Positions 1 to 64,000 of a stretch of DNA of 64,000 nucleotides are shown here, piece after piece. The notes under the pieces are model-generated. The model was not told the DNA's origin. It did no database searches and saw only the letters and a list, made by a program, of their open reading frames with translations. Every line of letters starts with the position of its first letter. Position 1 is the stretch's first letter. The stretch covers positions 62,001 to 126,000 of the forward strand of contig JALHOP010000002.1 in NCBI GenBank assembly GCA_022842935.1. The letters run 5' to 3'. This DNA is from Myxococcota bacterium. Its GTDB lineage: Bacteria; Myxococcota; XYA12-FULL-58-9; JALHOP01. Position numbers and translations under genes: made by a program.

Positions 1-278
1 CGTTTGCGGACGTAGGGGATCTTCGCGTCGCTATCGAAGATGGACAGGAGCTTTGCCCTCAGGGGTTCGAACGCAGGATCACTCGCGAGCTTCGCGAGCG
101 TCGCTTCATTGCGTTCGCGGACCCACGCGAGCTGCTTTTCGCCGCCGACGTCTTCGAGCCAGAGGTGGGGGTCATCCTCGACGGTCTTGGTCACTGGGAC
201 TCCTGGGCTAGCCGTTGGCGTCGGCGCGCGACACGCAGCGGAGAGCAGCGTCAGGGCAATGGCACAACGCGGGTGCAT
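1..278 (-). CDS. Prolyl oligopeptidase (S9A) family lipoprotein, N-terminal part
   Basis: The reverse strand encodes an open frame of at least 92 codons that runs off the left edge, so only the N-terminus is seen. It begins with a short lipoprotein signal (MHPRCAIALTLLSAAC, lipobox ending at Cys16). The opening of the S9A beta-propeller follows: DPHLWLEDV, then GEKQLAWVRERNEAT and, near the edge, KIPYVRK. These match the usual start of prolyl oligopeptidases. The start at 278 has an AAGG ribosome site just upstream. The catalytic domain lies outside the window, so activity cannot be judged. Family assignment is fairly safe; substrate is unknown. It is 48 bp downstream of the USP gene on the same strand. 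Confidence 0.75.
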   Translation of the reverse strand, partial: MHPRCAIALTLLSAACRAPTPTASPGVPVTKTVEDDPHLWLEDVGGEKQLAWVRERNEATLAKLASDPAFEPLRAKLLSIFDSDAKIPYVRK

Positions 279-325
279 GCCCTTCTCGTAGCCGAGACAC
301 CCAGGGAAAGCGAGGAGGTCGGTCG

Positions 326-775
326 CTACTTCGTCTTGGGTCGCACGATGAGCACGGGGCAATCAGCCGAGCGAACCACCTTCTCGGCTATTGAACCGAG
401 CAGGGCGTGCTTGATGCCTGTGCGGCCGTGCGTCCCCATGACGATCAAGTCACACCCTTTCTCGCGGGCGTAACGCACGATCTCCGTCGCGGGGACCCCT
501 TCGACCAAGTCGCCGTCGACATGTGAAGCTCCCGCGCTCTGAGCCGCGCTCTTCTCAGCGGACAACAACTTGTCGAGATCATCGAGGATCTCGCCGAGCT
601 GCGGTGCGCTGTACAACATGTAGCCCTCCGGCAACACGTAGGCGACGGACTGGAACACATGGACGAACGATAACGTCGCCTCGAACCGCTTCGCGAGCTC
701 AATCGCGAGGCGCGCTGCGTCTTTTGCGTAAGCAGAGAAGTCAGTCGGTACCAGGATCTTCTTGAAGGTCGTCAT
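326..775 (-). CDS. Universal stress protein, single domain
   Basis: A 149-residue single-domain USP. The first strand reads KKILVPTDFS and the C-terminal ATP-binding loop G-2x-G-9x-GS is intact (GTHGRTGIKHALLGS), followed by CPVLIVRP, so it should be an ATP-binding UspA-type protein. The start at 775 is preceded by GGGAG; longer in-frame readings to 928 lack USP homology. It is closely similar to the USP at 30461-30919 (both have the LPE-x-Y-x-x-Y-S-x-x-x-x-GE segment), so the two are paralogs. A poor GG-N10-GC element lies at 842-855 on the minus strand, but there is no operator nearby; the closest pair is 250 bp away, in front of the divergent osmC. Confidence 0.9.
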   Translation of the reverse strand: MTTFKKILVPTDFSAYAKDAARLAIELAKRFEATLSFVHVFQSVAYVLPEGYMLYSAPQLGEILDDLDKLLSAEKSAAQSAGASHVDGDLVEGVPATEIVRYAREKGCDLIVMGTHGRTGIKHALLGSIAEKVVRSADCPVLIVRPKTK

Positions 776-1032
776 CGCTTCGCTCCCAACTTTAAGGTTC
801 GTACTTTGCCCCGCGCTTTTAGAGGTCGGCTTCGGCGCGCAGCGAAACGACGACCGGGGGCACGACGTCCCGGACCGTACCGTCGACCGAAGCGGCCCGA
901 CCGGGCGGCTGTCTACGGCACAAACCATCTGCTTTTGCGGACTGCGTCACGGGCCATCTCCACGCACGGCCAGGAGCAACCCCCGTGCCACCAGCGTCGA
1001 GCGCGACTTTCGGCCCTTCGCGTGCGTTTGCG
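776..1032. other. Intergenic region between divergent USP and OsmC genes
   Basis: No protein-coding signal on either strand; the open frames here are short and of unlikely composition. A weak minus-strand GG-N10-GC (842-855) is the only promoter-like element found. The operators and promoter of the right-hand gene follow at 1033-1131. Confidence 0.5.
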
Positions 1033-1077
1033 ACGCAAGTCCTTCGCGCGGTTCGCCCGCTTGCGCAGGTCTTGCGC
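1033..1077. promoter_or_regulatory. Operator pair upstream of osmC-acs
   Basis: Two copies of the 15-bp dyad nCGCA-N5-TGCGn: 1033-1047 (ACGCAAGTCCTTCGC, one mismatch) and 1063-1077 (GCGCAGGTCTTGCGC, exact). Their centres are 30 bp apart. The near copy is centred 48 bp before the -24 GG of the promoter at 1117. Confidence 0.75.
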
Positions 1078-1116
1078 GTTTCGTCCCACCAATGCGGCAG
1101 AAGCGCCTCGTAGCGA

Positions 1117-1131
1117 TGGAACGGTCCTTGC
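1117..1131 (+). promoter_or_regulatory. Sigma-54 promoter of osmC-acs
   Basis: TGGAACGGTCCTTGC matches the -24/-12 consensus TGGCACG-N4-TTGC at all but one position with exact GG-N10-GC spacing. Expected start of transcription is near 1143, giving a short leader that contains AGGAG before the ATG at 1171. Confidence 0.75.
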
Positions 1132-1170
1132 GACGGACCCTCGCGTCAACGGCGCACGCAGGAGATCCAC

Positions 1171-1614
1171 ATGGCACACACCTATGAAATTCCTATCGAG
1201 CTGGTTGGCAAACGCCGCATCGACGCCAGAGTCCATGACCATCTCATACGCACCGACCAGCCGGTCGCGCGCGGTGGCGACAACGACGCGCCAACGCCAT
1301 TCGACCTCTTCTTGGCCAGCATCGGGACGTGTGCCGGAATCGCCGTACAAACGTTCTGTGCGATGCGCGAAATCCCGTACGAAACCATCGGTCTGATCGA
1401 ACGGGTTGCCTTGGACGACCATGGCGTCATGACAGGTGTAGACCTCGAGATCAGACTGCCAGAGGGGTTTCCGCAGCAATACGTCAACGCGCTGCACAAG
1501 GTCGTCTCGGGATGCACCGTCGCCCGCTCGATTCTGGCGCGCCCGTCTTTCACCGTCTTGACGCGCGCGAGCGACGCCCCCGTCGATGGCTCCCAGAGCG
1601 TAGCGCATGGCTGA
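1171..1614 (+). CDS. OsmC/Ohr family peroxiredoxin-like protein
   Basis: A 147-residue OsmC-fold protein. The two Cys regions expected for the thiol peroxidase pair are present: Cys54 in SIGTCAG and Cys115 in SGCTVARS. OsmC proteins reduce organic hydroperoxides, but this branch (YhfA/redox protein type) is little studied and could act on other thiols. It overlaps the start of the acetyl-CoA synthetase gene by 8 bp, so the two are co-transcribed. A sigma-54 promoter and an operator pair lie directly upstream. A second, more distant OsmC is at 32105-32554. Confidence 0.85.
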   Translation: MAHTYEIPIELVGKRRIDARVHDHLIRTDQPVARGGDNDAPTPFDLFLASIGTCAGIAVQTFCAMREIPYETIGLIERVALDDHGVMTGVDLEIRLPEGFPQQYVNALHKVVSGCTVARSILARPSFTVLTRASDAPVDGSQSVAHG

Positions 1615-3745
1615 CCTGCGCGACGGAGGCTCGTCTCTCGATGCAATCCTGGCACCGCGCTCGGTCGCTGTAGTCGGTGTTTCGCGGGAGCGCGGAAGCA
1701 TAGGCGCGGAGATCTTTCACAACTTGATCGCGTCGGGCTTTCAAGGTCCCGTCTATCCCGTAAACCCGAACGCCGACTGGGTTCAGTCGGTTAAAGCGTA
1801 CGCAAGCATAAGCGACGTACCAGGGACCGTCGACCTCGCCGTCATCACGACCCCGGCCGCCACGGTTCGCGACATCGTCGATGCGTGCGCGGCCAAAGGC
1901 GTCAAGGGTGTCGTCGTCATCAGCGCCGGCTTCGCCGAGGGTGGCGGCGATGCGCGCGCCCAGCAACATGAGCTTGCCGAGCGCTGCAGGCGCGCGGGCA
2001 TGCGCATGGTGGGACCCAACTGTCTCGGCGTCTTGAGCACGGCAGCCGACGTCCGCTTGAACGCGACCTTCGGACCCATCAACCCTCCAGCCGGGAGCGT
2101 CGCGTTCGCGACACAGTCAGGAGGCCCTGGGCTCGCTGCCTTCGACTACGCAAGTAGCCTTGGTCTTGGCATCAGCGAGTTCGTCAGTATGGGCAACAAG
2201 GCGGATGTCTCCGGCAACGACCTGCTCGAGCGGTGGCGCCGGCACTCCGCAACGCGTGTGATCTTGCTGTACCTCGAGAGCTTCGGAAACCCACGACGTT
2301 TTCTCGAGCTCGCACGCGAGGTCAGCCACGAAAAGCCCATCATCGCGGTGAAGGCAGGTCGCACTTCGACCGGCGCCCGCGCGGCGAGCTCCCACACGGC
2401 GGCGCTCGCGGGCTCGGATAAGGCGGCCGCAGCGCTGTTCGCGCAGACTGGGGTCATTCGCGTGGAGAGCATGCGCGAGCTCCTCGAGACCGCGAGCGTG
2501 CTCGCGCTGCAGCCCATTCCTGCAGGCCGTCGTACCGCCATCATCACGAACGCGGGCGGCCTCGGCATCATGGCGGCCGATGCGTGCGAAGCACACAACC
2601 TCGCTCTGCCCAAACCGGACGAGCCGACGATGGATGCGCTCCGGAGTTTTCTTCCCACTGCGGCGTCGCTGGGAAACCCCATCGACATGGTCGCGAGCGC
2701 GTCCGCCGAAACGTACGAAAAGACGTTGAGTACGGTCCTCGCGAGCGACGCCTTCGACTCGGCGATCGTGCTGCTCGTACCAACCGCGGTGACCGACCCG
2801 GTGGCGGTGGCGCAAGCGATTGTACGAGCCGCGACCGGCATGCCTAAACCAGTCGTCTGCGCGGTAGTTGGCGTCCACGGGGCGGCCGAAGGTCGAACCC
2901 ATCTTTGCGACGCTGGCTTTCCGGCGTTTGCATTTCCGGAAGAGGCCGTAACGGCCCTTGGCCACGCCACCGACTACGGCTCTTGGCGCGCAACACATGC
3001 CGAGCGTCAGAGTCCAGCCGCAGCCGTAAACCAGGATCGGGTTCGACGCATCCTCGCGGACGCGACCGCCAGAATTCGCGCGACGCCAGAGGACGCTGGG
3101 AACGACTGGCTCACCCCGCAAGAGGCGCACGCTCTTCTCGAAGCGTGCGGCATCGCGACACCTCGGAGCGCGTTCGTCGCGACCGCCGAAGCAGCCGCTA
3201 CCGCCGCGGACGAGATCGGCTACCCCGTGGTCGCCAAGGTCATCGCGACCGGGCTCATCCACAAGACGGAGGTCGGCGCCGTACGTGTCGGTCTTCGCGA
3301 TGCGGCGGCCGTGCGGGCCGCGTGCCGGGCCATGGCGGACCGGATGGACGTCAAGGTCGAAGGCTTCCAAGTGCAGGAGATGGTCGAAGGGGGCACCGAG
3401 CTGCTCGCTGGCATCTCCCGCGACCCCAGCTTTGGTGCGCTCGTCGGCTTCGGCGCGGGGGGCACCTACACGGAGCTCCTGGCTGATGCCGCGTTTCGCA
3501 TCGCTCCGCTTACACGTGACGATGCGCGTGACATCGTGAGCGGCATTCGTTCGCAGGCGCTGCTGAACGGTTTTCGCGGTCACCCCGCCGTCGACCGCGA
3601 CACGGTGATGCGCGTCTTGCTGGCCTTGTCGGCGCTGGCGGACGACAATCAAAACGTTCTGGAGGTCGACCTCAATCCACTGGTGGCCACCGCGCGTAAA
3701 GGCATCATCGCCCTCGATGCGCGCGTCCGCCTACGGCGCCCTTGA
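1607..3745 (+). CDS. Acetate-CoA ligase (ADP-forming), fused alpha-beta
   Basis: This 712-residue protein has the layout of ADP-forming acyl-CoA synthetases. It has an N-terminal Rossmann CoA-binding domain (about 10-110, with VAVVGVSRERGSIG), succinyl-CoA-synthetase-like domains (about 130-460), and a C-terminal ATP-grasp domain (about 490-705, with GYPVVAKV and the EVDLNPL motif at the end). The family converts acetyl-CoA (or other acyl-CoA) + ADP + Pi to the acid + CoA + ATP, giving substrate-level ATP when respiration is limited; related Pat-type proteins also carry an acetyltransferase domain, absent here. It starts inside the osmC gene (8-bp overlap). The acid it handles is not certain. 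Confidence 0.85.
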   Translation: MADLRDGGSSLDAILAPRSVAVVGVSRERGSIGAEIFHNLIASGFQGPVYPVNPNADWVQSVKAYASISDVPGTVDLAVITTPAATVRDIVDACAAKGVKGVVVISAGFAEGGGDARAQQHELAERCRRAGMRMVGPNCLGVLSTAADVRLNATFGPINPPAGSVAFATQSGGPGLAAFDYASSLGLGISEFVSMGNKADVSGNDLLERWRRHSATRVILLYLESFGNPRRFLELAREVSHEKPIIAVKAGRTSTGARAASSHTAALAGSDKAAAALFAQTGVIRVESMRELLETASVLALQPIPAGRRTAIITNAGGLGIMAADACEAHNLALPKPDEPTMDALRSFLPTAASLGNPIDMVASASAETYEKTLSTVLASDAFDSAIVLLVPTAVTDPVAVAQAIVRAATGMPKPVVCAVVGVHGAAEGRTHLCDAGFPAFAFPEEAVTALGHATDYGSWRATHAERQSPAAAVNQDRVRRILADATARIRATPEDAGNDWLTPQEAHALLEACGIATPRSAFVATAEAAATAADEIGYPVVAKVIATGLIHKTEVGAVRVGLRDAAAVRAACRAMADRMDVKVEGFQVQEMVEGGTELLAGISRDPSFGALVGFGAGGTYTELLADAAFRIAPLTRDDARDIVSGIRSQALLNGFRGHPAVDRDTVMRVLLALSALADDNQNVLEVDLNPLVATARKGIIALDARVRLRRP

Positions 3746-3759
3746 GGTCCAAGGGTCCC

Positions 3760-3805
3760 GCGCAAGGATTGCGGCTTTACCCACCTGGGTGCGCACGCGC
3801 TTCGC
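3760..3805. promoter_or_regulatory. Operator pair upstream of the diguanylate cyclase gene
   Basis: Exact copy GCGCAAGGATTGCGG at 3760-3774 and a one-mismatch copy GCGCACGCGCTTCGC at 3791-3805, centres 31 bp apart. The second is centred 52 bp before the -24 GG of the promoter at 3849. Confidence 0.7.
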
Positions 3806-3848
3806 GGTCCTCGCCCCCTTGACCGCACCGCTTGGCGATTCGTCTGCC

Positions 3849-3865
3849 TGGCACCCGCGCTGCAA
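3849..3865 (+). promoter_or_regulatory. Sigma-54 promoter of the GGDEF gene
   Basis: TGGCACCCGCGCTGCAA has GG-N10-GC and a consensus TGGCAC. Predicted transcription start is about 3875, only about three bases before the ATG at 3878, so the message may be leaderless. A second, poorer element (TTGGCGATTCGTCTGC) ends at 3847. Confidence 0.65.
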
Positions 3866-3877
3866 GACCGACTCCCC

Positions 3878-4669
3878 ATGAGGGGTCGACGCGAAATCAT
3901 CCAGCACGGCTTCATCGGCTTCGTGCTGGCGCTTGGCGCGCCTCTCGGATGGCTTCTTTGGCGGACGCATGGTGCCGACGTTGGTCGTGAGCTCGCAGCG
4001 AACGGGCCGCTCTACGCCTACCTGCTCGTAGGTACGGCCATCGCGTTCGTCGCCTTCGGTGTCTGGGTAGGTATCCGCATCGGACGCCTGCGCCAGAGCG
4101 TTACCAGTCTCAAGTCCGCGATCGTGATCGATCCGCTGACCAAGCTGAAGAACCGCCGGTACTTCACCGAGCGCCTAGAGCAAGAGCTCGCACGGGCGCG
4201 CCGCGAGGCAAGCACTGTGTCACTCGTGGTTGGCGACCTCGACCACTTCAAGGCCGTCAACGACGTGCATGGCCACGCGACTGGTGATGTCGTTCTGATG
4301 GCGGTCGCCGAGGTCATGAGCGCATGCTGCCGGACCGCTGACAGCGCCTGCCGCATCGGTGGCGAGGAGTTCGCGATCATCCTCCCCAACACGGAAGCGC
4401 TCGAAGGGGCGCGGGTGGCCGAGCGTCTACGCAACGCTATCGCGAACTGCCAGATCGAAGGTACGCGGGGCGCCATTCACCCGAAGCTCTCTCTAGGTCT
4501 TGCGGTGAGCAGCGACTCGCTCGCTAGTGCCGAGGCTCTTTTCGCCGCGGCAGACCGCGCCTTGTATCGTGCCAAGCAGGCGGGTCGAAACCGCGTCGTC
4601 CTGGACGAAGCCATCGAGCCCTCGAGCGTGCTTGGTTCGTGGGGAACGCGGCGCAACGTCGACGCCTAA
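3878..4669 (+). CDS. Membrane-anchored diguanylate cyclase (GGDEF)
   Basis: A 263-residue protein with two N-terminal transmembrane segments (about 9-27 and 45-65), a short coiled linker and a C-terminal GGDEF domain (about 85-245). The active-site loop reads GGEEF (in RIGGEEFAIILP), which is compatible with c-di-GMP synthesis, and DPLTKLKNRRYF is the usual N-terminal signature. No EAL domain is attached. There is no Shine-Dalgarno sequence before the ATG. Operators and a sigma-54 promoter directly upstream place it in the island's regulon, which would couple oxygen status to c-di-GMP. Confidence 0.88.
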   Translation: MRGRREIIQHGFIGFVLALGAPLGWLLWRTHGADVGRELAANGPLYAYLLVGTAIAFVAFGVWVGIRIGRLRQSVTSLKSAIVIDPLTKLKNRRYFTERLEQELARARREASTVSLVVGDLDHFKAVNDVHGHATGDVVLMAVAEVMSACCRTADSACRIGGEEFAIILPNTEALEGARVAERLRNAIANCQIEGTRGAIHPKLSLGLAVSSDSLASAEALFAAADRALYRAKQAGRNRVVLDEAIEPSSVLGSWGTRRNVDA

Positions 4670-4680
4670 CCGCTCGGGGC

Positions 4681-4725
4681 TTGCAGAATCTGCGTGTCGG
4701 GATAGGCGGGGCGCAGATTTTGCGC
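4681..4725. promoter_or_regulatory. Operator pair upstream of the USP-CBS-cytochrome operon
   Basis: TTGCAGAATCTGCGT at 4681-4695 (one mismatch) and GCGCAGATTTTGCGC at 4711-4725 (exact), centres exactly 30 bp apart; the near copy is 49 bp before the -24 GG at 4767. Confidence 0.75.
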
Positions 4726-4765
4726 AGTCGCGCCACTTGGACGATACAGAGATCGCTCGCGAAGT

Positions 4766-4781
4766 CGGCACGAGACGTGCT
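4766..4781 (+). promoter_or_regulatory. Sigma-54 promoter of the USP-CBS-cytochrome operon
   Basis: CGGCACGAGACGTGCT: GG-N10-GC with GGCACG intact. Transcription would start near 4792, leaving a 25-nt leader with GGAG before the ATG at 4817. Confidence 0.7.
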
Positions 4782-4816
4782 CTTACTCGGGGCAACATCG
4801 ATCCCGGAGCAAAACG

Positions 4817-6181
4817 ATGGCCATCCTCGCTGCAACAGACTTCAGCCCCGAGGGGAACGAAGCGACACGCGTGGCCGCCGACCTCGCGCGCGCCGTCCAC
4901 GAGCCTCTCATCGTCATCCACATCCTCGAGCCGCGTATGGCGTTCCCTGCCGATCGCCCACAGCGCGTCGGCGACCTGCCTGTCGTTCGCGAAGCGGCGG
5001 CTCACAAGATGCTGAGCGCCGTCAAACAGGAGCTCGAGAGCACGAGCCTGATCGTTACGACCGAGCTGGGGCACGGGGCCGTCGAGGACGCGCTATTCGA
5101 CGCGGCATCGCGCCATGCTCCCACGGTGGCAGTCGTCGGCGGATTCGGCGACGGGAAAGCCAGCTATAACGGTGTCGCCGACGGGCTCGCCGCTGTGCTC
5201 CCCTGCCCCGTGCTCGTGGTGCGGCCATCCAATCAAGGGCTGCGGACGGGCCTTACAAACAAGCGACGGCTGCGCGTGTTCGTGGCTGTCGACCGCAGCC
5301 TTGCGAGCGACGCCCCGCTGTCGTTCGTGAAGTGGCTCCGCGGACGCGTTCCGTGCGACGTGGTAGTCGACTATCTCTACTGGCCGCCTGTCGAGCACGA
5401 GCGACTGGGCATTCCGAGTGTCGGCGATGACCCTTTCGCTGCGCACCCCGACGTCGTGCGCGCGCTCGAGAACGAGTTGCGCGACCGTGTCGGGATGCTG
5501 CCTGGCACCGGCGACCTCAGTGTGCGGGCGCATCCGAACATAGGAGCTGTGGACGTTCTTGCAAAGCGCGCCGCCCTCGCCTTCGACTCGGACTTGATCA
5601 TCGTTGGGTCGCACCGACGTCGTGGATGGAGTCGCCTCGTTCATGGCTCTGTGTCGCTGAACATCATGCGCAGCAGCCCGGTCCCTGTCTTGGCGGTGGG
5701 ACACGACGTATTGAAGCAACGCGATACCCACGCGGCCACTCACCGCGTGTTGGTGGCGACAGACCTCAACGAAGTGAGTCGTCGCGTCGTCGCGCACGCC
5801 ATCGACCTACTCGGCCAACGCCAAGGAAGTCTGCGGCTCGTCTTCGTGGACGATCGCGTGATGGATGGACCCTTGCATCGCCAGCCAGGTGGCGAGCGCC
5901 GCTTGAGCGCCATGGAGCTCGGCGAGCTGAACGAGCGCATGCTCGGCTTCTTGCCGGAGGAGCTCGATACCGACCGCATCCAAGTCACCACTAAAGTCCT
6001 CGAAGGAGGACCCGTCGCGGATGCGCTCATTCAAGAAGCGGCTCGCTGGAACGCCGATGCGATTTGTCTGAGCTCGCGCGGCGTCGGGCCCGTCGAGCGG
6101 GTGCTGACCGGGTCCGTAGCCACAGAAGTCATCCAACGCGCCGATTGCCCCGTGCTGGTCGTGCGCACACGAAGAGAGTGA
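4817..6181 (+). CDS. Tandem universal stress protein
   Basis: 454 residues with USP-like domains at the N-terminus (AILAATDFSPEGNEATR, to about residue 135) and the C-terminus (HRVLVATDLNEVSRR from about 310), and a degenerate middle part (about 150-300, GSHRRRGWSRLVHGS). The last domain ends in a clear nucleotide loop, LSSRGVGPVERVLTGSVATEV, then CPVLVVR. It is a close relative of the tandem USPs at 27590-28909 and 39464-40825. First gene of a tight operon: a 5-bp gap to the CBS gene, which then overlaps a heme protein. Such proteins usually bind ATP and modulate partners; no enzyme activity is indicated. Confidence 0.9.
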   Translation: MAILAATDFSPEGNEATRVAADLARAVHEPLIVIHILEPRMAFPADRPQRVGDLPVVREAAAHKMLSAVKQELESTSLIVTTELGHGAVEDALFDAASRHAPTVAVVGGFGDGKASYNGVADGLAAVLPCPVLVVRPSNQGLRTGLTNKRRLRVFVAVDRSLASDAPLSFVKWLRGRVPCDVVVDYLYWPPVEHERLGIPSVGDDPFAAHPDVVRALENELRDRVGMLPGTGDLSVRAHPNIGAVDVLAKRAALAFDSDLIIVGSHRRRGWSRLVHGSVSLNIMRSSPVPVLAVGHDVLKQRDTHAATHRVLVATDLNEVSRRVVAHAIDLLGQRQGSLRLVFVDDRVMDGPLHRQPGGERRLSAMELGELNERMLGFLPEELDTDRIQVTTKVLEGGPVADALIQEAARWNADAICLSSRGVGPVERVLTGSVATEVIQRADCPVLVVRTRRE

Positions 6182-6186
6182 AAGTC

Positions 6187-6672
6187 ATGCGAGTCACCGA
6201 GTTGATGAGCAGTAACGTCGCGACGTGCGCGCCAGCGGACAACCTCGCCGCAGTCGCCGCTCAGATGTGGGATCGAGACGTGGGTGCCATCGTGGTGGTC
6301 GACGAAGAGAATCGACCATTGGGGATGGTCACCGATCGCGACCTCTGCATGGCTGCCTACACACGCGGCTGCGCGCTGTCCGCGGCGAACGTCGGCAGCT
6401 TGATGGGCCGGCCCGTTATTACATGCAAGCTAGGTGACACGGCGGCGAGCGCCGCCGAGGGCATGGCTCTTCACCAAGTACGGCGACTACCAGTAATCGA
6501 CGATGACGGACACCTCGCGGGCATCGTAACGTTGGGCGACATCGCGCGCGGCCACCAGTGCACAGAGCTTGCTGGCGCGGCCCTCGCGGTCATCGCCACC
6601 CCGCGCCAGCTCGCCGGCCCGGCACAAGCGAGCCCCGGGACGCGGGCTCGCAAGCGTGAGCGTGCGGCATGA
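6187..6672 (+). CDS. CBS-domain pair protein
   Basis: 161 residues, essentially one Bateman module: CBS1 from MRVTELMSSNVATC to about 65 (VVVDEENRPLGMVTDRDL), CBS2 from about 78 to 125 (GHLAGIVTLGDIA), then an unstructured, basic tail. Such modules bind adenine nucleotides or SAM and act as energy sensors; here no catalytic domain is attached. It lies between a tandem USP gene (5-bp gap) and a c-type heme protein gene (4-bp overlap). Three more CBS-pair proteins occur in this island (9537, 26933, 29850). Confidence 0.88.
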   Translation: MRVTELMSSNVATCAPADNLAAVAAQMWDRDVGAIVVVDEENRPLGMVTDRDLCMAAYTRGCALSAANVGSLMGRPVITCKLGDTAASAAEGMALHQVRRLPVIDDDGHLAGIVTLGDIARGHQCTELAGAALAVIATPRQLAGPAQASPGTRARKRERAA

Positions 6673-7136
6673 AGAGGCTCGCTATCGCACGACTGGTCGC
6701 TTTGGGCGTCCTCGCGATGGGGTGTGTACGTCATTCCCCCCAAGCTCCGGCCCCGTTGGTGCTCGAAGCGCCCCCAGCAGCGACTCTCGACCAAACGCGC
6801 GCGCTGATGTGGCGGCTCGCGCATCAGGTCCGCCTTCTTGGCCTGGTGACCGACCAACCGGATACCGCTGCGACCGATGCGCGAGCGCAACTCCAAGAGA
6901 TGGAGGAGATCGCTCTCGCAATCGCCGCGCTGCCGGAACGGCGGGCCCACCCGCTCCTCGATAGCAACATCGGGGGGCTGCTCGCCGACATTCGCCGCGC
7001 GCGTGCGGAGGTCGCGGGCGCGAGTCCCGAGTGGGGCACGACACACTCCATCACGACTGCCTGCGTGCGATGCCACGAGCTGCGCACCTGCCCGTTCGAC
7101 TCGTACCAGCAGTGTGTCGATCTGCCGATTTATTGA
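6669..7136 (+). CDS. Small monoheme c-type cytochrome lipoprotein
   Basis: 155 residues. Lipoprotein signal with Cys19 (ALGVLAMGC), a mostly helical middle, and one heme-c motif near the C-terminus, CVRCH at 132-136. It shares a scaffold with the protein at 39036-39467: MW early, a helix with ME/LR-x-L-D/E, an HP-x-L step, then S-I/V-T-x-A-C-x-x-CH. In both cases the gene follows a tandem USP gene. Extra Cys residues after the heme site (TCPF, QQCV) are unusual. It is probably exposed in the periplasm. The family is not one I can name. The stop codon overlaps the convergent ATPase gene by 7 bp. Confidence 0.75.
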
Positions 7137-9496
7137 TGGCGGGTCACCGTGAGGTCGAGGATGACCGCAACGACGGCGGCGACCACCACGCAGACCAGCG
7201 CATCAGTCAGTGCGAGCGGTTGCAAGGCGAAGAGCTCGCGCGCTGGGGCGAACGCGTAGAGCGCGCCTTGCCCGAACAATGAGATGACGACGATGCCAAC
7301 GAGCGGGAGCGCCGAGCGCAAGGGTCTCGTTCCACGGCCGAGTCCAATGCGGGCCAAAGCGCGAAAGAGCTCGCAAGCGACGACGAGCCCGAACGTGAGG
7401 CTACGGGCGTCCGCGAGACCACGAGCGTCGAGCGCCCAGTAGAAAAACGCCGCGCTGGCGGCGACCTGCAAGATGGCGCTCGCACCAACGCTCGACCACT
7501 GAGCGCGGCCAAGCAGGGGCTCACTCACGGGTCGCGGAGCCTTGGTCATCACGTCGGCGGAGGCGGGCAGCGTGATGAGCCCGAGTGCAGGGAGTCCGTC
7601 GGTCACCAAGTTGATCCAAAGGAGTTGCATAGGCACGAGCGGCAGCGGCCAGCCCGCAAGCGACGCGACCAGCATGAAGCCAAGCTCAGCCACGTTGCCA
7701 GACAACAGGTACACGAGCGAACGCCGGATTGCGTCGAAGATGTTGCGCCCTTCGCGGACGGCGTGGACGATGCTCGCGAAGTCGTCGTTGACGAGAACGA
7801 TGTCAGCGGCTTCGCGGGCGACTGCGGTTCCACCCTTGCCCATGGCGATACCAATGTGAGCCTCGCGCAGCGCGGGAGCATCGTTGACGCCATCCCCCGT
7901 CATCGCGACGATGGCACCGCTTGCCTTGCGGGCGCGGACGATCTCGAGCTTCTGGCGCGGCGTAATGCGAGCGTGGACCCGTTCCGCCGGCTCGCCATTC
8001 GCGTCGACGATGCCGAGCTCGGTTGCTATGGCACGCGCGGTCGCCGCGTGGTCGCCCGTGATCATGACAGTGACTATTCCCGCCTTGTATGCGTCTGCCA
8101 CAGCGGACATCGCATCGTTTCGAGGAGGGTCGGCGATGCCAATGAGGCCCAAGAACGTAAGGCCGCGTTCGTCGTTTCCCTGTCCGATGGCGACAGCGAG
8201 CACGCGCAGACCACGCGCTCCGAGTGTCGCGTTGGCGTCGAGTGCGCCGTCGGTGCCCGTGGCACACAAGGGCAAGACACTCTCGACCGCACCTTTCACG
8301 TATAACCTGTCGTCGGCGCGGAGGACGGCCATACGTCGCCGAACGTCGTCGAAGGCATGGGTTTCGACGCGCGGGTTGTCACGCTCGATGTCGGCACGGC
8401 GAATCCCGCGCTGAGCCGCTGCGGCAACGATGGCGACTTCCGTAGGATCGCCAAACCCTGTGGCCCCGTCCTCTGAAAGCTCGGCGTCGCAACACGCCGC
8501 GGCTGCCGCGATGACGGCGCGGTGGTCGGCCCCCCAAACGTCGCGAAGAGTCATGACGCCGGTGGTGAGCGTGCCGGTCTTGTCGGTGCAAATGACGGTC
8601 GTCGAGCCGAGAGTCTCGACGGCGTCGAGCTTGCGCACGAGAACGTCACGCTTGGCCATCCGCCGAACGCCGAGCGCAAGCGCAACGGTCACGACGGCGG
8701 GGAGGCCTTCGGGCACCGCGGCCACCGCCAAAGACACGGCGGCCAGGAAGATCTCGGTCGCGGGCACACCGCGTAAGACCGAGACCGTGGCGATGACAGC
8801 GACAACGGCGCAGGACACGACGATGAGGGTCCGCGTGAGCTGATTCACGCGACGTCGGAGCGGCGTCTCTTCCTCTTCGGCCTCCGTGACCATGCGGGCT
8901 ATGCCGCCGAGCTCTGTCTTCATACCCGTTCGGGCCACTTCGACGAGCGCGCTTCCGGTAGAGACGGCGCTACCCATGAACACCATCCGCTCGCGCGCCT
9001 CGTCGGCGTCGACACGTTTGGTGACCGGGACACTCTCTCCCGTCAACACGGCCTCGTTGACGCTCAGTCCATGCGACTCGACCACCACGCCATCGGCGGC
9101 GATCACGTCACCTGCCTCGACCACGAGCAAATCGCCGTCCACGACGCTCCGCCCGTCGATGGTCATCTGAACTCCGTCGCGGCGCACCCGAGCCTTGGGC
9201 GCGGTCATCGCCCGCAGGGCCTCGATGGCGCGCTCGGCGCGGTACTCTTGAACGAAACCGATGACGGCATTCAGGGCGACGATCGCGGCGATAGCCGAGG
9301 CGTCGACAAGCTCTCCTACCGCGGCCGACACCGCCGCCGCGGCGACCAAGAACCAAACGACCACCGACCCGAACTGCGACATGAACACGCGCATCGCGGA
9401 GACAGGTGGCTTGCCTGCAACCACGTTGGGACCGAGCTCGCGGAGGAGCTGTTCCGCTTGGGCGGACGTAAGGCCAGTCCGTGCTTTATCCGACAT
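7130..9496 (-). CDS. P2-type cation-transporting ATPase (Ca2+/PacL-like)
   Basis: 788 residues with the full P-type ATPase plan: an actuator domain with the TGES loop ([12 protein letters not shown], about 155), a fourth membrane helix with PEGLPA (typical of P2A Ca2+-type pumps), phosphorylation site DKTGTLTTG (about 310), the [11 protein letters not shown] hinge (about 555), and six C-terminal membrane segments. Cation specificity is not settled by the motif; Ca2+, Mn2+ or Na+ are possible. Start at 9496 has GAGGAG upstream. It is the last gene of the phosphoketolase-CBS-ATPase operon. The pairing with USP and CBS genes recalls CtpF in the mycobacterial DosR regulon. Confidence 0.88.
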
Positions 9497-9536
9497 TCCA
9501 CTCCTCTACCGTCAACAGGCGGAAGCCTTGCGCCGT

Positions 9537-9941
9537 TCAGTCCGAACGCAGCACATCCGCCAAGGCCTTGCTCAAGTCTGTCGACGTGAGAATGCCGATC
9601 ACCCGTTGGTGCGACGTGACGACCGCCGACCCCAAGTGGTGGTTCGCCATGTGGAGCGCGACATCCGCCAGATACAGAGAGCCGTCCACGGCGTAGACGT
9701 CATTGCTCATGACTTGTTCGACGGGAACGGTCGCCTGCTCGCTGTCTGGCACGAGCCGGAGGTCGCGTTCCGAAACCATGCCGACGAGATGTCCGTCATC
9801 GAGTACAGGCAGATGGCGCGCCTCGATATCAATCATGAGCTGCCTCGCCTTGGCGACGCTTTGGTCGACGCCGACCGTGTGTGGTGAGGGCGTCATGTAG
9901 TCGCAGACCAGAGGCCGCGTACGGGGCTCGACCTTGCTCAT
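9537..9941 (-). CDS. CBS-domain pair protein
   Basis: 134 residues comprising one Bateman module: CBS1 (VCDYMTPSPHTVGVD to GMVSERDLRL) and CBS2 (VEQVMSNDVYAVDGS to IGILTSTDLSKAL). Two starts are possible: 9941, preceded by GGAGAAA, and 9974, preceded by GGGAG, which would add 11 residues; 9941 is taken because homology begins there. It lies 50 bp downstream of the phosphoketolase-family gene and 40 bp upstream of the cation ATPase gene, so the three form one operon. It may sense the adenylate state for its neighbours; that is inference. Confidence 0.87.
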   Translation of the reverse strand: MSKVEPRTRPLVCDYMTPSPHTVGVDQSVAKARQLMIDIEARHLPVLDDGHLVGMVSERDLRLVPDSEQATVPVEQVMSNDVYAVDGSLYLADVALHMANHHLGSAVVTSHQRVIGILTSTDLSKALADVLRSD

Positions 9942-9990
9942 GTGCTTTCTCCGATTTCCGTCGATGAACTGCATGCGATGCTCCCTTTTT

Positions 9991-12429
9991 TTAGAATGCC
10001 GTAAGCTTGGGCGTTGGTCGTGGAAGGGTCGCTGGCCACTCGGGCATATTGCGCAGCCAGGCTTGGGCGTCGGTTCCCAGCATGGTCGCAACGGCTTGAA
10101 CAGCATGCCTCCACGTACAGCCGTTGGCCTCCAACATGCCGTGGGTGTCGAGCGTGCCTCCGCGGTTGCGATAGCCCAGGAACACCGTTCGCGCCGGTCC
10201 CAGGTCGATGGCGCGCAGAACGCCGGCGAATGGTTCTGGGTGACCATGAACGAGCACGACACGTGCCGAAGTATCAACCGGAAACAGCGCTTCTCGCTTC
10301 TCCGCGACGGTGACGAAAGCCGCTTCGGTCGCATCGCGCGGGATCCGGAAACGACCTGGCTCCATGATATAGGTCACCAAACAAGCGATACCCGCGTGCT
10401 CGAGAACGCCAGCCGCACGCCGGGCCTCCTCGAGCTGATATGCGCCGACCGCGACGAGCTGAACGCGTGCGCCGCGCTCACCACTGACGTGCGCCGCCCC
10501 GTCGCTCGCGAGCCTGCAGGCCTCTTCTCCATGGAAGACGTGCGGCATCGGTCGCTTGGCGACAACGAGGTTCCAGATCTGGCCACGTTGGCGATACGCA
10601 TGACGGATCGCTTCGACGGCGGTGTTCCAGTCAGCGGGGAACAACACGCGGGCGCTGTCCGACATCTCCTGCATGAGCGCCTCGCACAACGTGGGGTCCT
10701 GGTGCGACTGCTCGTTTTTTCCGTTCTCCCAAAGATGCGACGTCGAGACGACCGGCACGGACAGCCAGCGCGGCCCGCAGCCGGCTTCACGCTGATGACG
10801 TGCGAAGATGATCTCTTGCCGAAGGGCGCCGAGCATCTTCACCGCGAACGCCTCATAAGAGACCACCAGATTGATGCCGGCTTTGTTGCCCAGCGCTGCG
10901 CACACCACGGCTTCTTCGTTGAGCGCCGTAATCACGGCGCCATCTACCGCTTCGGGTGCGCCCGGCTCGGGCTCACACACGCGATGGCGGAGTCGCACGA
11001 GTGTCTTGTGCATGTGATTGCTGTCCATCTCGTCGGGATTTCCGACGCGCGGCCGCAGACCGGGATTGCGCTCGAGGATCTGCGCGAATGTCGCGTCAAG
11101 CCCCTCCATCGCGGAGGCAGGAGCGTCGTCGTGACAACACCAAAGTGGGGGCGCCATCACGGCCTCTGCGGGGTCGCGTGAAGCCATCGGGTGCGCGAGC
11201 TCGCGCCGGCGATGCTGCTCGGCGTGGTTGCGAAAACTCTCAGTGGCGGCAGTGAGCTCCGCAGGCGATACCCAAAGGGCCCGCGCGCCAGCGTTGAACT
11301 CGGCGAGAGCCGCGGGATCATCGTTTGGGTTGCCCTGGAGTGGAAGGTTGTGGGCGCGGTTGGTTCCAGCCCCCGGGAAGCCGTAGCCCTTCTCTGTCTC
11401 CGCAATAACGTACGGCAGCGGAACCGGGTAGCTCCCCTTTCCGGCAGCTACCGCATGGCCAGCGGCGGCGAGACGTTCTTCTGCGTCCAGAATGGACCAC
11501 GCGAATGCCGCTGGGTCGCGCCCGTCGATGACCAGAGGGTCGAAGCCGTTGATGCGGAGATGTTCCATCATCCAGCGCGTCCCACCTTCCTGACTCATGG
11601 TCGTGCGCTGGTCGATACGCCGGCCGTTGGCGATCATGATGGGCGTGACTAGGCCCGAGTCTTCGGCACGCCAGTAGCGAGGAGCCCAATCGCTGCCGCG
11701 CTGTTCCTCGAACGCTCCATCGCTGAGGAACGCGACGAGGCTCTCGCCGCGCAGCGGCATGTGGACGTAGGTGAGCTCGGCGAAACCCAGATAGCCGCCC
11801 TCCATCACACCCCCGGCGGTGTGCGCGTTGACGTGACTCCCGAGAGGCGTGGCCGGAACGCCGCTCGCGTCGAGTTGGTAGCTATAGAAGTCGCTGGCCA
11901 ACCGTGAGAGCCCAGCGTCGCTCACGTCATACCGCCTGCCGTGTTCGTAGCCGGTATTGCCGACCAGCACGTTCACCGCGTCGATCGCCGCGACGCAGTG
12001 TCCCTGGCCCATGATCCAACCGCGGGTGCTTCCCGTGAGGGCATTGGCCAGTAGGTAGCCAACGTACGCAGGCACCATGTTTAGGGCGCCGCCGGTGTGA
12101 CCCTCGGGCCGGGCTTTCATGTCGGCGTGGGTAAGCGGCGAGCCGTCGAGGCGGACCCGCGTCGCGTAGGTCATGTGCGCGACCATCCACATACCGGCGC
12201 TCGCCAAGCGATCGGCGGCACTGAGAAGCGCGAAGATCTTCGCAGGGGGCACTTTGTTACGCGTCGACAACAGGTCGACGAGCTCGTGCATACGGATCTG
12301 CGTCGCTTCGCTATGACGGATGATTCCGAAGCCGGCAGCCCACACGGCAAAATCACGCGACGTGCTGCGGTAGAGGGTCGCGTGTTCATGCGTGAGCGCG
12401 CGCTCGGTGGTTTCTGCTGAGACCGACAT
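9991..12429 (-). CDS. Phosphoketolase-family enzyme (thiamine diphosphate)
   Basis: 812 residues, the length of xylulose-5-phosphate/fructose-6-phosphate phosphoketolases. The thiamine-diphosphate region is recognisable (YLANALTGSTRGWIMGQGH, then VAFLSDGAFEEQ), as are a middle Pyr-like domain (from about 500) and a C-terminal domain with GHPEPF. Several canonical stretches are altered: IMIANGRRIDQRTTM stands where typical enzymes have HLNGYKIANPT. It is therefore a divergent branch (some members are labelled xylulose-5-phosphate 3-epimerase) and its exact substrate is uncertain. A true phosphoketolase would yield acetyl phosphate for ATP. The start at 12429 has GAGGAG 5-11 bp upstream and sits 20 nt after the predicted sigma-54 start site. 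Confidence 0.8.
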   Translation of the reverse strand: MSVSAETTERALTHEHATLYRSTSRDFAVWAAGFGIIRHSEATQIRMHELVDLLSTRNKVPPAKIFALLSAADRLASAGMWMVAHMTYATRVRLDGSPLTHADMKARPEGHTGGALNMVPAYVGYLLANALTGSTRGWIMGQGHCVAAIDAVNVLVGNTGYEHGRRYDVSDAGLSRLASDFYSYQLDASGVPATPLGSHVNAHTAGGVMEGGYLGFAELTYVHMPLRGESLVAFLSDGAFEEQRGSDWAPRYWRAEDSGLVTPIMIANGRRIDQRTTMSQEGGTRWMMEHLRINGFDPLVIDGRDPAAFAWSILDAEERLAAAGHAVAAGKGSYPVPLPYVIAETEKGYGFPGAGTNRAHNLPLQGNPNDDPAALAEFNAGARALWVSPAELTAATESFRNHAEQHRRRELAHPMASRDPAEAVMAPPLWCCHDDAPASAMEGLDATFAQILERNPGLRPRVGNPDEMDSNHMHKTLVRLRHRVCEPEPGAPEAVDGAVITALNEEAVVCAALGNKAGINLVVSYEAFAVKMLGALRQEIIFARHQREAGCGPRWLSVPVVSTSHLWENGKNEQSHQDPTLCEALMQEMSDSARVLFPADWNTAVEAIRHAYRQRGQIWNLVVAKRPMPHVFHGEEACRLASDGAAHVSGERGARVQLVAVGAYQLEEARRAAGVLEHAGIACLVTYIMEPGRFRIPRDATEAAFVTVAEKREALFPVDTSARVVLVHGHPEPFAGVLRAIDLGPARTVFLGYRNRGGTLDTHGMLEANGCTWRHAVQAVATMLGTDAQAWLRNMPEWPATLPRPTPKLTAF

Positions 12430-12459
12430 CGGGGCTCCTCGGTGGTGTGCTCGCCGTCG

Positions 12460-12476
12460 TGCAGGACGCGAGCCAA
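12460..12476 (-). promoter_or_regulatory. Sigma-54 promoter of the phosphoketolase operon
   Basis: On the minus strand TTGGCTCGCGTCCTGCA gives GG-N10-GC with TTGGC. Transcription would begin near 12449, 20 nt before the ATG at 12429. Confidence 0.65.
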
Positions 12477-12505
12477 TACCAACCACCTCCCGCACATCGG
12501 CGTTC

Positions 12506-12520
12506 TCGCTAAGGATGCGC
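12506..12520. promoter_or_regulatory. Degenerate operator copy, phosphoketolase side
   Basis: TCGCTAAGGATGCGC matches nCGCA-N5-TGCGn at seven of eight fixed positions. It is centred 39 bp before the -24 GG of the minus-strand promoter. Confidence 0.4.
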
Positions 12521-12549
12521 GCGACGAAAGCCGACCCAACGCGTGCTTC

Positions 12550-12612
12550 GCGCAATTCCTGCGCCGTGCGTCAGTTCGGCGCGCAGGTCTTGCGGCGCCG
12601 CAAGCTCTGCGC
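12550..12612. promoter_or_regulatory. Triple operator between divergent phosphoketolase and cbb3 operons
   Basis: Three exact dyads: GCGCAATTCCTGCGC (12550-12564), GCGCAGGTCTTGCGG (12581-12595) and CCGCAAGCTCTGCGC (12598-12612). The first two centres are 31 bp apart. The cluster lies between two outward-facing sigma-54 promoters, so it can serve both operons. Confidence 0.8.
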
Positions 12613-12646
12613 GGCCCTCCAGGCGGCCGCATTGGGCGAATCGACG

Positions 12647-12663
12647 TTGGCCCGTAGGTTGCT
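12647..12663 (+). promoter_or_regulatory. Sigma-54 promoter of the cbb3 oxidase operon
   Basis: TTGGCCCGTAGGTTGCT is close to the full -24/-12 consensus. Transcription would start near 12674; a CGGAGAG ribosome site then precedes the ATG at 12705. Confidence 0.8.
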
Positions 12664-12704
12664 TAACCGCCGATCGCGTTTTTCGTATCGCCCCCGGAGA
12701 GTTC

Positions 12705-14948
12705 ATGGAGTCGCGTTTGGATCGTTTCACTTATGATGATGCAATCGTACGCAAGTTCGTAACGGCGACGATTGTTTGGGGCGTCGTCGCGATGCTCGCC
12801 GGTCTGCTGCTCGCCACACAGCTCGCCGTGCCGCAGATGAACCTCGGTCTCCCCTTCACGAGCTTCGGGCGCCTCCGGCCGCTGCACACGAACGCCGCGA
12901 TCTTTGCATTCGCGGGCAACGCGATTTTCTCCGCGGTCTACTACTCGAGCCAACGACTGCTCAAAGCACGCATGTTCAGCGACCGCTTGAGCGCGTTTCA
13001 CTTCTGGGGCTGGCAAGCCATCATCGTCGCCGCAGCAGTAACGCTTCCGCTCGGATTCACGCAGGCCAAAGAGTACGCGGAGCTCGAGTGGCCAATCGAC
13101 ATCGCCATCGCGGTCGTATGGATCGCCTTCGCGGTGAACTTCTTCGGCACCATCGCCAAGCGCCGCGAACGGCACCTTTACGTCGCGCTCTGGTTCTATA
13201 TCGCAAGCATCGTCACAGTTGCCGTGCTCCACGTTTTCAACAGCATGGCGCTACCAGCGGGGTGGCTGAAGAGCTACTCGGTGTACGCCGGCGTTCAAGA
13301 CGCCTTCATGCAGTGGTGGTACGGCCACAACGCCGTCGCGTTCTTCCTGACCACGCCCTTTCTGGGCCTCATGTACTATTTCTTGCCGAAGGCTGCCGAG
13401 CGTCCGGTCTACTCCTACAAGCTCTCGATTCTGCACTTCTGGTCGCTGGTCTTCATCTACATCTGGGCGGGTCCTCACCACCTGCACTACACCGCTTTAC
13501 CGGAGTGGGCCTCCACCCTCGGCATGATCTTCTCGGTCATGCTCTGGATGCCGTCATGGGGCGGCATGATCAATGGCCTCCTCACGCTACGCGGGGCCTG
13601 GGGCAAAGTCGCGACCGACCCGGTCCTCAAGTTCTTCGTCGTCGGCATCACCTTTTACGGCATGTCGACCTTCGAAGGTCCGCTATTGTCAATCAAGAGC
13701 GTCAACGCTTTAGCGCACTACACTGACTGGATCATCGCCCATGTGCACAGCGGCGCGCTCGGCTGGAACGGTTTCATGACGTTCGGCATGCTGTACTGGC
13801 TCACCCCACGCCTCTTCCAGACCAGCAAGCTATGGAGTCAGCGTCTCGCCGCCGCGCACTTCTGGGTCGGCACCGTCGGCATGCTGCTCTACATCGTCGC
13901 CATGTACACGAGCGGCGTCACTCAGGGCTTGATGTGGCTCGCCTTCGACAAGACGGGGCGACTGTCGTACCCGGACTTCGTCGAGACCGTCGTGCGCATC
14001 ATCCCGATGTATTGGGTCCGCGCCGTCGGCGGCGCCCTCTACCTCACGGGCGTGCTCATGGGCTCGTTCAATATCTTCATGACCTGGCGGTCGCGTCCCA
14101 AGACGTACGAGGAGATCATCGTCGAGGCGGCACCACTCGGGCCCGACAACTTGCCCAAACGTGCGGAGCCCACGGCGCTCGAAAAGGCGGGCGTCCACGT
14201 ATTCGGCCGCAAGATCGACTACTTCACCGAGGCCAATTGGCATCGCTTGTGGGAGCGCAAACCCTTCAAGTTCACGGTGTGGGTCACCATCGCCGTACTC
14301 GTCGCCTCGGGCTTCGAGGTACTACCCACGTTCCTCATCCGCTCGAACGTACCCTCTATCGCGTCCGTCAAGCCTTACACGCCGCTCGAGTTGATGGGTC
14401 GCGACATCTACATCGCCGAGGGCTGTTACAACTGCCACTCGCAGATGGTGCGCCCCCTGCGCGCCGAAACCGAGCGCTACGGCGAGTACAGCAAGGCCGG
14501 CGAGTTCGTCTACGACCACCCCTTCCAGTGGGGCTCGCGTCGCATCGGTCCCGACCTCGCGCGTCTTGGCGGCAAGTACCCGCACCTGTGGCACGTGCGC
14601 CACATGGAGAACCCCCGCGACATCAACCCGCAATCGATCATGCCGACGTATGCCTGGCTGCTCTCGGACGACATCGACTTCTCCGTGGTGCAGCAACGGG
14701 TCGATGCGATGGCAATGCTCGGCGTGCCTTACGGCGACGCGGTCCTCACCGCCGAGAAGACGGCGCGCGAGCAGGCGTCGCTCATTGCACGCGAGATCGA
14801 GGAGCAAAGAGGGCCGGCGGGTCTCGGCGGCAAGCAGATCGTAGCGCTCATCGCCTACATGCAGCGCCTTGGCGTCGATATCCGCACGCCAGTGGCTGAG
14901 CCATCTTCTCCGACCGCTAACGCAAACAAGCAAGGAGCAAGCAAGTGA
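12705..14948 (+). CDS. ccoNO: cbb3-type cytochrome c oxidase, fused subunits I and II
   Basis: 747 residues combining CcoN and CcoO. The first about 480 residues are the 12-helix oxidase core, with heme/Cu ligands visible: RPLHTNA for low-spin heme, WYGHNAVAF and GPHHLHY for CuB, and AHVHSGALGWN for the two late His ligands. After a linker, one membrane helix (about 525-545) leads to a CcoO-like monoheme domain with CYNCH at about 573-577 and RIGPDLAR. Separate ccoN and ccoO genes are the common form; NO fusions occur in some deltaproteobacteria and relatives. The complex reduces O2 with high affinity. First gene of an eight-gene operon, overlapping ccoQ by 4 bp. Confidence 0.95.
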   Translation: MESRLDRFTYDDAIVRKFVTATIVWGVVAMLAGLLLATQLAVPQMNLGLPFTSFGRLRPLHTNAAIFAFAGNAIFSAVYYSSQRLLKARMFSDRLSAFHFWGWQAIIVAAAVTLPLGFTQAKEYAELEWPIDIAIAVVWIAFAVNFFGTIAKRRERHLYVALWFYIASIVTVAVLHVFNSMALPAGWLKSYSVYAGVQDAFMQWWYGHNAVAFFLTTPFLGLMYYFLPKAAERPVYSYKLSILHFWSLVFIYIWAGPHHLHYTALPEWASTLGMIFSVMLWMPSWGGMINGLLTLRGAWGKVATDPVLKFFVVGITFYGMSTFEGPLLSIKSVNALAHYTDWIIAHVHSGALGWNGFMTFGMLYWLTPRLFQTSKLWSQRLAAAHFWVGTVGMLLYIVAMYTSGVTQGLMWLAFDKTGRLSYPDFVETVVRIIPMYWVRAVGGALYLTGVLMGSFNIFMTWRSRPKTYEEIIVEAAPLGPDNLPKRAEPTALEKAGVHVFGRKIDYFTEANWHRLWERKPFKFTVWVTIAVLVASGFEVLPTFLIRSNVPSIASVKPYTPLELMGRDIYIAEGCYNCHSQMVRPLRAETERYGEYSKAGEFVYDHPFQWGSRRIGPDLARLGGKYPHLWHVRHMENPRDINPQSIMPTYAWLLSDDIDFSVVQQRVDAMAMLGVPYGDAVLTAEKTAREQASLIAREIEEQRGPAGLGGKQIVALIAYMQRLGVDIRTPVAEPSSPTANANKQGASK

Positions 14949-15133
14949 AGCTCTCGGACGTCGTCAGTCACGCCGGTTTGGCGTTCTACGCCGAAGTGGC
15001 TCTCGTCATCTTCGCGGCCGTCTTTCTGTCGGTCGTGGCGTATCTGTTCATCCGCGGGAGCGACCTGCAGACGCTGGCGGCGCTCCCACTCGCCGACGAT
15101 GTGGCGGCGAAGGTCGAGGTAAAGCAGTCATGA
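14945..15133 (+). CDS. ccoQ: cbb3 oxidase small subunit CcoQ
   Basis: 62 residues with one membrane helix (about 14-37, FYAEVALVIFAAVFLSVVAYLF) and a short charged tail, the usual form of CcoQ, which stabilises the cbb3 complex. Identity rests mainly on position: it overlaps ccoNO by 4 bp and ccoP by 4 bp. Sequence conservation in this family is low. Confidence 0.8.
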   Translation: MKLSDVVSHAGLAFYAEVALVIFAAVFLSVVAYLFIRGSDLQTLAALPLADDVAAKVEVKQS

Positions 15134-15696
15134 GCTCGACGAGCCACGGTGATGATCACGTTTACGACGGCATTCGCGAGCTCGACAATCCGATGCCAAC
15201 TTGGTGGGTGGCGTTGTGGTTCGTCACCATCGCCTTCTCTTACTTCTACGTCGTTCACATGGGCGAAGACGGAAGCGGGGTGCTCGACGCGTATAAGGTC
15301 GCAGTAAACGAGCAAGCCGCGCGTGATGCAGCGGCGGCGCTGGCTCTCGGCGATGTAAGCGAGAGCTCGCTCGCCGTGCTCGGCAAGGACCCCGCGACGA
15401 TGACCCAAGCGCGCGCAAAGTTCGTCAGCACCTGTTCCGTTTGCCACGGCGAACGCGGTGAGGGTGGCATCGGTCCGAACCTCACCGACCGCTACTGGAA
15501 GAACTGCGAAGGCGATCTCGTCGGTATTCATCGCACCATCGACCTCGGCGTTCCGACACGTGGTATGCCAGCGTGGGGCAAGCAGCTCGACCCGATCGAA
15601 GTGCGCAAGCTAGCGGCTTATGTCGGTACGCTCGCGGGCACCAACGCCGAAGGTGGTAAGGCCCCTGAAGGCCACGAGGTCGCGGTGCGCAAATGA
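15130..15696 (+). CDS. ccoP: cbb3 oxidase subunit CcoP, monoheme form
   Basis: 188 residues. The N-terminus has the CcoP opening YDGIRELDNPMPTWW and one membrane helix (about 25-44). A linker and a single cytochrome c domain follow, with CSVCHGERGEGGIGPNL (CSVCH at 102-106) and a distal Met in RGMPAWG. Typical CcoP is about 290-300 residues with two hemes, so one heme domain is missing here. The reading frame is clean, so this looks like a real short form rather than a broken gene. Overlaps ccoQ and ccoG by 4 bp each. Confidence 0.9.
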   Translation: MSSTSHGDDHVYDGIRELDNPMPTWWVALWFVTIAFSYFYVVHMGEDGSGVLDAYKVAVNEQAARDAAAALALGDVSESSLAVLGKDPATMTQARAKFVSTCSVCHGERGEGGIGPNLTDRYWKNCEGDLVGIHRTIDLGVPTRGMPAWGKQLDPIEVRKLAAYVGTLAGTNAEGGKAPEGHEVAVRK

Positions 15697-17036
15697 GCAC
15701 ACCGACGAAGGCAACGGATGTGCTCGCGACCCTGGGAGCGGACGGTTCCCGGCGGTGGTTGCGCCCAAAGCTTGCGCGCGGCCGCTTCCTCACCGCGCGT
15801 ACCATCGTGGGCTACATTCTAATTGCATTCTTCGTAACCATGCCGTTTGTCCGCATCGGCGGACACCCAGGCATGCGTATCGACCTTCCGGGACGTAAAC
15901 TCTACATCCTGGGCGCCGTCTTTCACGCAACGGATACGTTTGCGCTGATGGCCTTCCTCATCAGTGCTTTCACCACCGTGTTTTTGGCGACCGCGTTGGT
16001 CGGGCGCGGCTGGTGCGGGTGGGCGTGCCCACAGACGGTCTATCTCGAGCTCGTCTACCGTCCGCTCCAGCGACTCTTCGAGGGTAAGGGGTACAGCAAA
16101 GGTGCGCCGACCGTGGCCGCCCGCGCCATTACCCTCGCGGTCTACGCGGTCATTTCCTTTGGCCTCGGTAACGTGTTCGTCGCTTACTTCATGGGCGGTG
16201 AAGGTCTCGCGCTCGCGCTGTTTAGGTCCCCCCGACTCGCGCCCACCGAGTTCACCGCCATGTTGGCGACCAGCGCGTTGGTCTTCGTCGACTTCGCCTG
16301 GTTCCGCGAACAGATGTGCCAGGTCGCCTGCCCCTACGCGCGACTCCAGTCGGCCCTCGTCGACAAGGACAGCTTGGTCGTCGCCTATGATGCCGAGCGC
16401 GGCGAGCCACGCGGCAAGCCCAAAGAAGGAAACGGTGATTGCATCGACTGCGCTGCGTGCGTCCGCGTATGTCCCGCGGGGATCGACATTCGTAATGGCG
16501 CGCAGCTCGAATGCATCCAGTGCGCTCAATGCGCCGACGCTTGCGACGTCGTGATGGTGAAGCTCGGCAAGCCGCGCGGCTTGGTCGGCTACAAGGCGCC
16601 GCCCGCGCGGCGAATCCTACGACCGCGCGTCCTTCTTTATGTCGCGGTCATCGGGTCGGCGCTCACGTCTCTCACGGTGTTCGCGAGAAACCGCGCCGCG
16701 TTTGATATCACCGTGCTACGCGTGAGCGGCCTGCCCTATCAGATGATGCCCGACGGCACGGTCGCAAACCCGTATCGCCTCAAGATCGAAAATCGCAGCG
16801 AGCAGCCGTTGCAGACCCACCTCGAGCTTCAAGACTCAGCGGCGCGGCTCATCGCCGAGCAAATCGACACGACCATCGCGCCAGAAGAGTCGCGGACGCT
16901 CAACATCGTGGTCGCGTTGCCCGCAGAGCGGTTCGAACGCGGGAGCGCCGCGGTCACGCTGAAAGTCACGGCGGGCGGTGTCGAACGGGAAGTTCCCGTA
17001 AGGCTCCTCGGTCCCAGCCAAGGAGCGACACCATGA
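15693..17036 (+). CDS. ccoG: cbb3 oxidase assembly ferredoxin-like protein CcoG
   Basis: 447 residues. Several membrane helices in the first half include GRGWCGWACPQTVYLELVYRPLQ, characteristic of CcoG/RdxA/FixG. Two 4Fe-4S binding motifs follow (CIDCAACVRVCP and CIQCAQCADACD, about 250-285), then a further helix and an Ig-like C-terminal domain. CcoG is proposed to reduce copper for insertion into cbb3 oxidase. Overlaps ccoP and ccoH by 4 bp. Confidence 0.93.
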   Translation: MSTPTKATDVLATLGADGSRRWLRPKLARGRFLTARTIVGYILIAFFVTMPFVRIGGHPGMRIDLPGRKLYILGAVFHATDTFALMAFLISAFTTVFLATALVGRGWCGWACPQTVYLELVYRPLQRLFEGKGYSKGAPTVAARAITLAVYAVISFGLGNVFVAYFMGGEGLALALFRSPRLAPTEFTAMLATSALVFVDFAWFREQMCQVACPYARLQSALVDKDSLVVAYDAERGEPRGKPKEGNGDCIDCAACVRVCPAGIDIRNGAQLECIQCAQCADACDVVMVKLGKPRGLVGYKAPPARRILRPRVLLYVAVIGSALTSLTVFARNRAAFDITVLRVSGLPYQMMPDGTVANPYRLKIENRSEQPLQTHLELQDSAARLIAEQIDTTIAPEESRTLNIVVALPAERFERGSAAVTLKVTAGGVEREVPVRLLGPSQGATP

Positions 17037-17515
17037 AGACGTTCCGACGCGCCGCCGTACCAGCTGTCCTGATTGGTATCGGCATCATGGGGGTCGTCGC
17101 GGACAGTTGGCTCGTCCGTGCAGCGACCGGCGGCAACGGGGCATCCAGCGACCCCGACTACTACGATCGCGCGCTTGCCTGGGACGACCACATGGAGGCG
17201 ACAGCGACCGCTGTACGACTAGGCGTGCGCATCGACGCGGAAATTAGTCCCGCCGGCTCGTCGGACGCGCTTTTATGCGTGACGGTCCGCGACTCTGCGG
17301 GCGCGTCGGTCGAAACCCGCTCCGTCACTGCCGCCGCCTCGGCGAATCTTTGCCCACGCGCACGGTTCGTCGGCACGCTCGAGCGCTCGGGTGAACGCTA
17401 TTGCACTGCGATCCGCGATGCCTGCGCGGGCATCTGGATAGCTGACGTGCGCGCCGAGGTCGCCGACCAGGTCGTCGCCGGCACTGGACGCACCGAGCTA
17501 CGGGTACCCCAGTGA
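17033..17515 (+). CDS. ccoH: FixH/CcoH-like cbb3 assembly protein
   Basis: 160 residues: one N-terminal membrane helix (about 8-27) and a periplasmic domain that starts with SDPDYYDRALAWDDH, the conserved mark of FixH proteins. The rest of the domain is divergent and has three Cys residues (about 83, 106 and 123). FixH/CcoH is needed for assembly or stability of cbb3 oxidase. Placed between ccoG and the SafE-like gene with 4-bp overlaps on both sides. Confidence 0.85.
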   Translation: MKTFRRAAVPAVLIGIGIMGVVADSWLVRAATGGNGASSDPDYYDRALAWDDHMEATATAVRLGVRIDAEISPAGSSDALLCVTVRDSAGASVETRSVTAAASANLCPRARFVGTLERSGERYCTAIRDACAGIWIADVRAEVADQVVAGTGRTELRVPQ

Positions 17516-18207
17516 TCGCCCTGCTGGCGACGACAGTGCTGGCGAGCTTCGCCGGCAGTCTGCATTGCGCCGGCATGTGCGGACCATTGCTCGCGCTCGT
17601 ACAGGGTGGTCGAAGCTCGCGCACCCTCCACGTCGCCTACCAAATTGGACGCCTCTGCGCCTACGGCCTCTTGGGTCTCGCGGCCGGCGCCGTAGGGCAC
17701 GGCGTCGAGTCGGTGGCTGCGGCAAGGGGACTCGAGCACGCGGCACTGGCGACTGCGGCGCTGGCTCTCTTGATCGCGGCTGTAGCGCCATTGTTGCGAA
17801 ACAGCCACGAGCGGACCAGCGCAGGTCTTCAGGTCATGCGCTCGGTCTTGCGAACGGCGACACCGCTGACACGCGCCACGTTGTTTGGCGCTGCGACCGG
17901 CCTCATGCCTTGCGGCTGGTTGTACGCCTGGCTCGCGGTCGCAGCCACTTCCGGGTCGGCGACCACAGGTTCTGCGGTCATGCTCGGTTTCGGCTTGGGC
18001 TCCATACCCGCGCTCGTCGCAACCAATACGTTGTTCGCGAAAGCGAGCGACGTTCTGCGCCGGCGCTCGCGCCGTCTCGCGCCAGTGCTGCTCGCTGTTT
18101 CGGCCATCGTCGTCTTCGCTACGCGCGGGGCGGTCAACGAGCGCATTCAGCGTGCACTCGAACGTGGCGGTAGCGAAGGTGCTCCGCTCGTTTGTCACGG
18201 CGGCTGA
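17512..18207 (+). CDS. Sulfite exporter TauE/SafE (DsbD_2) family membrane protein
   Basis: 231 residues with about six membrane helices. The first helix carries SLHCAGMCGPLLAL and the fourth LMPCGWLYAWLA, the paired Cys/Pro motifs of the DsbD_2 (CcdA-like) family usually found next to ccoI/ccoS. These proteins are thought to help copper or thiol handling in oxidase assembly. The start is GTG, overlapping the ccoH stop by 4 bp. Confidence 0.88.
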   Translation: MIALLATTVLASFAGSLHCAGMCGPLLALVQGGRSSRTLHVAYQIGRLCAYGLLGLAAGAVGHGVESVAAARGLEHAALATAALALLIAAVAPLLRNSHERTSAGLQVMRSVLRTATPLTRATLFGAATGLMPCGWLYAWLAVAATSGSATTGSAVMLGFGLGSIPALVATNTLFAKASDVLRRRSRRLAPVLLAVSAIVVFATRGAVNERIQRALERGGSEGAPLVCHGG

Positions 18208-18221
18208 TCTCGGAGCGTGTG

Positions 18222-20651
18222 ATGATGTCCTCGCTGGCGGTCTCGACGAAGCTCCAAACGCGGGCCTGCATCTATTGCGGGACGCCGACCAGCAGATCCC
18301 CAACAGCGGACGGCTTCGTGTTTTGCTGCGGTGGCTGCAGCACGGCACATCAGCTCATCAGTGAAGCCGGTCTGAAGGAAGGCTTCGCGGCGGCGCTCGG
18401 CGACGCGCGTCCACAGCGACCACGCGAAGACGCTCAGAGCTTCCAGGCGTTCGACGATCCGGGTTTTCTCGCAGCGCACGCTAGGGAACACTCTCCCGGC
18501 GTCTACGCAATCGACCTGGTGCTCGAGGGCGTTCATTGCGCTGCCTGCCTGTGGGTGCTCGAGAAGCTGCCGCGCCTTTGCGCAGGTGTGTCATCGGCGC
18601 GCCTCAACCTTGCTCACGCTCGTCTGACAGTCATCTTTGAACCGCATCGAGCGCCACTCTCGAAAGTCACCGAGACGTTGTCGCGTCTCGGCTATGCGGC
18701 ACATCCAGCGCGAGACGCTTCTCGGCTCGCGATGCGACGGCAGCAGGATCGCATCATGCTGATGCGCATTGGCGTCGCATTCGCCTCCGCCGCGAACGTG
18801 ATGCTGATTGCCGTAGCGCTCTATTGCGGCGATCGGTTCGGAATCTCCGCTGAAACGCGACATTTCCTGCGTTGGGCAAGCTTGGTGGTGACGCTGCCAT
18901 CGCTGCTGTTCTCGGCGTTGCCGTTCTTCCGCGGCGCGATGGCTGCCCTACGCACGCGCACCGCGCACATCGACCTGGCTTTGGCATTGAGCCTCGGCGC
19001 CGGCTACCTCCAAGGCATCATCAACACCATCCGCAATAGCGGGGAAATTTATTTCGACTCGGTGACCGCCTTGGTCTTCGCCCTCCTCGCCAGCCGCTAC
19101 GTACACCAGCGCAAACAACGCCAGGCGGCGGACGCGACCGAGCTACTTGCGGCTCTCGCGCCGAGCATCGCCCACCGTCGCGACGCACAAGGTGGTGTCG
19201 TCGACGTGGCGAGCGCGAGCGTCGGCATCGGCGACATCATCGAAGTGAGAGCTGGCGAAGCCTTCCCGGTCGACGGCGAGGTTGTCGAGGGTAGCGGCTG
19301 CGTTGACATGGCGCTTCTGAGCGGAGAGTCCGAACCGATCGACGTGGGCCCCGGCGACGCGGTGCATGCGGGCACCATCTGCGCTGGCGCGATGCTGCTG
19401 GTACGCGCGACGGCGACAGGCAGCGACACACGCCTCGCGCGTTTGACGCAGACCATGCAGACGGCGGCCAGTGAGCGGGCCGAGATTATCGAGCTCACCG
19501 ATCGCGTCGGGGCTTACTTCGTGGTCGGCGCGGCTCTGCTTGCCGTGGTGACGGTGATCGCCGCTTGGCCTCTGGGGGCCGAGGTCGCGATCGACCGTGC
19601 CATCGCCCTCCTCATCGTCGCGTGCCCGTGCGCGCTCGGGCTCGCCACACCGCTCGCCATGAGTAGCGCCATGGCAGCCGCAGCCCGCTCGCGTATCCTC
19701 ATCAAAACTTCGGCGGCCCTCGAACGACTTACGCGCGTCAAAAGCGTCATCTTCGACAAGACCGGCACCCTGACCGAGGGACGCCTGACGGTGGCCCATT
19801 GGTTCGGCGAGCCGGACGTCCGCAACGCCGTGCGGGCCCTCGAAGGGCATGTCAGTCATCCGGTGGCGCGTGCTCTGCAAGATGGAGGCGAGCGACCGAA
19901 CCTTACCGTTTCACAGGTCAAGCAGATCACGGGCCTCGGCGTGATGGGAGTCGTTGACGGCTCACACCTGGTTGTCGGCGCGCCACACTGGGTCGCCGCG
20001 AAGGCGCCCAACGGAAAACTCTGGGAGGAAATGGCCGGAGACCTCGCGCAACAAGGAATGACTCCAGTGCTCGTCGCCAGAGACCACGAAGTGGTTGGCC
20101 TCGCTGGACTCGCCGACCGTGTTCGCGATGACGCGCGCGAAACCGTCGCCGCCCTCCAGGCGCGAGGGCTCGAGCTTCATCTGGTTTCGGGGGACGACCC
20201 GCGCGTCGTCGGTCGTGTCGCGCGGCAGCTTGGTATCCAACGTTTCGAGGCTCTCGCGAGTCCCGAGCGTAAGCTTGCGGTCGTCCGCGACCTCGAGCTG
20301 CGCTCCTCGGTTGCGATGATCGGCGATGGGGTCAACGACGCTGCCGCGCTAGCAGCCGCGACCGTTGGCATCGCAATCCATGGCGGCGCGGAAGCCAGCA
20401 TGGCGGCCGCCGACGTCTACATCGATCGACCGGGCCTAACCGCTATTGCGGACACATTCGAGGGGGCACACCGCGCAGGTAAGGTCGTGCGTACCGGGAT
20501 CGTGTTTGGTCTCATCTACAACGTCATCGGGGTTTGCCTTGCGGTGAGCGGCATCGTGACACCACTCATGGCGGCATTGCTCATGCCGGCCGCGTCCCTG
20601 ACGGTCGTGACTCTTGCGCATACGATGCGCACGTTCGGAGGTCGTCGATGA
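18222..20651 (+). CDS. ccoI: Cu-transporting P1B-ATPase CcoI/FixI
   Basis: About 809 residues. The N-terminus has a Cys-rich metal-binding segment (CIYCG, later FCCGGC) and an HMA-like domain with GVHCAACLW. The core has the actuator loop LLSGESEPID, the ion site CPC in VACPCALGLATPLAM, the phosphorylation site DKTGTLTEG and the GDGVNDAAAL hinge. CcoI delivers copper for the CuB centre of cbb3 oxidase. CGGAG lies upstream of the ATG at 18222. A 4-bp overlap links it to ccoS. Confidence 0.93.
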   Translation: MMSSLAVSTKLQTRACIYCGTPTSRSPTADGFVFCCGGCSTAHQLISEAGLKEGFAAALGDARPQRPREDAQSFQAFDDPGFLAAHAREHSPGVYAIDLVLEGVHCAACLWVLEKLPRLCAGVSSARLNLAHARLTVIFEPHRAPLSKVTETLSRLGYAAHPARDASRLAMRRQQDRIMLMRIGVAFASAANVMLIAVALYCGDRFGISAETRHFLRWASLVVTLPSLLFSALPFFRGAMAALRTRTAHIDLALALSLGAGYLQGIINTIRNSGEIYFDSVTALVFALLASRYVHQRKQRQAADATELLAALAPSIAHRRDAQGGVVDVASASVGIGDIIEVRAGEAFPVDGEVVEGSGCVDMALLSGESEPIDVGPGDAVHAGTICAGAMLLVRATATGSDTRLARLTQTMQTAASERAEIIELTDRVGAYFVVGAALLAVVTVIAAWPLGAEVAIDRAIALLIVACPCALGLATPLAMSSAMAAAARSRILIKTSAALERLTRVKSVIFDKTGTLTEGRLTVAHWFGEPDVRNAVRALEGHVSHPVARALQDGGERPNLTVSQVKQITGLGVMGVVDGSHLVVGAPHWVAAKAPNGKLWEEMAGDLAQQGMTPVLVARDHEVVGLAGLADRVRDDARETVAALQARGLELHLVSGDDPRVVGRVARQLGIQRFEALASPERKLAVVRDLELRSSVAMIGDGVNDAAALAAATVGIAIHGGAEASMAAADVYIDRPGLTAIADTFEGAHRAGKVVRTGIVFGLIYNVIGVCLAVSGIVTPLMAALLMPAASLTVVTLAHTMRTFGGRR

Positions 20652-20800
20652 GCTTGCTTTACGTGCTCCTGCCCTTGGCTATCTGCGGAGCGGGTGCGTG
20701 GACGGTCACGTTTTTGTGGTGCGTGCGGGATGGCCAGATGGACGATTTGGAGGGGGCGTCGTGGAGGATGCTGGGCGACGACGAACGGAGGCCGCAATAA
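20648..20800 (+). CDS. ccoS: cbb3 oxidase assembly protein CcoS
   Basis: 50 residues: one membrane helix (about 3-24) followed by WCVRDGQMDDLEG, the CcoS signature (F-x-W-A/C-V-x-x-G-Q-F/M-D-D-L). CcoS is required for cofactor insertion into cbb3 oxidase. It starts inside ccoI (4-bp overlap). Its last codons and stop overlap the first operator of the downstream activator operon (20792-20806). Confidence 0.9.
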   Translation: MSLLYVLLPLAICGAGAWTVTFLWCVRDGQMDDLEGASWRMLGDDERRPQ

Positions 20801-20836
20801 TTGCGCGCCAGCTCTCGCCGAGCGCATTCTTTGCAC
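20792..20836. promoter_or_regulatory. Operator pair upstream of the activator operon
   Basis: CCGCAATAATTGCGC at 20792-20806 (exact, overlapping the ccoS stop) and GCGCATTCTTTGCAC at 20822-20836 (one mismatch), centres exactly 30 bp apart; the near one is 62 bp before the -24 GG at 20891. This implies that the activator controls its own operon. Confidence 0.75.
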
Positions 20837-20888
20837 TCCAACTGGTCATAAACCTGTTCAAATAGCTGTTTCTGTTGCACACATAGCC

Positions 20889-20906
20889 TTGGCGCCGACC
20901 TTGCTA
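20889..20906 (+). promoter_or_regulatory. Sigma-54 promoter of the signalling operon
   Basis: TTGGCGCCGACCTTGCTA: TTGGC and TTGCT with GG-N10-GC. Transcription would start near 20916. Confidence 0.75.
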
Positions 20907-20919
20907 CACTAGATGTCGA

Positions 20920-20934
20920 CCGCAAGATTTGCGG
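20920..20934. promoter_or_regulatory. Single operator over the transcription start of the activator gene
   Basis: CCGCAAGATTTGCGG is a perfect 6-3-6 palindrome and an exact match to the dyad. It spans about +5 to +19 of the predicted transcript, downstream of the promoter, so binding there should block rather than help polymerase. Confidence 0.7.
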
Positions 20935-20948
20935 CACGGGAGAAGCGA

Positions 20949-22340
20949 ATGAGCCGGGGCCGAATTCTCATCGTCGACGACGAAGCCAATGCGCGGACCG
21001 CGCTCGCAAACCTGCTCGCCGACGACGGATACAACACAGAGACCGCTGCGGACGGTTTCAAGGCGCTGCCAAAGCTCGACGAGCAAAACCCCGATGTCGT
21101 GCTCACTGACCTGCGCATGCCGGGCATGGATGGGCTGGAGCTCATCAAGCGCGCCAAGGAGCGGGATCCCGAAGTCGAGGTCGTCGTGATGACGGCCCAT
21201 GGCGCTGTCGAGACCGCGGTCGCCGCGATGCAGCTCGGGGCTGCGAGCTACCTCACCAAGCCAATCAACGTTCCTGAGCTCGGCATTGTCATCGAGCGCG
21301 CCATGGAACGGCGTCGTTTGCGCCGCGAGACGAGTCAACTTCGCGAGCGCCTCGCCGACCGCGACAGCTTGGACAACATCGTCGGCTCCTCGCCAAGCAT
21401 GAAAGCCTTGGCGGAGCTTGTCCGCCAGGTCGCGCCCTCACGTGCCTCCGTCCTCATCACCGGCGAGAGTGGCACCGGCAAGGAACTGGTCGCGGCGGCC
21501 ATCCACCGCCACAGCGGACGCGGCGGCGGCCCGTTCGTGAAGCTCAACTGCGCTGCTCTTGCGGAGAGCGTCCTCGAGAGCGAGCTCTTCGGTCACGAGC
21601 GCGGCTCGTTCACCGGAGCCATGGCGCGCCGCGATGGTCGCTTTCAGCAAGCCAACGGCGGGACACTGTTCCTCGACGAGATCGGCGAGATCTCACAAGC
21701 GCTTCAGGTGAAGCTCCTGCGCTTCTTGCAAGAGCGCGAGTTCGAACGGGTCGGCGGTAATGAGACCGTGAGCGTCGACGTCCGCGTCATCGCCGCGACC
21801 AATCGCAATCTGCAAGAGGCAATCCGTGAGGGCAGGTTCCGCGAAGACCTCTACTATCGTCTCAACGTCGTGACGCTCGAAATGCCGCCATTGCGGACAC
21901 GTGAGGGAGATATCACCCTGCTCGCGATGCACTTTCTGCGACGCTACGCGGATCTGAACGACAAAACCCTCAAGGGATTCAGTGAAGAGGCGTTGCTGGC
22001 ACTCAACGAATACAGGTGGCCGGGCAATGTCCGTGAGCTCGAGAACGTAATCGAGCGAGCCGTCGTGTTGGCGCGACGCGACACCATCGAGCTGGGTGAC
22101 CTACCGGCGAGCGTTCGTACCGAGCGCACGCAGGCCAACGGCATCCGCATTCCTGGCTCGCGACTCGAGGACATCGAGCGCCATGCGATCTTGCGAACGC
22201 TCGAGCACACTGGCGGATCCACGTCGAAGGCGGCGGACATCCTGGGTATTTCACCGCGCAAAATTCAGTACAAGCTGCAGGAGTACCAAACCGACGGCAA
22301 AGCCTTGGCGACCACTGCGCGCTCACGTACCAACGATTGA
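20949..22340 (+). CDS. Sigma-54-dependent response regulator (REC-AAA+-Fis)
   Basis: 463 residues. The receiver domain (about 4-118) has Asp54 as the expected phosphorylation site and Lys104. The AAA+ domain (about 140-380) carries Walker A GESGTGKE (172-179), GSFTGA (219-224; the sigma-54 contact loop with Ser for Ala) and Walker B GGTLFLDE. A Fis-type helix-turn-helix lies at about 425-455 (TSKAADILGISPRKIQYKL). This is the NtrC-family plan. Start at 20949 has GGAGAAG upstream; an upstream ATG at 20913 would lie at or before the transcript start. It is followed by the globin kinase and two receiver proteins. It is the obvious candidate to bind the CGCA-N5-TGCG dyads. Confidence 0.93.
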   Translation: MSRGRILIVDDEANARTALANLLADDGYNTETAADGFKALPKLDEQNPDVVLTDLRMPGMDGLELIKRAKERDPEVEVVVMTAHGAVETAVAAMQLGAASYLTKPINVPELGIVIERAMERRRLRRETSQLRERLADRDSLDNIVGSSPSMKALAELVRQVAPSRASVLITGESGTGKELVAAAIHRHSGRGGGPFVKLNCAALAESVLESELFGHERGSFTGAMARRDGRFQQANGGTLFLDEIGEISQALQVKLLRFLQEREFERVGGNETVSVDVRVIAATNRNLQEAIREGRFREDLYYRLNVVTLEMPPLRTREGDITLLAMHFLRRYADLNDKTLKGFSEEALLALNEYRWPGNVRELENVIERAVVLARRDTIELGDLPASVRTERTQANGIRIPGSRLEDIERHAILRTLEHTGGSTSKAADILGISPRKIQYKLQEYQTDGKALATTARSRTND

Positions 22341-22388
22341 TCCCGAACGACTTGTCTCGCGGCGCCTTTTTACGAATGAGTGGTGCCC

Positions 22389-23534
22389 ATGATGGAAACG
22401 CTGTTCGCTGAGCTCAAACGTTACGTGGGCTTCGGGCCCGACGATGAGCAAGCGCTGCGGCGCCTGCACGGCATCGTCTCGCCTGACTTCGTGCCCATTG
22501 CCGAGATTTTCTACGACCGCATCTTGACGCATGCGGGTGCGCGCAAGGCTCTCGAAGGTGGAGAGAGCGTCGTCGGCCGCCTCAAGGTCACTCTCGTCGC
22601 TTGGATGGACAAATTGCTCAGTGGCCCGTGGGACGAAGAGTACTTCGACCTGCGCTGTCGCATCGGCCGCATGCACGTGCGCATCAAGCTACCGCAGCAC
22701 TACATGTTCGGGGCGATGAACGTGTTGAGGCAACAACTCGAGCTGCGCGTGGACGACCACTACGACGCGCACCCCGACGACCTCCGCGCCGCGCGTTTGG
22801 CCTTGGGCAAGATCATCGACCTCGAGCTCGCCATCATGTTGCACACGTACCGGGAGGACCTCCTGGCGCAGCAGTCCCGCACCGAGCGCCTGGCCACCTT
22901 TGGACAGCTCGTCGGTTCCCTCGGACACGAGCTGCGCAACCCGCTGGGCGTCATCGAGTCGTCGCTCTTCATTTTGAAGGGGCGCATGGGCGCGGACGAG
23001 CGCTACGACAAACACGTCACGCGGGTCGGCGAACAGCTCGACATCGCGAACAAGATCATCACTGACTTGCTCGACATGATCCGTGACAAGCAGCTCGTGC
23101 GCGAGCGCTTGTCCGTCGCTAAGGTGGTCGAAGCCGCCATCGCGCGTGTCTCCCGGCCCGAGGGCATCGAGCTCGAGGTGCGCGGACTCGAGAATTTCCC
23201 CGAGATCCAAGGTGACTCCGGCCAGCTACAGCAGGTCTTCGTCAACCTACTAGAGAACGCGATCCAAGCGACCGCGCCGAAGGGCGTCGTCGCCGCCATT
23301 GGCTCTCGCATCGGCACGCTAATCGAAATCGCTATCACGGACACCGGCCATGGCGTCGATGTCGACACCCGCCAGCGCCTGTTCGAGCCTCTCGTGACGA
23401 CTAAAGCAAAAGGGGTCGGCCTCGGGCTTGCCCTGGTCAAACGCATCGTGGATCGCCATGGTGGACACGTACGATACGAGCCAAATCAACCGAACGGCGC
23501 GCGCTTCATCGTGCGCCTAGGAACGGCTGGATAG
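22389..23534 (+). CDS. Globin-coupled oxygen-sensing histidine kinase (AfGcHK-like)
   Basis: 381 residues. An N-terminal globin domain (about 1-160) has candidate distal Tyr42 (in FYDRIL) and proximal heme ligand His96 (in [11 protein letters not shown]). A HisKA helix follows with phospho-acceptor His180 ([10 protein letters not shown]), then an ATPase domain with N box (NLLENAI), DTGHGVD and GVGLGLALV. In AfGcHK of Anaeromyxobacter the corresponding residues, from memory, are Tyr45, His99 and His183; all three differ by the same offset of 3, so the proteins align without gaps. AfGcHK senses O2 binding to heme and then autophosphorylates. No membrane segment. The start is ATG 22389 or 22392; the ribosome site is weak. 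Confidence 0.93.
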
Positions 23535-23537
23535 CGC

Positions 23538-24242
23538 ATGCGCCACTACCTCATCGTCGACGACAACAAAGCCTTCGCCGAGAACATGACGGACATTCTT
23601 CTGGATTGTGGCGCCAAGGTCACGATGGTGACGAGCGGCGCCGAGGCACTCGAGGTGGTGTCACGAACACGCTTCGACGCATTGCTGTCGGACATGCGCA
23701 TGCCGGGCATGGGCGGCGCCGAGCTCGTCCATCGCATCCGCCAGATCGACCCGGGTCTCCCCGCCATCGTGGCTACCGCCTACACAACCGACGTCGACCT
23801 CAGCGCGGCCCGGGCAGAAGGTCTGCTCGCGGTGCTTCCGAAACCGCTGCCCATTCAAACATTGCTCGAGCTCCTGGCAACCGCGCGGCGTGACGCGTTA
23901 GTCGCCGTCGTCGAGGACGACGCGGCGCTCGCCGACAACATCAGCGAGGCGCTACGCGACGAAGGCTTTTCGACCGTGACGGCGTCTTCCGTGCTCGAGA
24001 TCGAACAGCTCATGCCCATCAAGCCATTCGCGGCGCTCGTCGATATGCGCGTCCCAGGGGGGCCAGACGGAATAGCCATGCTACGTCTTGCACACCGCTA
24101 TCCCGGACTACCAATCATCGTAATGACGGCCTATCCGGATGCCCTTCCGCCTCTCGAGCCACGCGCGTCACTGCCAAAACCTTTCAGCATTCCCTTGTTG
24201 CTCGAGGCCATCGAGAGGCAATACCGCGCGGCAACGTCATGA
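23538..24242 (+). CDS. Double receiver-domain response regulator (REC-REC)
   Basis: 234 residues consisting of two receiver domains and nothing else. REC1 (about 1-115) has Asp52 (SDMRMPGMGG) and LPKPL; REC2 (about 120-232) has Asp169 (VDMRVPGG) and LPKPF. The partner of AfGcHK is also a two-receiver protein, reported with phosphorylation at Asp52 and Asp169, identical numbers. With no output domain, it most likely works as a phosphate relay or sink between the globin kinase and other proteins. Begins 3 bp after the kinase stop and overlaps the next gene by 4 bp. Confidence 0.9.
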   Translation: MRHYLIVDDNKAFAENMTDILLDCGAKVTMVTSGAEALEVVSRTRFDALLSDMRMPGMGGAELVHRIRQIDPGLPAIVATAYTTDVDLSAARAEGLLAVLPKPLPIQTLLELLATARRDALVAVVEDDAALADNISEALRDEGFSTVTASSVLEIEQLMPIKPFAALVDMRVPGGPDGIAMLRLAHRYPGLPIIVMTAYPDALPPLEPRASLPKPFSIPLLLEAIERQYRAATS

Positions 24243-25330
24243 AGACGAAGCGTGTCCTCATCGTCGACGACAACCCGAGCCTCGTGGACAATCTCGTGGA
24301 GGTTCTCGCGGGTGAGAACTACAACGTGACCGCGATGTCGAGCTGCGCGGACGCACTGGACGCCGCGCGCAAGGGCTTCCAAGTAGCGTTGGTCGATGTA
24401 CGTTTGCCCGACGGGGACGGAACTCAGCTCGCTGGACGTCTCAAGGAAGCGAGCCCGGACAGCGAGGTCATTCTTCTCACCGGCTTTGCGACCGTGGAGT
24501 CCGCCGCGGCGGCCGTGAGCGCGGGGGCTTGGGCCTACCTCGTCAAGCCGTACGCGACTCCCGATTTGCTCTTGGTCATTGGGCAGGCGATGCGCCACGT
24601 GGAGCTGCAAGAGGAGCGACGCGAGCTCACGCAGCGCACTCAAATCGCCGAGCGCTTGGCCCTCGTCGTGGGCACCATGACGGCGGGACTCTCGCACGAG
24701 ATTCGCAACCCCTTGAACGCGGCCCTGCTGCAGCTCACGCTGGTCGAACGCCGCGTCGGCCAGCTCGACTCCGAGAAGCGCGGCGCAATCCTCGAGCCAT
24801 TGAGCATCGTCCGTAGCGAAATTCAGAGGCTGAACCGCATCGTCGACGACTTCCTCGCGTTCGCGCGACCGCGGGAGCTCGAACGCCAATCGCTAACGGT
24901 CAACGCTTTGCTGGACAAGTCGTTTTGCCTATTGACCGCTGAAGCAGACGAGCGTGGCGTCTCTCTCGAGCGCGAGGTCGATGAGGCGGCGCGCATCGTC
25001 GGCGACGAAACGCGTCTGCATCAGGTCATGATGAACTTGCTGTTGAACGCGCTGCAGGCAACTCCGAGAGGCGGCATGGTCGTGGTGCGAGCCAACGCCG
25101 TTGACCGCGAATGGGTGACGATCAACATCGACGATAGCGGACCGGGCGTGCCCATCGAGAAGCGCGAGCGCATCTTCGAACCGTTTTTCACCACCAAAGA
25201 CGGCGGCTCGGGTCTTGGGTTGCCGCTCGTCCACGCGACTTTGGCGCAACACGGCGGCTCAGTGCGCGTCGCGACCTCACCGGAAGGCGGGGCTCGTTTC
25301 GTCCTCAAGCTGCCGCGCGCTCGTGGATAA
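24239..25330 (+). CDS. Hybrid REC-histidine kinase
   Basis: 363 residues: an N-terminal receiver (about 4-118, Asp53, VKPY with Lys103), a short coiled segment, a HisKA domain with His153 (AGLSHEIRNPL) and an ATPase domain with NLLLNALQ, DDSGPGV and GGSGLGLPLV. No sensory or membrane domain is present, so its input is presumably phosphorylation of its receiver. It could pass phosphate on to the sigma-54 activator encoded first in the operon. Last gene of the operon. Confidence 0.9.
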   Translation: MKTKRVLIVDDNPSLVDNLVEVLAGENYNVTAMSSCADALDAARKGFQVALVDVRLPDGDGTQLAGRLKEASPDSEVILLTGFATVESAAAAVSAGAWAYLVKPYATPDLLLVIGQAMRHVELQEERRELTQRTQIAERLALVVGTMTAGLSHEIRNPLNAALLQLTLVERRVGQLDSEKRGAILEPLSIVRSEIQRLNRIVDDFLAFARPRELERQSLTVNALLDKSFCLLTAEADERGVSLEREVDEAARIVGDETRLHQVMMNLLLNALQATPRGGMVVVRANAVDREWVTINIDDSGPGVPIEKRERIFEPFFTTKDGGSGLGLPLVHATLAQHGGSVRVATSPEGGARFVLKLPRARG

Positions 25331-25412
25331 GGCGTTCACGCTTTCCGCTCGAGCCGAACCGAGGCAGACGAAAGAGCAGTAGGGTACGAGGTCCCTCGCG
25401 GCCGGTAGCCCC

Positions 25413-25595
25413 TTACACGTTCGAAGGACCGTGTTCGACCTCGGTTCGCCGATGGTCGACCATTTTCTGCTCCCAATTGGGCAGGTCGACTCCCGCTTCA
25501 AGATCTGTCGCGTCACTCACGCCGACGAAGAAGGCGCCAGCTCCCGCGAGTAAGGTTACGATCAGGCCAACGACGAAAATCAACACGGCGCTCAA
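25413..25595 (-). CDS. Small membrane protein, translationally coupled
   Basis: About 60 residues. The likely start is TTG at 25595, whose last two bases are the first two of the upstream stop codon (TTGA). One strong membrane helix (LSAVLIFVVGLIVTLLAGAGAFFVG) is followed by an acidic/basic tail ending HGPSNV. An alternative GTG start lies three codons further. It belongs with the next gene upstream on the same strand. I do not recognise the family; the call rests on the open frame, the helix and the overlap. Confidence 0.5.
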   Translation of the reverse strand: MSAVLIFVVGLIVTLLAGAGAFFVGVSDATDLEAGVDLPNWEQKMVDHRRTEVEHGPSNV

Positions 25596-25774
25596 GACGG
25601 CCGTCCGCCGCGTCCGAGCAGCGCCAAGTTCCCCAGAGACGCAATCGACGGCACCCAAAGCCCCACGAACATGCCTTCGTCGCGATGCCCACCAAACCAG
25701 AGGTAGACAGAGAATAGGAACGACAAGCCGGCGGCGGCGAGGATCAGGCCTTTTGCGAGCTTCAGCTTCTTCAT
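25592..25774 (-). CDS. Small membrane protein with two helices
   Basis: 60 residues beginning MKKLKLAKG, then a helix (ILAAAGLSFLFSVYLWFGG), a short loop with HRDEG, and a second apolar segment (MFVGLWVPSIASLGNLALL). A GGAG ribosome site precedes the ATG. The stop overlaps the start of the next small membrane gene. No family recognised. No operator or sigma-54 element was found upstream. It is convergent with the two-component operon. Confidence 0.6.
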   Translation of the reverse strand: MKKLKLAKGLILAAAGLSFLFSVYLWFGGHRDEGMFVGLWVPSIASLGNLALLGRGGRPS

Positions 25775-26058
25775 TCGCGGCTCCAGCGAGATTTTGGTGA
25801 GCCACGTCTGGCCACAGCGTGCGATCGCCCGTCTCGAAGCTAGTCACGCCAATCAAGACAAACAACCCGAACAGGGAGAATCGTCGGGTTTCGTGGGCAA
25901 CGTGACGGCCACCCAAATCGCTCTGGAGTGGAGCCAGGCTTTGGTCTCGTATGACGACCTGGCAGGGGGCGGGGCGGGCCGCGGATGCAACCCCGGCTTG
26001 ACGAAACTTCGATCGCGGAGACTACACTACGTCTCTAACTGCACAGACGAGGTGAGTG

Positions 26059-26364
26059 ATGGACCCAAAGCCGATTGGAGCCCCCGGCACCCCAGCACCC
26101 GCGGCACCTGCAAGCACACCGGCCGCGACGCGCTCCCTCGAAGAGATCAACAAGACGCCAGTTGCGAAGCTCACAGCGGCCGAGCTCGAGCTCGCGATCA
26201 GTAATCTGCCGTCCTGCGTGGCGGCGGCAGCCGATCGTAAGGCCAATCGCCCCTTCCGGGCGGCCTTCAACCAGACGATCTGTGATCGGGTGGCGTTGTC
26301 GCTGCGCCATCCGGTCGCTTCAGCCCTAGCGGCAGCGCCGCTCTCCGGGGTCCCACGTCCGTAA
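26059..26364 (+). CDS. Small soluble protein of unknown function
   Basis: 101 residues: an Ala/Pro-rich N-terminus (PIGAPGTPAPAAPAS) then a helical segment containing LTAAELELAISNLPSCVAAAADRKANRPFRAAFNQ. No signal peptide or known domain. GAGG lies in front of the ATG. It faces the membrane protein gene at 26383-26820 tail to tail, 18 bp apart. It is likely real because the start site is good and the reverse frames do not give a better gene, but the function is unknown. Confidence 0.5.
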   Translation: MDPKPIGAPGTPAPAAPASTPAATRSLEEINKTPVAKLTAAELELAISNLPSCVAAAADRKANRPFRAAFNQTICDRVALSLRHPVASALAAAPLSGVPRP

Positions 26365-26382
26365 GCGTGCCTTCGGGGTCGC

Positions 26383-26820
26383 TTAGCTAGCAGGACGCAA
26401 TCTTCGCTCTGGGCGGCCGAGCATGATCACGGTTGCGGCGAGGACGACGCCGAACCAGATGGCGCCGTAGAAGCACGTGGGTAGCCCAAGCGAGTAGCCC
26501 TTGTCGCTGAGCCACCAGGCCTGCAGATCCGTCGCCGAGGCGAAGAGCGCAAAGGTTACCCCGGTGCCCGAGAGAAGTGCTGACGCGACCAGCGCGTGCC
26601 CGCTCGCGACGCGGCCACGTAGAGCTACGAGTTGGACGACGACGAGCGCAAGGAAGAATGCCAGTCCGAAATAGCAAGCGGGGATCCCGTTGAGCGTCGG
26701 GCAGGGTTCTTCGAAAGCACAACTGTTCGTCGTGTAAAGCCTCGCGCTGAGGTAGCCAGAGAAGACGACCCCGACGAGCGCGAGCGGCAAAAGAAGAAAG
26801 GGAGCGGTTCGCTGGTTCAT
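26383..26820 (-). CDS. Four-helix membrane protein with duplicated G-x-P-x-C motif
   Basis: 145 residues with four membrane helices. The two halves repeat a motif at the start of a helix: NGIPACYFGLAFFL and LGLPTCFYGAIWFG. A Cys pair (SCAFEEPC) precedes the first. The spacing recalls a vitamin-K-epoxide-reductase-like fold (Cys in a loop, then G-I-P-x-x-x-x-G), but the active CxxC is absent, so this stays a hypothetical membrane protein, possibly a redox or small-molecule carrier. Just upstream is a strong sigma-54 promoter that would put the ATG at +3. The CBS gene ends 112 bp upstream on the same strand. Confidence 0.65.
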   Translation of the reverse strand: MNQRTAPFLLLPLALVGVVFSGYLSARLYTTNSCAFEEPCPTLNGIPACYFGLAFFLALVVVQLVALRGRVASGHALVASALLSGTGVTFALFASATDLQAWWLSDKGYSLGLPTCFYGAIWFGVVLAATVIMLGRPERRLRPAS

Positions 26821-26831
26821 ATCGGTACCTC

Positions 26832-26849
26832 GAGCACTGCGCGTGCCAT
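26832..26849 (-). promoter_or_regulatory. Sigma-54 promoter of the four-helix membrane protein
   Basis: Minus strand AATGGCACGCGCAGTGCT: consensus TGGCACG and GG-N10-GC. Predicted transcription start about 26822, two bases before the ATG. No clear operator copy was found 30-120 bp upstream. Confidence 0.55.
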
Positions 26850-26932
26850 TGTCGATCACCCGCGATACAGCGGACGAGCTCGGCCCGACGCGGGCCACCG
26901 ACCAACACGTCCCTTGGAGCCCCGCGTCGACT

Positions 26933-27367
26933 TCAGCGACGCGCGCTACCCGTGGGTCGGTGCGTGAGTGTGAAGCGCTTGTTGCGGGCAATCGGGCGCT
27001 CGGTGCCACGGCCCAAGAGCTCGAGCAGATCGGTTGTCGTGACGATGCCGACCAGCTCCTCTCCGCGAACGACGGGCAGACAACCAATGCTACGGCCCCG
27101 CAAAAGGTTGGCTGCGCGGCGGACTGTAGCGTCCGGCTCGATGGTGACGACATGGGCGTTCATCACGTCGCCGATGCTCTGCTTCTGTTTCGGACCACTG
27201 CGCCCGCCGAGGTCGCGCTCGGAGACGACGCCGACGATGTTCTCCGCTTCGTCGACGACGACGAGGTGATGAATCCCGGCGCCGCGCATGCGGCTCCATG
27301 CCTTGGTGGTGTCTTCGTGGGGTGAAATCGTCTCCACATTTGGTGTCATGATCTCGAACATCCGCAT
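26933..27367 (-). CDS. CBS-domain pair protein
   Basis: 144 residues: CBS1 (MRMFEIMTPNVETISPH to VGVVSERDLGG) and CBS2 (SIGDVMNAHVVTIEPD to LVGIVTTTDLLELL), ending in a basic tail. The start at 27367 is followed by the MTPN element typical of the family's N-terminus and preceded by GGGAGAAG. Transcribed away from the tandem USP gene; both appear to share the operator pair between them. Confidence 0.88.
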   Translation of the reverse strand: MRMFEIMTPNVETISPHEDTTKAWSRMRGAGIHHLVVVDEAENIVGVVSERDLGGRSGPKQKQSIGDVMNAHVVTIEPDATVRRAANLLRGRSIGCLPVVRGEELVGIVTTTDLLELLGRGTERPIARNKRFTLTHRPTGSARR

Positions 27368-27418
27368 CGGGTCTTCTCCCAGTAGAGCCCAAGACTGCGG
27401 GCTTGCGTGGGGTTGAGC

Positions 27419-27435
27419 AGCAAGGCGCGTACCAG
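27419..27435 (-). promoter_or_regulatory. Sigma-54 promoter of the CBS gene
   Basis: Minus strand CTGGTACGCGCCTTGCT: one mismatch from TGGCACG-N4-TTGCT. Transcription would start near 27408 (41-nt leader). Confidence 0.75.
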
Positions 27436-27474
27436 TCGCACCGACCGCTGCGAGGTCGTTCGCTCCACCAGCGA

Positions 27475-27519
27475 GCGCAAACAATGCGTAGCGCCCGCGG
27501 ATGCGCGCATACGGTGCGC
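27475..27519. promoter_or_regulatory. Shared operator pair between divergent CBS and USP genes
   Basis: Two exact copies, GCGCAAACAATGCGT (27475-27489) and GCGCATACGGTGCGC (27505-27519), centres exactly 30 bp apart. The left copy is 49 bp from the -24 GG of the minus promoter and the right copy 51 bp from that of the plus promoter, a symmetric layout. Confidence 0.85.
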
Positions 27520-27560
27520 CGGGTCCCTCGATGGAGCGCACGTTTGGGCACGGCAAGCAG

Positions 27561-27577
27561 TCGGCACGGTCGCTGCA
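27561..27577 (+). promoter_or_regulatory. Sigma-54 promoter of the tandem USP operon
   Basis: TCGGCACGGTCGCTGCA: GGCACG plus GG-N10-GC. The predicted transcription start (27588) is two bases before the ATG at 27590, and no Shine-Dalgarno sequence is present. Confidence 0.65.
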
Positions 27578-27589
27578 CACCAGACGCTC

Positions 27590-28909
27590 ATGATCATCAC
27601 TGCGCTTGCCTTCACCGACCGGGATCGAAGCCCCGTCTACGCCACCCGCGCGATGGCCAAGCGTCTGGGTGAGCCGGTCATGCTTGTCCACGTGTTGCCG
27701 CCCATGACCCGCGCGGCTGATGCCTCGGTCGACCGCCGCGCCCAAGCGGTCGACCGCCTGCTCGCTATCGCGGAAGATCTTCAACGCGATGGCGTCGATG
27801 TACAGCCTGAGATCCTCGACGGCGACGTCGTTGAGGCAATCCATGATTGCGCGAGCCGGCTTCGACCGACCATGGTGATTATTGGCGGACGCGATGGTGA
27901 GCCCTACCAAGGTACGAATCACGTCGCCGACCGTCTCTCGCGTCGACTCCCCTGCGGGTTCCTGGTGACGGGCCGGGCTGGCGCGCTCATCGACGGAAGC
28001 CCGGTCGCGCAGCGCCTTCGCGCATTTGTCGCCCTCGACAGAACGTCGGCGAGCGATGCTGCGATCGCACAGCTTCGCGAGCTCCGCGCCAACATACCGC
28101 TCGACTGCGACGTCATGAGCTTCTACTGGCCGCCCGATGAGCAGAGCAGACTAGGTCTTCCGCGCTCCTTGGTGCTCGAAGCAGATCCCGTGGCGGAAGG
28201 TCTGATCGTCGGCGAGCTCCGCCAGCGCATCGGCGACTTGCCCGGCGAGGGTCATCTGACCATCAAGGCCGCGCCGACCCTTGGGACACTCGGCTTGCAG
28301 ATTCCTCTGGAAGCCAAGAAGCATGGCGCGGACTTCGTATTGGTGGGTTCGCATCAGCGCGGAGCTCTCGGCGGTATCCTGCACGGCTCGGTCACGCCGC
28401 AGTTGCTCCGCGATTGTGAGGTGCCAGTCTTCTTCGCGCCACTTGCCGCGCGGGCGCCACGCGGCAGGGTGTCTGAGCCGCGACGCATCATGGTGGCGAC
28501 CGATCTGTCCGATTTTGGCAATCGCGCGATCGCCTATGCCTACGAGTACTTCCGCAATGTCGGTGGCAACGTCGAGCTGATGCATGTGCTGAACACGGAG
28601 TCGGCGACGCGTTTGCGGGCGGCGACAGACCGTTCACTCCGCTTGCTCAACGAGCCGACCGACCTCGCCATCAGCATGATGCACGGGCTCACACCAGAAT
28701 GCGCTGACACCTACGACATCAGTACCCAGGTCCATATCGAAGCTGGTGAAGAGGTCGCTCGACACGTCGTCGAGCGCGCCAAGACCATCAACGCAGACGC
28801 TATCTGCATGGCGGGTCACGGCTCGGGGCGTCTCACGACGGCTCTCGGAAGCTCGGTCGTTCACGAGGTTCTCCGCTTGGCGGACCGTCCGGTCCTGGTG
28901 GTGCGGTGA
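27590..28909 (+). CDS. Tandem universal stress protein
   Basis: 439 residues with an N-terminal USP domain (ITALAFTDRDRSPV to about 130, where IGGRDGEPYQG replaces the normal nucleotide loop), a middle region containing GSHQRGALGGILHGSVT, and a C-terminal USP domain from about 300 (RRIMVATDLSDFGNRA) ending in the loop AGHGSGRLTTALGSSV and RPVLVVR. The start at 27590 is chosen because the first beta strand begins right there; an upstream extension has no homology. The stop overlaps the next start (TGATG). Confidence 0.88.
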   Translation: MIITALAFTDRDRSPVYATRAMAKRLGEPVMLVHVLPPMTRAADASVDRRAQAVDRLLAIAEDLQRDGVDVQPEILDGDVVEAIHDCASRLRPTMVIIGGRDGEPYQGTNHVADRLSRRLPCGFLVTGRAGALIDGSPVAQRLRAFVALDRTSASDAAIAQLRELRANIPLDCDVMSFYWPPDEQSRLGLPRSLVLEADPVAEGLIVGELRQRIGDLPGEGHLTIKAAPTLGTLGLQIPLEAKKHGADFVLVGSHQRGALGGILHGSVTPQLLRDCEVPVFFAPLAARAPRGRVSEPRRIMVATDLSDFGNRAIAYAYEYFRNVGGNVELMHVLNTESATRLRAATDRSLRLLNEPTDLAISMMHGLTPECADTYDISTQVHIEAGEEVARHVVERAKTINADAICMAGHGSGRLTTALGSSVVHEVLRLADRPVLVVR

Positions 28910-29763
28910 TGGACAAGCAAACGTTACGGAGCTTTATGGGCTTGCTGGTGCTCGCTGGTGTCGTAGCCCTTCGCCTGACGCCGCGCTCTGGCGGCGATGC
29001 GGCACCCGCCGTGATGAAGAGCTATACGCACTTTTCTCAGCAGAGCGTGCATCGTCGTGGCTGCTTGGACCCCGCGTCGCGCGAGCTCAACGAAGACGTC
29101 GATGTCGTTCGTCTCTCCGTCGATGAAGAGACGACGCTGCTCGTGACCATGCACGGCTACGATGGGCTGGAGCCCGGCTTCGTTGTCACCGCTGACCAAG
29201 GTGCCGCGGCCCAGCAGAGTTGGATGCGCGAGGTTGGGTCACGGACCGGCGACGCGTTTTCGGCGACGGTCGTCCTGCCGGCCGCAGGCTCCTATGCGTT
29301 CGTCATCGCGGACCGCCGCGAGCTGACGGGCGACGAAATGGCAGCGGGTCGCGGCTGCTTCACGGTGGACTTCAAGCCGACAGCGCCGCCCCCTCTTCAG
29401 GTCCTACCGCTGGCATGGCGAGGCACAGTCGGGACTCCAATCGCATTTTCGGTACCGCGTCGCGGTCGTGACCTGACGCTCGTCGAGGTCAATCACGCTG
29501 GCGGCGACGGCGTTCTTCTCGTGTCTGTTTTCGAGGACAAAGAGTACGTGCGTAGCCTAACCATCGCCGAGAAGCACAACGCGCGCGTCATGGTATCGAG
29601 CCGCTTCGTAAACGCCCGCATACTGGTCGAAGAGGCAGCCAACTGGGGTCGTGAGCCGCTGCGCGCCATGGTGCGAGCTGTTCCCTATTCGATCGCACCC
29701 GACGCTCAGCCAATCGGCGGGCCGGATCGGCTCGCATCCGCGGCGGAAGAAGCAGGGCTGTAA
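28909..29763 (+). CDS. Exported or membrane-anchored protein of unknown function
   Basis: 284 residues. An N-terminal hydrophobic segment (about 9-21, FMGLLVLAGVVAL) acts as signal or anchor; the rest is beta-rich with patterns such as DVVRLSVDEETTLLVTMHGYDGL and AGSYAFVIADR, suggesting one or two beta-sandwich domains in the periplasm. Two Cys residues are present (about 49 and 145). I do not recognise the family. It starts in the stop codon of the tandem USP gene, so it is translated with it, and a CBS gene follows after 86 bp. Confidence 0.7.
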   Translation: MDKQTLRSFMGLLVLAGVVALRLTPRSGGDAAPAVMKSYTHFSQQSVHRRGCLDPASRELNEDVDVVRLSVDEETTLLVTMHGYDGLEPGFVVTADQGAAAQQSWMREVGSRTGDAFSATVVLPAAGSYAFVIADRRELTGDEMAAGRGCFTVDFKPTAPPPLQVLPLAWRGTVGTPIAFSVPRRGRDLTLVEVNHAGGDGVLLVSVFEDKEYVRSLTIAEKHNARVMVSSRFVNARILVEEAANWGREPLRAMVRAVPYSIAPDAQPIGGPDRLASAAEEAGL

Positions 29764-29849
29764 GGCATATGGTCGCTCGCGGCGGGAGCAAGAACCCAAA
29801 AAGCGTCGCGAGCACGGCATCACCATCAACTGCAATCAGGAGAGAGCAA

Positions 29850-30458
29850 ATGAGCCTCAAGTCCATCATGTCGACGAAGGTCGTGACGGTTCGGCCAAAC
29901 GATTTGCTAAGCACGGCAGCGCAAATGATGTTGTGGTCTGGCGGTCGTCATTTGCCGGTCGTCGACGGCGACGACCTCGTCGGCATCTTGAGCGAGGGCG
30001 ACTTGTTTCGCGCCCGCGTCGAGGTCGATCGCGCGCAGCAGTTACTCGTGCGCGACGCCATGACCAAACCCGTAAAAACGGTCGCGGAGACAGAAAGCAC
30101 CGCGGTGGCCGCTCACCGTATGGCGACGGACAAGATTGGATGCCTTCCCGTCGTACGCGACGGAAAACTCGTCGGCATCGTGACGACCACCGACGTCATG
30201 AATGCGATGGAGAGCGACAGCTTTGTGAAGCAGCGCCAGGGTTTCGACGAGGAGCTTGGTGCCGAGGTGCTTGGCTTGCGCACGCTTCGCGACCGAGCAC
30301 GCGTCAAAGCACATCTTGGCCGCATGGATCTGCTCGACGCCTGGCATGATCTCCAAGGCGACATCGCACAGGCTGAGCGGCTGATCGCGACGGCTGCAAG
30401 CAACGCGACGAGCTTCGTGCGCAAGGTGCGTCAGCGAGCCGAGACGCTACTCGTCTAG
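29850..30458 (+). CDS. CBS-domain pair protein with helical C-terminal extension
   Basis: 202 residues: CBS1 (LKSIMSTKVVTVRPND to VGILSEGDLF), CBS2 (VRDAMTKPVKTVAETE to VGIVTTTDVMNAM), then a helical tail of about 75 residues (LRTLRDRARVKAHLGRMDLLDAWHDLQ and onward) not seen in the other three CBS proteins here. The tail may be a coiled partner-binding or dimer segment. A good ribosome site (AGGAGAG) precedes the ATG. Probably the third gene of the 27590 operon. Confidence 0.87.
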   Translation: MSLKSIMSTKVVTVRPNDLLSTAAQMMLWSGGRHLPVVDGDDLVGILSEGDLFRARVEVDRAQQLLVRDAMTKPVKTVAETESTAVAAHRMATDKIGCLPVVRDGKLVGIVTTTDVMNAMESDSFVKQRQGFDEELGAEVLGLRTLRDRARVKAHLGRMDLLDAWHDLQGDIAQAERLIATAASNATSFVRKVRQRAETLLV

Positions 30459-30460
30459 CG

Positions 30461-30919
30461 TCAGGCAGCCGCCAGGGCCGGTGCGCGCACCGTGAGCACC
30501 GGACATCCCGCCATCCGTACGATCTTCTCGGCCACCGAGCCCATGAGGGCATGACCGATGCCAGTGCGTCCGTGTGTACCGACGACGACGAGATCGCACT
30601 GCATCTTACTTGCGCACGTCACGATCTCGCTCGCGATCACACCTTGCAAGAGCTCTGACGTGACCTTGCGCGCCCCCGCGCTTGCTGCCCGCTCTTTGGT
30701 CGTCTCGAGCAGCCGTGTGAGGCCGCGCAGCGTCTCGCCGAAGTGCTGCGGTGAATACGCGAGGTACGCCTCGGGCAGCATGTAATTCGGCGGTTGGAGC
30801 ACGTGCACGATGTGAAGGTTCGCGTCGAACTGTTCCGCCATCTCGGCCGCGCTCTTCACAGCCTCTTCAGACGGGCTCGAGAAGTCGGTCGCTACGAGTA
30901 TGTTCCTTATCGTGTTCAC
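30461..30919 (-). CDS. Universal stress protein, single domain
   Basis: 152 residues with the typical start IRNILVATDFSSPSEEAV and the ATP-binding loop GTHGRTGIGHALMGSVAEKIV, then CPVLTVR. Start is GTG (30919) with GAGGAG upstream. Paralog of the USP at 326-775. Its stop is 2 bp from the stop of the convergent CBS gene. It has its own sigma-54 promoter, located between it and the upstream USP gene. Confidence 0.9.
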   Translation of the reverse strand: MNTIRNILVATDFSSPSEEAVKSAAEMAEQFDANLHIVHVLQPPNYMLPEAYLAYSPQHFGETLRGLTRLLETTKERAASAGARKVTSELLQGVIASEIVTCASKMQCDLVVVGTHGRTGIGHALMGSVAEKIVRMAGCPVLTVRAPALAAA

Positions 30920-30969
30920 TGCATGTCTCCTCGATGATGTACAGCGCTGTTCGGCCGTTGGACGAGAGA

Positions 30970-30987
30970 GAGCAACAGGGATGCCAA
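30970..30987 (-). promoter_or_regulatory. Sigma-54 promoter of the single-domain USP
   Basis: Minus strand GTTGGCATCCCTGTTGCT: TTGGCA and TTGCT with GG-N10-GC. Transcription would begin near 30960, 41 nt before the GTG. Confidence 0.75.
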
Positions 30988-30988
30988 C

Positions 30989-31858
30989 TTAGGCGCCAGA
31001 CCTCGTCGCATCGGCCGAGCTGACTTGCCTCCCCGCCGGCATTTCCAGCGCTGCGAGCGCTTGAGCGCGCATTTTTTTCGCGTCTCCTCGTTCTGGTCCC
31101 CCGGTGGGCGGGCTAGCGACTGACTCAGCCCTATCGCGACTTACGCTCTCTGTCGGAGCGCCGCCCTCAGCCAATTGTCGAGGCCCATCGGTCACGAACA
31201 GCATCGGCTTGGCCGCGTCTGGAAACGGCCAGGCGGTCTCCGACTCCAACAAGCTCGCATCGAGAACGAGCAGGTCGTAGCGGCGATTTTTGGCGAGGCG
31301 CGCCGCGAAGCGGGCTCCTCCCTGCTCGAGGCTCGAGCGCAACACGGAGACATCGCACGGTAGATCCTGCCGTAGGGCGTGAGCCGCATTTAGCATCGCA
31401 CCATCCGCTTTGGCGTTGTGCGCGCAGGACACCAAGACGCGGAATCGTTCACCATCGAGCAACATCCGCAGTAGCTCGCCCGCGTGGGGCACACAGAGCA
31501 CGGGGACGTGTAACGCATCGATGAGATGACGCGCTTTGCGGCGCTGACCTGAACCGCGCGGATCACTCGGAGCGGGGCCGCCAATGACGATGAGCTTCGG
31601 ACGCACACGGCGCGCGTATTCGGTAAGCGCGGTCGTCGGTTCCCCACACAACAGCACGTGATACGCGGATGCTCCGAAACGGGTGATCTCATGTGTCGCG
31701 CGATCGAGCATCTCGCGCATGACGTGCGGTGGCGGTTCATGCTGCTCGAGCACGTGCGCCAAGATGATGGTCTCCCCCATGCGCTTGGCCAAGATGCCCG
31801 CAAGCTCACGGGCTTCGTGGTCGTGAGGTCCCAGAGCCGTTGCGACGATGATTGCCAT
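30989..31858 (-). CDS. Divergent USP-like protein with disordered C-terminus
   Basis: 289 residues. The first domain starts IIVATALGPHDHEARELAGILAKRM and ends about 125 (LHVPVLCVPH), but the nucleotide loop is changed to GGPAPSDPRGSGQ. A second, weaker USP-like half follows (FRVLVSCAHNAKADGAML to about 230, PMLFVTD). The last about 60 residues are low-complexity, charged and likely unstructured (GGPERGDAKK). It is less likely to bind ATP than its neighbours. An operator copy lies 41-55 bp upstream but no sigma-54 promoter fits between. Confidence 0.78.
   Translation of the reverse strand: MAIIVATALGPHDHEARELAGILAKRMGETIILAHVLEQHEPPPHVMREMLDRATHEITRFGASAYHVLLCGEPTTALTEYARRVRPKLIVIGGPAPSDPRGSGQRRKARHLIDALHVPVLCVPHAGELLRMLLDGERFRVLVSCAHNAKADGAMLNAAHALRQDLPCDVSVLRSSLEQGGARFAARLAKNRRYDLLVLDASLLESETAWPFPDAAKPMLFVTDGPRQLAEGGAPTESVSRDRAESVASPPTGGPERGDAKKMRAQALAALEMPAGRQVSSADATRSGA
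31037..31081. promoter_or_regulatory. Degenerate operator pair inside the upstream USP gene
   Basis: GCGCATTTTTTTCGC at 31067-31081 (one mismatch) and CGGCATTTCCAGCGC at 31037-31051 (two mismatches), centres 30 bp apart and 60-90 bp before the promoter at 30970. The 30-bp phasing is the main reason to keep them. Confidence 0.45.
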
Positions 31859-31898
31859 TTGTCCCCCCTTTTGTCTCGCGCGCCTCCCTGGTGACTGC

Positions 31899-31944
31899 GC
31901 GCAGATCTTGCGCGGCTGCGTGGCCGCAGCGCCAAAGTCTTCGC
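31899..31944. promoter_or_regulatory. Operator upstream of the divergent USP gene
   Basis: GCGCAGATCTTGCGC at 31899-31913 is exact; a two-mismatch copy sits at 31930-31944, centres 31 bp apart. The next gene on the minus strand starts at 31858, too close for a -24/-12 element with normal spacing. Confidence 0.6.
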
Positions 31945-32104
31945 CTCATCCCATGCGGTGAGCGGCACGGCAGACGGGCATGCATGCGGCAAGCCACGCT
32001 CGACTTCCGGGACGGGCGCCTGGCCCCCTTTTGACCGAGGAGCACGCAGCTCCAGCGACATACGGCGTCAGCGGGTTCCTGCTGCGTTCCGATGCGCTAT
32101 CGCA

Positions 32105-32554
32105 TCATGGAGCATCACCTGGCTTGGGCTCGATGAGGACTTCGACGTCGAGACCTTCGCGAACACTCTGAGTGACAACGCAGAAGTCCTCGAAGGTGGA
32201 TCGGCAAGCCGCAAGGCTCGCGTCGTTGGCCTCGACTGGCGGACGCAGCGTAACCCGAACCTTACCGATGCGGAGCCGCTTGTTCTGGTTGCGGACGAGC
32301 TCAACCGCGACGTCACTGGTCATGCCCTCGAGTTTCACGCCTCTTCTGCTCAAGCAGAAGGTGAGGCTCGCGGACAAGCAGTCGCCGATGGCAGCCGCGA
32401 GGATACGGGCCGGGTTCGGTCCCTTGTCAGAACCCAATGGGGGTGGCTCGTCCATGAGCAACGGGGGGTAGTGATCGTTGTCGAACGACACCTTGAACTC
32501 GTAGCCATGGCGCTGCTCGATGTGCAGCGCAAACTCGCCAACTTTGTCAGCCAT
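32105..32554 (-). CDS. OsmC family protein
   Basis: 149 residues, OsmC fold, with the two active-site Cys in the expected places: Cys59 (AAIGDCLSASLTF) and Cys125 (FEDFCVVTQSVREG). Closest to the YhfA-like group rather than to classical Ohr. Its start is 40 bp after the stop of the heme protein gene on the same strand, so both probably share a transcript. Differs strongly from the OsmC at 1171-1614. Confidence 0.85.
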   Translation of the reverse strand: MADKVGEFALHIEQRHGYEFKVSFDNDHYPPLLMDEPPPLGSDKGPNPARILAAAIGDCLSASLTFCLSRRGVKLEGMTSDVAVELVRNQNKRLRIGKVRVTLRPPVEANDASLAACRSTFEDFCVVTQSVREGLDVEVLIEPKPGDAP

Positions 32555-32594
32555 CGTCGTTCTCCCGGTTTGAGCCTACGTCAAAGAATGCCCG

Positions 32595-33131
32595 CTATTG
32601 CGAATCAACTTCGACCCAGACGAAGCCGCGCACGTCTCCCGGCTTGAAACCAACAGCCTCGTCTTGCGGATAACGTGCTGCAATTGCCGTGCGCAGCTCA
32701 TCGGGCAGATCGGTGCCATGACAGGTCGCACACATTGGCTGCGTCACGAGCGGCTCGAAATAACCGAAGCGGCCAGGCGCCAACTCGCGCAAACCTGGTT
32801 CGACACTCCCGCCGCGTGCTGCGGCATCGACCGTCGCTTGCAACCACTCGGGAGCGCGGTTGCTCGGGTTCCGCAGGCGATGTGACGTTCGCCCCACGCG
32901 CACACCCGGCGTCGCGGTCGCGCGCGTGATCGTCTGAGCCCGCCCCGAACAGACCTCTAGAGCCGCGACGGGGCCACCCCGCTGGAGTGCCTCGGTGAGC
33001 TCAGTCATTAAAGCGGACTTGAGGCGATTGGCGGCCGCGCGCGCCTGATTTTCGACTTGCTCCCGGGCGGCCAACGGCGCGCGGCTACAGGCGGCCAACA
33101 CGACGATGAAAGAAACGAGCGTTCGAGGCAC
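32595..33131 (-). CDS. DUF3365 (Tll0287-like) monoheme lipoprotein
   Basis: 178 residues. The start is GTG at 33131 with AAGGAG seven bases before. A lipoprotein signal (LVSFIVVLAAC) is followed by a helical N-terminal part and a PAS-like heme-c domain: CATCHG at 134-139 with the downstream GDVRGFVWVEV end strand typical of DUF3365. Such domains are found in sensors and small periplasmic cytochromes; here it stands alone. It may act as a redox or gas-responsive heme protein. Operators lie upstream, and a possible sigma-54 element. Confidence 0.82.
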   Translation of the reverse strand: MPRTLVSFIVVLAACSRAPLAAREQVENQARAAANRLKSALMTELTEALQRGGPVAALEVCSGRAQTITRATATPGVRVGRTSHRLRNPSNRAPEWLQATVDAAARGGSVEPGLRELAPGRFGYFEPLVTQPMCATCHGTDLPDELRTAIAARYPQDEAVGFKPGDVRGFVWVEVDSQ

Positions 33132-33178
33132 GTCAACTCCTTGAGACTGCGACTGTCGCGACGCCGTCACTGAAAGTC

Positions 33179-33195
33179 AGCTCTGGCATGACCGA
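33179..33195 (-). promoter_or_regulatory. Possible sigma-54 promoter of the DUF3365-osmC pair
   Basis: Minus strand TCGGTCATGCCAGAGCT has GG-N10-GC but only a moderate match elsewhere. It would start transcription near 33168, 37 nt before the GTG; the operator at 33226-33240 is 40 bp from its -24 GG. Confidence 0.35.
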
Positions 33196-33198
33196 CGA

Positions 33199-33270
33199 CC
33201 CCAGGTCTTGCGCGTGGCTTTGGGATCGCAGGCTTTTCGCTGCGTCCATACCGCTACGCAGGTCTTGCGT
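33199..33270. promoter_or_regulatory. Triple operator between divergent heme-protein genes
   Basis: CCCCAGGTCTTGCGC (33199-33213, one mismatch), TCGCAGGCTTTTCGC (33226-33240, one mismatch) and ACGCAGGTCTTGCGT (33256-33270, exact). The last two centres are 30 bp apart. Divergent heme-protein genes lie on either side. Confidence 0.75.
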
Positions 33271-33329
33271 CGATGGCCTCGCCAATTCAGCGACGAAAAC
33301 CCACCGCCGCAGACGGAGTCCATGCGTTC

Positions 33330-33345
33330 TGGTCCAGACATTGCA
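33330..33345 (+). promoter_or_regulatory. Sigma-54 promoter of the right-hand cytochrome gene
   Basis: TGGTCCAGACATTGCA: TGG and TTGCA with GG-N10-GC. Transcription would start near 33356, 22 nt before the ATG. Confidence 0.7.
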
Positions 33346-33377
33346 GTCCCATGGTTCATGTTCTGCGGGGGGCTTCG

Positions 33378-33899
33378 ATGAGGAGCAGCAAAGGGCGACA
33401 CGTAGCCGTCGGCATGCTGGCCGTCGCTATCGGCGGAGCCGTCTGGTTGTGGGGTCGGTCGGCGGGCCGGCATGAGGCACGTGACCTCCATGAAGCCTCC
33501 GAGGCGCCGAGCTCGGTCGTCGCACAGAGCGTGCTCGACCCCACGGTTCGGGCGCTCTTGAAGGGCCGCATGCGTCGCCATAGCGACGGGGCGGATCGCC
33601 TCTGGCGTGCGTTCCTTGAGGTCAACTACACCGCGATGGCAATCGAGGCAGAAGAAATCGCCGCCGAGCCCCGCCTGCGCGAGCCCACCGACAGTGAAGA
33701 CCCATCGCTACTGAACAGCAGACTTCCTCCTGCGTTTTTCGTCTATCAAGACGACCTCAGCAGTGGCGCGCTCTCCCTGAAGAAGGCTGCAGCCAGCGGT
33801 GACGCCGACGCGGTTCTCGCCTCATTCGAACGCATCATGGCGAGCTGCTTCGCGTGTCATGTCCACTACCGTGGACCAACGACCGTGGCACCAAGGTAA
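33378..33899 (+). CDS. Small monoheme cytochrome, c-prime-like
   Basis: 173 residues: an N-terminal membrane anchor/signal (about 8-25), helical segments rich in Ala/Glu and a heme-c motif close to the C-terminus (CFACHVHYRG, CFACH at 157-161). A C-terminal CxxCH after a helical bundle is the arrangement of cytochrome c-prime-type proteins, which bind NO or CO rather than carry electrons; that role here is inference. Related in shape, not clearly in sequence, to the proteins at 6669 and 39036. A G-rich ribosome site precedes the ATG. Confidence 0.75.
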   Translation: MRSSKGRHVAVGMLAVAIGGAVWLWGRSAGRHEARDLHEASEAPSSVVAQSVLDPTVRALLKGRMRRHSDGADRLWRAFLEVNYTAMAIEAEEIAAEPRLREPTDSEDPSLLNSRLPPAFFVYQDDLSSGALSLKKAAASGDADAVLASFERIMASCFACHVHYRGPTTVAPR

Positions 33900-33910
33900 G
33901 TCACTCGCGC

Positions 33911-34444
33911 TCATTCGGTCAGGGCAAGCGACTGCTCGACGCGGGCGATGATGGCATCTGCCTCGCTAGCGACGCTTGCGCCCGTGGTTTCGCAGATGAC
34001 CTCCGGGCGCAGCGGCGGCTCGTACGCTGCACCGATACCAGGCAACTGACTCACCGTCCCGTCACGCGCCGCGGCGTATAAACCCTTGGGGTCGCGAGCG
34101 ATGAGGATCGCGTCGGGCGCGGTAACGAACACCTCGATGAAGCGGCCTGCGCGGCTTCGTACACTGTCGCGATAGCGGGCAAAAGGTGCTGTCGCACTCA
34201 CGAGAACAACGTCATGATTTTTGGCGGCGTCGAGCGCGAGCTCGCCGAGCTGGGCATAGAAGTGGTCCCGATCACGCGCGCCAAACCCCAGACTTGGCAT
34301 GAGGGTCTGACGAACGGCGTCACTGTCGAGCCACTCGACCGTGCGGCCACGCTGACGCAGATCAGCAGCAGCCACCGCGGCGAGCGTCGACTTGCCCGCC
34401 GCTGGTCGACCAGTGAGCCAAACGATGACCCCGGCGGGCTTCAT
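33911..34444 (-). CDS. Adenylylsulfate kinase (CysC)-like P-loop kinase
   Basis: 177 residues with the APS kinase plan: P-loop TGRPAAGKST (about 11-20), DSDAVRQTL where classical enzymes have DGDNVR, LGFGARDRD, APFARYRDSVR, EVFVTAPDAILIARDPKGLY and the final GIGAAYEPP. The enzyme phosphorylates adenylylsulfate to PAPS. The change at the DGDN motif and the absence of any sulfate-assimilation neighbours make a different substrate possible. It overlaps the preceding phosphotransferase gene by 4 bp, as last gene of a long operon. Confidence 0.8.
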   Translation of the reverse strand: MKPAGVIVWLTGRPAAGKSTLAAVAAADLRQRGRTVEWLDSDAVRQTLMPSLGFGARDRDHFYAQLGELALDAAKNHDVVLVSATAPFARYRDSVRSRAGRFIEVFVTAPDAILIARDPKGLYAAARDGTVSQLPGIGAAYEPPLRPEVICETTGASVASEADAIIARVEQSLALTE

Positions 34445-35712
34445 GCGATGAGCGCGTCGACGCGGTCTGGATCGAAGGTCGCGCCAGCAAGCAGGCGCTC
34501 AGAGAAGCGTAAGAGCTGGTGGCGGACAGCATCAGGCGTATCGGGGTACCAAACCGGACTGGCGAGAACGAGCGTACGCCAAGTGAAGAACAGCGGCACG
34601 ACGCTCAGCATCTCGCGGTCGGCCGTCGCTGCGATAACCCGTGACCACAACGCGGCCCACAGCTCACGCAAGGCGCCGATAAAACTCCCTCGGTGACGCA
34701 AAGCGAACGCGAGGTAGTTGATGGCAAGGCACGTCACATCGTCGGCGATGTCGCCAATGCCACCACGTGAGCGGTCCAGGAGATGGAGCTGGTCTCCGGG
34801 ACCAAAGAGGATGTTGTAGGGGTGTAGGTCGCCATGCGTTTGCGTCGCGCGGTGCTCGAACTTGCGCAGTCGCTCGCGTGCCTCACAGGCGCCCACGACG
34901 ATCGCAGCCAAGCGTGTCGGGGTCGCCACTGGGTCATCGTCTGCGTAGGCGTCGCGCAGTCCGAAGATCCCTTCGCCACTTCCGACGACGTCGCGCACGG
35001 CCCTCCGATACTGAGCCGGCTCGCCGCGCCGAGACGCCATCGTTGCCAGGTACGCAACGATAGTGTTCAAGCGGACGTCGTCCCGCGCCGAGACACGGTC
35101 GTGACCCGCAATGGCGTGCAAGTCGTGGGCGTAAAGCTCACCGTGCGCAAACTCGGTCACGAGGAACGGCTCACCGCGCCCACCGGATATCAGTTCGCCC
35201 CCTTCGACGAAGCCTACGTCGAGAGCGTGGACGTGTGCCGGTGAATCGCAGATATCGTAGGCGCCCAAGACCTGTGCTACGCGGTCAGCGCGCCTGTCGT
35301 GGCCGAACGCATCAGGCGCCATCGTATGCAGGACCAGCATCCGCACGTCACCATTGACGCTATAGCGAACGCGTACGGGCTCACCATAGCCGAAGCTCTT
35401 GTGTTCGGCGCTCTCGTCGCCGGTCAATGGACCGGCATCGATGAATCGAGCATCCGGCGCGATCGCGCGGCGCAAGTACGACGCGATGGCGCTGACGTCG
35501 AGTGCTACTCCCTGGCGACGACCCACGGCGCGTGTCTCCGGTAGATGGACGGGTCCCTGCACTGTACGTGCCGACCAGAATGCACGCGAAGCGCGTAAGC
35601 GCCTCAGCGCCTCGTCGACGCGAAAACGGGAGCTCGCATGGGGTGTGGGGCGGACCGCGACATGAGTGCCCAGCCTCGGTGCGCAGAATCGGCGTCTCTG
35701 CGACCACCGCAC
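34441..35712 (-). CDS. APH-type phosphotransferase
   Basis: Up to 423 residues. The kinase core is recognised by THGDLHPYNILF (catalytic loop, about 292) and LLDRSRGGIGDIADD (metal-binding Asp region, DRS in place of the common DFE/DPA). The N-terminal 80 residues are doubtful: the open frame starts with GTG at 35712, 15 bp after the RNase gene, but in-frame GTG codons further on are possible. Substrate unknown; small-molecule kinases of this fold are often misnamed aminoglycoside phosphotransferases. A gene pair of this kinase with a small P-loop kinase recalls Rv2004c of the DosR regulon, where the two are fused. Confidence 0.75.
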   Translation of the reverse strand: MRWSQRRRFCAPRLGTHVAVRPTPHASSRFRVDEALRRLRASRAFWSARTVQGPVHLPETRAVGRRQGVALDVSAIASYLRRAIAPDARFIDAGPLTGDESAEHKSFGYGEPVRVRYSVNGDVRMLVLHTMAPDAFGHDRRADRVAQVLGAYDICDSPAHVHALDVGFVEGGELISGGRGEPFLVTEFAHGELYAHDLHAIAGHDRVSARDDVRLNTIVAYLATMASRRGEPAQYRRAVRDVVGSGEGIFGLRDAYADDDPVATPTRLAAIVVGACEARERLRKFEHRATQTHGDLHPYNILFGPGDQLHLLDRSRGGIGDIADDVTCLAINYLAFALRHRGSFIGALRELWAALWSRVIAATADREMLSVVPLFFTWRTLVLASPVWYPDTPDAVRHQLLRFSERLLAGATFDPDRVDALIA

Positions 35713-35727
35713 GCAAAGTGTTCGCCC

Positions 35728-37146
35728 TTACGCGACGTGCAAGCGGTCACCCGGGGCAGGAATATTGACCGGGCCAAAGCCCCTCTGCACGAGAAGGTCG
35801 CGAAGAGCCCGCTGTGCTCGGAGCTCGCCATGCACGAGCGCGACAGGACCAAGTCGACCGCTTTCACGCACAGACTCCGCGAAGGCAATGAGCTCGCTCT
35901 GGTCAGCATGAGCGCTGAAGCCGTTCATCACGACGACCTCTGCTTTGCGTTCGTGCTCGAGTCCAAAGATGCGTACCTGGTCACGGCCCTCGACGAGCCG
36001 ACGGCCGAGTGTGTGCTGAGCCTGAAACCCGACGATGACCACCACGTTTTTTCGGTCAGAGATCGTCGCGCGCAGATGATGCAAGACGCGACCGGCCTCA
36101 CACATACCACTCGCGGAGATGACGACTGCTGGCGCAGATGAGGCGCATATAGCGCCGGACTCCGCGATATCAGTCACGTAGCGCAGGCCAGGGACATCGA
36201 AAGGGCCGTCGCTGCTCTCGAGAAGGGCCGCTGTCTCCTCGTCGTAACAGTCTGGGTGAAGCTTGAAAACGTCCGTCACTTTTACGGTCAAGGGGGAATC
36301 AACGAAGATCGGAACCGCGGGGAGGCGTCGCTGCGCGTGCAAGCGGTGCAGGACGTGTACGAGCTCTTGCGCGCGCTCCAAGGCGAACGCTGGGATGATG
36401 ACTTTGCCCCCGCGAGCAACGGTCCTCTGAATGACGGCTTCGAGCTCGTCCTCCATCGCGGCCAGAGGCGGGTGAAGTCGGTCACCGTATGTACTCTCCA
36501 GAATCAGCGCATCTGCACCCTCGGGAACGTCTGGGTCCCTCAAGATAGGCATACTGTTGCGTCCGAGATCCCCAGAGAAGACGAGTCGACGTTTCGCGAA
36601 GCGCGTGCTGACGTCCACCGCGACGATGGCGCTACCAAGCACGTGGCCCGCGTCATGTAGAGTGAATTCGACCTGCGGCCCTGCGGGATGGCGTCGGCCG
36701 TACGGCACACCTACCATCGCTTTGACGGCGGCTATGGCGTCGTGGCGGGTGTAGAGTGGTTCCACCTCTTCGACCTCGGGATGCTGCCGTGCGATGCGCG
36801 CGATCGTGCGTGCGTCGGCTTCCTGAATCAACGCCGCGTCTTCGAGCATGACCGCGCAGAGGTCGCGGGTCGCGGGTGTCGTGTAAATGGGTCCGCGGAA
36901 CCCGTGTTTGACGAGCAACGGAAGTGCTCCCGAGTGATCGATATGCGCATGCGACAAGACAACGGCGTCGATGCCCAAGGGGTCGAACGGCAAATTGCGA
37001 TTGCGTTGGAACGCGTCGCGACGGCGTCCCTGGAACAGTCCGCAATCGAGGAGTAGGTTCATTCGGGACGTACGCACGAGGTGCATCGAACCGGTCACCG
37101 TCTGCGCCGCGCCTAGGAATTCGACTTCCACCTTCACCTCGAGCAT
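35728..37146 (-). CDS. Metallo-beta-lactamase/beta-CASP ribonuclease
   Basis: 472 residues: metallo-beta-lactamase domain with HAHIDHSGALP (66-71 being HxHxDH), LESTYGDRLH (motif 4 region), a beta-CASP insertion, and a C-terminal RMMBL part with GFSAHADQSEL. This is the CPSF73/archaeal-type RNase family found in many bacteria; it probably cleaves or trims RNA. The same type of gene is often seen near USP and respiration genes. Starts 59 bp after the CoA-transferase stop. Confidence 0.9.
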   Translation of the reverse strand: MLEVKVEVEFLGAAQTVTGSMHLVRTSRMNLLLDCGLFQGRRRDAFQRNRNLPFDPLGIDAVVLSHAHIDHSGALPLLVKHGFRGPIYTTPATRDLCAVMLEDAALIQEADARTIARIARQHPEVEEVEPLYTRHDAIAAVKAMVGVPYGRRHPAGPQVEFTLHDAGHVLGSAIVAVDVSTRFAKRRLVFSGDLGRNSMPILRDPDVPEGADALILESTYGDRLHPPLAAMEDELEAVIQRTVARGGKVIIPAFALERAQELVHVLHRLHAQRRLPAVPIFVDSPLTVKVTDVFKLHPDCYDEETAALLESSDGPFDVPGLRYVTDIAESGAICASSAPAVVISASGMCEAGRVLHHLRATISDRKNVVVIVGFQAQHTLGRRLVEGRDQVRIFGLEHERKAEVVVMNGFSAHADQSELIAFAESVRESGRLGPVALVHGELRAQRALRDLLVQRGFGPVNIPAPGDRLHVA

Positions 37147-37205
37147 CCGTTATGCTCTGAAACGATGCGCCTTCTATCTATCCTGATGGGCGCTGAGCCG
37201 CGACC

Positions 37206-38987
37206 TCAAGTATCGGTCGGGGCTCGGCTGTTGAGAGAGTCGCGGCTCGCGGCGAGTCGCGGGGAGACGTGCCGAGACGTACTGGGGAACGAACGCCAGT
37301 CGAGCTCGAACCCTCGACCAGTGATGACGCCCATGGGAGCACGCGGCACGTCGCCAGAGCGCGGGACGATGATGTGCATAGGACTCGCCGCGATGATGTC
37401 ACGTCGGATGTCGACGCCCGGCAAGGCGGCCTCGAGGCGCATGCCCGCCTCTGTGAGGCGGAGAACACCCAGGTTCGTGACGTAGAGTACCGTCTGCCCG
37501 CGTGCTAAGGCCTGGCGACCAGAGAACGTGACTTCGCGCACCGACTGGACGAGCTTCGGTTGTCCGTGTTCGAGGATGCGCGGAACGCCACGCTGAAGCT
37601 CGACACGTCCCCCTTCCATGGCGCTACCGACGAAGATGATGGTGCGCGCATGGCGCGAGATGTCGATGAAACCGCCGGGACCAACGTAGTTGACCGCGCC
37701 GTCGCCGCGCTTCGAAACGTTGACGTTGCCATCGCTGTCGGCTTCCAACATGCCCAACAGCGCGACGTCGAGACGCTTTTCGAAGACGCCGAACATCTCA
37801 GTCGAGCTGATGACCTTGTCGGGCGCTATCGCGGAGCCAAAGAAGATCCCAGGGGCTGGCAGACCTCCGTAGACACCGAACTCGGTGGCGAAGGTGAGAC
37901 GGTCAGCCAAGCCGCCATCGACGAGGACACGCGCTACCTCTTCTGGATGACCGACGCCGACGTTGATGAGGGCCGGTGGCTCGACGAAGCTCGCGAATGT
38001 CCAGGCGCCGAAACGAGCGAGCGCCTCATCGGTCGCGCTACGACGTGGGGTGATGCCGAGCAGTCGATTCAAGAAGCGAAGCTCGCCAGCGACCTGGGTC
38101 GCATCGACACGGGCACCGGGCGTAAGCGCCTCGAGGCGGCGCGACTGTCGAAAGCTCGCTGCCTGCTCTGCGAAAGGATTCAAGACGACGGCATCGACCT
38201 CTTCGGCGGGTATGAACACGGCACTCGCGTCTTCTTCGATGACCTCCGCTACGGAGACGATGACCCGTCCACCGCGCTTTCTGACGGCGCGCACCGCGTC
38301 ACGCGTCTCGGTGACCATACAAGCGTTCGTCGCGTAGATGTTACCGGCGGCGTCGGCTGATGGCAGGGAGACGAGCGCGACATCTGGCGCCGGCATGCGA
38401 TATCGCAACTTATCCGCTTCGGCGGTCACAAGCGATACCGAATCTGCGCCGCTCACGACCGACCCGCGGCCAACACGCGGGTCGAGAAACGTGCCGATGC
38501 CCACGTCGGTCAACACTGAGCCTGAGCCATGCGCGTACGCTTCGAGTAGGGCCGCCTCGACGCCCTGTGGGAGCACGTGCAACTCGATGGCGCCAGCGTC
38601 GGCGAGTCGCAGTACAGCCTTGTGTGTCTCGACGTGCCCACCAATCTGGCAGCCCAGTAGTCCGGGAAGCGCGAGTTCATCGATGGTTCCCGGTACACGC
38701 CCCCGCCCGCCCTGAGCACCGACGCTGATGACCGTCAACTCGCGCGGGTGTGCGGTGCGCTCGAAGCGCTCGCGAATCGCCCAATACATGATGGAGTTGC
38801 GGTGGCAACTCACGATCCCCGGGATGAAGACGACATCTCCATCACGAAGGAGCGCGGCCGCCTGTCGCGCGCTCACGAATTTCTTCGAGACTCCAACTGG
38901 CGGCCGAAGGTCGAGATCGTGCCGCTTCCAAGTCGACACCCAGCGCGCGGCGTGCGTGACCAGCCGTGCTTTGCTCGAGATCTTCAT
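37206..38987 (-). CDS. Family I CoA-transferase (acetyl/propionyl type)
   Basis: 593 residues, with both halves of a family I CoA-transferase in one chain. The catalytic Glu is likely Glu369 in FATEFGVYGGLPAPG, and GDGAVNYVGPGGFIDIS is the oxyanion-side loop. Length is greater than usual (about 520) because of an N-terminal extension of some 35 residues and a C-terminal tail. It would move CoA between short acids such as acetate, propionate or lactate. Together with the ADP-forming synthetase it could recycle acyl-CoA in fermentation. A GGAGGAGG sequence lies 12 bp before the ATG. Confidence 0.85.
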   Translation of the reverse strand: MKISSKARLVTHAARWVSTWKRHDLDLRPPVGVSKKFVSARQAAALLRDGDVVFIPGIVSCHRNSIMYWAIRERFERTAHPRELTVISVGAQGGRGRVPGTIDELALPGLLGCQIGGHVETHKAVLRLADAGAIELHVLPQGVEAALLEAYAHGSGSVLTDVGIGTFLDPRVGRGSVVSGADSVSLVTAEADKLRYRMPAPDVALVSLPSADAAGNIYATNACMVTETRDAVRAVRKRGGRVIVSVAEVIEEDASAVFIPAEEVDAVVLNPFAEQAASFRQSRRLEALTPGARVDATQVAGELRFLNRLLGITPRRSATDEALARFGAWTFASFVEPPALINVGVGHPEEVARVLVDGGLADRLTFATEFGVYGGLPAPGIFFGSAIAPDKVISSTEMFGVFEKRLDVALLGMLEADSDGNVNVSKRGDGAVNYVGPGGFIDISRHARTIIFVGSAMEGGRVELQRGVPRILEHGQPKLVQSVREVTFSGRQALARGQTVLYVTNLGVLRLTEAGMRLEAALPGVDIRRDIIAASPMHIIVPRSGDVPRAPMGVITGRGFELDWRSFPSTSRHVSPRLAASRDSLNSRAPTDT

Positions 38988-39035
38988 GTCGTGCGACCAC
39001 CTCCTCCTTCGCGTGAACGCCGGGTTCGTTGAGCC

Positions 39036-39467
39036 TCAACGCGCCGTGGCGTTGTGACAGTAGAGGCAGGCCCCCGTGACACTTCGCGCGAGACCGAGGT
39101 CAGGCTCCGGCCCCTCGACCTGGGCTAGGGCCAGATGGACGTCTCGCCGGAAACGCTCGGCGCGCTCTCCAAGCATTGGATGGTTCGTCGACGCGGCGAT
39201 GGGCAAGCGACCCGCGGCGGCGTCGAGCTCGCGGAGCGCGGCAGCGACGGCCATGAGGTCGATGTCGCGGCCAGGCTCGGGGTTCATGCTGCGATCGAGC
39301 GCGGCCACCCCAGACGCAAAACTCCACATCACGGTGTTGATCTCGCGTCTCTCGACATACACGAAGTCCGGCGGATAGGTCATGCGACGAAACTCGGGCG
39401 CGCCGCAGCCTGTAGACGCCATAACGGACAACAGAGCAAAACATGCGTTGCGCATGACGAGCCTCAC
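39036..39467 (-). CDS. Small monoheme c-type cytochrome lipoprotein
   Basis: 143 residues: lipoprotein signal with Cys21 (SVMASTGC), helical middle, and CLYCH at 134-138 close to the C-terminus. Clear paralog of the protein at 6669-7136 by shared landmarks (VMW, a run of conserved Leu/Asp, HPML, SVTGACLYCH). The start overlaps the stop of the tandem USP gene by 4 bp, as its paralog also follows a tandem USP. Probably a periplasmic electron or gas-binding heme protein; no better name is justified. Confidence 0.77.
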   Translation of the reverse strand: MRLVMRNACFALLSVMASTGCGAPEFRRMTYPPDFVYVERREINTVMWSFASGVAALDRSMNPEPGRDIDLMAVAAALRELDAAAGRLPIAASTNHPMLGERAERFRRDVHLALAQVEGPEPDLGLARSVTGACLYCHNATAR

Positions 39468-40825
39468 GCCGCCACGTCACGAACGACGAGCACCGGGCAC
39501 TGCGCGGCTTGCGAGACCTCGGTGGCAACGGAACCAGAGAAGGCACGCTCGACCGGGCTCCTTCCACGCGAAGCCAGGCAGATCGCGTCGGCGTTGCCAC
39601 GCGCAGCCGCCTGCAAGATAGCCTCGGCAACGGGTCCACCGTCCACCACGGCAACGCGGGTCGTCACCTCTGTCGGGTCGACGTGTTCAGGCACGAGGCG
39701 CTCGAGCTTGGCCATGAGTGTCTGCTTTTGCGCTGGAGTCAATCGACTCGCTTCGCCCGGCATTAGGGTGCTCATGATGTCCGTGGGCCCGCACGCGACG
39801 TACAGGATCTCGACAGTACCCGCGCCTTCCGAGAGTAGGTCGTAAGCGTACGGCAGCGCCCGATTGCCGGCATCACTCAAGTCGGTTGCGACAAGCACCT
39901 TGTGAATCTTCCGGCGGGTCGGCTTGGGTTGACTCTCCGGGCCGACGCAAACGACTGGTACGTCGCTGTGACGGATGATGTCGCGCGACACCGACCCGTG
40001 AAGGAAGCGTGCGACGCCGCGGCGACGATGCGTTCCTACGACGATGAGATCTGCTGCGTCGACGCGCGCCGTGCAGAGCGCCTCGACCGAGACCGACCCG
40101 AAGTGCGGCTCGCATCTTACGGAGAGCTCGCCCTCACCACCGAGTCCGACGAAACGCTGGCGAAGCTCGCGTTCGAGCGCGGTGGTCACCCGGCCATCGG
40201 GAACAAAAGGCTCTGTGCCCAGCGGGAGCCCGAGACGACGATGCTCGGCCTCCACGACATAGAAGTGATGGAGAAAGACATCGCAGGGAATGCGCTCACG
40301 CAACGCCTTCACCCAAGCGACTGGCGCATCACTCGCGTGGGTGCGGTCCATGGCCACGGCGACACGCAAACGACGCTTGCCAGCGAGAGCGAAGCGCAGC
40401 TTGTCGGTCACCGCGCGAACCACCAACACCGGGCAGGGCATCGACTCGGCGAGCTTCTCATCGAGGGCTCGCCCCGCGGCGCGGGCTTCACTGTCACCGC
40501 CGCCGACGACCAAGAGATTGACGTGGCGGGCACGGACGACCGAAGCGAGCCCGTCTTCGACAAACCCGTTCACGACATCGGTGTCGACGCTAACGCCGTC
40601 CTTGGCAACCTTGCCGCGCAGCGCGTCGAGCAGGTTCTTGGCTGCATGCAGACGATCGACCTCGGCATTCACACCGCCACTACCGACATCGAGCGGGAAG
40701 TTCGTGGAGGACTCGAGTACGTGGACGAGGGTGAGGCGAGCATGAAGAGCGCGGGCCAGCTCGGCGGCCACCTGGCAGGCCTCTAACGCTTCAGGCGAGA
40801 AGTCCGTCGCTGCGAGGATGTTCAT
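39464..40825 (-). CDS. Tandem universal stress protein
   Basis: 453 residues with an N-terminal USP domain (NILAATDFSPEALEAC to about 135, loop GGGDSEARAAG degenerate), a middle region with GTHRRRGVARFLHGSVS and a C-terminal domain (HKVLVATDLSDAGNRA to CPVLVVRD) carrying the loop ASRGRSPVERAFSGSVATEV. Strongly similar to the protein at 4817-6181. The ATG at 40825 has AGGAG upstream and lies 15 nt after the predicted transcription start. Leads a six-gene operon that ends at 33911. Confidence 0.9.
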   Translation of the reverse strand: MNILAATDFSPEALEACQVAAELARALHARLTLVHVLESSTNFPLDVGSGGVNAEVDRLHAAKNLLDALRGKVAKDGVSVDTDVVNGFVEDGLASVVRARHVNLLVVGGGDSEARAAGRALDEKLAESMPCPVLVVRAVTDKLRFALAGKRRLRVAVAMDRTHASDAPVAWVKALRERIPCDVFLHHFYVVEAEHRRLGLPLGTEPFVPDGRVTTALERELRQRFVGLGGEGELSVRCEPHFGSVSVEALCTARVDAADLIVVGTHRRRGVARFLHGSVSRDIIRHSDVPVVCVGPESQPKPTRRKIHKVLVATDLSDAGNRALPYAYDLLSEGAGTVEILYVACGPTDIMSTLMPGEASRLTPAQKQTLMAKLERLVPEHVDPTEVTTRVAVVDGGPVAEAILQAAARGNADAICLASRGRSPVERAFSGSVATEVSQAAQCPVLVVRDVAA

Positions 40826-40849
40826 GGGACACGCTCCTGCTGCTCCCTT

Positions 40850-40867
40850 GAGCATCATTCGCGCCAA
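40850..40867 (-). promoter_or_regulatory. Sigma-54 promoter of the six-gene USP operon
   Basis: Minus strand GTTGGCGCGAATGATGCT: TTGGC, GG-N10-GC and TGCT. Transcription would begin near 40840. Confidence 0.75.
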
Positions 40868-40909
40868 CCGGGAGGGGCGCGCGGAGCACGTGGACGGCAC
40901 GCATCCACG

Positions 40910-40954
40910 ACGCAAGAGTTGCGGCGGGTCAGCGGAGACGCGCATTTATTGCGC
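40910..40954. promoter_or_regulatory. Operator pair upstream of the six-gene USP operon
   Basis: Two exact copies: ACGCAAGAGTTGCGG (40910-40924) and GCGCATTTATTGCGC (40940-40954), centres 30 bp apart; the near one is 52 bp from the -24 GG. This is the last operator found towards the right of the window. Confidence 0.85.
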
Positions 40955-40975
40955 TCGGATCGACTGCTTTCGCGC

Positions 40976-41407
40976 TCAGCTCACCTGAGCCAGCACCTTG
41001 CTGAGCTCGATGGCTTCTTTCGAGGCCATCTGCGCTATCGGTCTTGGGTCAAAAATGCTCACCGGCGCGTCGTCGACGATGGCCAGCCCAAGCGTCCGCT
41101 CTTGCGTACCGTTGCTGACCTGGGCAAGGACGACACAGTCGGGCTCTACCCCTGCAAGCTCGACAAGGTCGACGACGAGCGAAATGACTGGTGGGAGCTC
41201 TTCGATGCCGGTGCACTTCCAGCGGCCCTTGGAGAAGCGTGCGAGTTGCTCGCGTGTCGCCTCCTCGCCGAACAATCTGCCGCCGCGCTCGATGAACGCT
41301 TCCATGACGGCTTCGTCACCCTCCGCGAAGCACTCGAGCATCAAGCGCGCAGCCTTCAGGGCCGGCTCGCGCCGCAGCCGCTCCGCACGTTCGTCGTGCG
41401 TGTTCAT
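40976..41407 (-). CDS. Soluble protein of unknown function
   Basis: 143 residues, no signal peptide, charged N-terminus (NTHDERAERLRREPALKAAR) with a helical first half, then a beta-rich part (PPVISLVVDLVELAGVEPDCVVLAQVSNG). No domain recognised. A 17-bp palindrome lies about 120 bp upstream. It ends 22 bp before the operator pair of the next operon on the same strand, so it marks the boundary of the regulon. Confidence 0.7.
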   Translation of the reverse strand: MNTHDERAERLRREPALKAARLMLECFAEGDEAVMEAFIERGGRLFGEEATREQLARFSKGRWKCTGIEELPPVISLVVDLVELAGVEPDCVVLAQVSNGTQERTLGLAIVDDAPVSIFDPRPIAQMASKEAIELSKVLAQVS

Positions 41408-41527
41408 GAACCACCCCCGCCGCCCTTACCCTTGGCGACCGCGACGTGTTTGTCCGCTAACTGCCTAGAAGCGGCCGCGACGACCAACGAACGTTGTTGA
41501 ACACGCGCAGACATACACGACTCACAT

Positions 41528-41544
41528 CATCAAACATTTTGATG
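41528..41544. promoter_or_regulatory. Perfect 17-bp palindrome, possible repressor site
   Basis: CATCAAACATTTTGATG: 7-bp arms CATCAAA/TTTGATG with a 3-bp centre. It is AT-rich in a GC-rich stretch, between two genes read on the minus strand. It does not have the TTGAT-N4-ATCAA order of an FNR site. Confidence 0.4.
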
Positions 41545-41635
41545 TCGCTGTATCGGCAGTGCCATGGCGAAGTTGCGAAAACAGGAAAACCGCAAGTATG
41601 GCGGGCCGTTGTAGATGCGTGCGGAGCGGCTATCG

Positions 41636-42133
41636 TCAGCGTCGACGCGAGCGACGGCCTGACTTCGGGGGCGCCGTGTTGCTGCCGCGCGTCTCATTCT
41701 TCTTGATCTCATCGCGAAGGCGACGTTCGGCGTCCGCTTGAGCACGCAACGTGTCCTCGAGTGCTACCGACTTCTGCGCGAGCGACGCTGTCAGGCGAGC
41801 GCGAGCCGCATCGAGGTCGCCAAGTTCCTCGGCAAGCGTATCTTCGTGGGCCCGCGCATTCTTGAGGTCGTCGGCGAGCCTCTGCTTCTCGATACGCAAC
41901 GCCCGTACTTCGTCGTACATGGGGAACCCATACAGGAGAACGGTTGCCGTGCACGCGGTGACCAGCACGCCGAAGAGGATCCAGCCCCATCCACCCCCTG
42001 ACGGAGTGGTCTCCGCTGTAGCGGGTGATTCGCCGAGGTCAGCATCTTCCTCGAGAATCTCGAAGTCTTCGGTGACGAGCAGTGGCTCGTCGCCGGGATC
42101 CGTCACTTCGGTGAAGCGCTGCGGACTCGCCAT
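41636..42133 (-). CDS. Single-pass membrane protein with coiled coil
   Basis: 165 residues: an acidic N-terminus (about 1-48), one membrane helix (about 50-72, WGWILFGVLVTACTATVLLYGF) and a long coiled coil (about 77-145, EVRALRIEKQRLADDLKNA and further heptads), ending in a basic Arg-rich tail. No enzymatic domain. It could be a scaffold or envelope protein. Start at 42133 chosen for the shorter frame beginning MASPQRF. Confidence 0.7.
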   Translation of the reverse strand: MASPQRFTEVTDPGDEPLLVTEDFEILEEDADLGESPATAETTPSGGGWGWILFGVLVTACTATVLLYGFPMYDEVRALRIEKQRLADDLKNARAHEDTLAEELGDLDAARARLTASLAQKSVALEDTLRAQADAERRLRDEIKKNETRGSNTAPPKSGRRSRRR

Positions 42134-42269
42134 CGAGAGAAGCGTAGCGCACACGCGCGCCCCCTTCCCGTCCCCGAGGGAGAAAAGCTTGGGGAGGCGC
42201 CGCTACCTACGACCACACGGGCTTACGTGCGCTGGCGCGATAGCCGTCGGTCGACAGGTGACGCAGCGC

Positions 42270-44927
42270 TCACCAGCGGATCGGTGCTGCGAGGGCGTCC
42301 CAGAAAATCCATCGGTAGAGCTCACGGCGCGGATGATAACCGCGCTCGCGCCCCAGCTCTGCCTCGGTCGTGGGGTCGAGGACGTGAAGCATTCCGGAAG
42401 CGCTCGCGACCGCGACGCGCTTGGACACGGGGTCGTAGTCGAAAGCATGGAGCGCCGAGCCGAGGAGCTGCGTGAATACCGGCTTCCCCCCACTCAGGGC
42501 CGATGCATGTGACCAACCCGCGCCGCCAATCCATGCGACAGGCTCCTGGAGGCCGAACAGCTCGCCCGGCATGAGAGCGATGCCGTAGGCGCGCAGAAAC
42601 TCGTCAGTCGCTGGCGACTCGTCGTCGTCATCACTGCCGAGGGACGCCACGTCCCGCGCAAGGGTGATGCCGTTCTCCATGTGACGCGAATTGGAGAGGA
42701 CGCGCCGCGCGTCATCGGTGAACTTGACGAGATACGGGTAGTCACTGCGGGCCGCGATCGTCCCGAGAGGCTCGAGCACGCCTCCCGCGACGCGGTCGAC
42801 GTAGTGCCCTTCCATGGAGTCCTGCCAGCCATAAGCAACGAGCTTGCCGTCTGGAGAGATCGCGGCGTGTGTGCGGTCGATGCCAATCGCACCGACCATG
42901 GCGGCGCGAAGCTCGGCGTAGGTACCAACCTTGATGCCACAATTGTCGGCATCGTCACCGCCGTCGTCGTCCGCTTCTCCGCCCTCGTCCTCGTCCTCGT
43001 CCTCTTCTTCTTCTTCTTCTTCGTCGTCGTCGTCGTCGTCTTCGTCTTCGTCTTCGTCGGTTGCGTCGCCGACCCCTGGACGCGGAGCAAGCTGCGTCCA
43101 GACGGCGAGCTGCAGCAGCCAGATTCCGATCACGTCGCTCGCAAGGACCACGCTCGTGCCGTCGTTGGCGACATCGAGGGTCTCCACGCTAGAGGGGTCG
43201 ACAGTCACACCCTCGGGCCAAGGGATCGTCTTCCGTGGCTCGCCGCCGAGGCCGCGCGTGACGATGAGCCCTTCCGCTTTGGCGAGCACGAGCCAGCGAC
43301 GGTCGCGCGAGATCGCGAAAGCGCTCACGCCCTCGAGCACCTCGACCGCGTCTCCATTGAGGTGCAGCACCTCGTCGCCCCGCCGCACGAGGAAGCGGTC
43401 GGCTCCGAGGATCACCACGGCGCGAAGGCCGGTCTCGTTCATGTGCGGGATGAAGGGTCCGTGCGCTGGGTCGAGCTCGGTGCGCGCTTTGCGCCACTCT
43501 CCAGCAGCGTTGAGCGCAACGACCCGGGCGAGGACGGCGTTCGCGAGCGCCTCGGAGCGCTCGTCTTCGGCGAAGTCCTCATCAGAGGACCCGTCTTCAT
43601 CGATGATTGTCTCGAACGCCTTGCAGACGGCCGCGTTCTTCTTGCGGCCTTCAAGGTTCCATTGGGTGAGGTCCATCTTTACCTCGAAGGCGGCGGCAAA
43701 ATCGGGAAGGTCGAAAAGCGGGGCGAGATCGGCGTCTGTCCGCATGGACGCGAGCTTGTCGTAGCCGTGGCGCGCGGCGTTGCGTATGGCCTCGAGAGCC
43801 TTGGCGTGCTGGCCGATGCGCACCCAGGCACAAGCGCTGTTGTGGAAGATGTTGGGATTGCGGGGACCGATCGCGTCACACAACGCGAGCAGCTCGGCCG
43901 CGTCGCCTGGGATCGGCTCGACATACTGCAACCCGTGCGCGAGATTGTTGTAGGCGGTGAGCGACTTGTCCGTGGCTTTGACGATGCGCCGCAAGAGATC
44001 GACCGCCTCCGCATAGCGCTTCTGGCCGAGGTCGTTCACGGCGGTGATCTCGAGCGCCACGATCTTCTCGCCCAAGACCTGACTCACCTGGTCGAAGACA
44101 TCCATCGAGCGCGTGAGGTAAGCCGCGACGGCAAGCTTCTGGAGTGCTGAATCCAAGCCATTCGCGCGGATCACCTTCGCGAGCGCGACTACGGTATGCA
44201 TGACGCGCAACGACGCGGCCGAGCGCGAGGCGCTCTGGGGCTCGGGCGCTACCTCATCGAGCGCTTGAACGAGCTCGTCGGCGAGCTCCTGGTTCTCTTC
44301 TTGAATGACCCAGGCATTCAGGTGGTCACCGCGCTCTACCGCCTCGGTGAAGCGTGAAAGCAATGCTTGCCTCTGGAGCGCCTCTTGAGATGGACCGCTA
44401 TAGCCGTCTTCGCGCTCGGGAATGCCCACGAAGCCGAAGATCACGAAACCCGCACGCTCGTCTTCGTCGAGCTCCTGGATCTCGCTATAGTAGAGCATTG
44501 GGTGCGGCATGGTCGCGATGGCTCCCTCGACCTCGTCCCACGCCTCGCTGTCATGATGATGCGTGTCCGTGACGCTTGGCCCCGAGAAGACCCGCATCGA
44601 GGCCTGATCGACACTGCCGGTGAACCCGTAGTGGATGACTTCGGTGTCGAGCTGCAACGCTAGCTCTTGGGCGAGCTCCTCGCTCGCGGTGTACTGCTCG
44701 CTGTCGTAGACAGCGACCCAGGTGCGGCCGCTGTCATCCGCAGTAGGCGGGCACACGGCATAGCCAAGCTTGCCGGTGTCCTCGAGCCCGAGTGACTCGT
44801 ATTCGAGAACATCGTCTTCGGCTGGCGCGGGCTTGCCCCCTTGCCGCGCCCAGAAGGCCTTGGTCACGCGAACGACGCGTGACTGGTCACCAGTCAGAAC
44901 ATAAATGCCGCCGACGTGTAGGCTCAC
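42270..44927 (-). CDS. TPR-like and propeller-like protein with acidic tract
   Basis: 885 residues. The middle (about 250-440) contains helical repeats of TPR type (KRYAEAVDLLRRIVKATDKSLTAYNNLAHGL). The C-terminal part (about 480-885) has blade-like repeats (ISRDRRWLVLAKAEGLIV, SPDGKLVAYGWQDS, VAVASASGMLHVLDP) as in WD40/YVTN propellers, broken at about 620-660 by a run of almost only Asp/Glu. No signal peptide. Function unknown; it may be a cytoplasmic scaffold. The codon pattern of the acidic stretch (GAC/GAG repeats) is simple-sequence DNA and prone to length change. Confidence 0.75.
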   Translation of the reverse strand: MSLHVGGIYVLTGDQSRVVRVTKAFWARQGGKPAPAEDDVLEYESLGLEDTGKLGYAVCPPTADDSGRTWVAVYDSEQYTASEELAQELALQLDTEVIHYGFTGSVDQASMRVFSGPSVTDTHHHDSEAWDEVEGAIATMPHPMLYYSEIQELDEDERAGFVIFGFVGIPEREDGYSGPSQEALQRQALLSRFTEAVERGDHLNAWVIQEENQELADELVQALDEVAPEPQSASRSAASLRVMHTVVALAKVIRANGLDSALQKLAVAAYLTRSMDVFDQVSQVLGEKIVALEITAVNDLGQKRYAEAVDLLRRIVKATDKSLTAYNNLAHGLQYVEPIPGDAAELLALCDAIGPRNPNIFHNSACAWVRIGQHAKALEAIRNAARHGYDKLASMRTDADLAPLFDLPDFAAAFEVKMDLTQWNLEGRKKNAAVCKAFETIIDEDGSSDEDFAEDERSEALANAVLARVVALNAAGEWRKARTELDPAHGPFIPHMNETGLRAVVILGADRFLVRRGDEVLHLNGDAVEVLEGVSAFAISRDRRWLVLAKAEGLIVTRGLGGEPRKTIPWPEGVTVDPSSVETLDVANDGTSVVLASDVIGIWLLQLAVWTQLAPRPGVGDATDEDEDEDDDDDDEEEEEEEDEDEDEGGEADDDGGDDADNCGIKVGTYAELRAAMVGAIGIDRTHAAISPDGKLVAYGWQDSMEGHYVDRVAGGVLEPLGTIAARSDYPYLVKFTDDARRVLSNSRHMENGITLARDVASLGSDDDDESPATDEFLRAYGIALMPGELFGLQEPVAWIGGAGWSHASALSGGKPVFTQLLGSALHAFDYDPVSKRVAVASASGMLHVLDPTTEAELGRERGYHPRRELYRWIFWDALAAPIRW

Positions 44928-44994
44928 GGCGACGACGATAGCGGGTTCTTGCTAGCCCAAGAAGATGGTCGTCGCGAATCATCGTGACTGGGCG

Positions 44995-46017
44995 TCATGG
45001 CGCGACCCAGCCTTCGGACAAGCGCGGCAGCAAGTAGCTCCGAATATCGGCGTCGGTACCCGGAAACTCGCCAGCGTCGTCATAGTGGTTGCCCTCGACC
45101 TCGACCTTCACGGCCGGATATCCGGCGTCGACGAGCGCTTGAAACTCAGCGCGCACTCCGGCGATCGGGTAGGTCGTGTCGCCAATATGCGCCAGGTGGT
45201 AGACGTTGAACTTCCACGTCGCCGCGGCAAGCGAATCGCTCTGCGACGCTCCGGTATCGCGGAATGGCGAGGTGTTGGTGGCCAAGACACCCGCGTAGGC
45301 AAGAGAGTCATAAAACGCCATGCGGTACGCGAGGTCGCCGCCCGACGAGTAGCCACCCAGCACGACCCGCTTGGGGTCGATGTTGAAGTGCTTGCGCAGC
45401 TCGGTCAGGGCATTGCGGACCGTCGAGGGGTCGTTGCTCATCGACCAGCAGCCATTTTCGGCGCCGCCCGGAGCCAAAGTGATCCAGGTCTGCCCTGCGC
45501 CCCCTGGCGAGACATTGTAGACGTCGTACTGACTGTAGCCACCGCAGCCGTGGAGCCACACGAAGAGGTGGATGGGGGTCTGGTGGGTTGGGTCGTAGCT
45601 CGCGGGCACAGTCACGTAGTTCGTGAACCCACTGTCGTAGGTGAGGACCGCGTCGGCGGTGTACGCAAGCGGTGCCGATGGCGTGCTGCTGACAGCAATC
45701 GTGACCTCAGCCGTCGTCGTCCCAACCCCATTCGTCGCCGTCAGAGTGAATACCGTCGTCGTAGTGGGCGTGACCGCGAGGCTCGTGCCTGTCACGGTCT
45801 CGCCGTTGACGCGCAAGGTTCCGTTGTCGACGGTCCAAGCGAGAGTGCTCGTGGCGCCGAAGTCGAGGCGCGCGGGCGAAGCCGTGAAGCTCGATATCAC
45901 CGGAGCGGCTGTCACCAACGCGTCGTCGTCGTTTTCGTCGTCACTGTCGTCACCGCACGCATGCAAACCCACGACGACGAGCGTCAACCCCAGCGAACAC
46001 CACAATTCTCGCTTCAT
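44995..46017 (-). CDS. Esterase/PHB-depolymerase-like lipoprotein
   Basis: 340 residues. Lipoprotein signal with Cys21 (LTLVVVGLHAC), an Asp/Glu-rich spacer, an Ig-like domain (about 38-110, with TSTLAWTVDNGTLRVNGETV) and an alpha/beta-hydrolase domain: HGCGGYSQ (oxyanion loop), nucleophile elbow GGYSSGGD, and a His near the end in VEVEGNHYDDAG. It resembles feruloyl esterase/PHB depolymerase-type enzymes, exposed on the outer surface or periplasm. Substrate unknown. Lies downstream of EF-G beyond a strong terminator. Confidence 0.8.
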   Translation of the reverse strand: MKRELWCSLGLTLVVVGLHACGDDSDDENDDDALVTAAPVISSFTASPARLDFGATSTLAWTVDNGTLRVNGETVTGTSLAVTPTTTTVFTLTATNGVGTTTAEVTIAVSSTPSAPLAYTADAVLTYDSGFTNYVTVPASYDPTHQTPIHLFVWLHGCGGYSQYDVYNVSPGGAGQTWITLAPGGAENGCWSMSNDPSTVRNALTELRKHFNIDPKRVVLGGYSSGGDLAYRMAFYDSLAYAGVLATNTSPFRDTGASQSDSLAAATWKFNVYHLAHIGDTTYPIAGVRAEFQALVDAGYPAVKVEVEGNHYDDAGEFPGTDADIRSYLLPRLSEGWVAP

Positions 46018-46025
46018 GTTCCCCC

Positions 46026-46072
46026 AAAAAACACGACGGCCGCCGAGCGAAGTTAGATTCGGTCGGCGGCCG
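46026..46072 (-). terminator. Rho-independent terminator after EF-G
   Basis: A 10-bp perfect stem, CGGCCGCCGA (46037-46046) with TCGGCGGCCG (46063-46072), followed on the minus strand by six T (46026-46031), 27 bp after the EF-G stop. Confidence 0.85.
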
Positions 46073-46098
46073 CCAAGTTGAACCGTGTGCAGAGAAAG

Positions 46099-48228
46099 CT
46101 ACTTGCGCGCTTCCGCGGCCAGTTTCTCTTTGTGCTTCTTGATCATCTCTTCTTGCTCGAGGCGCGGCAGAGCCTGGTACTTGGCGAACTCCATGGTGAA
46201 GTTGCCTTTGCCCTGAGTGCCCGAGCGCAGGTCGGTCGAGTAACCGAACATCGAGTTCAGCGGGATCTCTGCGATGACAGTGAAGTCGCTGTCCTGCGTG
46301 AAGGTCTCGAGGATGACGCCGCGCTTCTGGTTCACCTGGCCGACGACCGCGCCCTGGAACTCCGCCGGGGCAACGACCTCGACCTTCATGATCGGCTCGA
46401 GGATAACCGGCTTCGCGCGCTCGTAACCTTCGCGGAAGCCCATGAGAGCCGCCGTCTTGAAGGCGTTTTCGGACGAGTCGACCGCGTGGGAAAGACCGTC
46501 GTTGATGAGCGCGCGAACGCCGACCACCGGGAAGCCGATGAGCGAGCCCTTCTTGATCGCTTCCTTGAAGCCCTTGTCGCACGCTGGGATGAACTCGCGC
46601 GGAATCGAGCCACCGACGATGTCGTCGACGAACTCGTAGGTCTCGACCGCTTCAGCGGGCAGCGGCTCGAGGTAACCGCAGACGCGGGCGAACTGACCCG
46701 AGCCACCGGTTTGCTTCTTGTGCGTGTACGCGAACTCACCGCGCTGGGTGATAGTCTCGCGATAAGCGACCTGCGGCTTACCGGCGATGACCTCGCAGTT
46801 GTACTCGCGCTTCATGCGCTCCATGTAAATGTCGAGGTGGAGCTCGCCCATGCCGCTGATGATGGTCTCTTGCGACTCTTCATCTTGGTGGACGCGGAAC
46901 GTCGGGTCTTCCTTCGTGAAGCGGTTGAGCGCCTTCGAGAAGTTTGCTTCGCCGTTGCGATCCTTGGGCTTGACCGCGAGCGAGATGACCGCCGCCGGCA
47001 CGTGCATCGACACGAGGGTGACGTTCACCTTGCCGTCGGTGAAGGTCTCACCGGACGAAGCCTCGACGCCGTAGAACGCAACGATGTCGCCGGGCGTCGC
47101 CTGCTGGATCTCCTCACGCTCGTCCGAGTGCATACGGAACATGCGCGGCAAGCGCACCTTACGCATCTGGTTCGAGGTGTTGATGATGGTGTCGCCGCTC
47201 TTCACCGTGCCCTGGTAGATGCGGAAGTAGGTGAGCTGACCGTACTTGTCTTGCGTCAGCTTGAACGCAAGACCGATCATCGGTTTGTTCGGATCCGACT
47301 CGAGGATGATCTTCTCTTCGCCCTTCGACTGGTCGAAGGCCTCGTTGGTGACTTCCTTCGGGTTCGGCAGGTACATGCAGACGCCGTCGAGGAGGAGCTG
47401 CACACCTTTATTGCGGACAGCCGAGCCGCACATGACCGGCGTCATCTTGAGCGCAAGGGTGGCTCTACGGATAGCGGCGCGCAGCTCTTCGTCGGCGACC
47501 TCTTCACCCGAGAGGAACTTCTCGGCGAGCTGGTCATCAACCTCGGCGACGCCCTCGATGATCTCGAGGCGACGGGCCGCGGCGGCGTCCTTGAATTCGG
47601 CAGGCACTTCTTCGATGCGGATGTTTTCGCCGTTTTCGCCATCGAAGTAGTACGCCTTCTGCGTGACCGCATCGATGATGCCGGCAAACTTGTCTTCCTG
47701 GCCGATCGGCACCTGCAGCTTGACCGGATGGTGGCCGAGCTTCTCCTTGAGCATCTCGGCGACGCGGTCGTAGTTCGCGCCAGGGTTGTCCATCTTGTTG
47801 ACGTAAGCGATACGCGGAACGCGGTAGCGCTTCATCTGGCGGTCGACGGTAATCGACTGCGACTGAACGCCCTTGCCCGAGTCGAGCACCAAGATAGCGC
47901 CGTCGAGAACGCGCAAAGCGCGCTCGACTTCGATGGTGAAGTCGACGTGCCCGGGGGTGTCGATGATGTTGATGTTGTGCTCGCGCAGATGCTCCTTCGA
48001 GCCCTTCCAGACGCAGTACGTCGCGGCGGACTGGATGGTGATGCCCTTCTCGCGCTCGAGGTCCATCGAGTCCATCTTGGCGCCGACACCGTCCTTGCCG
48101 CGGACTTCGTGAATGGCGTGGATGCGGCCCGTGTAGAAGAGGACACGCTCGGTGAGGGTCGTCTTGCCCGAGTCGATGTGAGCCGAGATGCCGATATTAC
48201 GGATGTATTCGATGGGAATGTTCGCCAT
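46099..48228 (-). CDS. fusA: Elongation factor G, spdEFG1-like
   Basis: 709 residues, full-length EF-G: GTPase domain with [20 protein letters not shown] and NKMD, domain II, and domains III-V to the basic C-terminus. The switch region reads [32 protein letters not shown] rather than the bacterial GxxHKIGEV form, as in mitochondrial EFG1 and the spirochaete/planctomycete/deltaproteobacterial spdEFG1. Such genomes usually have a second EF-G, so this one may be specialised for translocation. Start at 48228 matches the family; the upstream frame extension has no homology. Confidence 0.93.
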
Positions 48229-48422
48229 GGGAGGCGCCCGATACACGAATCTCGGGATTTTGAATAGGGCCTTCCCACCCACGGCTGCAAAAAGGTCGGT
48301 AGGACCCCGAAGTCGCCACCGCGAAACCCGTCGCTCGGTTGTGCCGAGCCGACGCTCGACAACGGCGTAGTACTAGGGTTCGGGGCGACTCCCGCGCGAT
48401 CGGTCGCTTGCCCTGGCGCGGG

Positions 48423-48581
48423 CTACCAGCGGCTTTTGCCAACGACGACCTTCGGCTCTTCATGGCGCGAGGTCGTGTCGACTGGGGAGCGTTGGTAGAC
48501 TTGCCAGCGTCCGCACTTGGGGCAGAGCTTGGTCTGGTCGCTGATTTTGCACCGGCAGTCGTAGCAATCAATAAGGTACAT
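48423..48581 (-). CDS. Small zinc-ribbon protein
   Basis: 52 residues: YLIDCYDCRCKISDQTKLCPKCGRW, giving Cys pairs C-x2-C and C-x2-C typical of a zinc ribbon, then a short basic tail. Such peptides are commonly annotated as hypothetical. The start at 48581 is preceded by CGAGGA. It lies upstream of EF-G on the same strand. Confidence 0.6.
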   Translation of the reverse strand: MYLIDCYDCRCKISDQTKLCPKCGRWQVYQRSPVDTTSRHEEPKVVVGKSRW

Positions 48582-48648
48582 GGTGATCCTCGTTTCGAGG
48601 GCATCATCAGGGCAGCCGATCAGCCCGTCAAAAAATCGGTTCGTGGGG

Positions 48649-51600
48649 TCAACCCGGCACGGTGACGGTGTATTCGTCGGCACCAACACACGCCGGCACG
48701 GGCTTCACGTCGCCGTCGATGTCCTGAACCGTACCGCCGCAAAGGCTCTGGTTGTTATCGCCGCAAAACGGCTGTGTCGCGTCGAGGCCGATAGCGAAGC
48801 CCAGGTTGTCGACCAAGTGCCAATCGTTGTCTTGCATGGTGTAGAGGAAGCCGTCATCGGGCCCACCAGCGAGCACGAGGATGGTGTCGAGAATGCCGCC
48901 GTTCAACTGATTCACGTTACCCATGAATCGCGGCGGCCCGAGCGCGTTGAGCGAGTCGAGCATGCCGCCGAACCTCGTTTGGTACAGTAAGGCGCCAGTA
49001 GGATTCTGCTGAAAGACGTAGTTGTTCAGGACGGACGCGAGGCTCAGGCTCGACTCGCTTTCGCGGATCACGCAGACACCAACGCCGAGACCGCAATCGC
49101 GGAAGTCGCCGAGCACCAAATTGTTGGTGAAAGTGTACGTCCCAAGTCCGCCGAAATAGACGGCCTGGGTCGACTCCGCATCGGCGACGTAGATGGTGTT
49201 GTGGACGATGTCGACGCTGCCAGGAGCTACGCCACCGGCGATCCCGTCGCGAATGCCGAGTGCCTGGCCGCCCGGAGCGCCACCCGTATGGATCCAGTTG
49301 TTGCGGATGATCACCCGCCCGACATCGCCGATGTTAACGACGCCGCCGCCGTCGATGGCGTTGGTGACCACAGGTCCGATCAAGCGATTGTTGTCGAGCC
49401 AGAGACTCGCGTTGCCAGCGCTCCCTGAAACCATGACGGCCCACTTCGGGAAGGTGCCATTGCTGGTGTCGCCCGCCTCGATGAGGAAGCCGTCGATTAG
49501 AACGTAGCCGCCGGGACCAACCTCGACCGTGCCCATAACCGCGGCGCCCGTCGCTCCCTTGAGCACGGTGTTACGCACCAGCGGGTCGCGCGACGCCAAC
49601 GCGAAGCTGCTATCGAAGCCTCCGAGGAGCTTGAGCGCCTTGGTGATGCTCACGCTCTGCCCTGTGTAGTTGCCTTCCGCGACACGCACTTGGCCGCCGG
49701 CGTCGACCGCGTCGATGGCCTCCTGGATGGAGCCGACTGGATCCTGATCGTCGCAAGGATTGCCCTGGCCAGGTAACACGCCAGCGAGAACGAAGGTGGT
49801 GGGACAGACGGCGGCGGTAACCACGATGGGGGGCGTGACCTGGCCGCTGACCTCGAGGGTCGGAGGGTTCACGGCGACCGTGATGGTTGCGCCGCCAGCA
49901 GGGCTGTCGATGACCAGGCCAGGGTACATCACGACGTTGCCGACGAAAACCGGGGTCGTGCCGTTGAGGTTGCTCCCCGCCGCGTCACCGAGGCTGAGCT
50001 CCAAAGTCAAACCGAGCGCGATGAGCTGTCGGGGGTCGGCTGCGTTGCCTTCACTGTCGAAGATCTCGACCGCCATGGCGAAAGGCTGGTTGACGCCCAC
50101 GACCGGGGGGGGCGCCTGGATGATGCCAAGCGCGTAGGGGTTGCCCGGCGTGACGGTGATGGGCTGGCTGGTCCCGAAGTGTGCCGCCGCATAGTCAGCC
50201 TCGAGCCTCCAGGTGCCCACGAGACGGCACGTCAACTGCTGAGTGAGCTCGCCGTTCATCGCGAAGTCGATGGTGAAAATGCCGTTGCACCCCCCAGGGC
50301 TCGCCACTGTGACCGTGCCTACGAAGGTGTTGACGAGCGTGTTGGCGGCATCGACAGCGCGTACCGTCACGTCGAACGGCTGGCCCGCGCTCACGCTCGT
50401 GGTCCCGAGGATGACCTCGAAGTGGTCGAGCGTGCCGGGAAGGCTGATGTTCAGGTTGACGCTATTCGAGGTGAAGTTTCCATCGGTCGCGGTGACGGTG
50501 CGCGTGCCGACACTCGAGAACTGCGCCCCCGTGAAGTCGAAACGGCCGCCGTCCGCCGGGGTGAAAACATGCGACCCGCCGTAGGTGAAGTCACCCGCTG
50601 GGAGAGGGTTGAGTGACACCGTGCCCGTGTAGTTTCTGTCCAGGTTGTTCCAGTTGTCGCGCGCGATCACGCGGAACGTGATGGCTTGCCCCGTGACGTA
50701 GTTTCCGGCGCCGATGGAGAGATCGAGCCGAAACGCGGCTGCGGCGACCACGTCGACCTCGACGGTACCCGCGACGCTGCTCTGTGTGCTCGAGCGGACA
50801 GTCAAGGTGCGTCGGCCCGCCTGGAAGAAGGTGAAAGGCAACGGCTCACCGTTGAATCCCGCCACGGCGAAACCGACCGCGATCTGGTCGTCGCTGCTGA
50901 CGACCAGCGAGCTGGGCGCCGCCGTGAGGTTGCCGAACGCGTCGACGCCGGTAACGTCGAGGTTGACACCGACGCCCGCGGTCGCGCTCGTTGGGCCAGT
51001 GACTGTGAGGCGAGTCGCTGGTCCCGCCAACACGGGTATCGTGCGTATCTCGGTTTGCAGGAGCACACCGTCGACGTCCGCCTGCGCGCGCATCACGAGA
51101 CTACCAGCCGTGGTGAAACGCACTCCCGAAAAGCGCGCAACGCCCCCGGTCGTCTGGACGACACCATTCTGGAAGCCACCATTGGCAACCGAGCTCTCGG
51201 CAACCAGCTGCACGGTGATGTCGTCGCGACTGATGGGCTGACCGATTTCGTCGATCAAGCTCACCTCGAACGGGCCGAACGTGCCGCCAGCGCTGTGAGG
51301 GCTTGGGGGACCGATGGTGAAGATCAAGCTGTTCGAGAGGTTCGCGAGGCTCAAGGTAGACTCGCCACCGAAGGAGACGGCAACGGCGCGCGTGGTCGCG
51401 AGCGGGCCGCTAAAGTCACATGTGTCGACGTCGCCACATGTGTCCGCTGGAGCGCACGACAATGTCACGCCGATGGTTGGTAGAACCTGCTCACGCGCCG
51501 CACCGGGGCTCAAGATGAACGCGGCCTCGAGCTCGGGGTTGCCCGGGGCGTTGATGGCGCAGACCGCAGTGTAGGTGTCGTCATTGACGATGCTCACCGT

Positions 51601-51978
51601 CCCGACCCGACGGACCGGCACCACCAACTCGGTCGACGGCGGGCGAATGGCTGCCTCGGCAAGACCGTGAAGAGCCGGCCGTGCCGTGGTGGTCAGCCCC
51701 CGGAAGCGAATGCTGGCCTGTGGACAGTTGGAGACCTCGGCTTCGAACGTGCCGTCATCGGCGATGTCGCCACGCTCGGTCACCTCGGAGCCGTCGACAC
51801 AAACGACCGTCAGCTCGAAGCGGTCGATGGTGACGCTCTCGACGGTCAAGGCCTGCAGAGTGCTGCCGAGTGAGACACGCAGGGTGGATTTATCGCCGGA
51901 GGAGTTGCACGCGGATAACGCAAACGCCGTGGCCAAAGTGGCCAGCAGACGAGGGCATGAGGGCATGAGCGGCAGCAT
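48649..51978 (-). CDS. Large lipoprotein with Ig-like repeats and beta-helix
   Basis: 1109 residues. Lipoprotein signal to Cys24 (LLATLATAFALSAC). From about 200 to 690 are several Ig-like/bacterial-adhesin repeats of about 100 residues (ATRLTVTGPTSATAGVGVNLDVTG; FRLDLSIGAGNYVTGQAITFRV; DHFEVILGTTSVSAGQPFDV), then a right-handed beta-helix region from about 720 (GSIQEAIDAVDAGGQVRVAEGNYTGQ, with many short G/N/V repeats), as in pectin-lyase-like proteins. Likely surface-exposed, possibly adhesive or carbohydrate-binding. No catalytic residues can be assigned. The ATG at 51966 is an alternative start. Confidence 0.8.
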   Translation of the reverse strand: MLPLMPSCPRLLATLATAFALSACNSSGDKSTLRVSLGSTLQALTVESVTIDRFELTVVCVDGSEVTERGDIADDGTFEAEVSNCPQASIRFRGLTTTARPALHGLAEAAIRPPSTELVVPVRRVGTVSIVNDDTYTAVCAINAPGNPELEAAFILSPGAAREQVLPTIGVTLSCAPADTCGDVDTCDFSGPLATTRAVAVSFGGESTLSLANLSNSLIFTIGPPSPHSAGGTFGPFEVSLIDEIGQPISRDDITVQLVAESSVANGGFQNGVVQTTGGVARFSGVRFTTAGSLVMRAQADVDGVLLQTEIRTIPVLAGPATRLTVTGPTSATAGVGVNLDVTGVDAFGNLTAAPSSLVVSSDDQIAVGFAVAGFNGEPLPFTFFQAGRRTLTVRSSTQSSVAGTVEVDVVAAAAFRLDLSIGAGNYVTGQAITFRVIARDNWNNLDRNYTGTVSLNPLPAGDFTYGGSHVFTPADGGRFDFTGAQFSSVGTRTVTATDGNFTSNSVNLNISLPGTLDHFEVILGTTSVSAGQPFDVTVRAVDAANTLVNTFVGTVTVASPGGCNGIFTIDFAMNGELTQQLTCRLVGTWRLEADYAAAHFGTSQPITVTPGNPYALGIIQAPPPVVGVNQPFAMAVEIFDSEGNAADPRQLIALGLTLELSLGDAAGSNLNGTTPVFVGNVVMYPGLVIDSPAGGATITVAVNPPTLEVSGQVTPPIVVTAAVCPTTFVLAGVLPGQGNPCDDQDPVGSIQEAIDAVDAGGQVRVAEGNYTGQSVSITKALKLLGGFDSSFALASRDPLVRNTVLKGATGAAVMGTVEVGPGGYVLIDGFLIEAGDTSNGTFPKWAVMVSGSAGNASLWLDNNRLIGPVVTNAIDGGGVVNIGDVGRVIIRNNWIHTGGAPGGQALGIRDGIAGGVAPGSVDIVHNTIYVADAESTQAVYFGGLGTYTFTNNLVLGDFRDCGLGVGVCVIRESESSLSLASVLNNYVFQQNPTGALLYQTRFGGMLDSLNALGPPRFMGNVNQLNGGILDTILVLAGGPDDGFLYTMQDNDWHLVDNLGFAIGLDATQPFCGDNNQSLCGGTVQDIDGDVKPVPACVGADEYTVTVPG

Positions 51979-52337
51979 GCCACGACTCTGCCCCCGACGC
52001 CCGTGACCGGCATCACTGGGGGTGCATGTAGGTGCAACCCCAGTGGGCCGGCGGGCTCCGGCGGAAGAGCCCAGGGACGTCGAGCGACGCGTTTGGCCAC
52101 CTTTCGCGTTGCACGTGGTGACCCGAAACAGATGCGGCCGACAGTTGGCTTGCGACCACCATTGCGGCGGCCTGCCACGAGCGCCCGGAGGCGCTCGCTA
52201 CTGGCGGGAGGCGGGACCCGGAACCAGGTTTCTCGAGGCGCGCGCGCTTGGGAGAACGAGCGCGCCTCGAGACCTGTTGCATGCGCCTTACGGCGCCGGG
52301 CTCATGGCAATTTTGGTGGGTGCGTTGTGGGTTCGAA
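51979..52337. other. Non-coding gap with a 13-bp hairpin
   Basis: Between the subtilase stop and the large lipoprotein start. No gene-like frame in either direction. It contains the inverted repeat listed separately (52231-52272). A G/C-rich stretch (about 52030-52080) could form weaker hairpins. Confidence 0.4.
52231..52272. terminator. 13-bp inverted repeat downstream of the subtilase gene
   Basis: TCTCGAGGCGCGC (52231-52243) pairs with GCGCGCCTCGAGA (52260-52272), loop of 16 nt. There is no T-run on either side, so a terminator is only one possibility; processing or pause sites are others. Confidence 0.4.
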
Positions 52338-53693
52338 TTACATGCCAAAGCGCTCGAGCATCAGCTTCGCAGCCGCCTCGAGGCGGATGTCGCCAGCGCC
52401 CTCGCGGTTCGCCGGAATGCTCGGGTTGTCGCGAGCCGAGTCGCGCAAGATCTTCTCGAACTCGCCATTCTTGACGAGCTCACGTGGGTCGGCCTTGAAC
52501 TTGCCGGCCTTGAAGAGCTCCCAGGCCTTGCCAAGCAAGCAGGCGGCGGCGCCGGCGGTGACCGGAGTCGCCATCGACGTGCCAGAGCTATCGCCTTCCT
52601 TGTTGCCAGGCAGGGTCGAACGCTGCTTGACGCCGTCCGCCGAAACGGATGGCTTGTTGGGCAACGAGTAGCCCGACGAGAAGTTCGCGATGGTGTCGTC
52701 GCCTTCCTCGACGGTACCCTTGTGGTCGGTAGCGCCGACCGTGGTCGCGAACTTGGCGCGGCCCGGGTCGCTCTCCGCCACACCGGGGCCGGAATTGCCG
52801 GCTGCGATGGCGAAGAAAATACCGTGGTTCTTGACCGCGTCGTTGATGAGCTTGTTCATCGGCAGCGCGTCTGGGTCGCCAGAAGCGCGCGCGCCGAGCG
52901 ACATGCTGACGACCGCCGGGCCATCGTGGGTCTTCGCCCACTCGATAGCGCGCTCGATGCCCTTCATGACGTCGGCGAGGGTGCCAGAGCCACGATCATC
53001 GAGGACCTTCGCACCCTGGAGGATCGCCTTGGGGGCCATGCCGCGGATGCCGCCAGCCGCGAGGTCGCCGCGGGCAGTCGCGCTACCCGAGCAGTGCGTG
53101 CCGTGACCGTGACCATCGCGCGCCGGGTCTTCGGGCTGCGCGGTCTTCACGTCGTCGAACTTCGCTGGCTTCATGAGGTTGTCATGGTCGCCGATGCCGG
53201 TGTCGATGATCGTGACGGTGACGCCTTCGCCCTCCCAGCCGGCTTCTTTCGCCTGCAGCGAAGTCGCCTGATGCACATCGCGGAAGAGGCTGGTGCGCGG
53301 CGCTTCGATGGAGTTGATGGCTTGTGGGGGCGGGCCAACATCGACGCGCTTGTTCGGATAGACACCAACACCGCCGGAGCGGAGCGCGGAGACTTCTTGC
53401 GCGGTAAGCTCGAGCACGCGCCAACCCTGGCCCTGCTGCAAGCTCGGGTTGAAGGGGCGGAAGCCCAGGCGGCTGCCCAGCAGCTTGCGAGCGGCCATCG
53501 ACTCGACGACGATGTACTGCGCCTTGTTCGCGGCGAAGTTCTTCACCAGCGGCGAGCCGCCGATTGCGACTGCGTCCGACTTCGACAAACCTTTGGCGCG
53601 GACTGGGGTAGCGCCTTGCGCGCTCTGAGCGCCCGAAACGGGCAAAGAGGTACGTACTTGCGGGCGTGCAGCCCGCGAAATCGCGTCGGTCAT
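52338..53693 (-). CDS. Subtilisin-like serine protease (S8)
   Basis: 451 residues with an intact catalytic triad: Asp164 (VTIIDTGIGDH), His200 (GHGTHCSG) and Ser373 (GTSMATPVT), and the oxyanion Asn in AAGNSG. The first about 130 residues form a prodomain-like region without a signal peptide, so it may be cytoplasmic or secreted by a non-Sec route. The start at 53693 is used because the N-terminal reading from 53741 adds only an unlikely extension. Substrate unknown. Confidence 0.9.
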   Translation of the reverse strand: MTDAISRAARPQVRTSLPVSGAQSAQGATPVRAKGLSKSDAVAIGGSPLVKNFAANKAQYIVVESMAARKLLGSRLGFRPFNPSLQQGQGWRVLELTAQEVSALRSGGVGVYPNKRVDVGPPPQAINSIEAPRTSLFRDVHQATSLQAKEAGWEGEGVTVTIIDTGIGDHDNLMKPAKFDDVKTAQPEDPARDGHGHGTHCSGSATARGDLAAGGIRGMAPKAILQGAKVLDDRGSGTLADVMKGIERAIEWAKTHDGPAVVSMSLGARASGDPDALPMNKLINDAVKNHGIFFAIAAGNSGPGVAESDPGRAKFATTVGATDHKGTVEEGDDTIANFSSGYSLPNKPSVSADGVKQRSTLPGNKEGDSSGTSMATPVTAGAAACLLGKAWELFKAGKFKADPRELVKNGEFEKILRDSARDNPSIPANREGAGDIRLEAAAKLMLERFGM

Positions 53694-53869
53694 AACTGGT
53701 GGCTCCGTGGATTGGAAACGCTGTGTGCTCAGGACGAGCACGGGAGACTGGAGCCTCCTTCATCGGCAACCGTCCCGATCGGTTGCGACAATTGTTACGA
53801 AACTGTCGCTGCCAAGATGCCGGCGATCCGAAGTGGCGGCACCATCCTTCGCGGCGGGGGGGGGCCGGC

Positions 53870-55879
53870 CTAGAAGCCGCCGCCGTCGCCGCCACCGTCG
53901 CCGCCGCCATCGCCTCCGCAGCCACCGCCGCCACACACTCCGGCGCAGCACGCAAAGCAGAAGTCCGAACAGCCACAAGGCGTCCCGTCCGGCGCGTTGC
54001 CGCCGCTTGGGCACTGGTGGCTAACGCCGTTGCACGCGGCAGCGCTGATGCATTCGCTGCCGCTGCTACAAGGAGTGCCATTGCGCACGGCATCTGGGCA
54101 GGCAATCGACGCTCCGTTGCAGCGATCTTCGAGGTCGCACGGGCCATCGGCCGGCCGGCAAACGGTGTTCGCGGGTCGGACCGGGTTCGCCGGGCAGGCG
54201 TTCGTCGCCCCATCACAGACCGCGTTCGCTTCGCAGAGCTGGCTAGCCGATCGGCAAACGATGCCGTTAGCTTGTTTGGCGTCGCCGGGGCAGGCTGGCG
54301 AGCTGCCGGTACAAACTTCGGCGCGATCACAGGGCCCCGAAGCGTCACGGCAGGTAACGGTATTCGCCCGCAGGACATCTGGCGGGCAGACAGGTCCGCT
54401 ACCGCAGACTTCATCGACATCACAGGCACCGGCGGCGGGACGGCACACCTGGCCGGTACGCAGAGCGTCGCTTGGACACGTGATGGTCGAACCCGTGCAG
54501 GTCTCTGCTTGGTCGCAATCGCCCAGCGCTGGCCGGCAAACACTGCTCGCGGAAGCAAGTAGATCGACCGGACATGCGGGGCTAGCGCCCGTACACGTCT
54601 CGGCGGGGTCGCAGTCCCCGAGAGAGTCTCTGCAGACGGTTGCCGCCGGAACCAGCACGTTTTCTGGGCAAAGCGGCGAGGCACCCGTGCAGAGCTCTGG
54701 GATGTCGCACGCTCCAGCGGACGGGCGGCAGATGACACCTGGGGAAGCGACGGTATCGGCGGGACAATCGAGACTTACGCCGTCGCACCGTTCGGCGATG
54801 TCGCACGCTCCAGCGGACGGGCGGCAGATCGCGCCGGCCGCTCGTCCCTCGCACGCGTGCGGAGTCGCGCAATCGAGGCTGCATACATCCCCGCAGCAGC
54901 GTTCGCCGTTCTGGCAAAGTGGCCTGGTCTGACACTGTCCACCCACGCACTCGGCGATCTCGCACGCCGAACCCCTACAGGTGTCGGCGTCACACGGCGG
55001 AGGCAAGCAGCCGCTCGCCACGTCGGACGCTCTGGCGAATGGCTCGCAGGTCGCGGCACCACAGGCGCTGTCGTCAGCGATGTTCAAGCAGCGCCCAGAG
55101 ACGCAACGGTCCTCCGTGCAGTCGATGTAGTCATGGCAATCCGCGTCCGCAGCGCATTGCGCTTCCGGCACGACGCAGCCGACTCCCAACCGACATACCG
55201 TGTCCGGACCGCACTGCCCATTGTCGGGACGCTCGATGCAAAGTCCGTCGACGCAGTGCGCGACACCACAGGACGTCAGGGGCGCGCAATCACCGTCGAT
55301 AGCGCATTGCGGGTTCCCGCAGCTTGCGAGATCGAGGGAGCTGCAAGACGACGGCACACAGCGTCCGCCATGACATACTGGCGTCTCGTCTCCGCTTGCC
55401 GGACACGACATCCCGACACAGACGCGACTCAAGGCGAGGTACAGTTGAACGTCGGCGATGACGTCGAGGTCGGCGTGCCGCTCCATGACCGGCTGCCCCC
55501 CGCGCGTCAGGGTGACGCTGATACGTCGGGCACCGAACGGCACGTCGTTGAAGATGCCCACCGGGCGTGCCTTGTCGAAGTGTGTGGCGGGGGTGAGCCG
55601 GAAGCTCGTCTCGGCCCCGTCGTCGATGCGCGTCGTGAGCCCATCGAAGTCGACCTGCGGCGTGAGGTCACTGATCACTCCCACTGTGATCTGCGCGTTG
55701 AATGGAGTGCCGCTACGGAAACGCTGGTCGCGACCTTCGCAGGCAGCGCGACACGCGCCGTCACAGCAGATGAGGCCCACGGGACAGTTGCCGTCGTTGA
55801 GACACGCGTCTCCGTCACTCGCGACCAGCTGGCACGAGACCACGCCTAGAGCGGCGATGAGCAGGTGGGCGCACCGCAT
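53870..55879 (-). CDS. Cys-rich lipoprotein with disintegrin-type repeats
   Basis: 669 residues. Signal with lipobox Cys16 (LIAALGVVSC). The N-terminal part (about 50-175) is a beta-rich domain without recognised family. From about 190 on there are Cys-rich repeats; from about 340 to 620 they recur every 30-40 residues in the form C-R-x-S/A-x-G-x-C-D-x-x-E-x-C-x-G-x-S-x-x-CP-x-D, the pattern of animal disintegrin/ADAM cysteine-rich segments found also in some myxobacterial proteins. The C-terminus is a Gly/Asp repeat (GGDGGGDGGGDGGG). Probably extracellular. Confidence 0.8.
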   Translation of the reverse strand: MRCAHLLIAALGVVSCQLVASDGDACLNDGNCPVGLICCDGACRAACEGRDQRFRSGTPFNAQITVGVISDLTPQVDFDGLTTRIDDGAETSFRLTPATHFDKARPVGIFNDVPFGARRISVTLTRGGQPVMERHADLDVIADVQLYLALSRVCVGMSCPASGDETPVCHGGRCVPSSCSSLDLASCGNPQCAIDGDCAPLTSCGVAHCVDGLCIERPDNGQCGPDTVCRLGVGCVVPEAQCAADADCHDYIDCTEDRCVSGRCLNIADDSACGAATCEPFARASDVASGCLPPPCDADTCRGSACEIAECVGGQCQTRPLCQNGERCCGDVCSLDCATPHACEGRAAGAICRPSAGACDIAERCDGVSLDCPADTVASPGVICRPSAGACDIPELCTGASPLCPENVLVPAATVCRDSLGDCDPAETCTGASPACPVDLLASASSVCRPALGDCDQAETCTGSTITCPSDALRTGQVCRPAAGACDVDEVCGSGPVCPPDVLRANTVTCRDASGPCDRAEVCTGSSPACPGDAKQANGIVCRSASQLCEANAVCDGATNACPANPVRPANTVCRPADGPCDLEDRCNGASIACPDAVRNGTPCSSGSECISAAACNGVSHQCPSGGNAPDGTPCGCSDFCFACCAGVCGGGGCGGDGGGDGGGDGGGF

Positions 55880-55931
55880 CCTCGAAAGGATAGCACAGTG
55901 TGCGCATAGCGCCCCGACGAGACTCGGTTTT

Positions 55932-56435
55932 TCAGGCTTCTCGTGTGGTTAGCGGGCCGATGTAGTCGAGCTTGCCGAGCTCGACTCCGTTATGACGGAG
56001 GATCGCGTAAGCCATGGTCACGTGGAAGAAGAAATTCGGCGCGGCGAACTCGACCAGATAGTCGCGGCCCCGTAGCACTTTTCCCGGTAACCAGCTCATG
56101 CGGACTGGCCGGTCGTCCGAGCCCACGAAGTCCGCCTCTCCGAAGCCGTCGAGGATTCGCAGAACGCTGGCGATGCGGGCCTTGAGCTCTTCGATGGTCT
56201 TTTCATTGTCGGGGTGCTTGGGGACATCTTTGCCGGAAAGACGCGCTGCGGCGAGCTTCGCTGAGTCGCAGGCAGACTGCACCTGCCGCGCGAGCTCGTA
56301 CTGATCGGGAGCGAGGCGCGATCCGGCGAGCACGTTGACGTCGAACTTACGGCTAGTCGCGTAAGCAATCGCCTTGTCGAGGCAGTGGTCGAGCTGGCGA
56401 AGACTGCGGGCGAACTGAACGATTTGTGCGTACAC
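55932..56435 (-). CDS. DUF1993 family protein
   Basis: 167 residues, largely helical (about four helices), with LDKAIAYATSRKFDVNVLAGSRLAPDQYELARQVQSACD and the family end FFFHVTMAYAILRHNGVELGKLDYIG. DUF1993 proteins belong to the DinB-like helical bundle group; function unknown. The GTG start at 56435 has AAGGGG eight bases upstream, better than the open frame's longer starts. His residues in the bundle could bind a metal, as in DinB-type proteins. Confidence 0.78.
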   Translation of the reverse strand: MYAQIVQFARSLRQLDHCLDKAIAYATSRKFDVNVLAGSRLAPDQYELARQVQSACDSAKLAAARLSGKDVPKHPDNEKTIEELKARIASVLRILDGFGEADFVGSDDRPVRMSWLPGKVLRGRDYLVEFAAPNFFFHVTMAYAILRHNGVELGKLDYIGPLTTREA

Positions 56436-56551
56436 GCTTGAAACCCCTTGTTCGACGCGCTTGTCGCACGAAGCTGCTGAGCGGCAAAGTCCCGCCCGCG
56501 CCATGAAACGCATCAGCACCAGACCCGCCGCCGATAACCGTGAGCCTCCGC

Positions 56552-57076
56552 ATGCGCAGCGTCATCGTCGTTTTCGGCTCGGCCACTCTTCCCAACGGGC
56601 AACCGGGTCGGTCGCTTACGGCTCGGCTCGAGCGCGCACTGCTCGAGGCTAGGTTGGACCGCAAGGCGCCTGTCGTCGTCTCGGGCGGGCCGGTCATGGG
56701 TCCTCCCGAGGGCCGTGTCATGCAGCGCTGGCTGGTGACGCGTGGCGTCGCGCCCGCCCGCATCGTCGTCGAAGACAAGGCGCTCTACACGCTGGACAAC
56801 GTGAGCCGGGTGGCCCCGCTTATCGCGGGGCTCAAGGCGGCCGACGTCAAGCTCGTCACAAGTCCGGCTCACATGGAGCGTAGCAAGGCCCTCCTCGAGC
56901 GTGAGCTTCGATGCGTGACGGGACACCACGTGCGCGTCAGAGCGCGCCCGTCGCGCGACGGAGCGAGCGCGCTCGAATACGAGCGCGAGCGCGAAAAGTT
57001 GGCTCGTGACCTTGCCATGCAGACGGCCCGCGGCTGCCCACGTCAGTCGCCGAAAATTGTCCGTGCCCAGGCCTGA
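56552..57076 (+). CDS. DUF218/YdcF-like protein
   Basis: 174 residues, matching the YdcF/SanA fold: VIVVFGSAT, VVSGGPVM, GVAPARIVVEDKALYTLDNV and LVTSPAHMERSKALLER. No signal peptide. YdcF-type proteins are SAM-binding or envelope-related proteins of unclear role. A GTG at 56540 would add four residues. The 3' end overlaps the convergent membrane protein gene by 34 bp. Confidence 0.82.
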   Translation: MRSVIVVFGSATLPNGQPGRSLTARLERALLEARLDRKAPVVVSGGPVMGPPEGRVMQRWLVTRGVAPARIVVEDKALYTLDNVSRVAPLIAGLKAADVKLVTSPAHMERSKALLERELRCVTGHHVRVRARPSRDGASALEYEREREKLARDLAMQTARGCPRQSPKIVRAQA

Positions 57077-57462
57077 GCCGGCTCGATGAGCACACAGAGC
57101 AACAGCCATGCCGGCGCGTAGTCGAGCCGAATGAGGCCATGAACGGCCCAGCGGCGCACCCCGTAGTCCCAGGGACAGCGGCCGAGCAGGCGCCGTAAGA
57201 GGTAACCGCTCGTGTATTCGGCAATGTAGACCGCGCACAGGTAGACGAAGAGACGCAGCGCGAGTGGCAGGTCGGCGAGGGCCAGGTAGAGCGATTCCAT
57301 CAGCAACCCGGCCACGCCATAGATGGGGTGCATCCAGAGTGAGGTGCGCCCCATCGCGGTCCGGTCACGCTGCAAGATGATGGAGCAGACGCCGGTGAAG
57401 AAGATCTCCACACACCAGCCGAGCGCTCCATACAGCAGAAAGTGTGCGAGGAGTGTGACCAT
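57043..57462 (-). CDS. Small polytopic membrane protein (TMEM229/DUF1113-like)
   Basis: 139 residues with four membrane helices and conserved features of the PF06541-type family: GALGWCVEIFFTG at the first helix, SLWMHPIYGVAGLLMESLY in the middle, and YTSGYLLRRLLGRCPWDY. Function unknown. It overlaps the convergent YdcF-like gene. The ATG start at 57462 is the first in frame. Confidence 0.75.
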   Translation of the reverse strand: MVTLLAHFLLYGALGWCVEIFFTGVCSIILQRDRTAMGRTSLWMHPIYGVAGLLMESLYLALADLPLALRLFVYLCAVYIAEYTSGYLLRRLLGRCPWDYGVRRWAVHGLIRLDYAPAWLLLCVLIEPAQAWARTIFGD

Positions 57463-57524
57463 GACAGCAGCCGCTCCTCTTTAGATTCTACGCATGCTCC
57501 TGTAAGGACGCGAGTCGCGACGCA

Positions 57525-58175
57525 ATGGTTCACGACGTTTTTACATTTACGTTACTCGCGTTTTCGGCCGTTTTTTTCGTCGTCGATCCGTTCGCCGTGG
57601 TGCCGGTCTTCGTCTCGATGACCGAGGGCGACGATGACGCAAAGCGTGCGCGCATGGCAGCCCGCGCTTGCCTACTTTGCGCAGGAGTTCTGACCTTCTT
57701 CGCGCTGGGTGGCGGCGTCATCTTCAAATTGCTCGGCGTCACCCTGGCCGCCTTCAAGGTCGCCGGCGGCGTTCTGCTCATGCTCACCGCGCTCGACATG
57801 TTACGCAGCCAACCCGCAGCCACCCGCACCAGCCCACAAGAGGTCGCCGAGGCCGCCGCCAAGCCAGATATCGCAATCGTCCCCCTGGGAATGCCGCTGC
57901 TCGCCGGTCCGGGCTCGATCGCCACCGTCATGGTCCTCGCCGGGCGCTCCCAGCGGTGGTGGGAGCTCATCCCGATCGTGCTCTCCATCATCATCACAGC
58001 GGTCATCTCGTATGTCGTCTTGCGAGCCGCAGCGCGTGTCGACCGCTACATGGGGCACACCGGGCGGGCGATTCTCGAACGCACCATGGGGTTATTGCTA
58101 GCGGCGCTGGCGGTGCAGTTCATCATTGACGGGTGGCGGGAAGCGTTCCCAGCTGCTGTCACGGGCGGCGCATGA
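57525..58175 (+). CDS. MarC family membrane protein
   Basis: 216 residues and about six membrane helices. MarC/SNARE-associated-like features: FFVVDPFAVVPVFVSM (first half) and IVPLGMPLLAGPGSIATVMVLAG (second half), the repeated P-x-x-P/GPG elements of the family. Role unknown; it was once linked to antibiotic resistance and is now seen as a possible transporter. A 4-bp overlap joins it to the methyltransferase gene. Confidence 0.88.
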   Translation: MVHDVFTFTLLAFSAVFFVVDPFAVVPVFVSMTEGDDDAKRARMAARACLLCAGVLTFFALGGGVIFKLLGVTLAAFKVAGGVLLMLTALDMLRSQPAATRTSPQEVAEAAAKPDIAIVPLGMPLLAGPGSIATVMVLAGRSQRWWELIPIVLSIIITAVISYVVLRAAARVDRYMGHTGRAILERTMGLLLAALAVQFIIDGWREAFPAAVTGGA

Positions 58176-59005
58176 ACGAGCCGTTCTACCGTGGCTGGCG
58201 CAAGCCAGGTCCAGTCCCCCCCGGCGACGGCACAGCCGCCGACGGCGAGACCCTCGACGCTGTCAGTGGACATTTCCGTCTCTTTCAACTTCGCGACGGT
58301 CATCGTTTCTCCACCGACGACGTGCTCGCGGCGTTCTACGGCACGTCCTGGTGTCCGTCGGCGCGGACCATACTCGACCTGGGAAGCGGTATCGGCTCGG
58401 TGGCCACCATAGCGGCCTGGCGTTGCCCGGGCGCGCGCCTCGTGACGGTCGAAGCACAGGCTGAAAGCGTCGCCTTGGCGCGCAAATCCGCACGCTATAA
58501 CGGACTCGAGGTTCGCTACGAGATTCGCGAGGGCGACCTCCGTGACACATCACTGTTTCGTGATGACGAGGTCTTCGACCTGGTCCTCGGCAGTCCGCCC
58601 TACTTCGCCATGGACGCTGGCAGCCATGGAGACCACCCGCAGAAGGTGGCTTGTCGCTTCGAGATGCGGGGGACGGTCGCGGACTACGCGACGTCGGCGG
58701 CAAAGCGTTTGGCGCCGGGCGGTTTCTTTGCCTGTGTGTTCCCGGTCCAACCCGATTTTCAGCGGCAGCGCGTCATCGCCGCTGCGCGCGACGCTGGCCT
58801 TGTGATCGTCCGCGACCGCGATGTTGTGTTCAAAGAGGGCGAGCCACCTCTGGTGGGGCTCTTCGGCATGATGCGCGCCGACGACTTGCCCGACTGGTTT
58901 CGCTCGCAGACCTGGCACGAGCCACCTCTCGTCATACGGCGTCGCGACGGCAGTGTGCATCCCGAGTACTCGGCGGTGAAGCTCGCCTTCGGGTTCCCGC
59001 CGTGA
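58172..59005 (+). CDS. TrmN6-like adenine-N6 methyltransferase
   Basis: 277 residues with a SAM-binding motif (ILDLGSGIGSVATIAA, about 67-82) and the adenine-methyltransferase motif in the form GSPPYF (about 153-158), as in the tRNA1(Val) A37 N6-methyltransferase YfiC/TrmN6. A preceding segment (FRLFQLRDGHRFSTDDVLAAFY) matches the YfiC start region DAVLLA. The target could be tRNA or another nucleic acid. It overlaps MarC by 4 bp and the ABC-F gene by 4 bp. Confidence 0.85.
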   Translation: MNEPFYRGWRKPGPVPPGDGTAADGETLDAVSGHFRLFQLRDGHRFSTDDVLAAFYGTSWCPSARTILDLGSGIGSVATIAAWRCPGARLVTVEAQAESVALARKSARYNGLEVRYEIREGDLRDTSLFRDDEVFDLVLGSPPYFAMDAGSHGDHPQKVACRFEMRGTVADYATSAAKRLAPGGFFACVFPVQPDFQRQRVIAAARDAGLVIVRDRDVVFKEGEPPLVGLFGMMRADDLPDWFRSQTWHEPPLVIRRRDGSVHPEYSAVKLAFGFPP

Positions 59006-60819
59006 GCGCCGTTGTCACAGTTCAGAACCTTTCGAAGGCGTTCGGAATCCACGAGGTGCTCCGCGACGTGTCGCTCGCCGTCGACGAGCAGGACCGCGTC
59101 GCCATCGTCGGCGTCAACGGCTCGGGCAAGTCGACACTGCTGCGGATCATCGCGCGCGCGCTCGACGCGGCGGACACAACCGAGCTCGATGTCGCTGACT
59201 CTGGTGTCATCACCAAGCGGCAAGGCGCGAGCTTCGTCTACGTCGCGCAGGAGCCCCGTCTCACCCCCGAACTGTCGGTGATGACCACGCTCCTGACCAG
59301 TGGCGCCGAGCGCCATGCGTGCGAGGCCATGGCCGACTCATTGCATCTGCGCAACCTCGAGCAACGCGTCGACACACTGTCGCTGGGCGAGCGTCGTCGC
59401 GTCGCCCTTGGGTGTGCGTTGTTGCGCGCGCCCGATATCCTTGCGCTCGACGAGCCAACCAACCACCTCGACGCCCGTACCATCGACTGGCTCGAGGGTC
59501 GCCTGAAAGCGCATCGCGGTGCCCTGCTCTTCGTGAGCCATGATCGCTACTTCTTGGACCGTGTAGCGACGCGTATCGCAGAGCTCGATCGTGGCCGCTT
59601 CTACGCCTATGGGCCGGGGTATGCCGACTTCCTCGAGAAACAGGCAGAGCGCTTTGCCAACGCCAGCGAGCGCGAGCGGATTCGACGCTCATTCGTACGG
59701 CGCGAGATCGAGTGGATTCGCCGCGGCCCTGCGGCGCGCACCACCAAACAACAAGCGCGTATCGATCGCTTCGACGCTGCCGTGAAGCAGGGAGACACCA
59801 ACGCTTCGCTCGTCCACGACGACCGCAGCGTCAAGCTCGTGCTGCCGCCTGGCCCGCGCCTCGGCAAGACCATCCTCGAGCTCGACCACGTGGGCATCGA
59901 TGACGCCGACGGCGACGTGCTGGTTCGTGACCTCACCCTCATCATGAAAGCTGGCGATCGCATCGGCATCGTGGGCGCCAACGGCGCGGGCAAGACGACA
60001 CTGGTGCGCGGTATCCTCGGCGAGCGCGCCACTCAGCGAGGCAAGGTGACGGTGGGACAAAACACGCGCTTTGCTTACCTCGACCAGGGGCGGGCTGATC
60101 TCGACGACGAGAAAAGCGTCCTCGAAGAGGTCGCCGAGGGCAGCGAATACGTGCAGCTCCCGAGCGAGCGCATTCACGTGCGTACGTTCTTGCGCATGTT
60201 CTTGTTCGACGATCGCTTCGCTGACACGCCCATAGGCAAGCTCTCGGGTGGCGAGCGCAATCGCGTGCAGCTCACGAAGCTGCTGCGGCGGGGCGGCAAC
60301 GTGTTGGTGCTCGACGAGCCGACCAACGATCTCGACCTCATGACTCTCGCCGTGCTCGAGGAGGCGCTCGTCGACTTTCCGGGCTGCGCCTTGGTTGTGT
60401 CGCACGACCGCTGGTTCCTCGATCGCATCGCTACGGGGATTCTAGCCTTCGAAGGCAATGGTGACGTCGGCTTCTACGAGGGCAACTACAGCGACTACCT
60501 AGCCAAAAAGCCCGCCCCGGCGACGGTTCGCGCGAGCCTTGCGAGGCCTGCCACCGAGCAGCCGCAAGCCGAGCAGGTCAAGAAACCCAAGAAGCTTTCG
60601 TACAAAGATCAGCGCGAGCTCGATGGCATCGAGTCCGCGATCGCGGCGGCCGAGGCGAAAGCGACCGAGCTCGAGGCCAAGCTCTCCGCCCCCGACCTTT
60701 ACGCCAAGGGCGGCACGGACGTCACTGCCCTGGTCGCTGAGCTCGATGGTGCCCGCGCCGAGGTCGACCGACTCTACGGCCGCTGGAGCGAGCTCGAGGC
60801 CCTGGTCGCTAGCCTCTAG
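59002..60819 (+). CDS. ABC-F family ATPase (Uup/EttA-like)
   Basis: 605 residues with two ATPase domains: first Walker [10 protein letters not shown], signature LSLGERRR; second Walker [10 protein letters not shown], signature LSGGERNR and Walker [14 protein letters not shown]. Between them is the linker with [25 protein letters not shown], and a helical C-terminal extension (about 540-605) with [15 protein letters not shown]. Lacking membrane domains, it acts on ribosomes or DNA as Uup-type proteins do. The start is GTG, overlapping the methyltransferase stop. Confidence 0.93.
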
Positions 60820-60838
60820 ATTGGGCTACCATCGCGCC

Positions 60839-61723
60839 ATGTCGCCGTGGCTCTCTGACCGCCGAAGCAGCCAGCCTCCAGCCGAACAACCACGGGTGAG
60901 CCTCGCCGATGCGACGCGCGAGCGCGTCACCCTGGTGATGGGCCAGGCGCAGGCGGTATCGTCGGCGGCGTTGACCCTGACGGCGCTGGTGCAGGAGCTC
61001 CCCGACGCGACGCGCGAAACCGCGACACGAGCCACCTCGGTGGCAGTCGCAAGCAATCAGGTTCAGGCCGCGGTCGAGACGGTCGCTGCGGCGAGCGAAG
61101 AGCTCTCCGCGAGCATCACCGAAATTGCACGCAACGCCATCAGCGCCGCGCAAGTGGCGCAGCAGGCGGTCGACGTTGCGCAACGCACGAACGAGACCAT
61201 CCAACGACTGGCGGCGGCCAGCATCGAGATCGGCAAGGTCGTCAAGATCATCAACGGCATCGCGGCGCAGACCAACCTCTTGGCGCTCAACGCCACCATC
61301 GAAGCAGCGCGCGCCGGCGAAGTCGGAAAGGGCTTCGCGGTGGTCGCCAATGAGGTCAAGGAGCTAGCCAAAGAGACGGCCCGAGCCACCGAAGACATCA
61401 GCAGCAAGATTATCGCTATTCAGAGCAATACCAACGACGCCACCGCCGCGATGGGCGAGATCGGCCGCATCATCCAGCAAGTCAACCTCATCCAGAACAC
61501 CATCGCCACGGCGGTCGAGGAACAGTCGCTCACCACGAGCGCGATCGCTCGCAGCGTCAACGACGCTTCAGGCGGCATCGAAGACATCGCGAAAATGGCG
61601 AGCAGCGTCGCGGAGGCCTCCGGTCACGTCGCCACGGGGGCGAGCGCCGCGCAAACCTCGGCGCAAGATCTGGCTCGCCTGGCCACCGAGCTTGGAAGCC
61701 TTGCGCGCACCCTCGACGCCTAA
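60839..61723 (+). CDS. Soluble methyl-accepting chemotaxis-type signalling protein
   Basis: 294 residues. No membrane segment, no sensory domain and no HAMP is evident; after a short N-terminal stretch it is a single helical hairpin with the signalling tip ([27 protein letters not shown], then [16 protein letters not shown]). Such proteins signal to CheA/CheW; none is encoded in this window, so the partner is elsewhere. It starts 20 bp after the ABC-F gene. Confidence 0.87.
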
Positions 61724-61855
61724 AAGTGGTCAATTCGTCGCATAAAAGCGGCTCTGCTCGCGTCTCCTGTTGCCTAACACGTGACGCAAGTATTACGTGA
61801 CCCCCGGGTTGCCGTAAGGCACACCGTAGTTGCCTCGAAAAAGCGAACACCCCCG

Positions 61856-62773
61856 ATGTTGAAGAACAAAGCCGATATACGCACTCTCGCCTTCATGGTG
61901 GTGATCACCGGATTGCTCATCTATCAGTGGTCGCTTCCAGCGATGTCGTGGCCGCTTTTCTTGTTCGCCAACTGGATGGCCGTATCGGTGGCCGTTATGG
62001 CGCACAACCACAACCACGTGCGTATGTGGCGCAGCAATGCGCTGAACATGATCAGCGACTACTGGATCACATGCTTCTATGGCTATCCGGTGTTCGCGTG
62101 GATCCCGACGCACAACACCAACCATCACAAGCACAACAACCGGGTTCCCGATTACACGATTACCTACCGTGTCACCGAGGGGAACAACCTGTTCTCGCTG
62201 CTCACCTACCCGACGGTCAGCGGGTACTACCAACAAGAGCCCAACCGCCGCTTCATGCGCGAGACATTCCGAAAGAACAAGAAGCGCTTCGCGCACTACA
62301 TGGCGCAGTTCGTCATTCTCATCGCCTTCATTGGGGTTGGCTTGTTCCTCGATTGGAAGAAGGCGCTTCTCTACATCGTCATCCCGCAGCAATTCGCGCT
62401 CTTCATGGTGCTGATCTTCAACTACATCCAGCACGTCCACGCCGATGAAGAGTCGGACACCAACCACTCGCGCAACTTCACTGGCGCCATCGTGAACTTC
62501 TTCTGGTTCAACAACGGCTACCATACGGTCCACCACGACATGCCAGGCCGTCATTGGAGCGACAACAAGAAGGCTCACGAAGCCATCGCGCACACCGTGA
62601 ACCCGTCGCTCAACGAGAAGAACTGGCTCTGGTACATGACGCGCGTCTACATCATTGGGTTGTTCGTGCCGTCGATGCGCACCAAGTCGATGCGCCTTGC
62701 GCGTCTGGCTGCCAAGGGCCAGGCGGCGACCGTCTCGGCCCACGTTGGCGCGGATGTCGCGCCGGCGGTATGA
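61856..62773 (+). CDS. Membrane fatty acid desaturase
   Basis: 305 residues with four to six membrane helices and the three His boxes of the fatty acid desaturase family: HNHNH, HNTNHHKH and HTVHH (in NNGYHTVHHDMPG). The boxes hold the di-iron site that introduces double bonds in acyl chains using O2. The start at 61856 was selected for the first good Met before the first helix; an upstream start at 61781 has no homology. Confidence 0.88.
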   Translation: MLKNKADIRTLAFMVVITGLLIYQWSLPAMSWPLFLFANWMAVSVAVMAHNHNHVRMWRSNALNMISDYWITCFYGYPVFAWIPTHNTNHHKHNNRVPDYTITYRVTEGNNLFSLLTYPTVSGYYQQEPNRRFMRETFRKNKKRFAHYMAQFVILIAFIGVGLFLDWKKALLYIVIPQQFALFMVLIFNYIQHVHADEESDTNHSRNFTGAIVNFFWFNNGYHTVHHDMPGRHWSDNKKAHEAIAHTVNPSLNEKNWLWYMTRVYIIGLFVPSMRTKSMRLARLAAKGQAATVSAHVGADVAPAV

Positions 62774-62849
62774 GGTCGCGCCTTTTCACGACGCAGCCAA
62801 GCCATTAAGTCCCGACAAACCCCGCGCGCTTCGGGGTGGTAGCGTCGTC

Positions 62850-64000
62850 TTGAACCGCTCGCACGTCCTCGCCGGAATCCTGTGCTCCGTCTTCATGACG
62901 GCTGTGGAAGCAACGGTGGTGGCCACCGCCATGCCGTCCGTTATCGCGGACTTAGGCGGTGTCGCGCTCTACGGTTGGGTCACAGCTGCTTACCTGCTTG
63001 CCTCGACTGTGACCGTCCCTCTCTACGGCAAGCTCGCCGACATGCGTGGCCGCAAGCCAGTGATGCTCTTCGGTCTGGCTCTCTTCCTGGTCGGATCGGC
63101 AGCCAGTGGTGCAGCCACCAGCACGCTTTTCTTGATTGGCGCGCGAGCGATTCAGGGCCTGGGTGCCGGCGCCATCGCTCCGGTCGCAATCACGATCGTC
63201 GGTGATATTTACAACATCGAGGAGCGGGGTCGCGTCCAAGGTTGGCTGGGGGCCGTCTGGGCGATCGCAGGTGCCGCCGGACCTTTGGTAGGTGGCTTCT
63301 TCGTTGCGACGCTTTCGTGGCGCTGGGTGTTCTGGTTCAACCTGCCGTTCGGGGTCGCCGCATTCCTGGTTCTGTGGCGCGTGTATCACGAGAGTGCAGC
63401 CGAGACATCGAAGCCCATGCGGCTCGACTGGCTCGGCGCGACCTCACTCACCATTGCCTCCGTTGCTCTGCTCGTTTTGGCGGAGCGGCGTGCGGTCGGC
63501 ATCACCCTGCCGCTCACGTGTGCGACGCTCATTGTGTTCATGGTGAGTCAGAAGCGCGTCAATGAGCCGGTCATCCCCGCCGAGTTTTTTCGCAGCCGCT
63601 TCATCACCATGGCGCTCCTCCTCAGCGCGGCCGTCGGCTGCGTCATGCTCGGCTTTCTCACCTACGCACCTCTGTACGTTCAAGGCGTGCTCGCGCGTTC
63701 GCCAGCCGAAGCAGGTTCGGTGGTTACCCCGATGCTCGTCGCTTGGCCGACCGCCTCGTTCATCATCGGCCGCAACTTGCGCCGCGTGGGCTTTCGTCTT
63801 CCCGTCGTGGCTGGGTTGGGGGTTACCGCGCTCGGCTCGGTGCTGCTTGCCATTTGCGTCCCGGGCGCGACGAGCATCTGGCCCTGGTGGATGGGGAGCT
63901 TCTTCCTGGGCGCGGGCATGGGGATGTGCGTCGTCACCATCACGGTCGCGATGCAATCGAGCGTCCCCTGGAATCAGCGCGGCGCGGTCACGGCGCTCGG
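62850..64000 (+). CDS. MFS transporter, EmrB/QacA type (partial)
   Basis: 383 residues before the right edge cuts it. It starts at TTG (62850) with GGGGTGG nearby; the first internal Met is inside helix 1. Motif A GKLADMRGRKPVML lies between helices 2 and 3 and GPLVGGFFV follows in helix 5, typical of DHA2 (14-TMS) drug/H+ antiporters. Substrate unknown. The reading frame is open to the end of the window. Confidence 0.83.
   Translation, partial: MNRSHVLAGILCSVFMTAVEATVVATAMPSVIADLGGVALYGWVTAAYLLASTVTVPLYGKLADMRGRKPVMLFGLALFLVGSAASGAATSTLFLIGARAIQGLGAGAIAPVAITIVGDIYNIEERGRVQGWLGAVWAIAGAAGPLVGGFFVATLSWRWVFWFNLPFGVAAFLVLWRVYHESAAETSKPMRLDWLGATSLTIASVALLVLAERRAVGITLPLTCATLIVFMVSQKRVNEPVIPAEFFRSRFITMALLLSAAVGCVMLGFLTYAPLYVQGVLARSPAEAGSVVTPMLVAWPTASFIIGRNLRRVGFRLPVVAGLGVTALGSVLLAICVPGATSIWPWWMGSFFLGAGMGMCVVTITVAMQSSVPWNQRGAVTAL

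Follow-up and report, generated by a model that had tools for sequence, protein, structure and literature searches.

A signalling relay of this kind has been studied genetically in Myxococcus xanthus, as NmpRSTU (PMC6211767, PMC11841059), and biochemically in Anaeromyxobacter sp. Fw109-5, as the kinase AfGcHK (PMC8697598). In M. xanthus, the relay is kept silent by oxygen and NmpR becomes active under hypoxia (PMC11841059), a polarity that the original prediction did not specify. The NmpR box, GCGCA-N5-TGCGC, was demonstrated there by EMSA and lacZ; it usually comes as a pair, with 14-15 bp between the two copies, ahead of a sigma-54 site, and the regulon comprises 7 promoters and 23 genes, with hemN-hemerythrin and pilR among the published targets. 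Hypoxic induction is described for one promoter only, that of mxan_4236 (6.5-fold, NmpR-dependent). The same text states that the targets of the Anaeromyxobacter relay are not known, so the remark in the original prediction that targets of AfGcHK-type systems are not established still holds for AfGcHK itself, but not for the type as a whole, the M. xanthus regulon having been published.

Here, we analyzed a 64,000-nucleotide stretch of myxococcotal DNA (the window). It very likely carries an NmpRSTU-type relay together with about 31 genes, for low-oxygen respiration, fermentation and stress, in 11 units with the box of this relay and a sigma-54-type promoter. Because the promoters carry this known box, low oxygen would probably switch the whole block on together.

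Relay proteins

The four relay genes lie in one operon (Table 1), whereas the available texts of PMC6211767 and PMC11841059 place them in two units in M. xanthus. Identities to the M. xanthus homologues, taken from one locus, are 54% for NmpR, 62% for NmpU, 58% for NmpT and 58% for NmpS. Pfam domains agree with those that define the four proteins: NmpR is NtrC-like (receiver, sigma-54 AAA and Fis HTH), NmpU has a protoglobin domain followed by HisKA and HATPase, NmpT contains only receiver domains (two Response_reg stretches in 234 aa), and NmpS has an N-terminal receiver and then HisKA and HATPase. The globin domain of NmpU matches PDB 5ohe, which we take to be AfGcHK, over residues 5-161 (E 6e-62), bearing out the expectation of a globin kinase of the AfGcHK kind beside an NtrC-type regulator. 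A tblastn search with nmpR found nmpR alone as a sigma-54 activator in the window, and its mid-island position was likewise as anticipated. Tyr45, His99 and His183 of NmpU are kept in all 20 of 20 aligned relatives; the roles of the matching kinase residues are given in PMC8697598, and AfGcHK shares both the protoglobin-HisKA-HATPase architecture and the same haem and phosphorylation residues.

In phylogenetic trees, NmpR and NmpU show different affinities, NmpR falling outside the M. xanthus clade (support 98/99), so that the wiring could differ from the published one. Haem globin sensors also bind several gases, and the Fe(III), Fe(II)-O2 and Fe(II)-CO forms of AfGcHK are all active (PMC8697598). 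A relay that responds to a cue other than oxygen (e.g. NO, CO or redox state), or that has the opposite polarity, is nevertheless unlikely: the O2-site residues Tyr45 and His99 are retained, and by inspection the receiver signatures of NmpT-REC1, NmpS and NmpR agree with the published M. xanthus wiring, in which phosphate passes from NmpU to NmpT-REC1 and NmpS, and from NmpS to NmpR. Furthermore, the predicted targets include the cbb3 oxidase and fermentative enzymes.

The DosR dormancy regulon of mycobacteria works in a similar way, with haem sensor kinases, hypoxia, many USPs and clustered targets, but it uses a LuxR-family regulator and GAF-haem kinases, without sigma-54. Since the relay found here pairs a protoglobin kinase with an activator of the sigma-54 type (Pfam), its assignment to a DosR-type regulon was rejected. 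The USP comparison with the DosR regulon has been drawn in PMC11841059.

Gene content of the island

The predicted block was confirmed (Table 1). Its left edge had been placed too far to the right in the proposed span of 1033..40954, as the dyad at 1064 would also serve the minus-strand USP gene at 326-928 through the element 990-. Like M. xanthus, for which the available text of PMC11841059 gives the same target kinds, the island has CBS, USP, copper P-ATPase and cbb3, and relay genes among its predicted targets. Neither hemN-hemerythrin nor pilR was found among the island genes scanned with Pfam. Predicted targets beyond those described for M. xanthus are phosphoketolase, ADP-forming acyl-CoA synthetase, OsmC, GGDEF, cytochrome c'-like and beta-CASP proteins. 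Unlike in M. xanthus, as far as described, the targets are gathered in a single 40-kb block, which appears to hold most of the detectable regulon. In NCBIfam, the cbb3 operon matched PRK14485 above its cut-off; matches of the phosphoketolase, CBS and Ca-type P-ATPase operon were under their cut-offs, as was that of the acyl-CoA synthetase to acetate--CoA ligase alpha (507 vs 567 bits).

Table 1. Predicted units, NmpR boxes and sigma-54-type promoters of the island. Positions are those of the window; + or - after a promoter position gives its strand; gaps give the bp between the end of the dyad and the -24 element. The nmpR start (20949) was picked by codon score and alignment with M. xanthus NmpR, and the six-gene operon start (40825) was read from the sequence.
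Feature	Position	Strand	Evidence or promoter
USP gene	326..928	-	Pfam Usp; element 990-976 (minus), 73 bp from dyad 1064
NmpR box between divergent USP gene and osmC	1064..1076		promoters 1117+ (gap 40), 990- (gap 73)
osmC-like and ADP-forming acyl-CoA synthetase genes	1171..3745	+	Pfam
NmpR box	3761..3773		promoter 3849+ (gap 75)
GGDEF diguanylate cyclase gene	3878..4669	+	Pfam
NmpR box pair (core site 4683, strict 4712)	4683..4724		promoter 4766+ (gap 41)
Double USP gene, CBS gene, 126-aa gene without recognised family	4817..7136	+	Pfam
Phosphoketolase-family, CBS and Ca-type P-ATPase genes	7130..12429	-	Pfam; promoter 12475- (gap 75 from dyad 12551)
Three NmpR boxes (12551, 12582, 12599) common to two divergent operons	12551..12611		promoters 12475-, 12648+
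cbb3 oxidase operon: ccoN-ccoO fusion, ccoP, ccoG, FixH-like, DsbD-like, copper-type P-ATPase	12717..20651	+	Pfam
NmpR box pair (strict 20793, core site 20822)	20793..20834		promoter 20890+ (gap 84 from 20793)
NmpR box between nmpR promoter and likely ATG 20949	20921..20933		dyad scan
Relay operon nmpR-nmpU-nmpT-nmpS	20949..25330	+	Pfam; M. xanthus homologues
nmpR	20949-22340	+	
nmpU	22380-23534	+	
nmpT	23538-24242	+	
nmpS	24239-25330	+	
Double-CBS gene	26933..27367	-	Pfam; promoter 27434- (gaps 41 and 71)
NmpR box pair with 30-bp spacing, between divergent operons	27476..27518		dyad and pair scans
USP gene, gene without recognised family, CBS gene	27590..30458	+	Pfam; promoter 27562+ (gaps 43 and 73)
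Two USP-type genes	30461..31858	-	Pfam; preceded by dyad 31900, no convincing sigma-54 element
Second OsmC-like gene and Tll0287-like gene (CxxCH motif)	32105..33134	-	Pfam; preceded by dyad 33257, no convincing sigma-54 element on this strand
NmpR box	33257..33269		promoter 33330+ (gap 60)
Cytochrome c'-like gene with CxxCH motif	33378..33899	+	Pfam barely over cut-off (26.8 vs 26.5 bits)
Six-gene operon: double USP, unrecognised, CoA-transferase, beta-CASP, APH-like, APS-kinase	33911..40825	-	Pfam; promoter 40866- (gaps 44 and 74)
NmpR box pair with 30-bp spacing, at the island's right edge	40911..40953		dyad and pair scans

NmpR boxes and sigma-54-type promoters

The dyad CGCA-N5-TGCG, identical to the M. 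xanthus NmpR consensus box in the available text of PMC11841059, occurs 19 times in the window, a number reached by none of 100 shuffles (mean 5.4). Eighteen of these dyads lie within 326-40960, where the genome-wide density predicts 2.4 (binomial p 6e-11); the 40 kb to the left of the island contain none, and the only one beyond 41 kb, at 57638, is genic. As had been claimed, the island dyads are mainly intergenic (14 of 18, p 4e-12), although intergenic DNA makes up 9% of that stretch; the other four, at 14440, 20617, 31716 and 40282, fall inside genes. Pairing follows the published register, as far as it is described, with 16 of 29 dyad pairs spaced 29-31 bp, and GCGCA-N5-TGCGC pairs lie upstream of sigma-54-type elements in the island. 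The island resembles M. xanthus NmpRSTU (PMC6211767, PMC11841059) in the four proteins, the box, the paired-site register and the sigma-54-type promoters.

In 11 transcription units, a dyad precedes a sigma-54-type element with conserved GG and GC by 36-84 bp (promoters in Table 1), a wider range of distances than the 40-70 bp initially given. The best-scoring element of the window is 990- (score 13), and a twelfth match, 33352+, is an alternative to 33330+ for the same gene. The idea that nearly all units share one grammar therefore stands for these 11; two units have the dyad only, because no convincing sigma-54 element was found toward the USP genes at dyad 31900 or on the minus side of dyad 33257 (Tll0287-like and second OsmC genes). 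An rpoN gene is present.

Could dyads and GG-N10-GC matches be chance in a GC-rich genome? The original prediction was exposed to the dyad being equally common elsewhere, and here the answer is divided: the local and intergenic excess in the island is clear, but genome-wide the lone dyad is no commoner than its reversed control (364 in 6.28 Mb vs 408) and was dropped as a marker, specificity residing only in the dyad with a promoter or in the paired dyad. Box-promoter combinations outside the island are also close to background (22 vs 17 control rows genome-wide). On the other hand, box plus promoter was found 12 times in the window and 17 times in 32 related loci, compared with once in 0.80 Mb of control sequence, and there were 39 composites (10 of them from loci picked because a genome scan had shown composites there), whereas eleven permuted palindromes gave 0-7. 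The N5 spacer occurs 114 times in related loci, part of which were picked by motif, vs 16-45 for twelve other spacers. Distances between box and promoter follow the DNA helical repeat (p 1e-5), also in a second set of loci picked mainly by paired boxes (p 0.005); at the cbb3 promoter the nearest box (gap 36) is out of phase, but the two more distant ones (gaps 53 and 84) fit the phase. Together with the co-occurrence with NmpU described below, density, pairing and permuted palindromes leave chance a next to negligible explanation for the set as a whole, and it was rejected; single sites may be chance.

A first genome scan for box plus promoter gave 17 rows, eight in the island and nine elsewhere. 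One island row (L004) was rejected as a promoter, its promoter match being half of a dyad. Inspection of ORFs and GC3 put seven of the nine outside rows within long ORFs; L012 was ambiguous, and L016 was kept as a candidate outside target, lying before a zinc-dependent alcohol dehydrogenase gene with an in-phase gap of 43. In a second scan with 13 outside rows, nine of the 11 inspected were inside ORFs, and L129 and L135 were not. No likely target was recognised at the three paired boxes outside the island in this genome.

Occurrence across Myxococcota

Among 193 Myxococcota genomes, paired boxes were present in 80 of 114 with NmpU and in 11 of 79 without it (p 3e-15, genomes within one family not being independent). 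The reversed paired control was itself somewhat commoner in NmpU-bearing genomes (29/114 vs 10/79, p 0.04), which are partly larger. Within family f23, all six NmpU-bearing genomes and none of the five others had paired boxes. These boxes might belong to another regulator sharing the site, with NmpR controlling its own operon only; counting NmpR itself, 25 NtrC-type matches reach E 1e-60 or better in the genome, so other activators exist, and 11 NmpU-lacking genomes do carry paired boxes. We regard this as improbable, given that paired boxes track NmpU over the phylum and within f23, that the box is the NmpR site by EMSA in M. xanthus (available text of PMC11841059), and that the NmpR recognition helix is nearly identical to the M. 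xanthus one but differs in the closest paralogue of its own genome.

A simple box code valid for the whole phylum is opposed by family f17, the Anaeromyxobacter side that includes the AfGcHK relatives: 23 of its 24 genomes have NmpU, but unlike in the island strict paired boxes are rare (7/24), so its code may differ. Anaeromyxobacter terrae showed no box enrichment. Box plus promoter exceeded the reversed control in the window genome (17 vs 6) and in the f23 genomes G148 (17 vs 6) and G144 (11 vs 2), but fell below it in many others (e.g. 9 vs 31 in G016). It was inadequate as a phylum-wide marker, not rising above the control in most scanned genomes; the paired box was better.

In the M. xanthus draft genome, the strict composite gave no match at locus L021, the positive control; at the nmpU promoter, a strict dyad lies 33 bp before a GG-N10-GC element missed by the promoter pattern used. 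A paired-box search of the same draft returned six places on six contigs. The four examined were CBS, USP and hemN promoters, which are target kinds in the available text of PMC11841059, and a D-lactate-dehydrogenase-like/USP pair, which that text does not mention ('lactate' is absent); the names hemN and lactate dehydrogenase come from reading the sequences rather than from a family search.

NmpU is absent from seven of seven genomes of the same order, which fits transfer or loss. Base composition gave no sign of recent transfer: when the window was cut into 4-kb bins, GC stayed at 62-66% throughout.

Proposed mechanism and implications

The four relay genes, the boxes, their pairing and helical spacing to promoters, and the co-occurrence with NmpU over the phylum can be read directly from the sequences. 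That NmpR binds the boxes in this organism, and that the promoters depend on sigma-54 and respond to hypoxia, is inferred by homology. Judging from the homologues, O2-bound NmpU would phosphorylate the receiver of NmpS, holding NmpS off, and also NmpT, a likely sink; when O2 drops, NmpS would phosphorylate NmpR. Bound to boxes often paired about 30 bp apart, NmpR would then drive sigma-54 RNA polymerase. The output would be high-affinity respiration via cbb3, ATP gain linked to acetate through phosphoketolase and ADP-forming acyl-CoA synthetase, and proteins for stress and nucleotide sensing (USP, CBS); the relay would also drive its own genes.

New in this analysis are the tracking of NmpU by paired boxes across 193 genomes, the helical box-promoter spacing, the differing affinities of NmpR and NmpU, and, as predictions, the clustered regulon and its phosphoketolase, acyl-CoA synthetase, GGDEF and OsmC targets. 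A bolder reading, which we put forward tentatively, is that an NmpR box in helical phase with a sigma-54 promoter may serve much of Myxococcota as a portable address for surviving hypoxia. In this lineage the larger part of the detectable regulon (relay, cbb3, ATP pathways that form acetate, and USP/CBS) would be gathered in a self-contained 40-kb block able to work or move as a unit, with a mosaic relay whose NmpR comes from a Sandaracinus-side clade and whose NmpU comes from the Myxococcus/Anaeromyxobacter side.

A relay known from two organisms thus acquires a promoter code readable in many Myxococcota, namely box pairs with a spacing of about 30 bp that stand at helical intervals before a sigma-54-type element, and candidate target lists are obtainable for the 80 of 114 NmpU-bearing genomes with strict paired boxes. 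The island suggests an output broader than oxygen use, extending to fermentative ATP gain, c-di-GMP and dormancy-type stress proteins. From the phasing, shifting a box by half a helical turn would be expected to weaken activation. The additional box at 20921 is possibly a self-limitation site for nmpR.

The relay and the island around it

The window is C2:62001-126000 of a 6.28-Mb genome in 46 contigs. By Pfam/NCBIfam, its island encodes USP, CBS and OsmC proteins, an ADP-forming acyl-CoA synthetase, a phosphoketolase-family protein, a CoA-transferase, a GGDEF protein, a P-ATPase of the Ca type, a cbb3 operon that includes a copper-type ATPase, and cytochrome c'-like, Tll0287-like, beta-CASP, APS-kinase and APH-like proteins. 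Several of the NCBIfam matches score under their cut-offs, and gene starts were assigned from codon scores and alignments. The four genes of the mid-island operon specify a regulator of the NtrC type, a histidine kinase with a protoglobin domain, a protein with two receivers and a hybrid of receiver and kinase (Pfam). The genome has a single copy of rpoN.

A search of the AfGcHK literature led to NmpRSTU of Myxococcus xanthus (PMC11841059, also PMC6211767, PMC12753109), which has the same gene set as the window relay. According to PMC11841059, NmpU with oxygen bound holds NmpS off, NmpS gives rise to phosphorylated NmpR in hypoxia, and the mxan_4236 promoter is then 6.5-fold up; gel shift and reporters gave the NmpR consensus GCGCA-N5-TGCGC, whose boxes are paired, mostly 14-15 bp apart, and accompanied by a sigma-54 site. 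The window dyad, CGCA-N5-TGCG, is the M. xanthus NmpR consensus. For the window kinase, the PDB match is to the globin domain of 5ohe (E 6e-62); the kinase retains Tyr45, His99 and His183, residues whose roles are given in PMC8697598. Named loci of its relatives include Myxococcus, Archangium and Anaeromyxobacter, and as far as the relatives searched show, the genome is one of Myxococcota. The NmpR recognition helix is nearly identical to that of M. xanthus and differs in the closest paralogue of the same genome, and by inspection the receiver signatures agree with the published wiring. Low oxygen likely switches on high-affinity respiration and acetate-linked ATP gain, along with stress proteins, nucleotide sensors and the relay's own genes.

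Features of the island and of related genomes, with their locations
Feature	Location	Observation
Island	window 326-40960	
Phosphoketolase-family protein	window 9991-12429	Pfam domains above cut-off; divergent; best NCBIfam phosphoketolase model 115 vs cut-off 777 bits
NmpR box	window 20921-20933	between nmpR promoter and probable start codon
nmpR-nmpU-nmpT-nmpS	window 20949-25330 (+)	
Vitamin K epoxide reductase-like gene	window 26383-26820	downstream of CBS gene; 24.4 vs Pfam cut-off 27.5 bits
Beta-CASP protein	window 35728-37146	top NCBIfam match type VII CRISPR Cas14 nuclease model (391 vs cut-off 800 bits), next archaeal aCPSF1
Zinc-dependent alcohol dehydrogenase gene	L138 3441-4604 (G000:C9)	outside island; intergenic box and promoter, in-phase gap 43
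Dyad-dense stretch	G096:C102	13 in 32 kb, control 1
Dyad-dense stretch	G047:C16	10 in 20 kb, control 0
Dyad-dense stretch	G051:C35	8 in 20 kb, control 0
Dyad-dense stretch	G114:C64	7 in 40 kb, control 1

Phosphoketolase activity of the family member is uncertain from its sequence, and the vitamin K epoxide reductase-like gene may be part of the CBS unit. Relatives of the beta-CASP protein (45% identity) lie close to nmp genes in two Corallococcus loci (L034 and L049).

Distribution of the dyad in the island

The island contains 18 CGCA-N5-TGCG dyads vs 2.4 expected from genome density, and 14 of them are intergenic (p 4e-12). On its left side the next 40 kb are free of dyads, and on its right side 23 kb hold a single genic one. 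The original prediction that dyads precede GG-N10-GC promoters, usually by 40-70 bp, holds for 11 promoters with a wider gap of 36-84 bp; two more units have the dyad, with no clear promoter found. The box at 20921, which lies after the nmpR promoter and before the probable start codon, could limit self-activation of nmpR.

Genome-wide, 17 of 39 box-plus-promoter rows fall within 0.65% of the genome (p 3e-27). The remaining 22 compare with 17 control rows over the whole genome, so the island accounts for most of the regulon that can be detected. The alcohol dehydrogenase gene is a candidate extra target. In the draft M. xanthus genome, six paired-box places lie on six different contigs. The four dyad-dense stretches were chosen by motif and therefore show that clustering exists elsewhere, not its frequency. 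Near nmp genes, several loci carry relatives of the island CBS, USP, cco, phosphoketolase, GGDEF, P-ATPase, beta-CASP and APS kinase genes.

In M. xanthus contig C21 (L155, gene names assigned by eye), paired boxes and a sigma-54-type element (gap 33) precede a D-lactate-dehydrogenase-like and then a USP-like gene, a pair without mention in PMC11841059, and there is a divergent nicotinate-phosphoribosyltransferase-like gene.

Specificity of the paired box

In 31 loci with NmpU kin (517 kb), 77 dyads were counted vs 37 expected (reversed control, 39); 48 loci of unrelated kinases (777 kb) had 40 vs 49 expected (reversed control, 33). Across 32 NmpU-kin loci, dyad density was 0.645/kb in intergenic and 0.080/kb in genic DNA, and that of the reversed control 0.061/kb and 0.076/kb. 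The full set of strict box plus promoter comprises 39 cases: 12 in the window, 17 in the 32 loci selected without regard to the motif, and 10 in motif-chosen loci. Control sequence of 0.80 Mb contained one, and eleven permuted palindromes gave 0-7. With motif-chosen loci included, 29 dyad pairs are ≤80 bp apart, 16 of them at 29-31 bp (control, one pair). The window genome has eight distinct paired-box places, five in the island (p 6e-10; reversed control, 0).

NmpU occurs in 114 of 193 genomes. Strict paired boxes go with NmpU, occurring in 80/114 genomes with it vs 11/79 without (p 3e-15, a value that overstates the independent evidence, as cross-genome p values do, because genomes within one family are related). 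Paired-box rows numbered 274 vs 59 in control for the former and 25 vs 16 for the latter. The split was 62/77 vs 5/18 in the large family f13, 18/37 vs 6/61 outside it, and 6/6 vs 0/5 in family f23.

Some results speak against a universal code. Family f17, which includes the Anaeromyxobacter-like locus L114, has NmpU in 23/24 genomes and strict paired boxes in only 7/24; dyad enrichment was not found in Anaeromyxobacter terrae, and box plus promoter outnumbered its control in some f23 genomes and in the genome of the window, but not in most others. One f17 genome (G139) has four NmpU-like matches in the phylum search, one with an internal stop.

Helical phasing

Box-to-promoter distances in the full set (n=39) cluster near 31, 42, 53, 63, 73 and 84 bp. 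R is 0.54 and, of the periods listed, 10.5 bp gives the maximum; the Rayleigh test has p 1e-5, or 4e-4 after period-scan correction. In a second set, of 27 promoters, R was 0.44 (p 0.005); its fixed-phase statistic is weaker (u = 1.74) because the phase moved by ~1.7 bp. NmpR and polymerase would have to face each other across a short loop. The words helical, helix and phasing are absent from PMC11841059.

Origin of the relay

NmpU is absent from all seven same-order genomes. In the NmpR tree the window protein groups with L028, L039, L040 and L043 (96/92), and 19 others, M. xanthus among them, are set apart from it (98/99). In the NmpU tree the window protein groups with 19 rows including M. 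xanthus and L028, without L039, L040 and L043 (100/99), L039 and L043 being long branches. A mosaic relay, acquired or recombined, would fit these trees, and L028 has the same NmpR/NmpU combination as the window.
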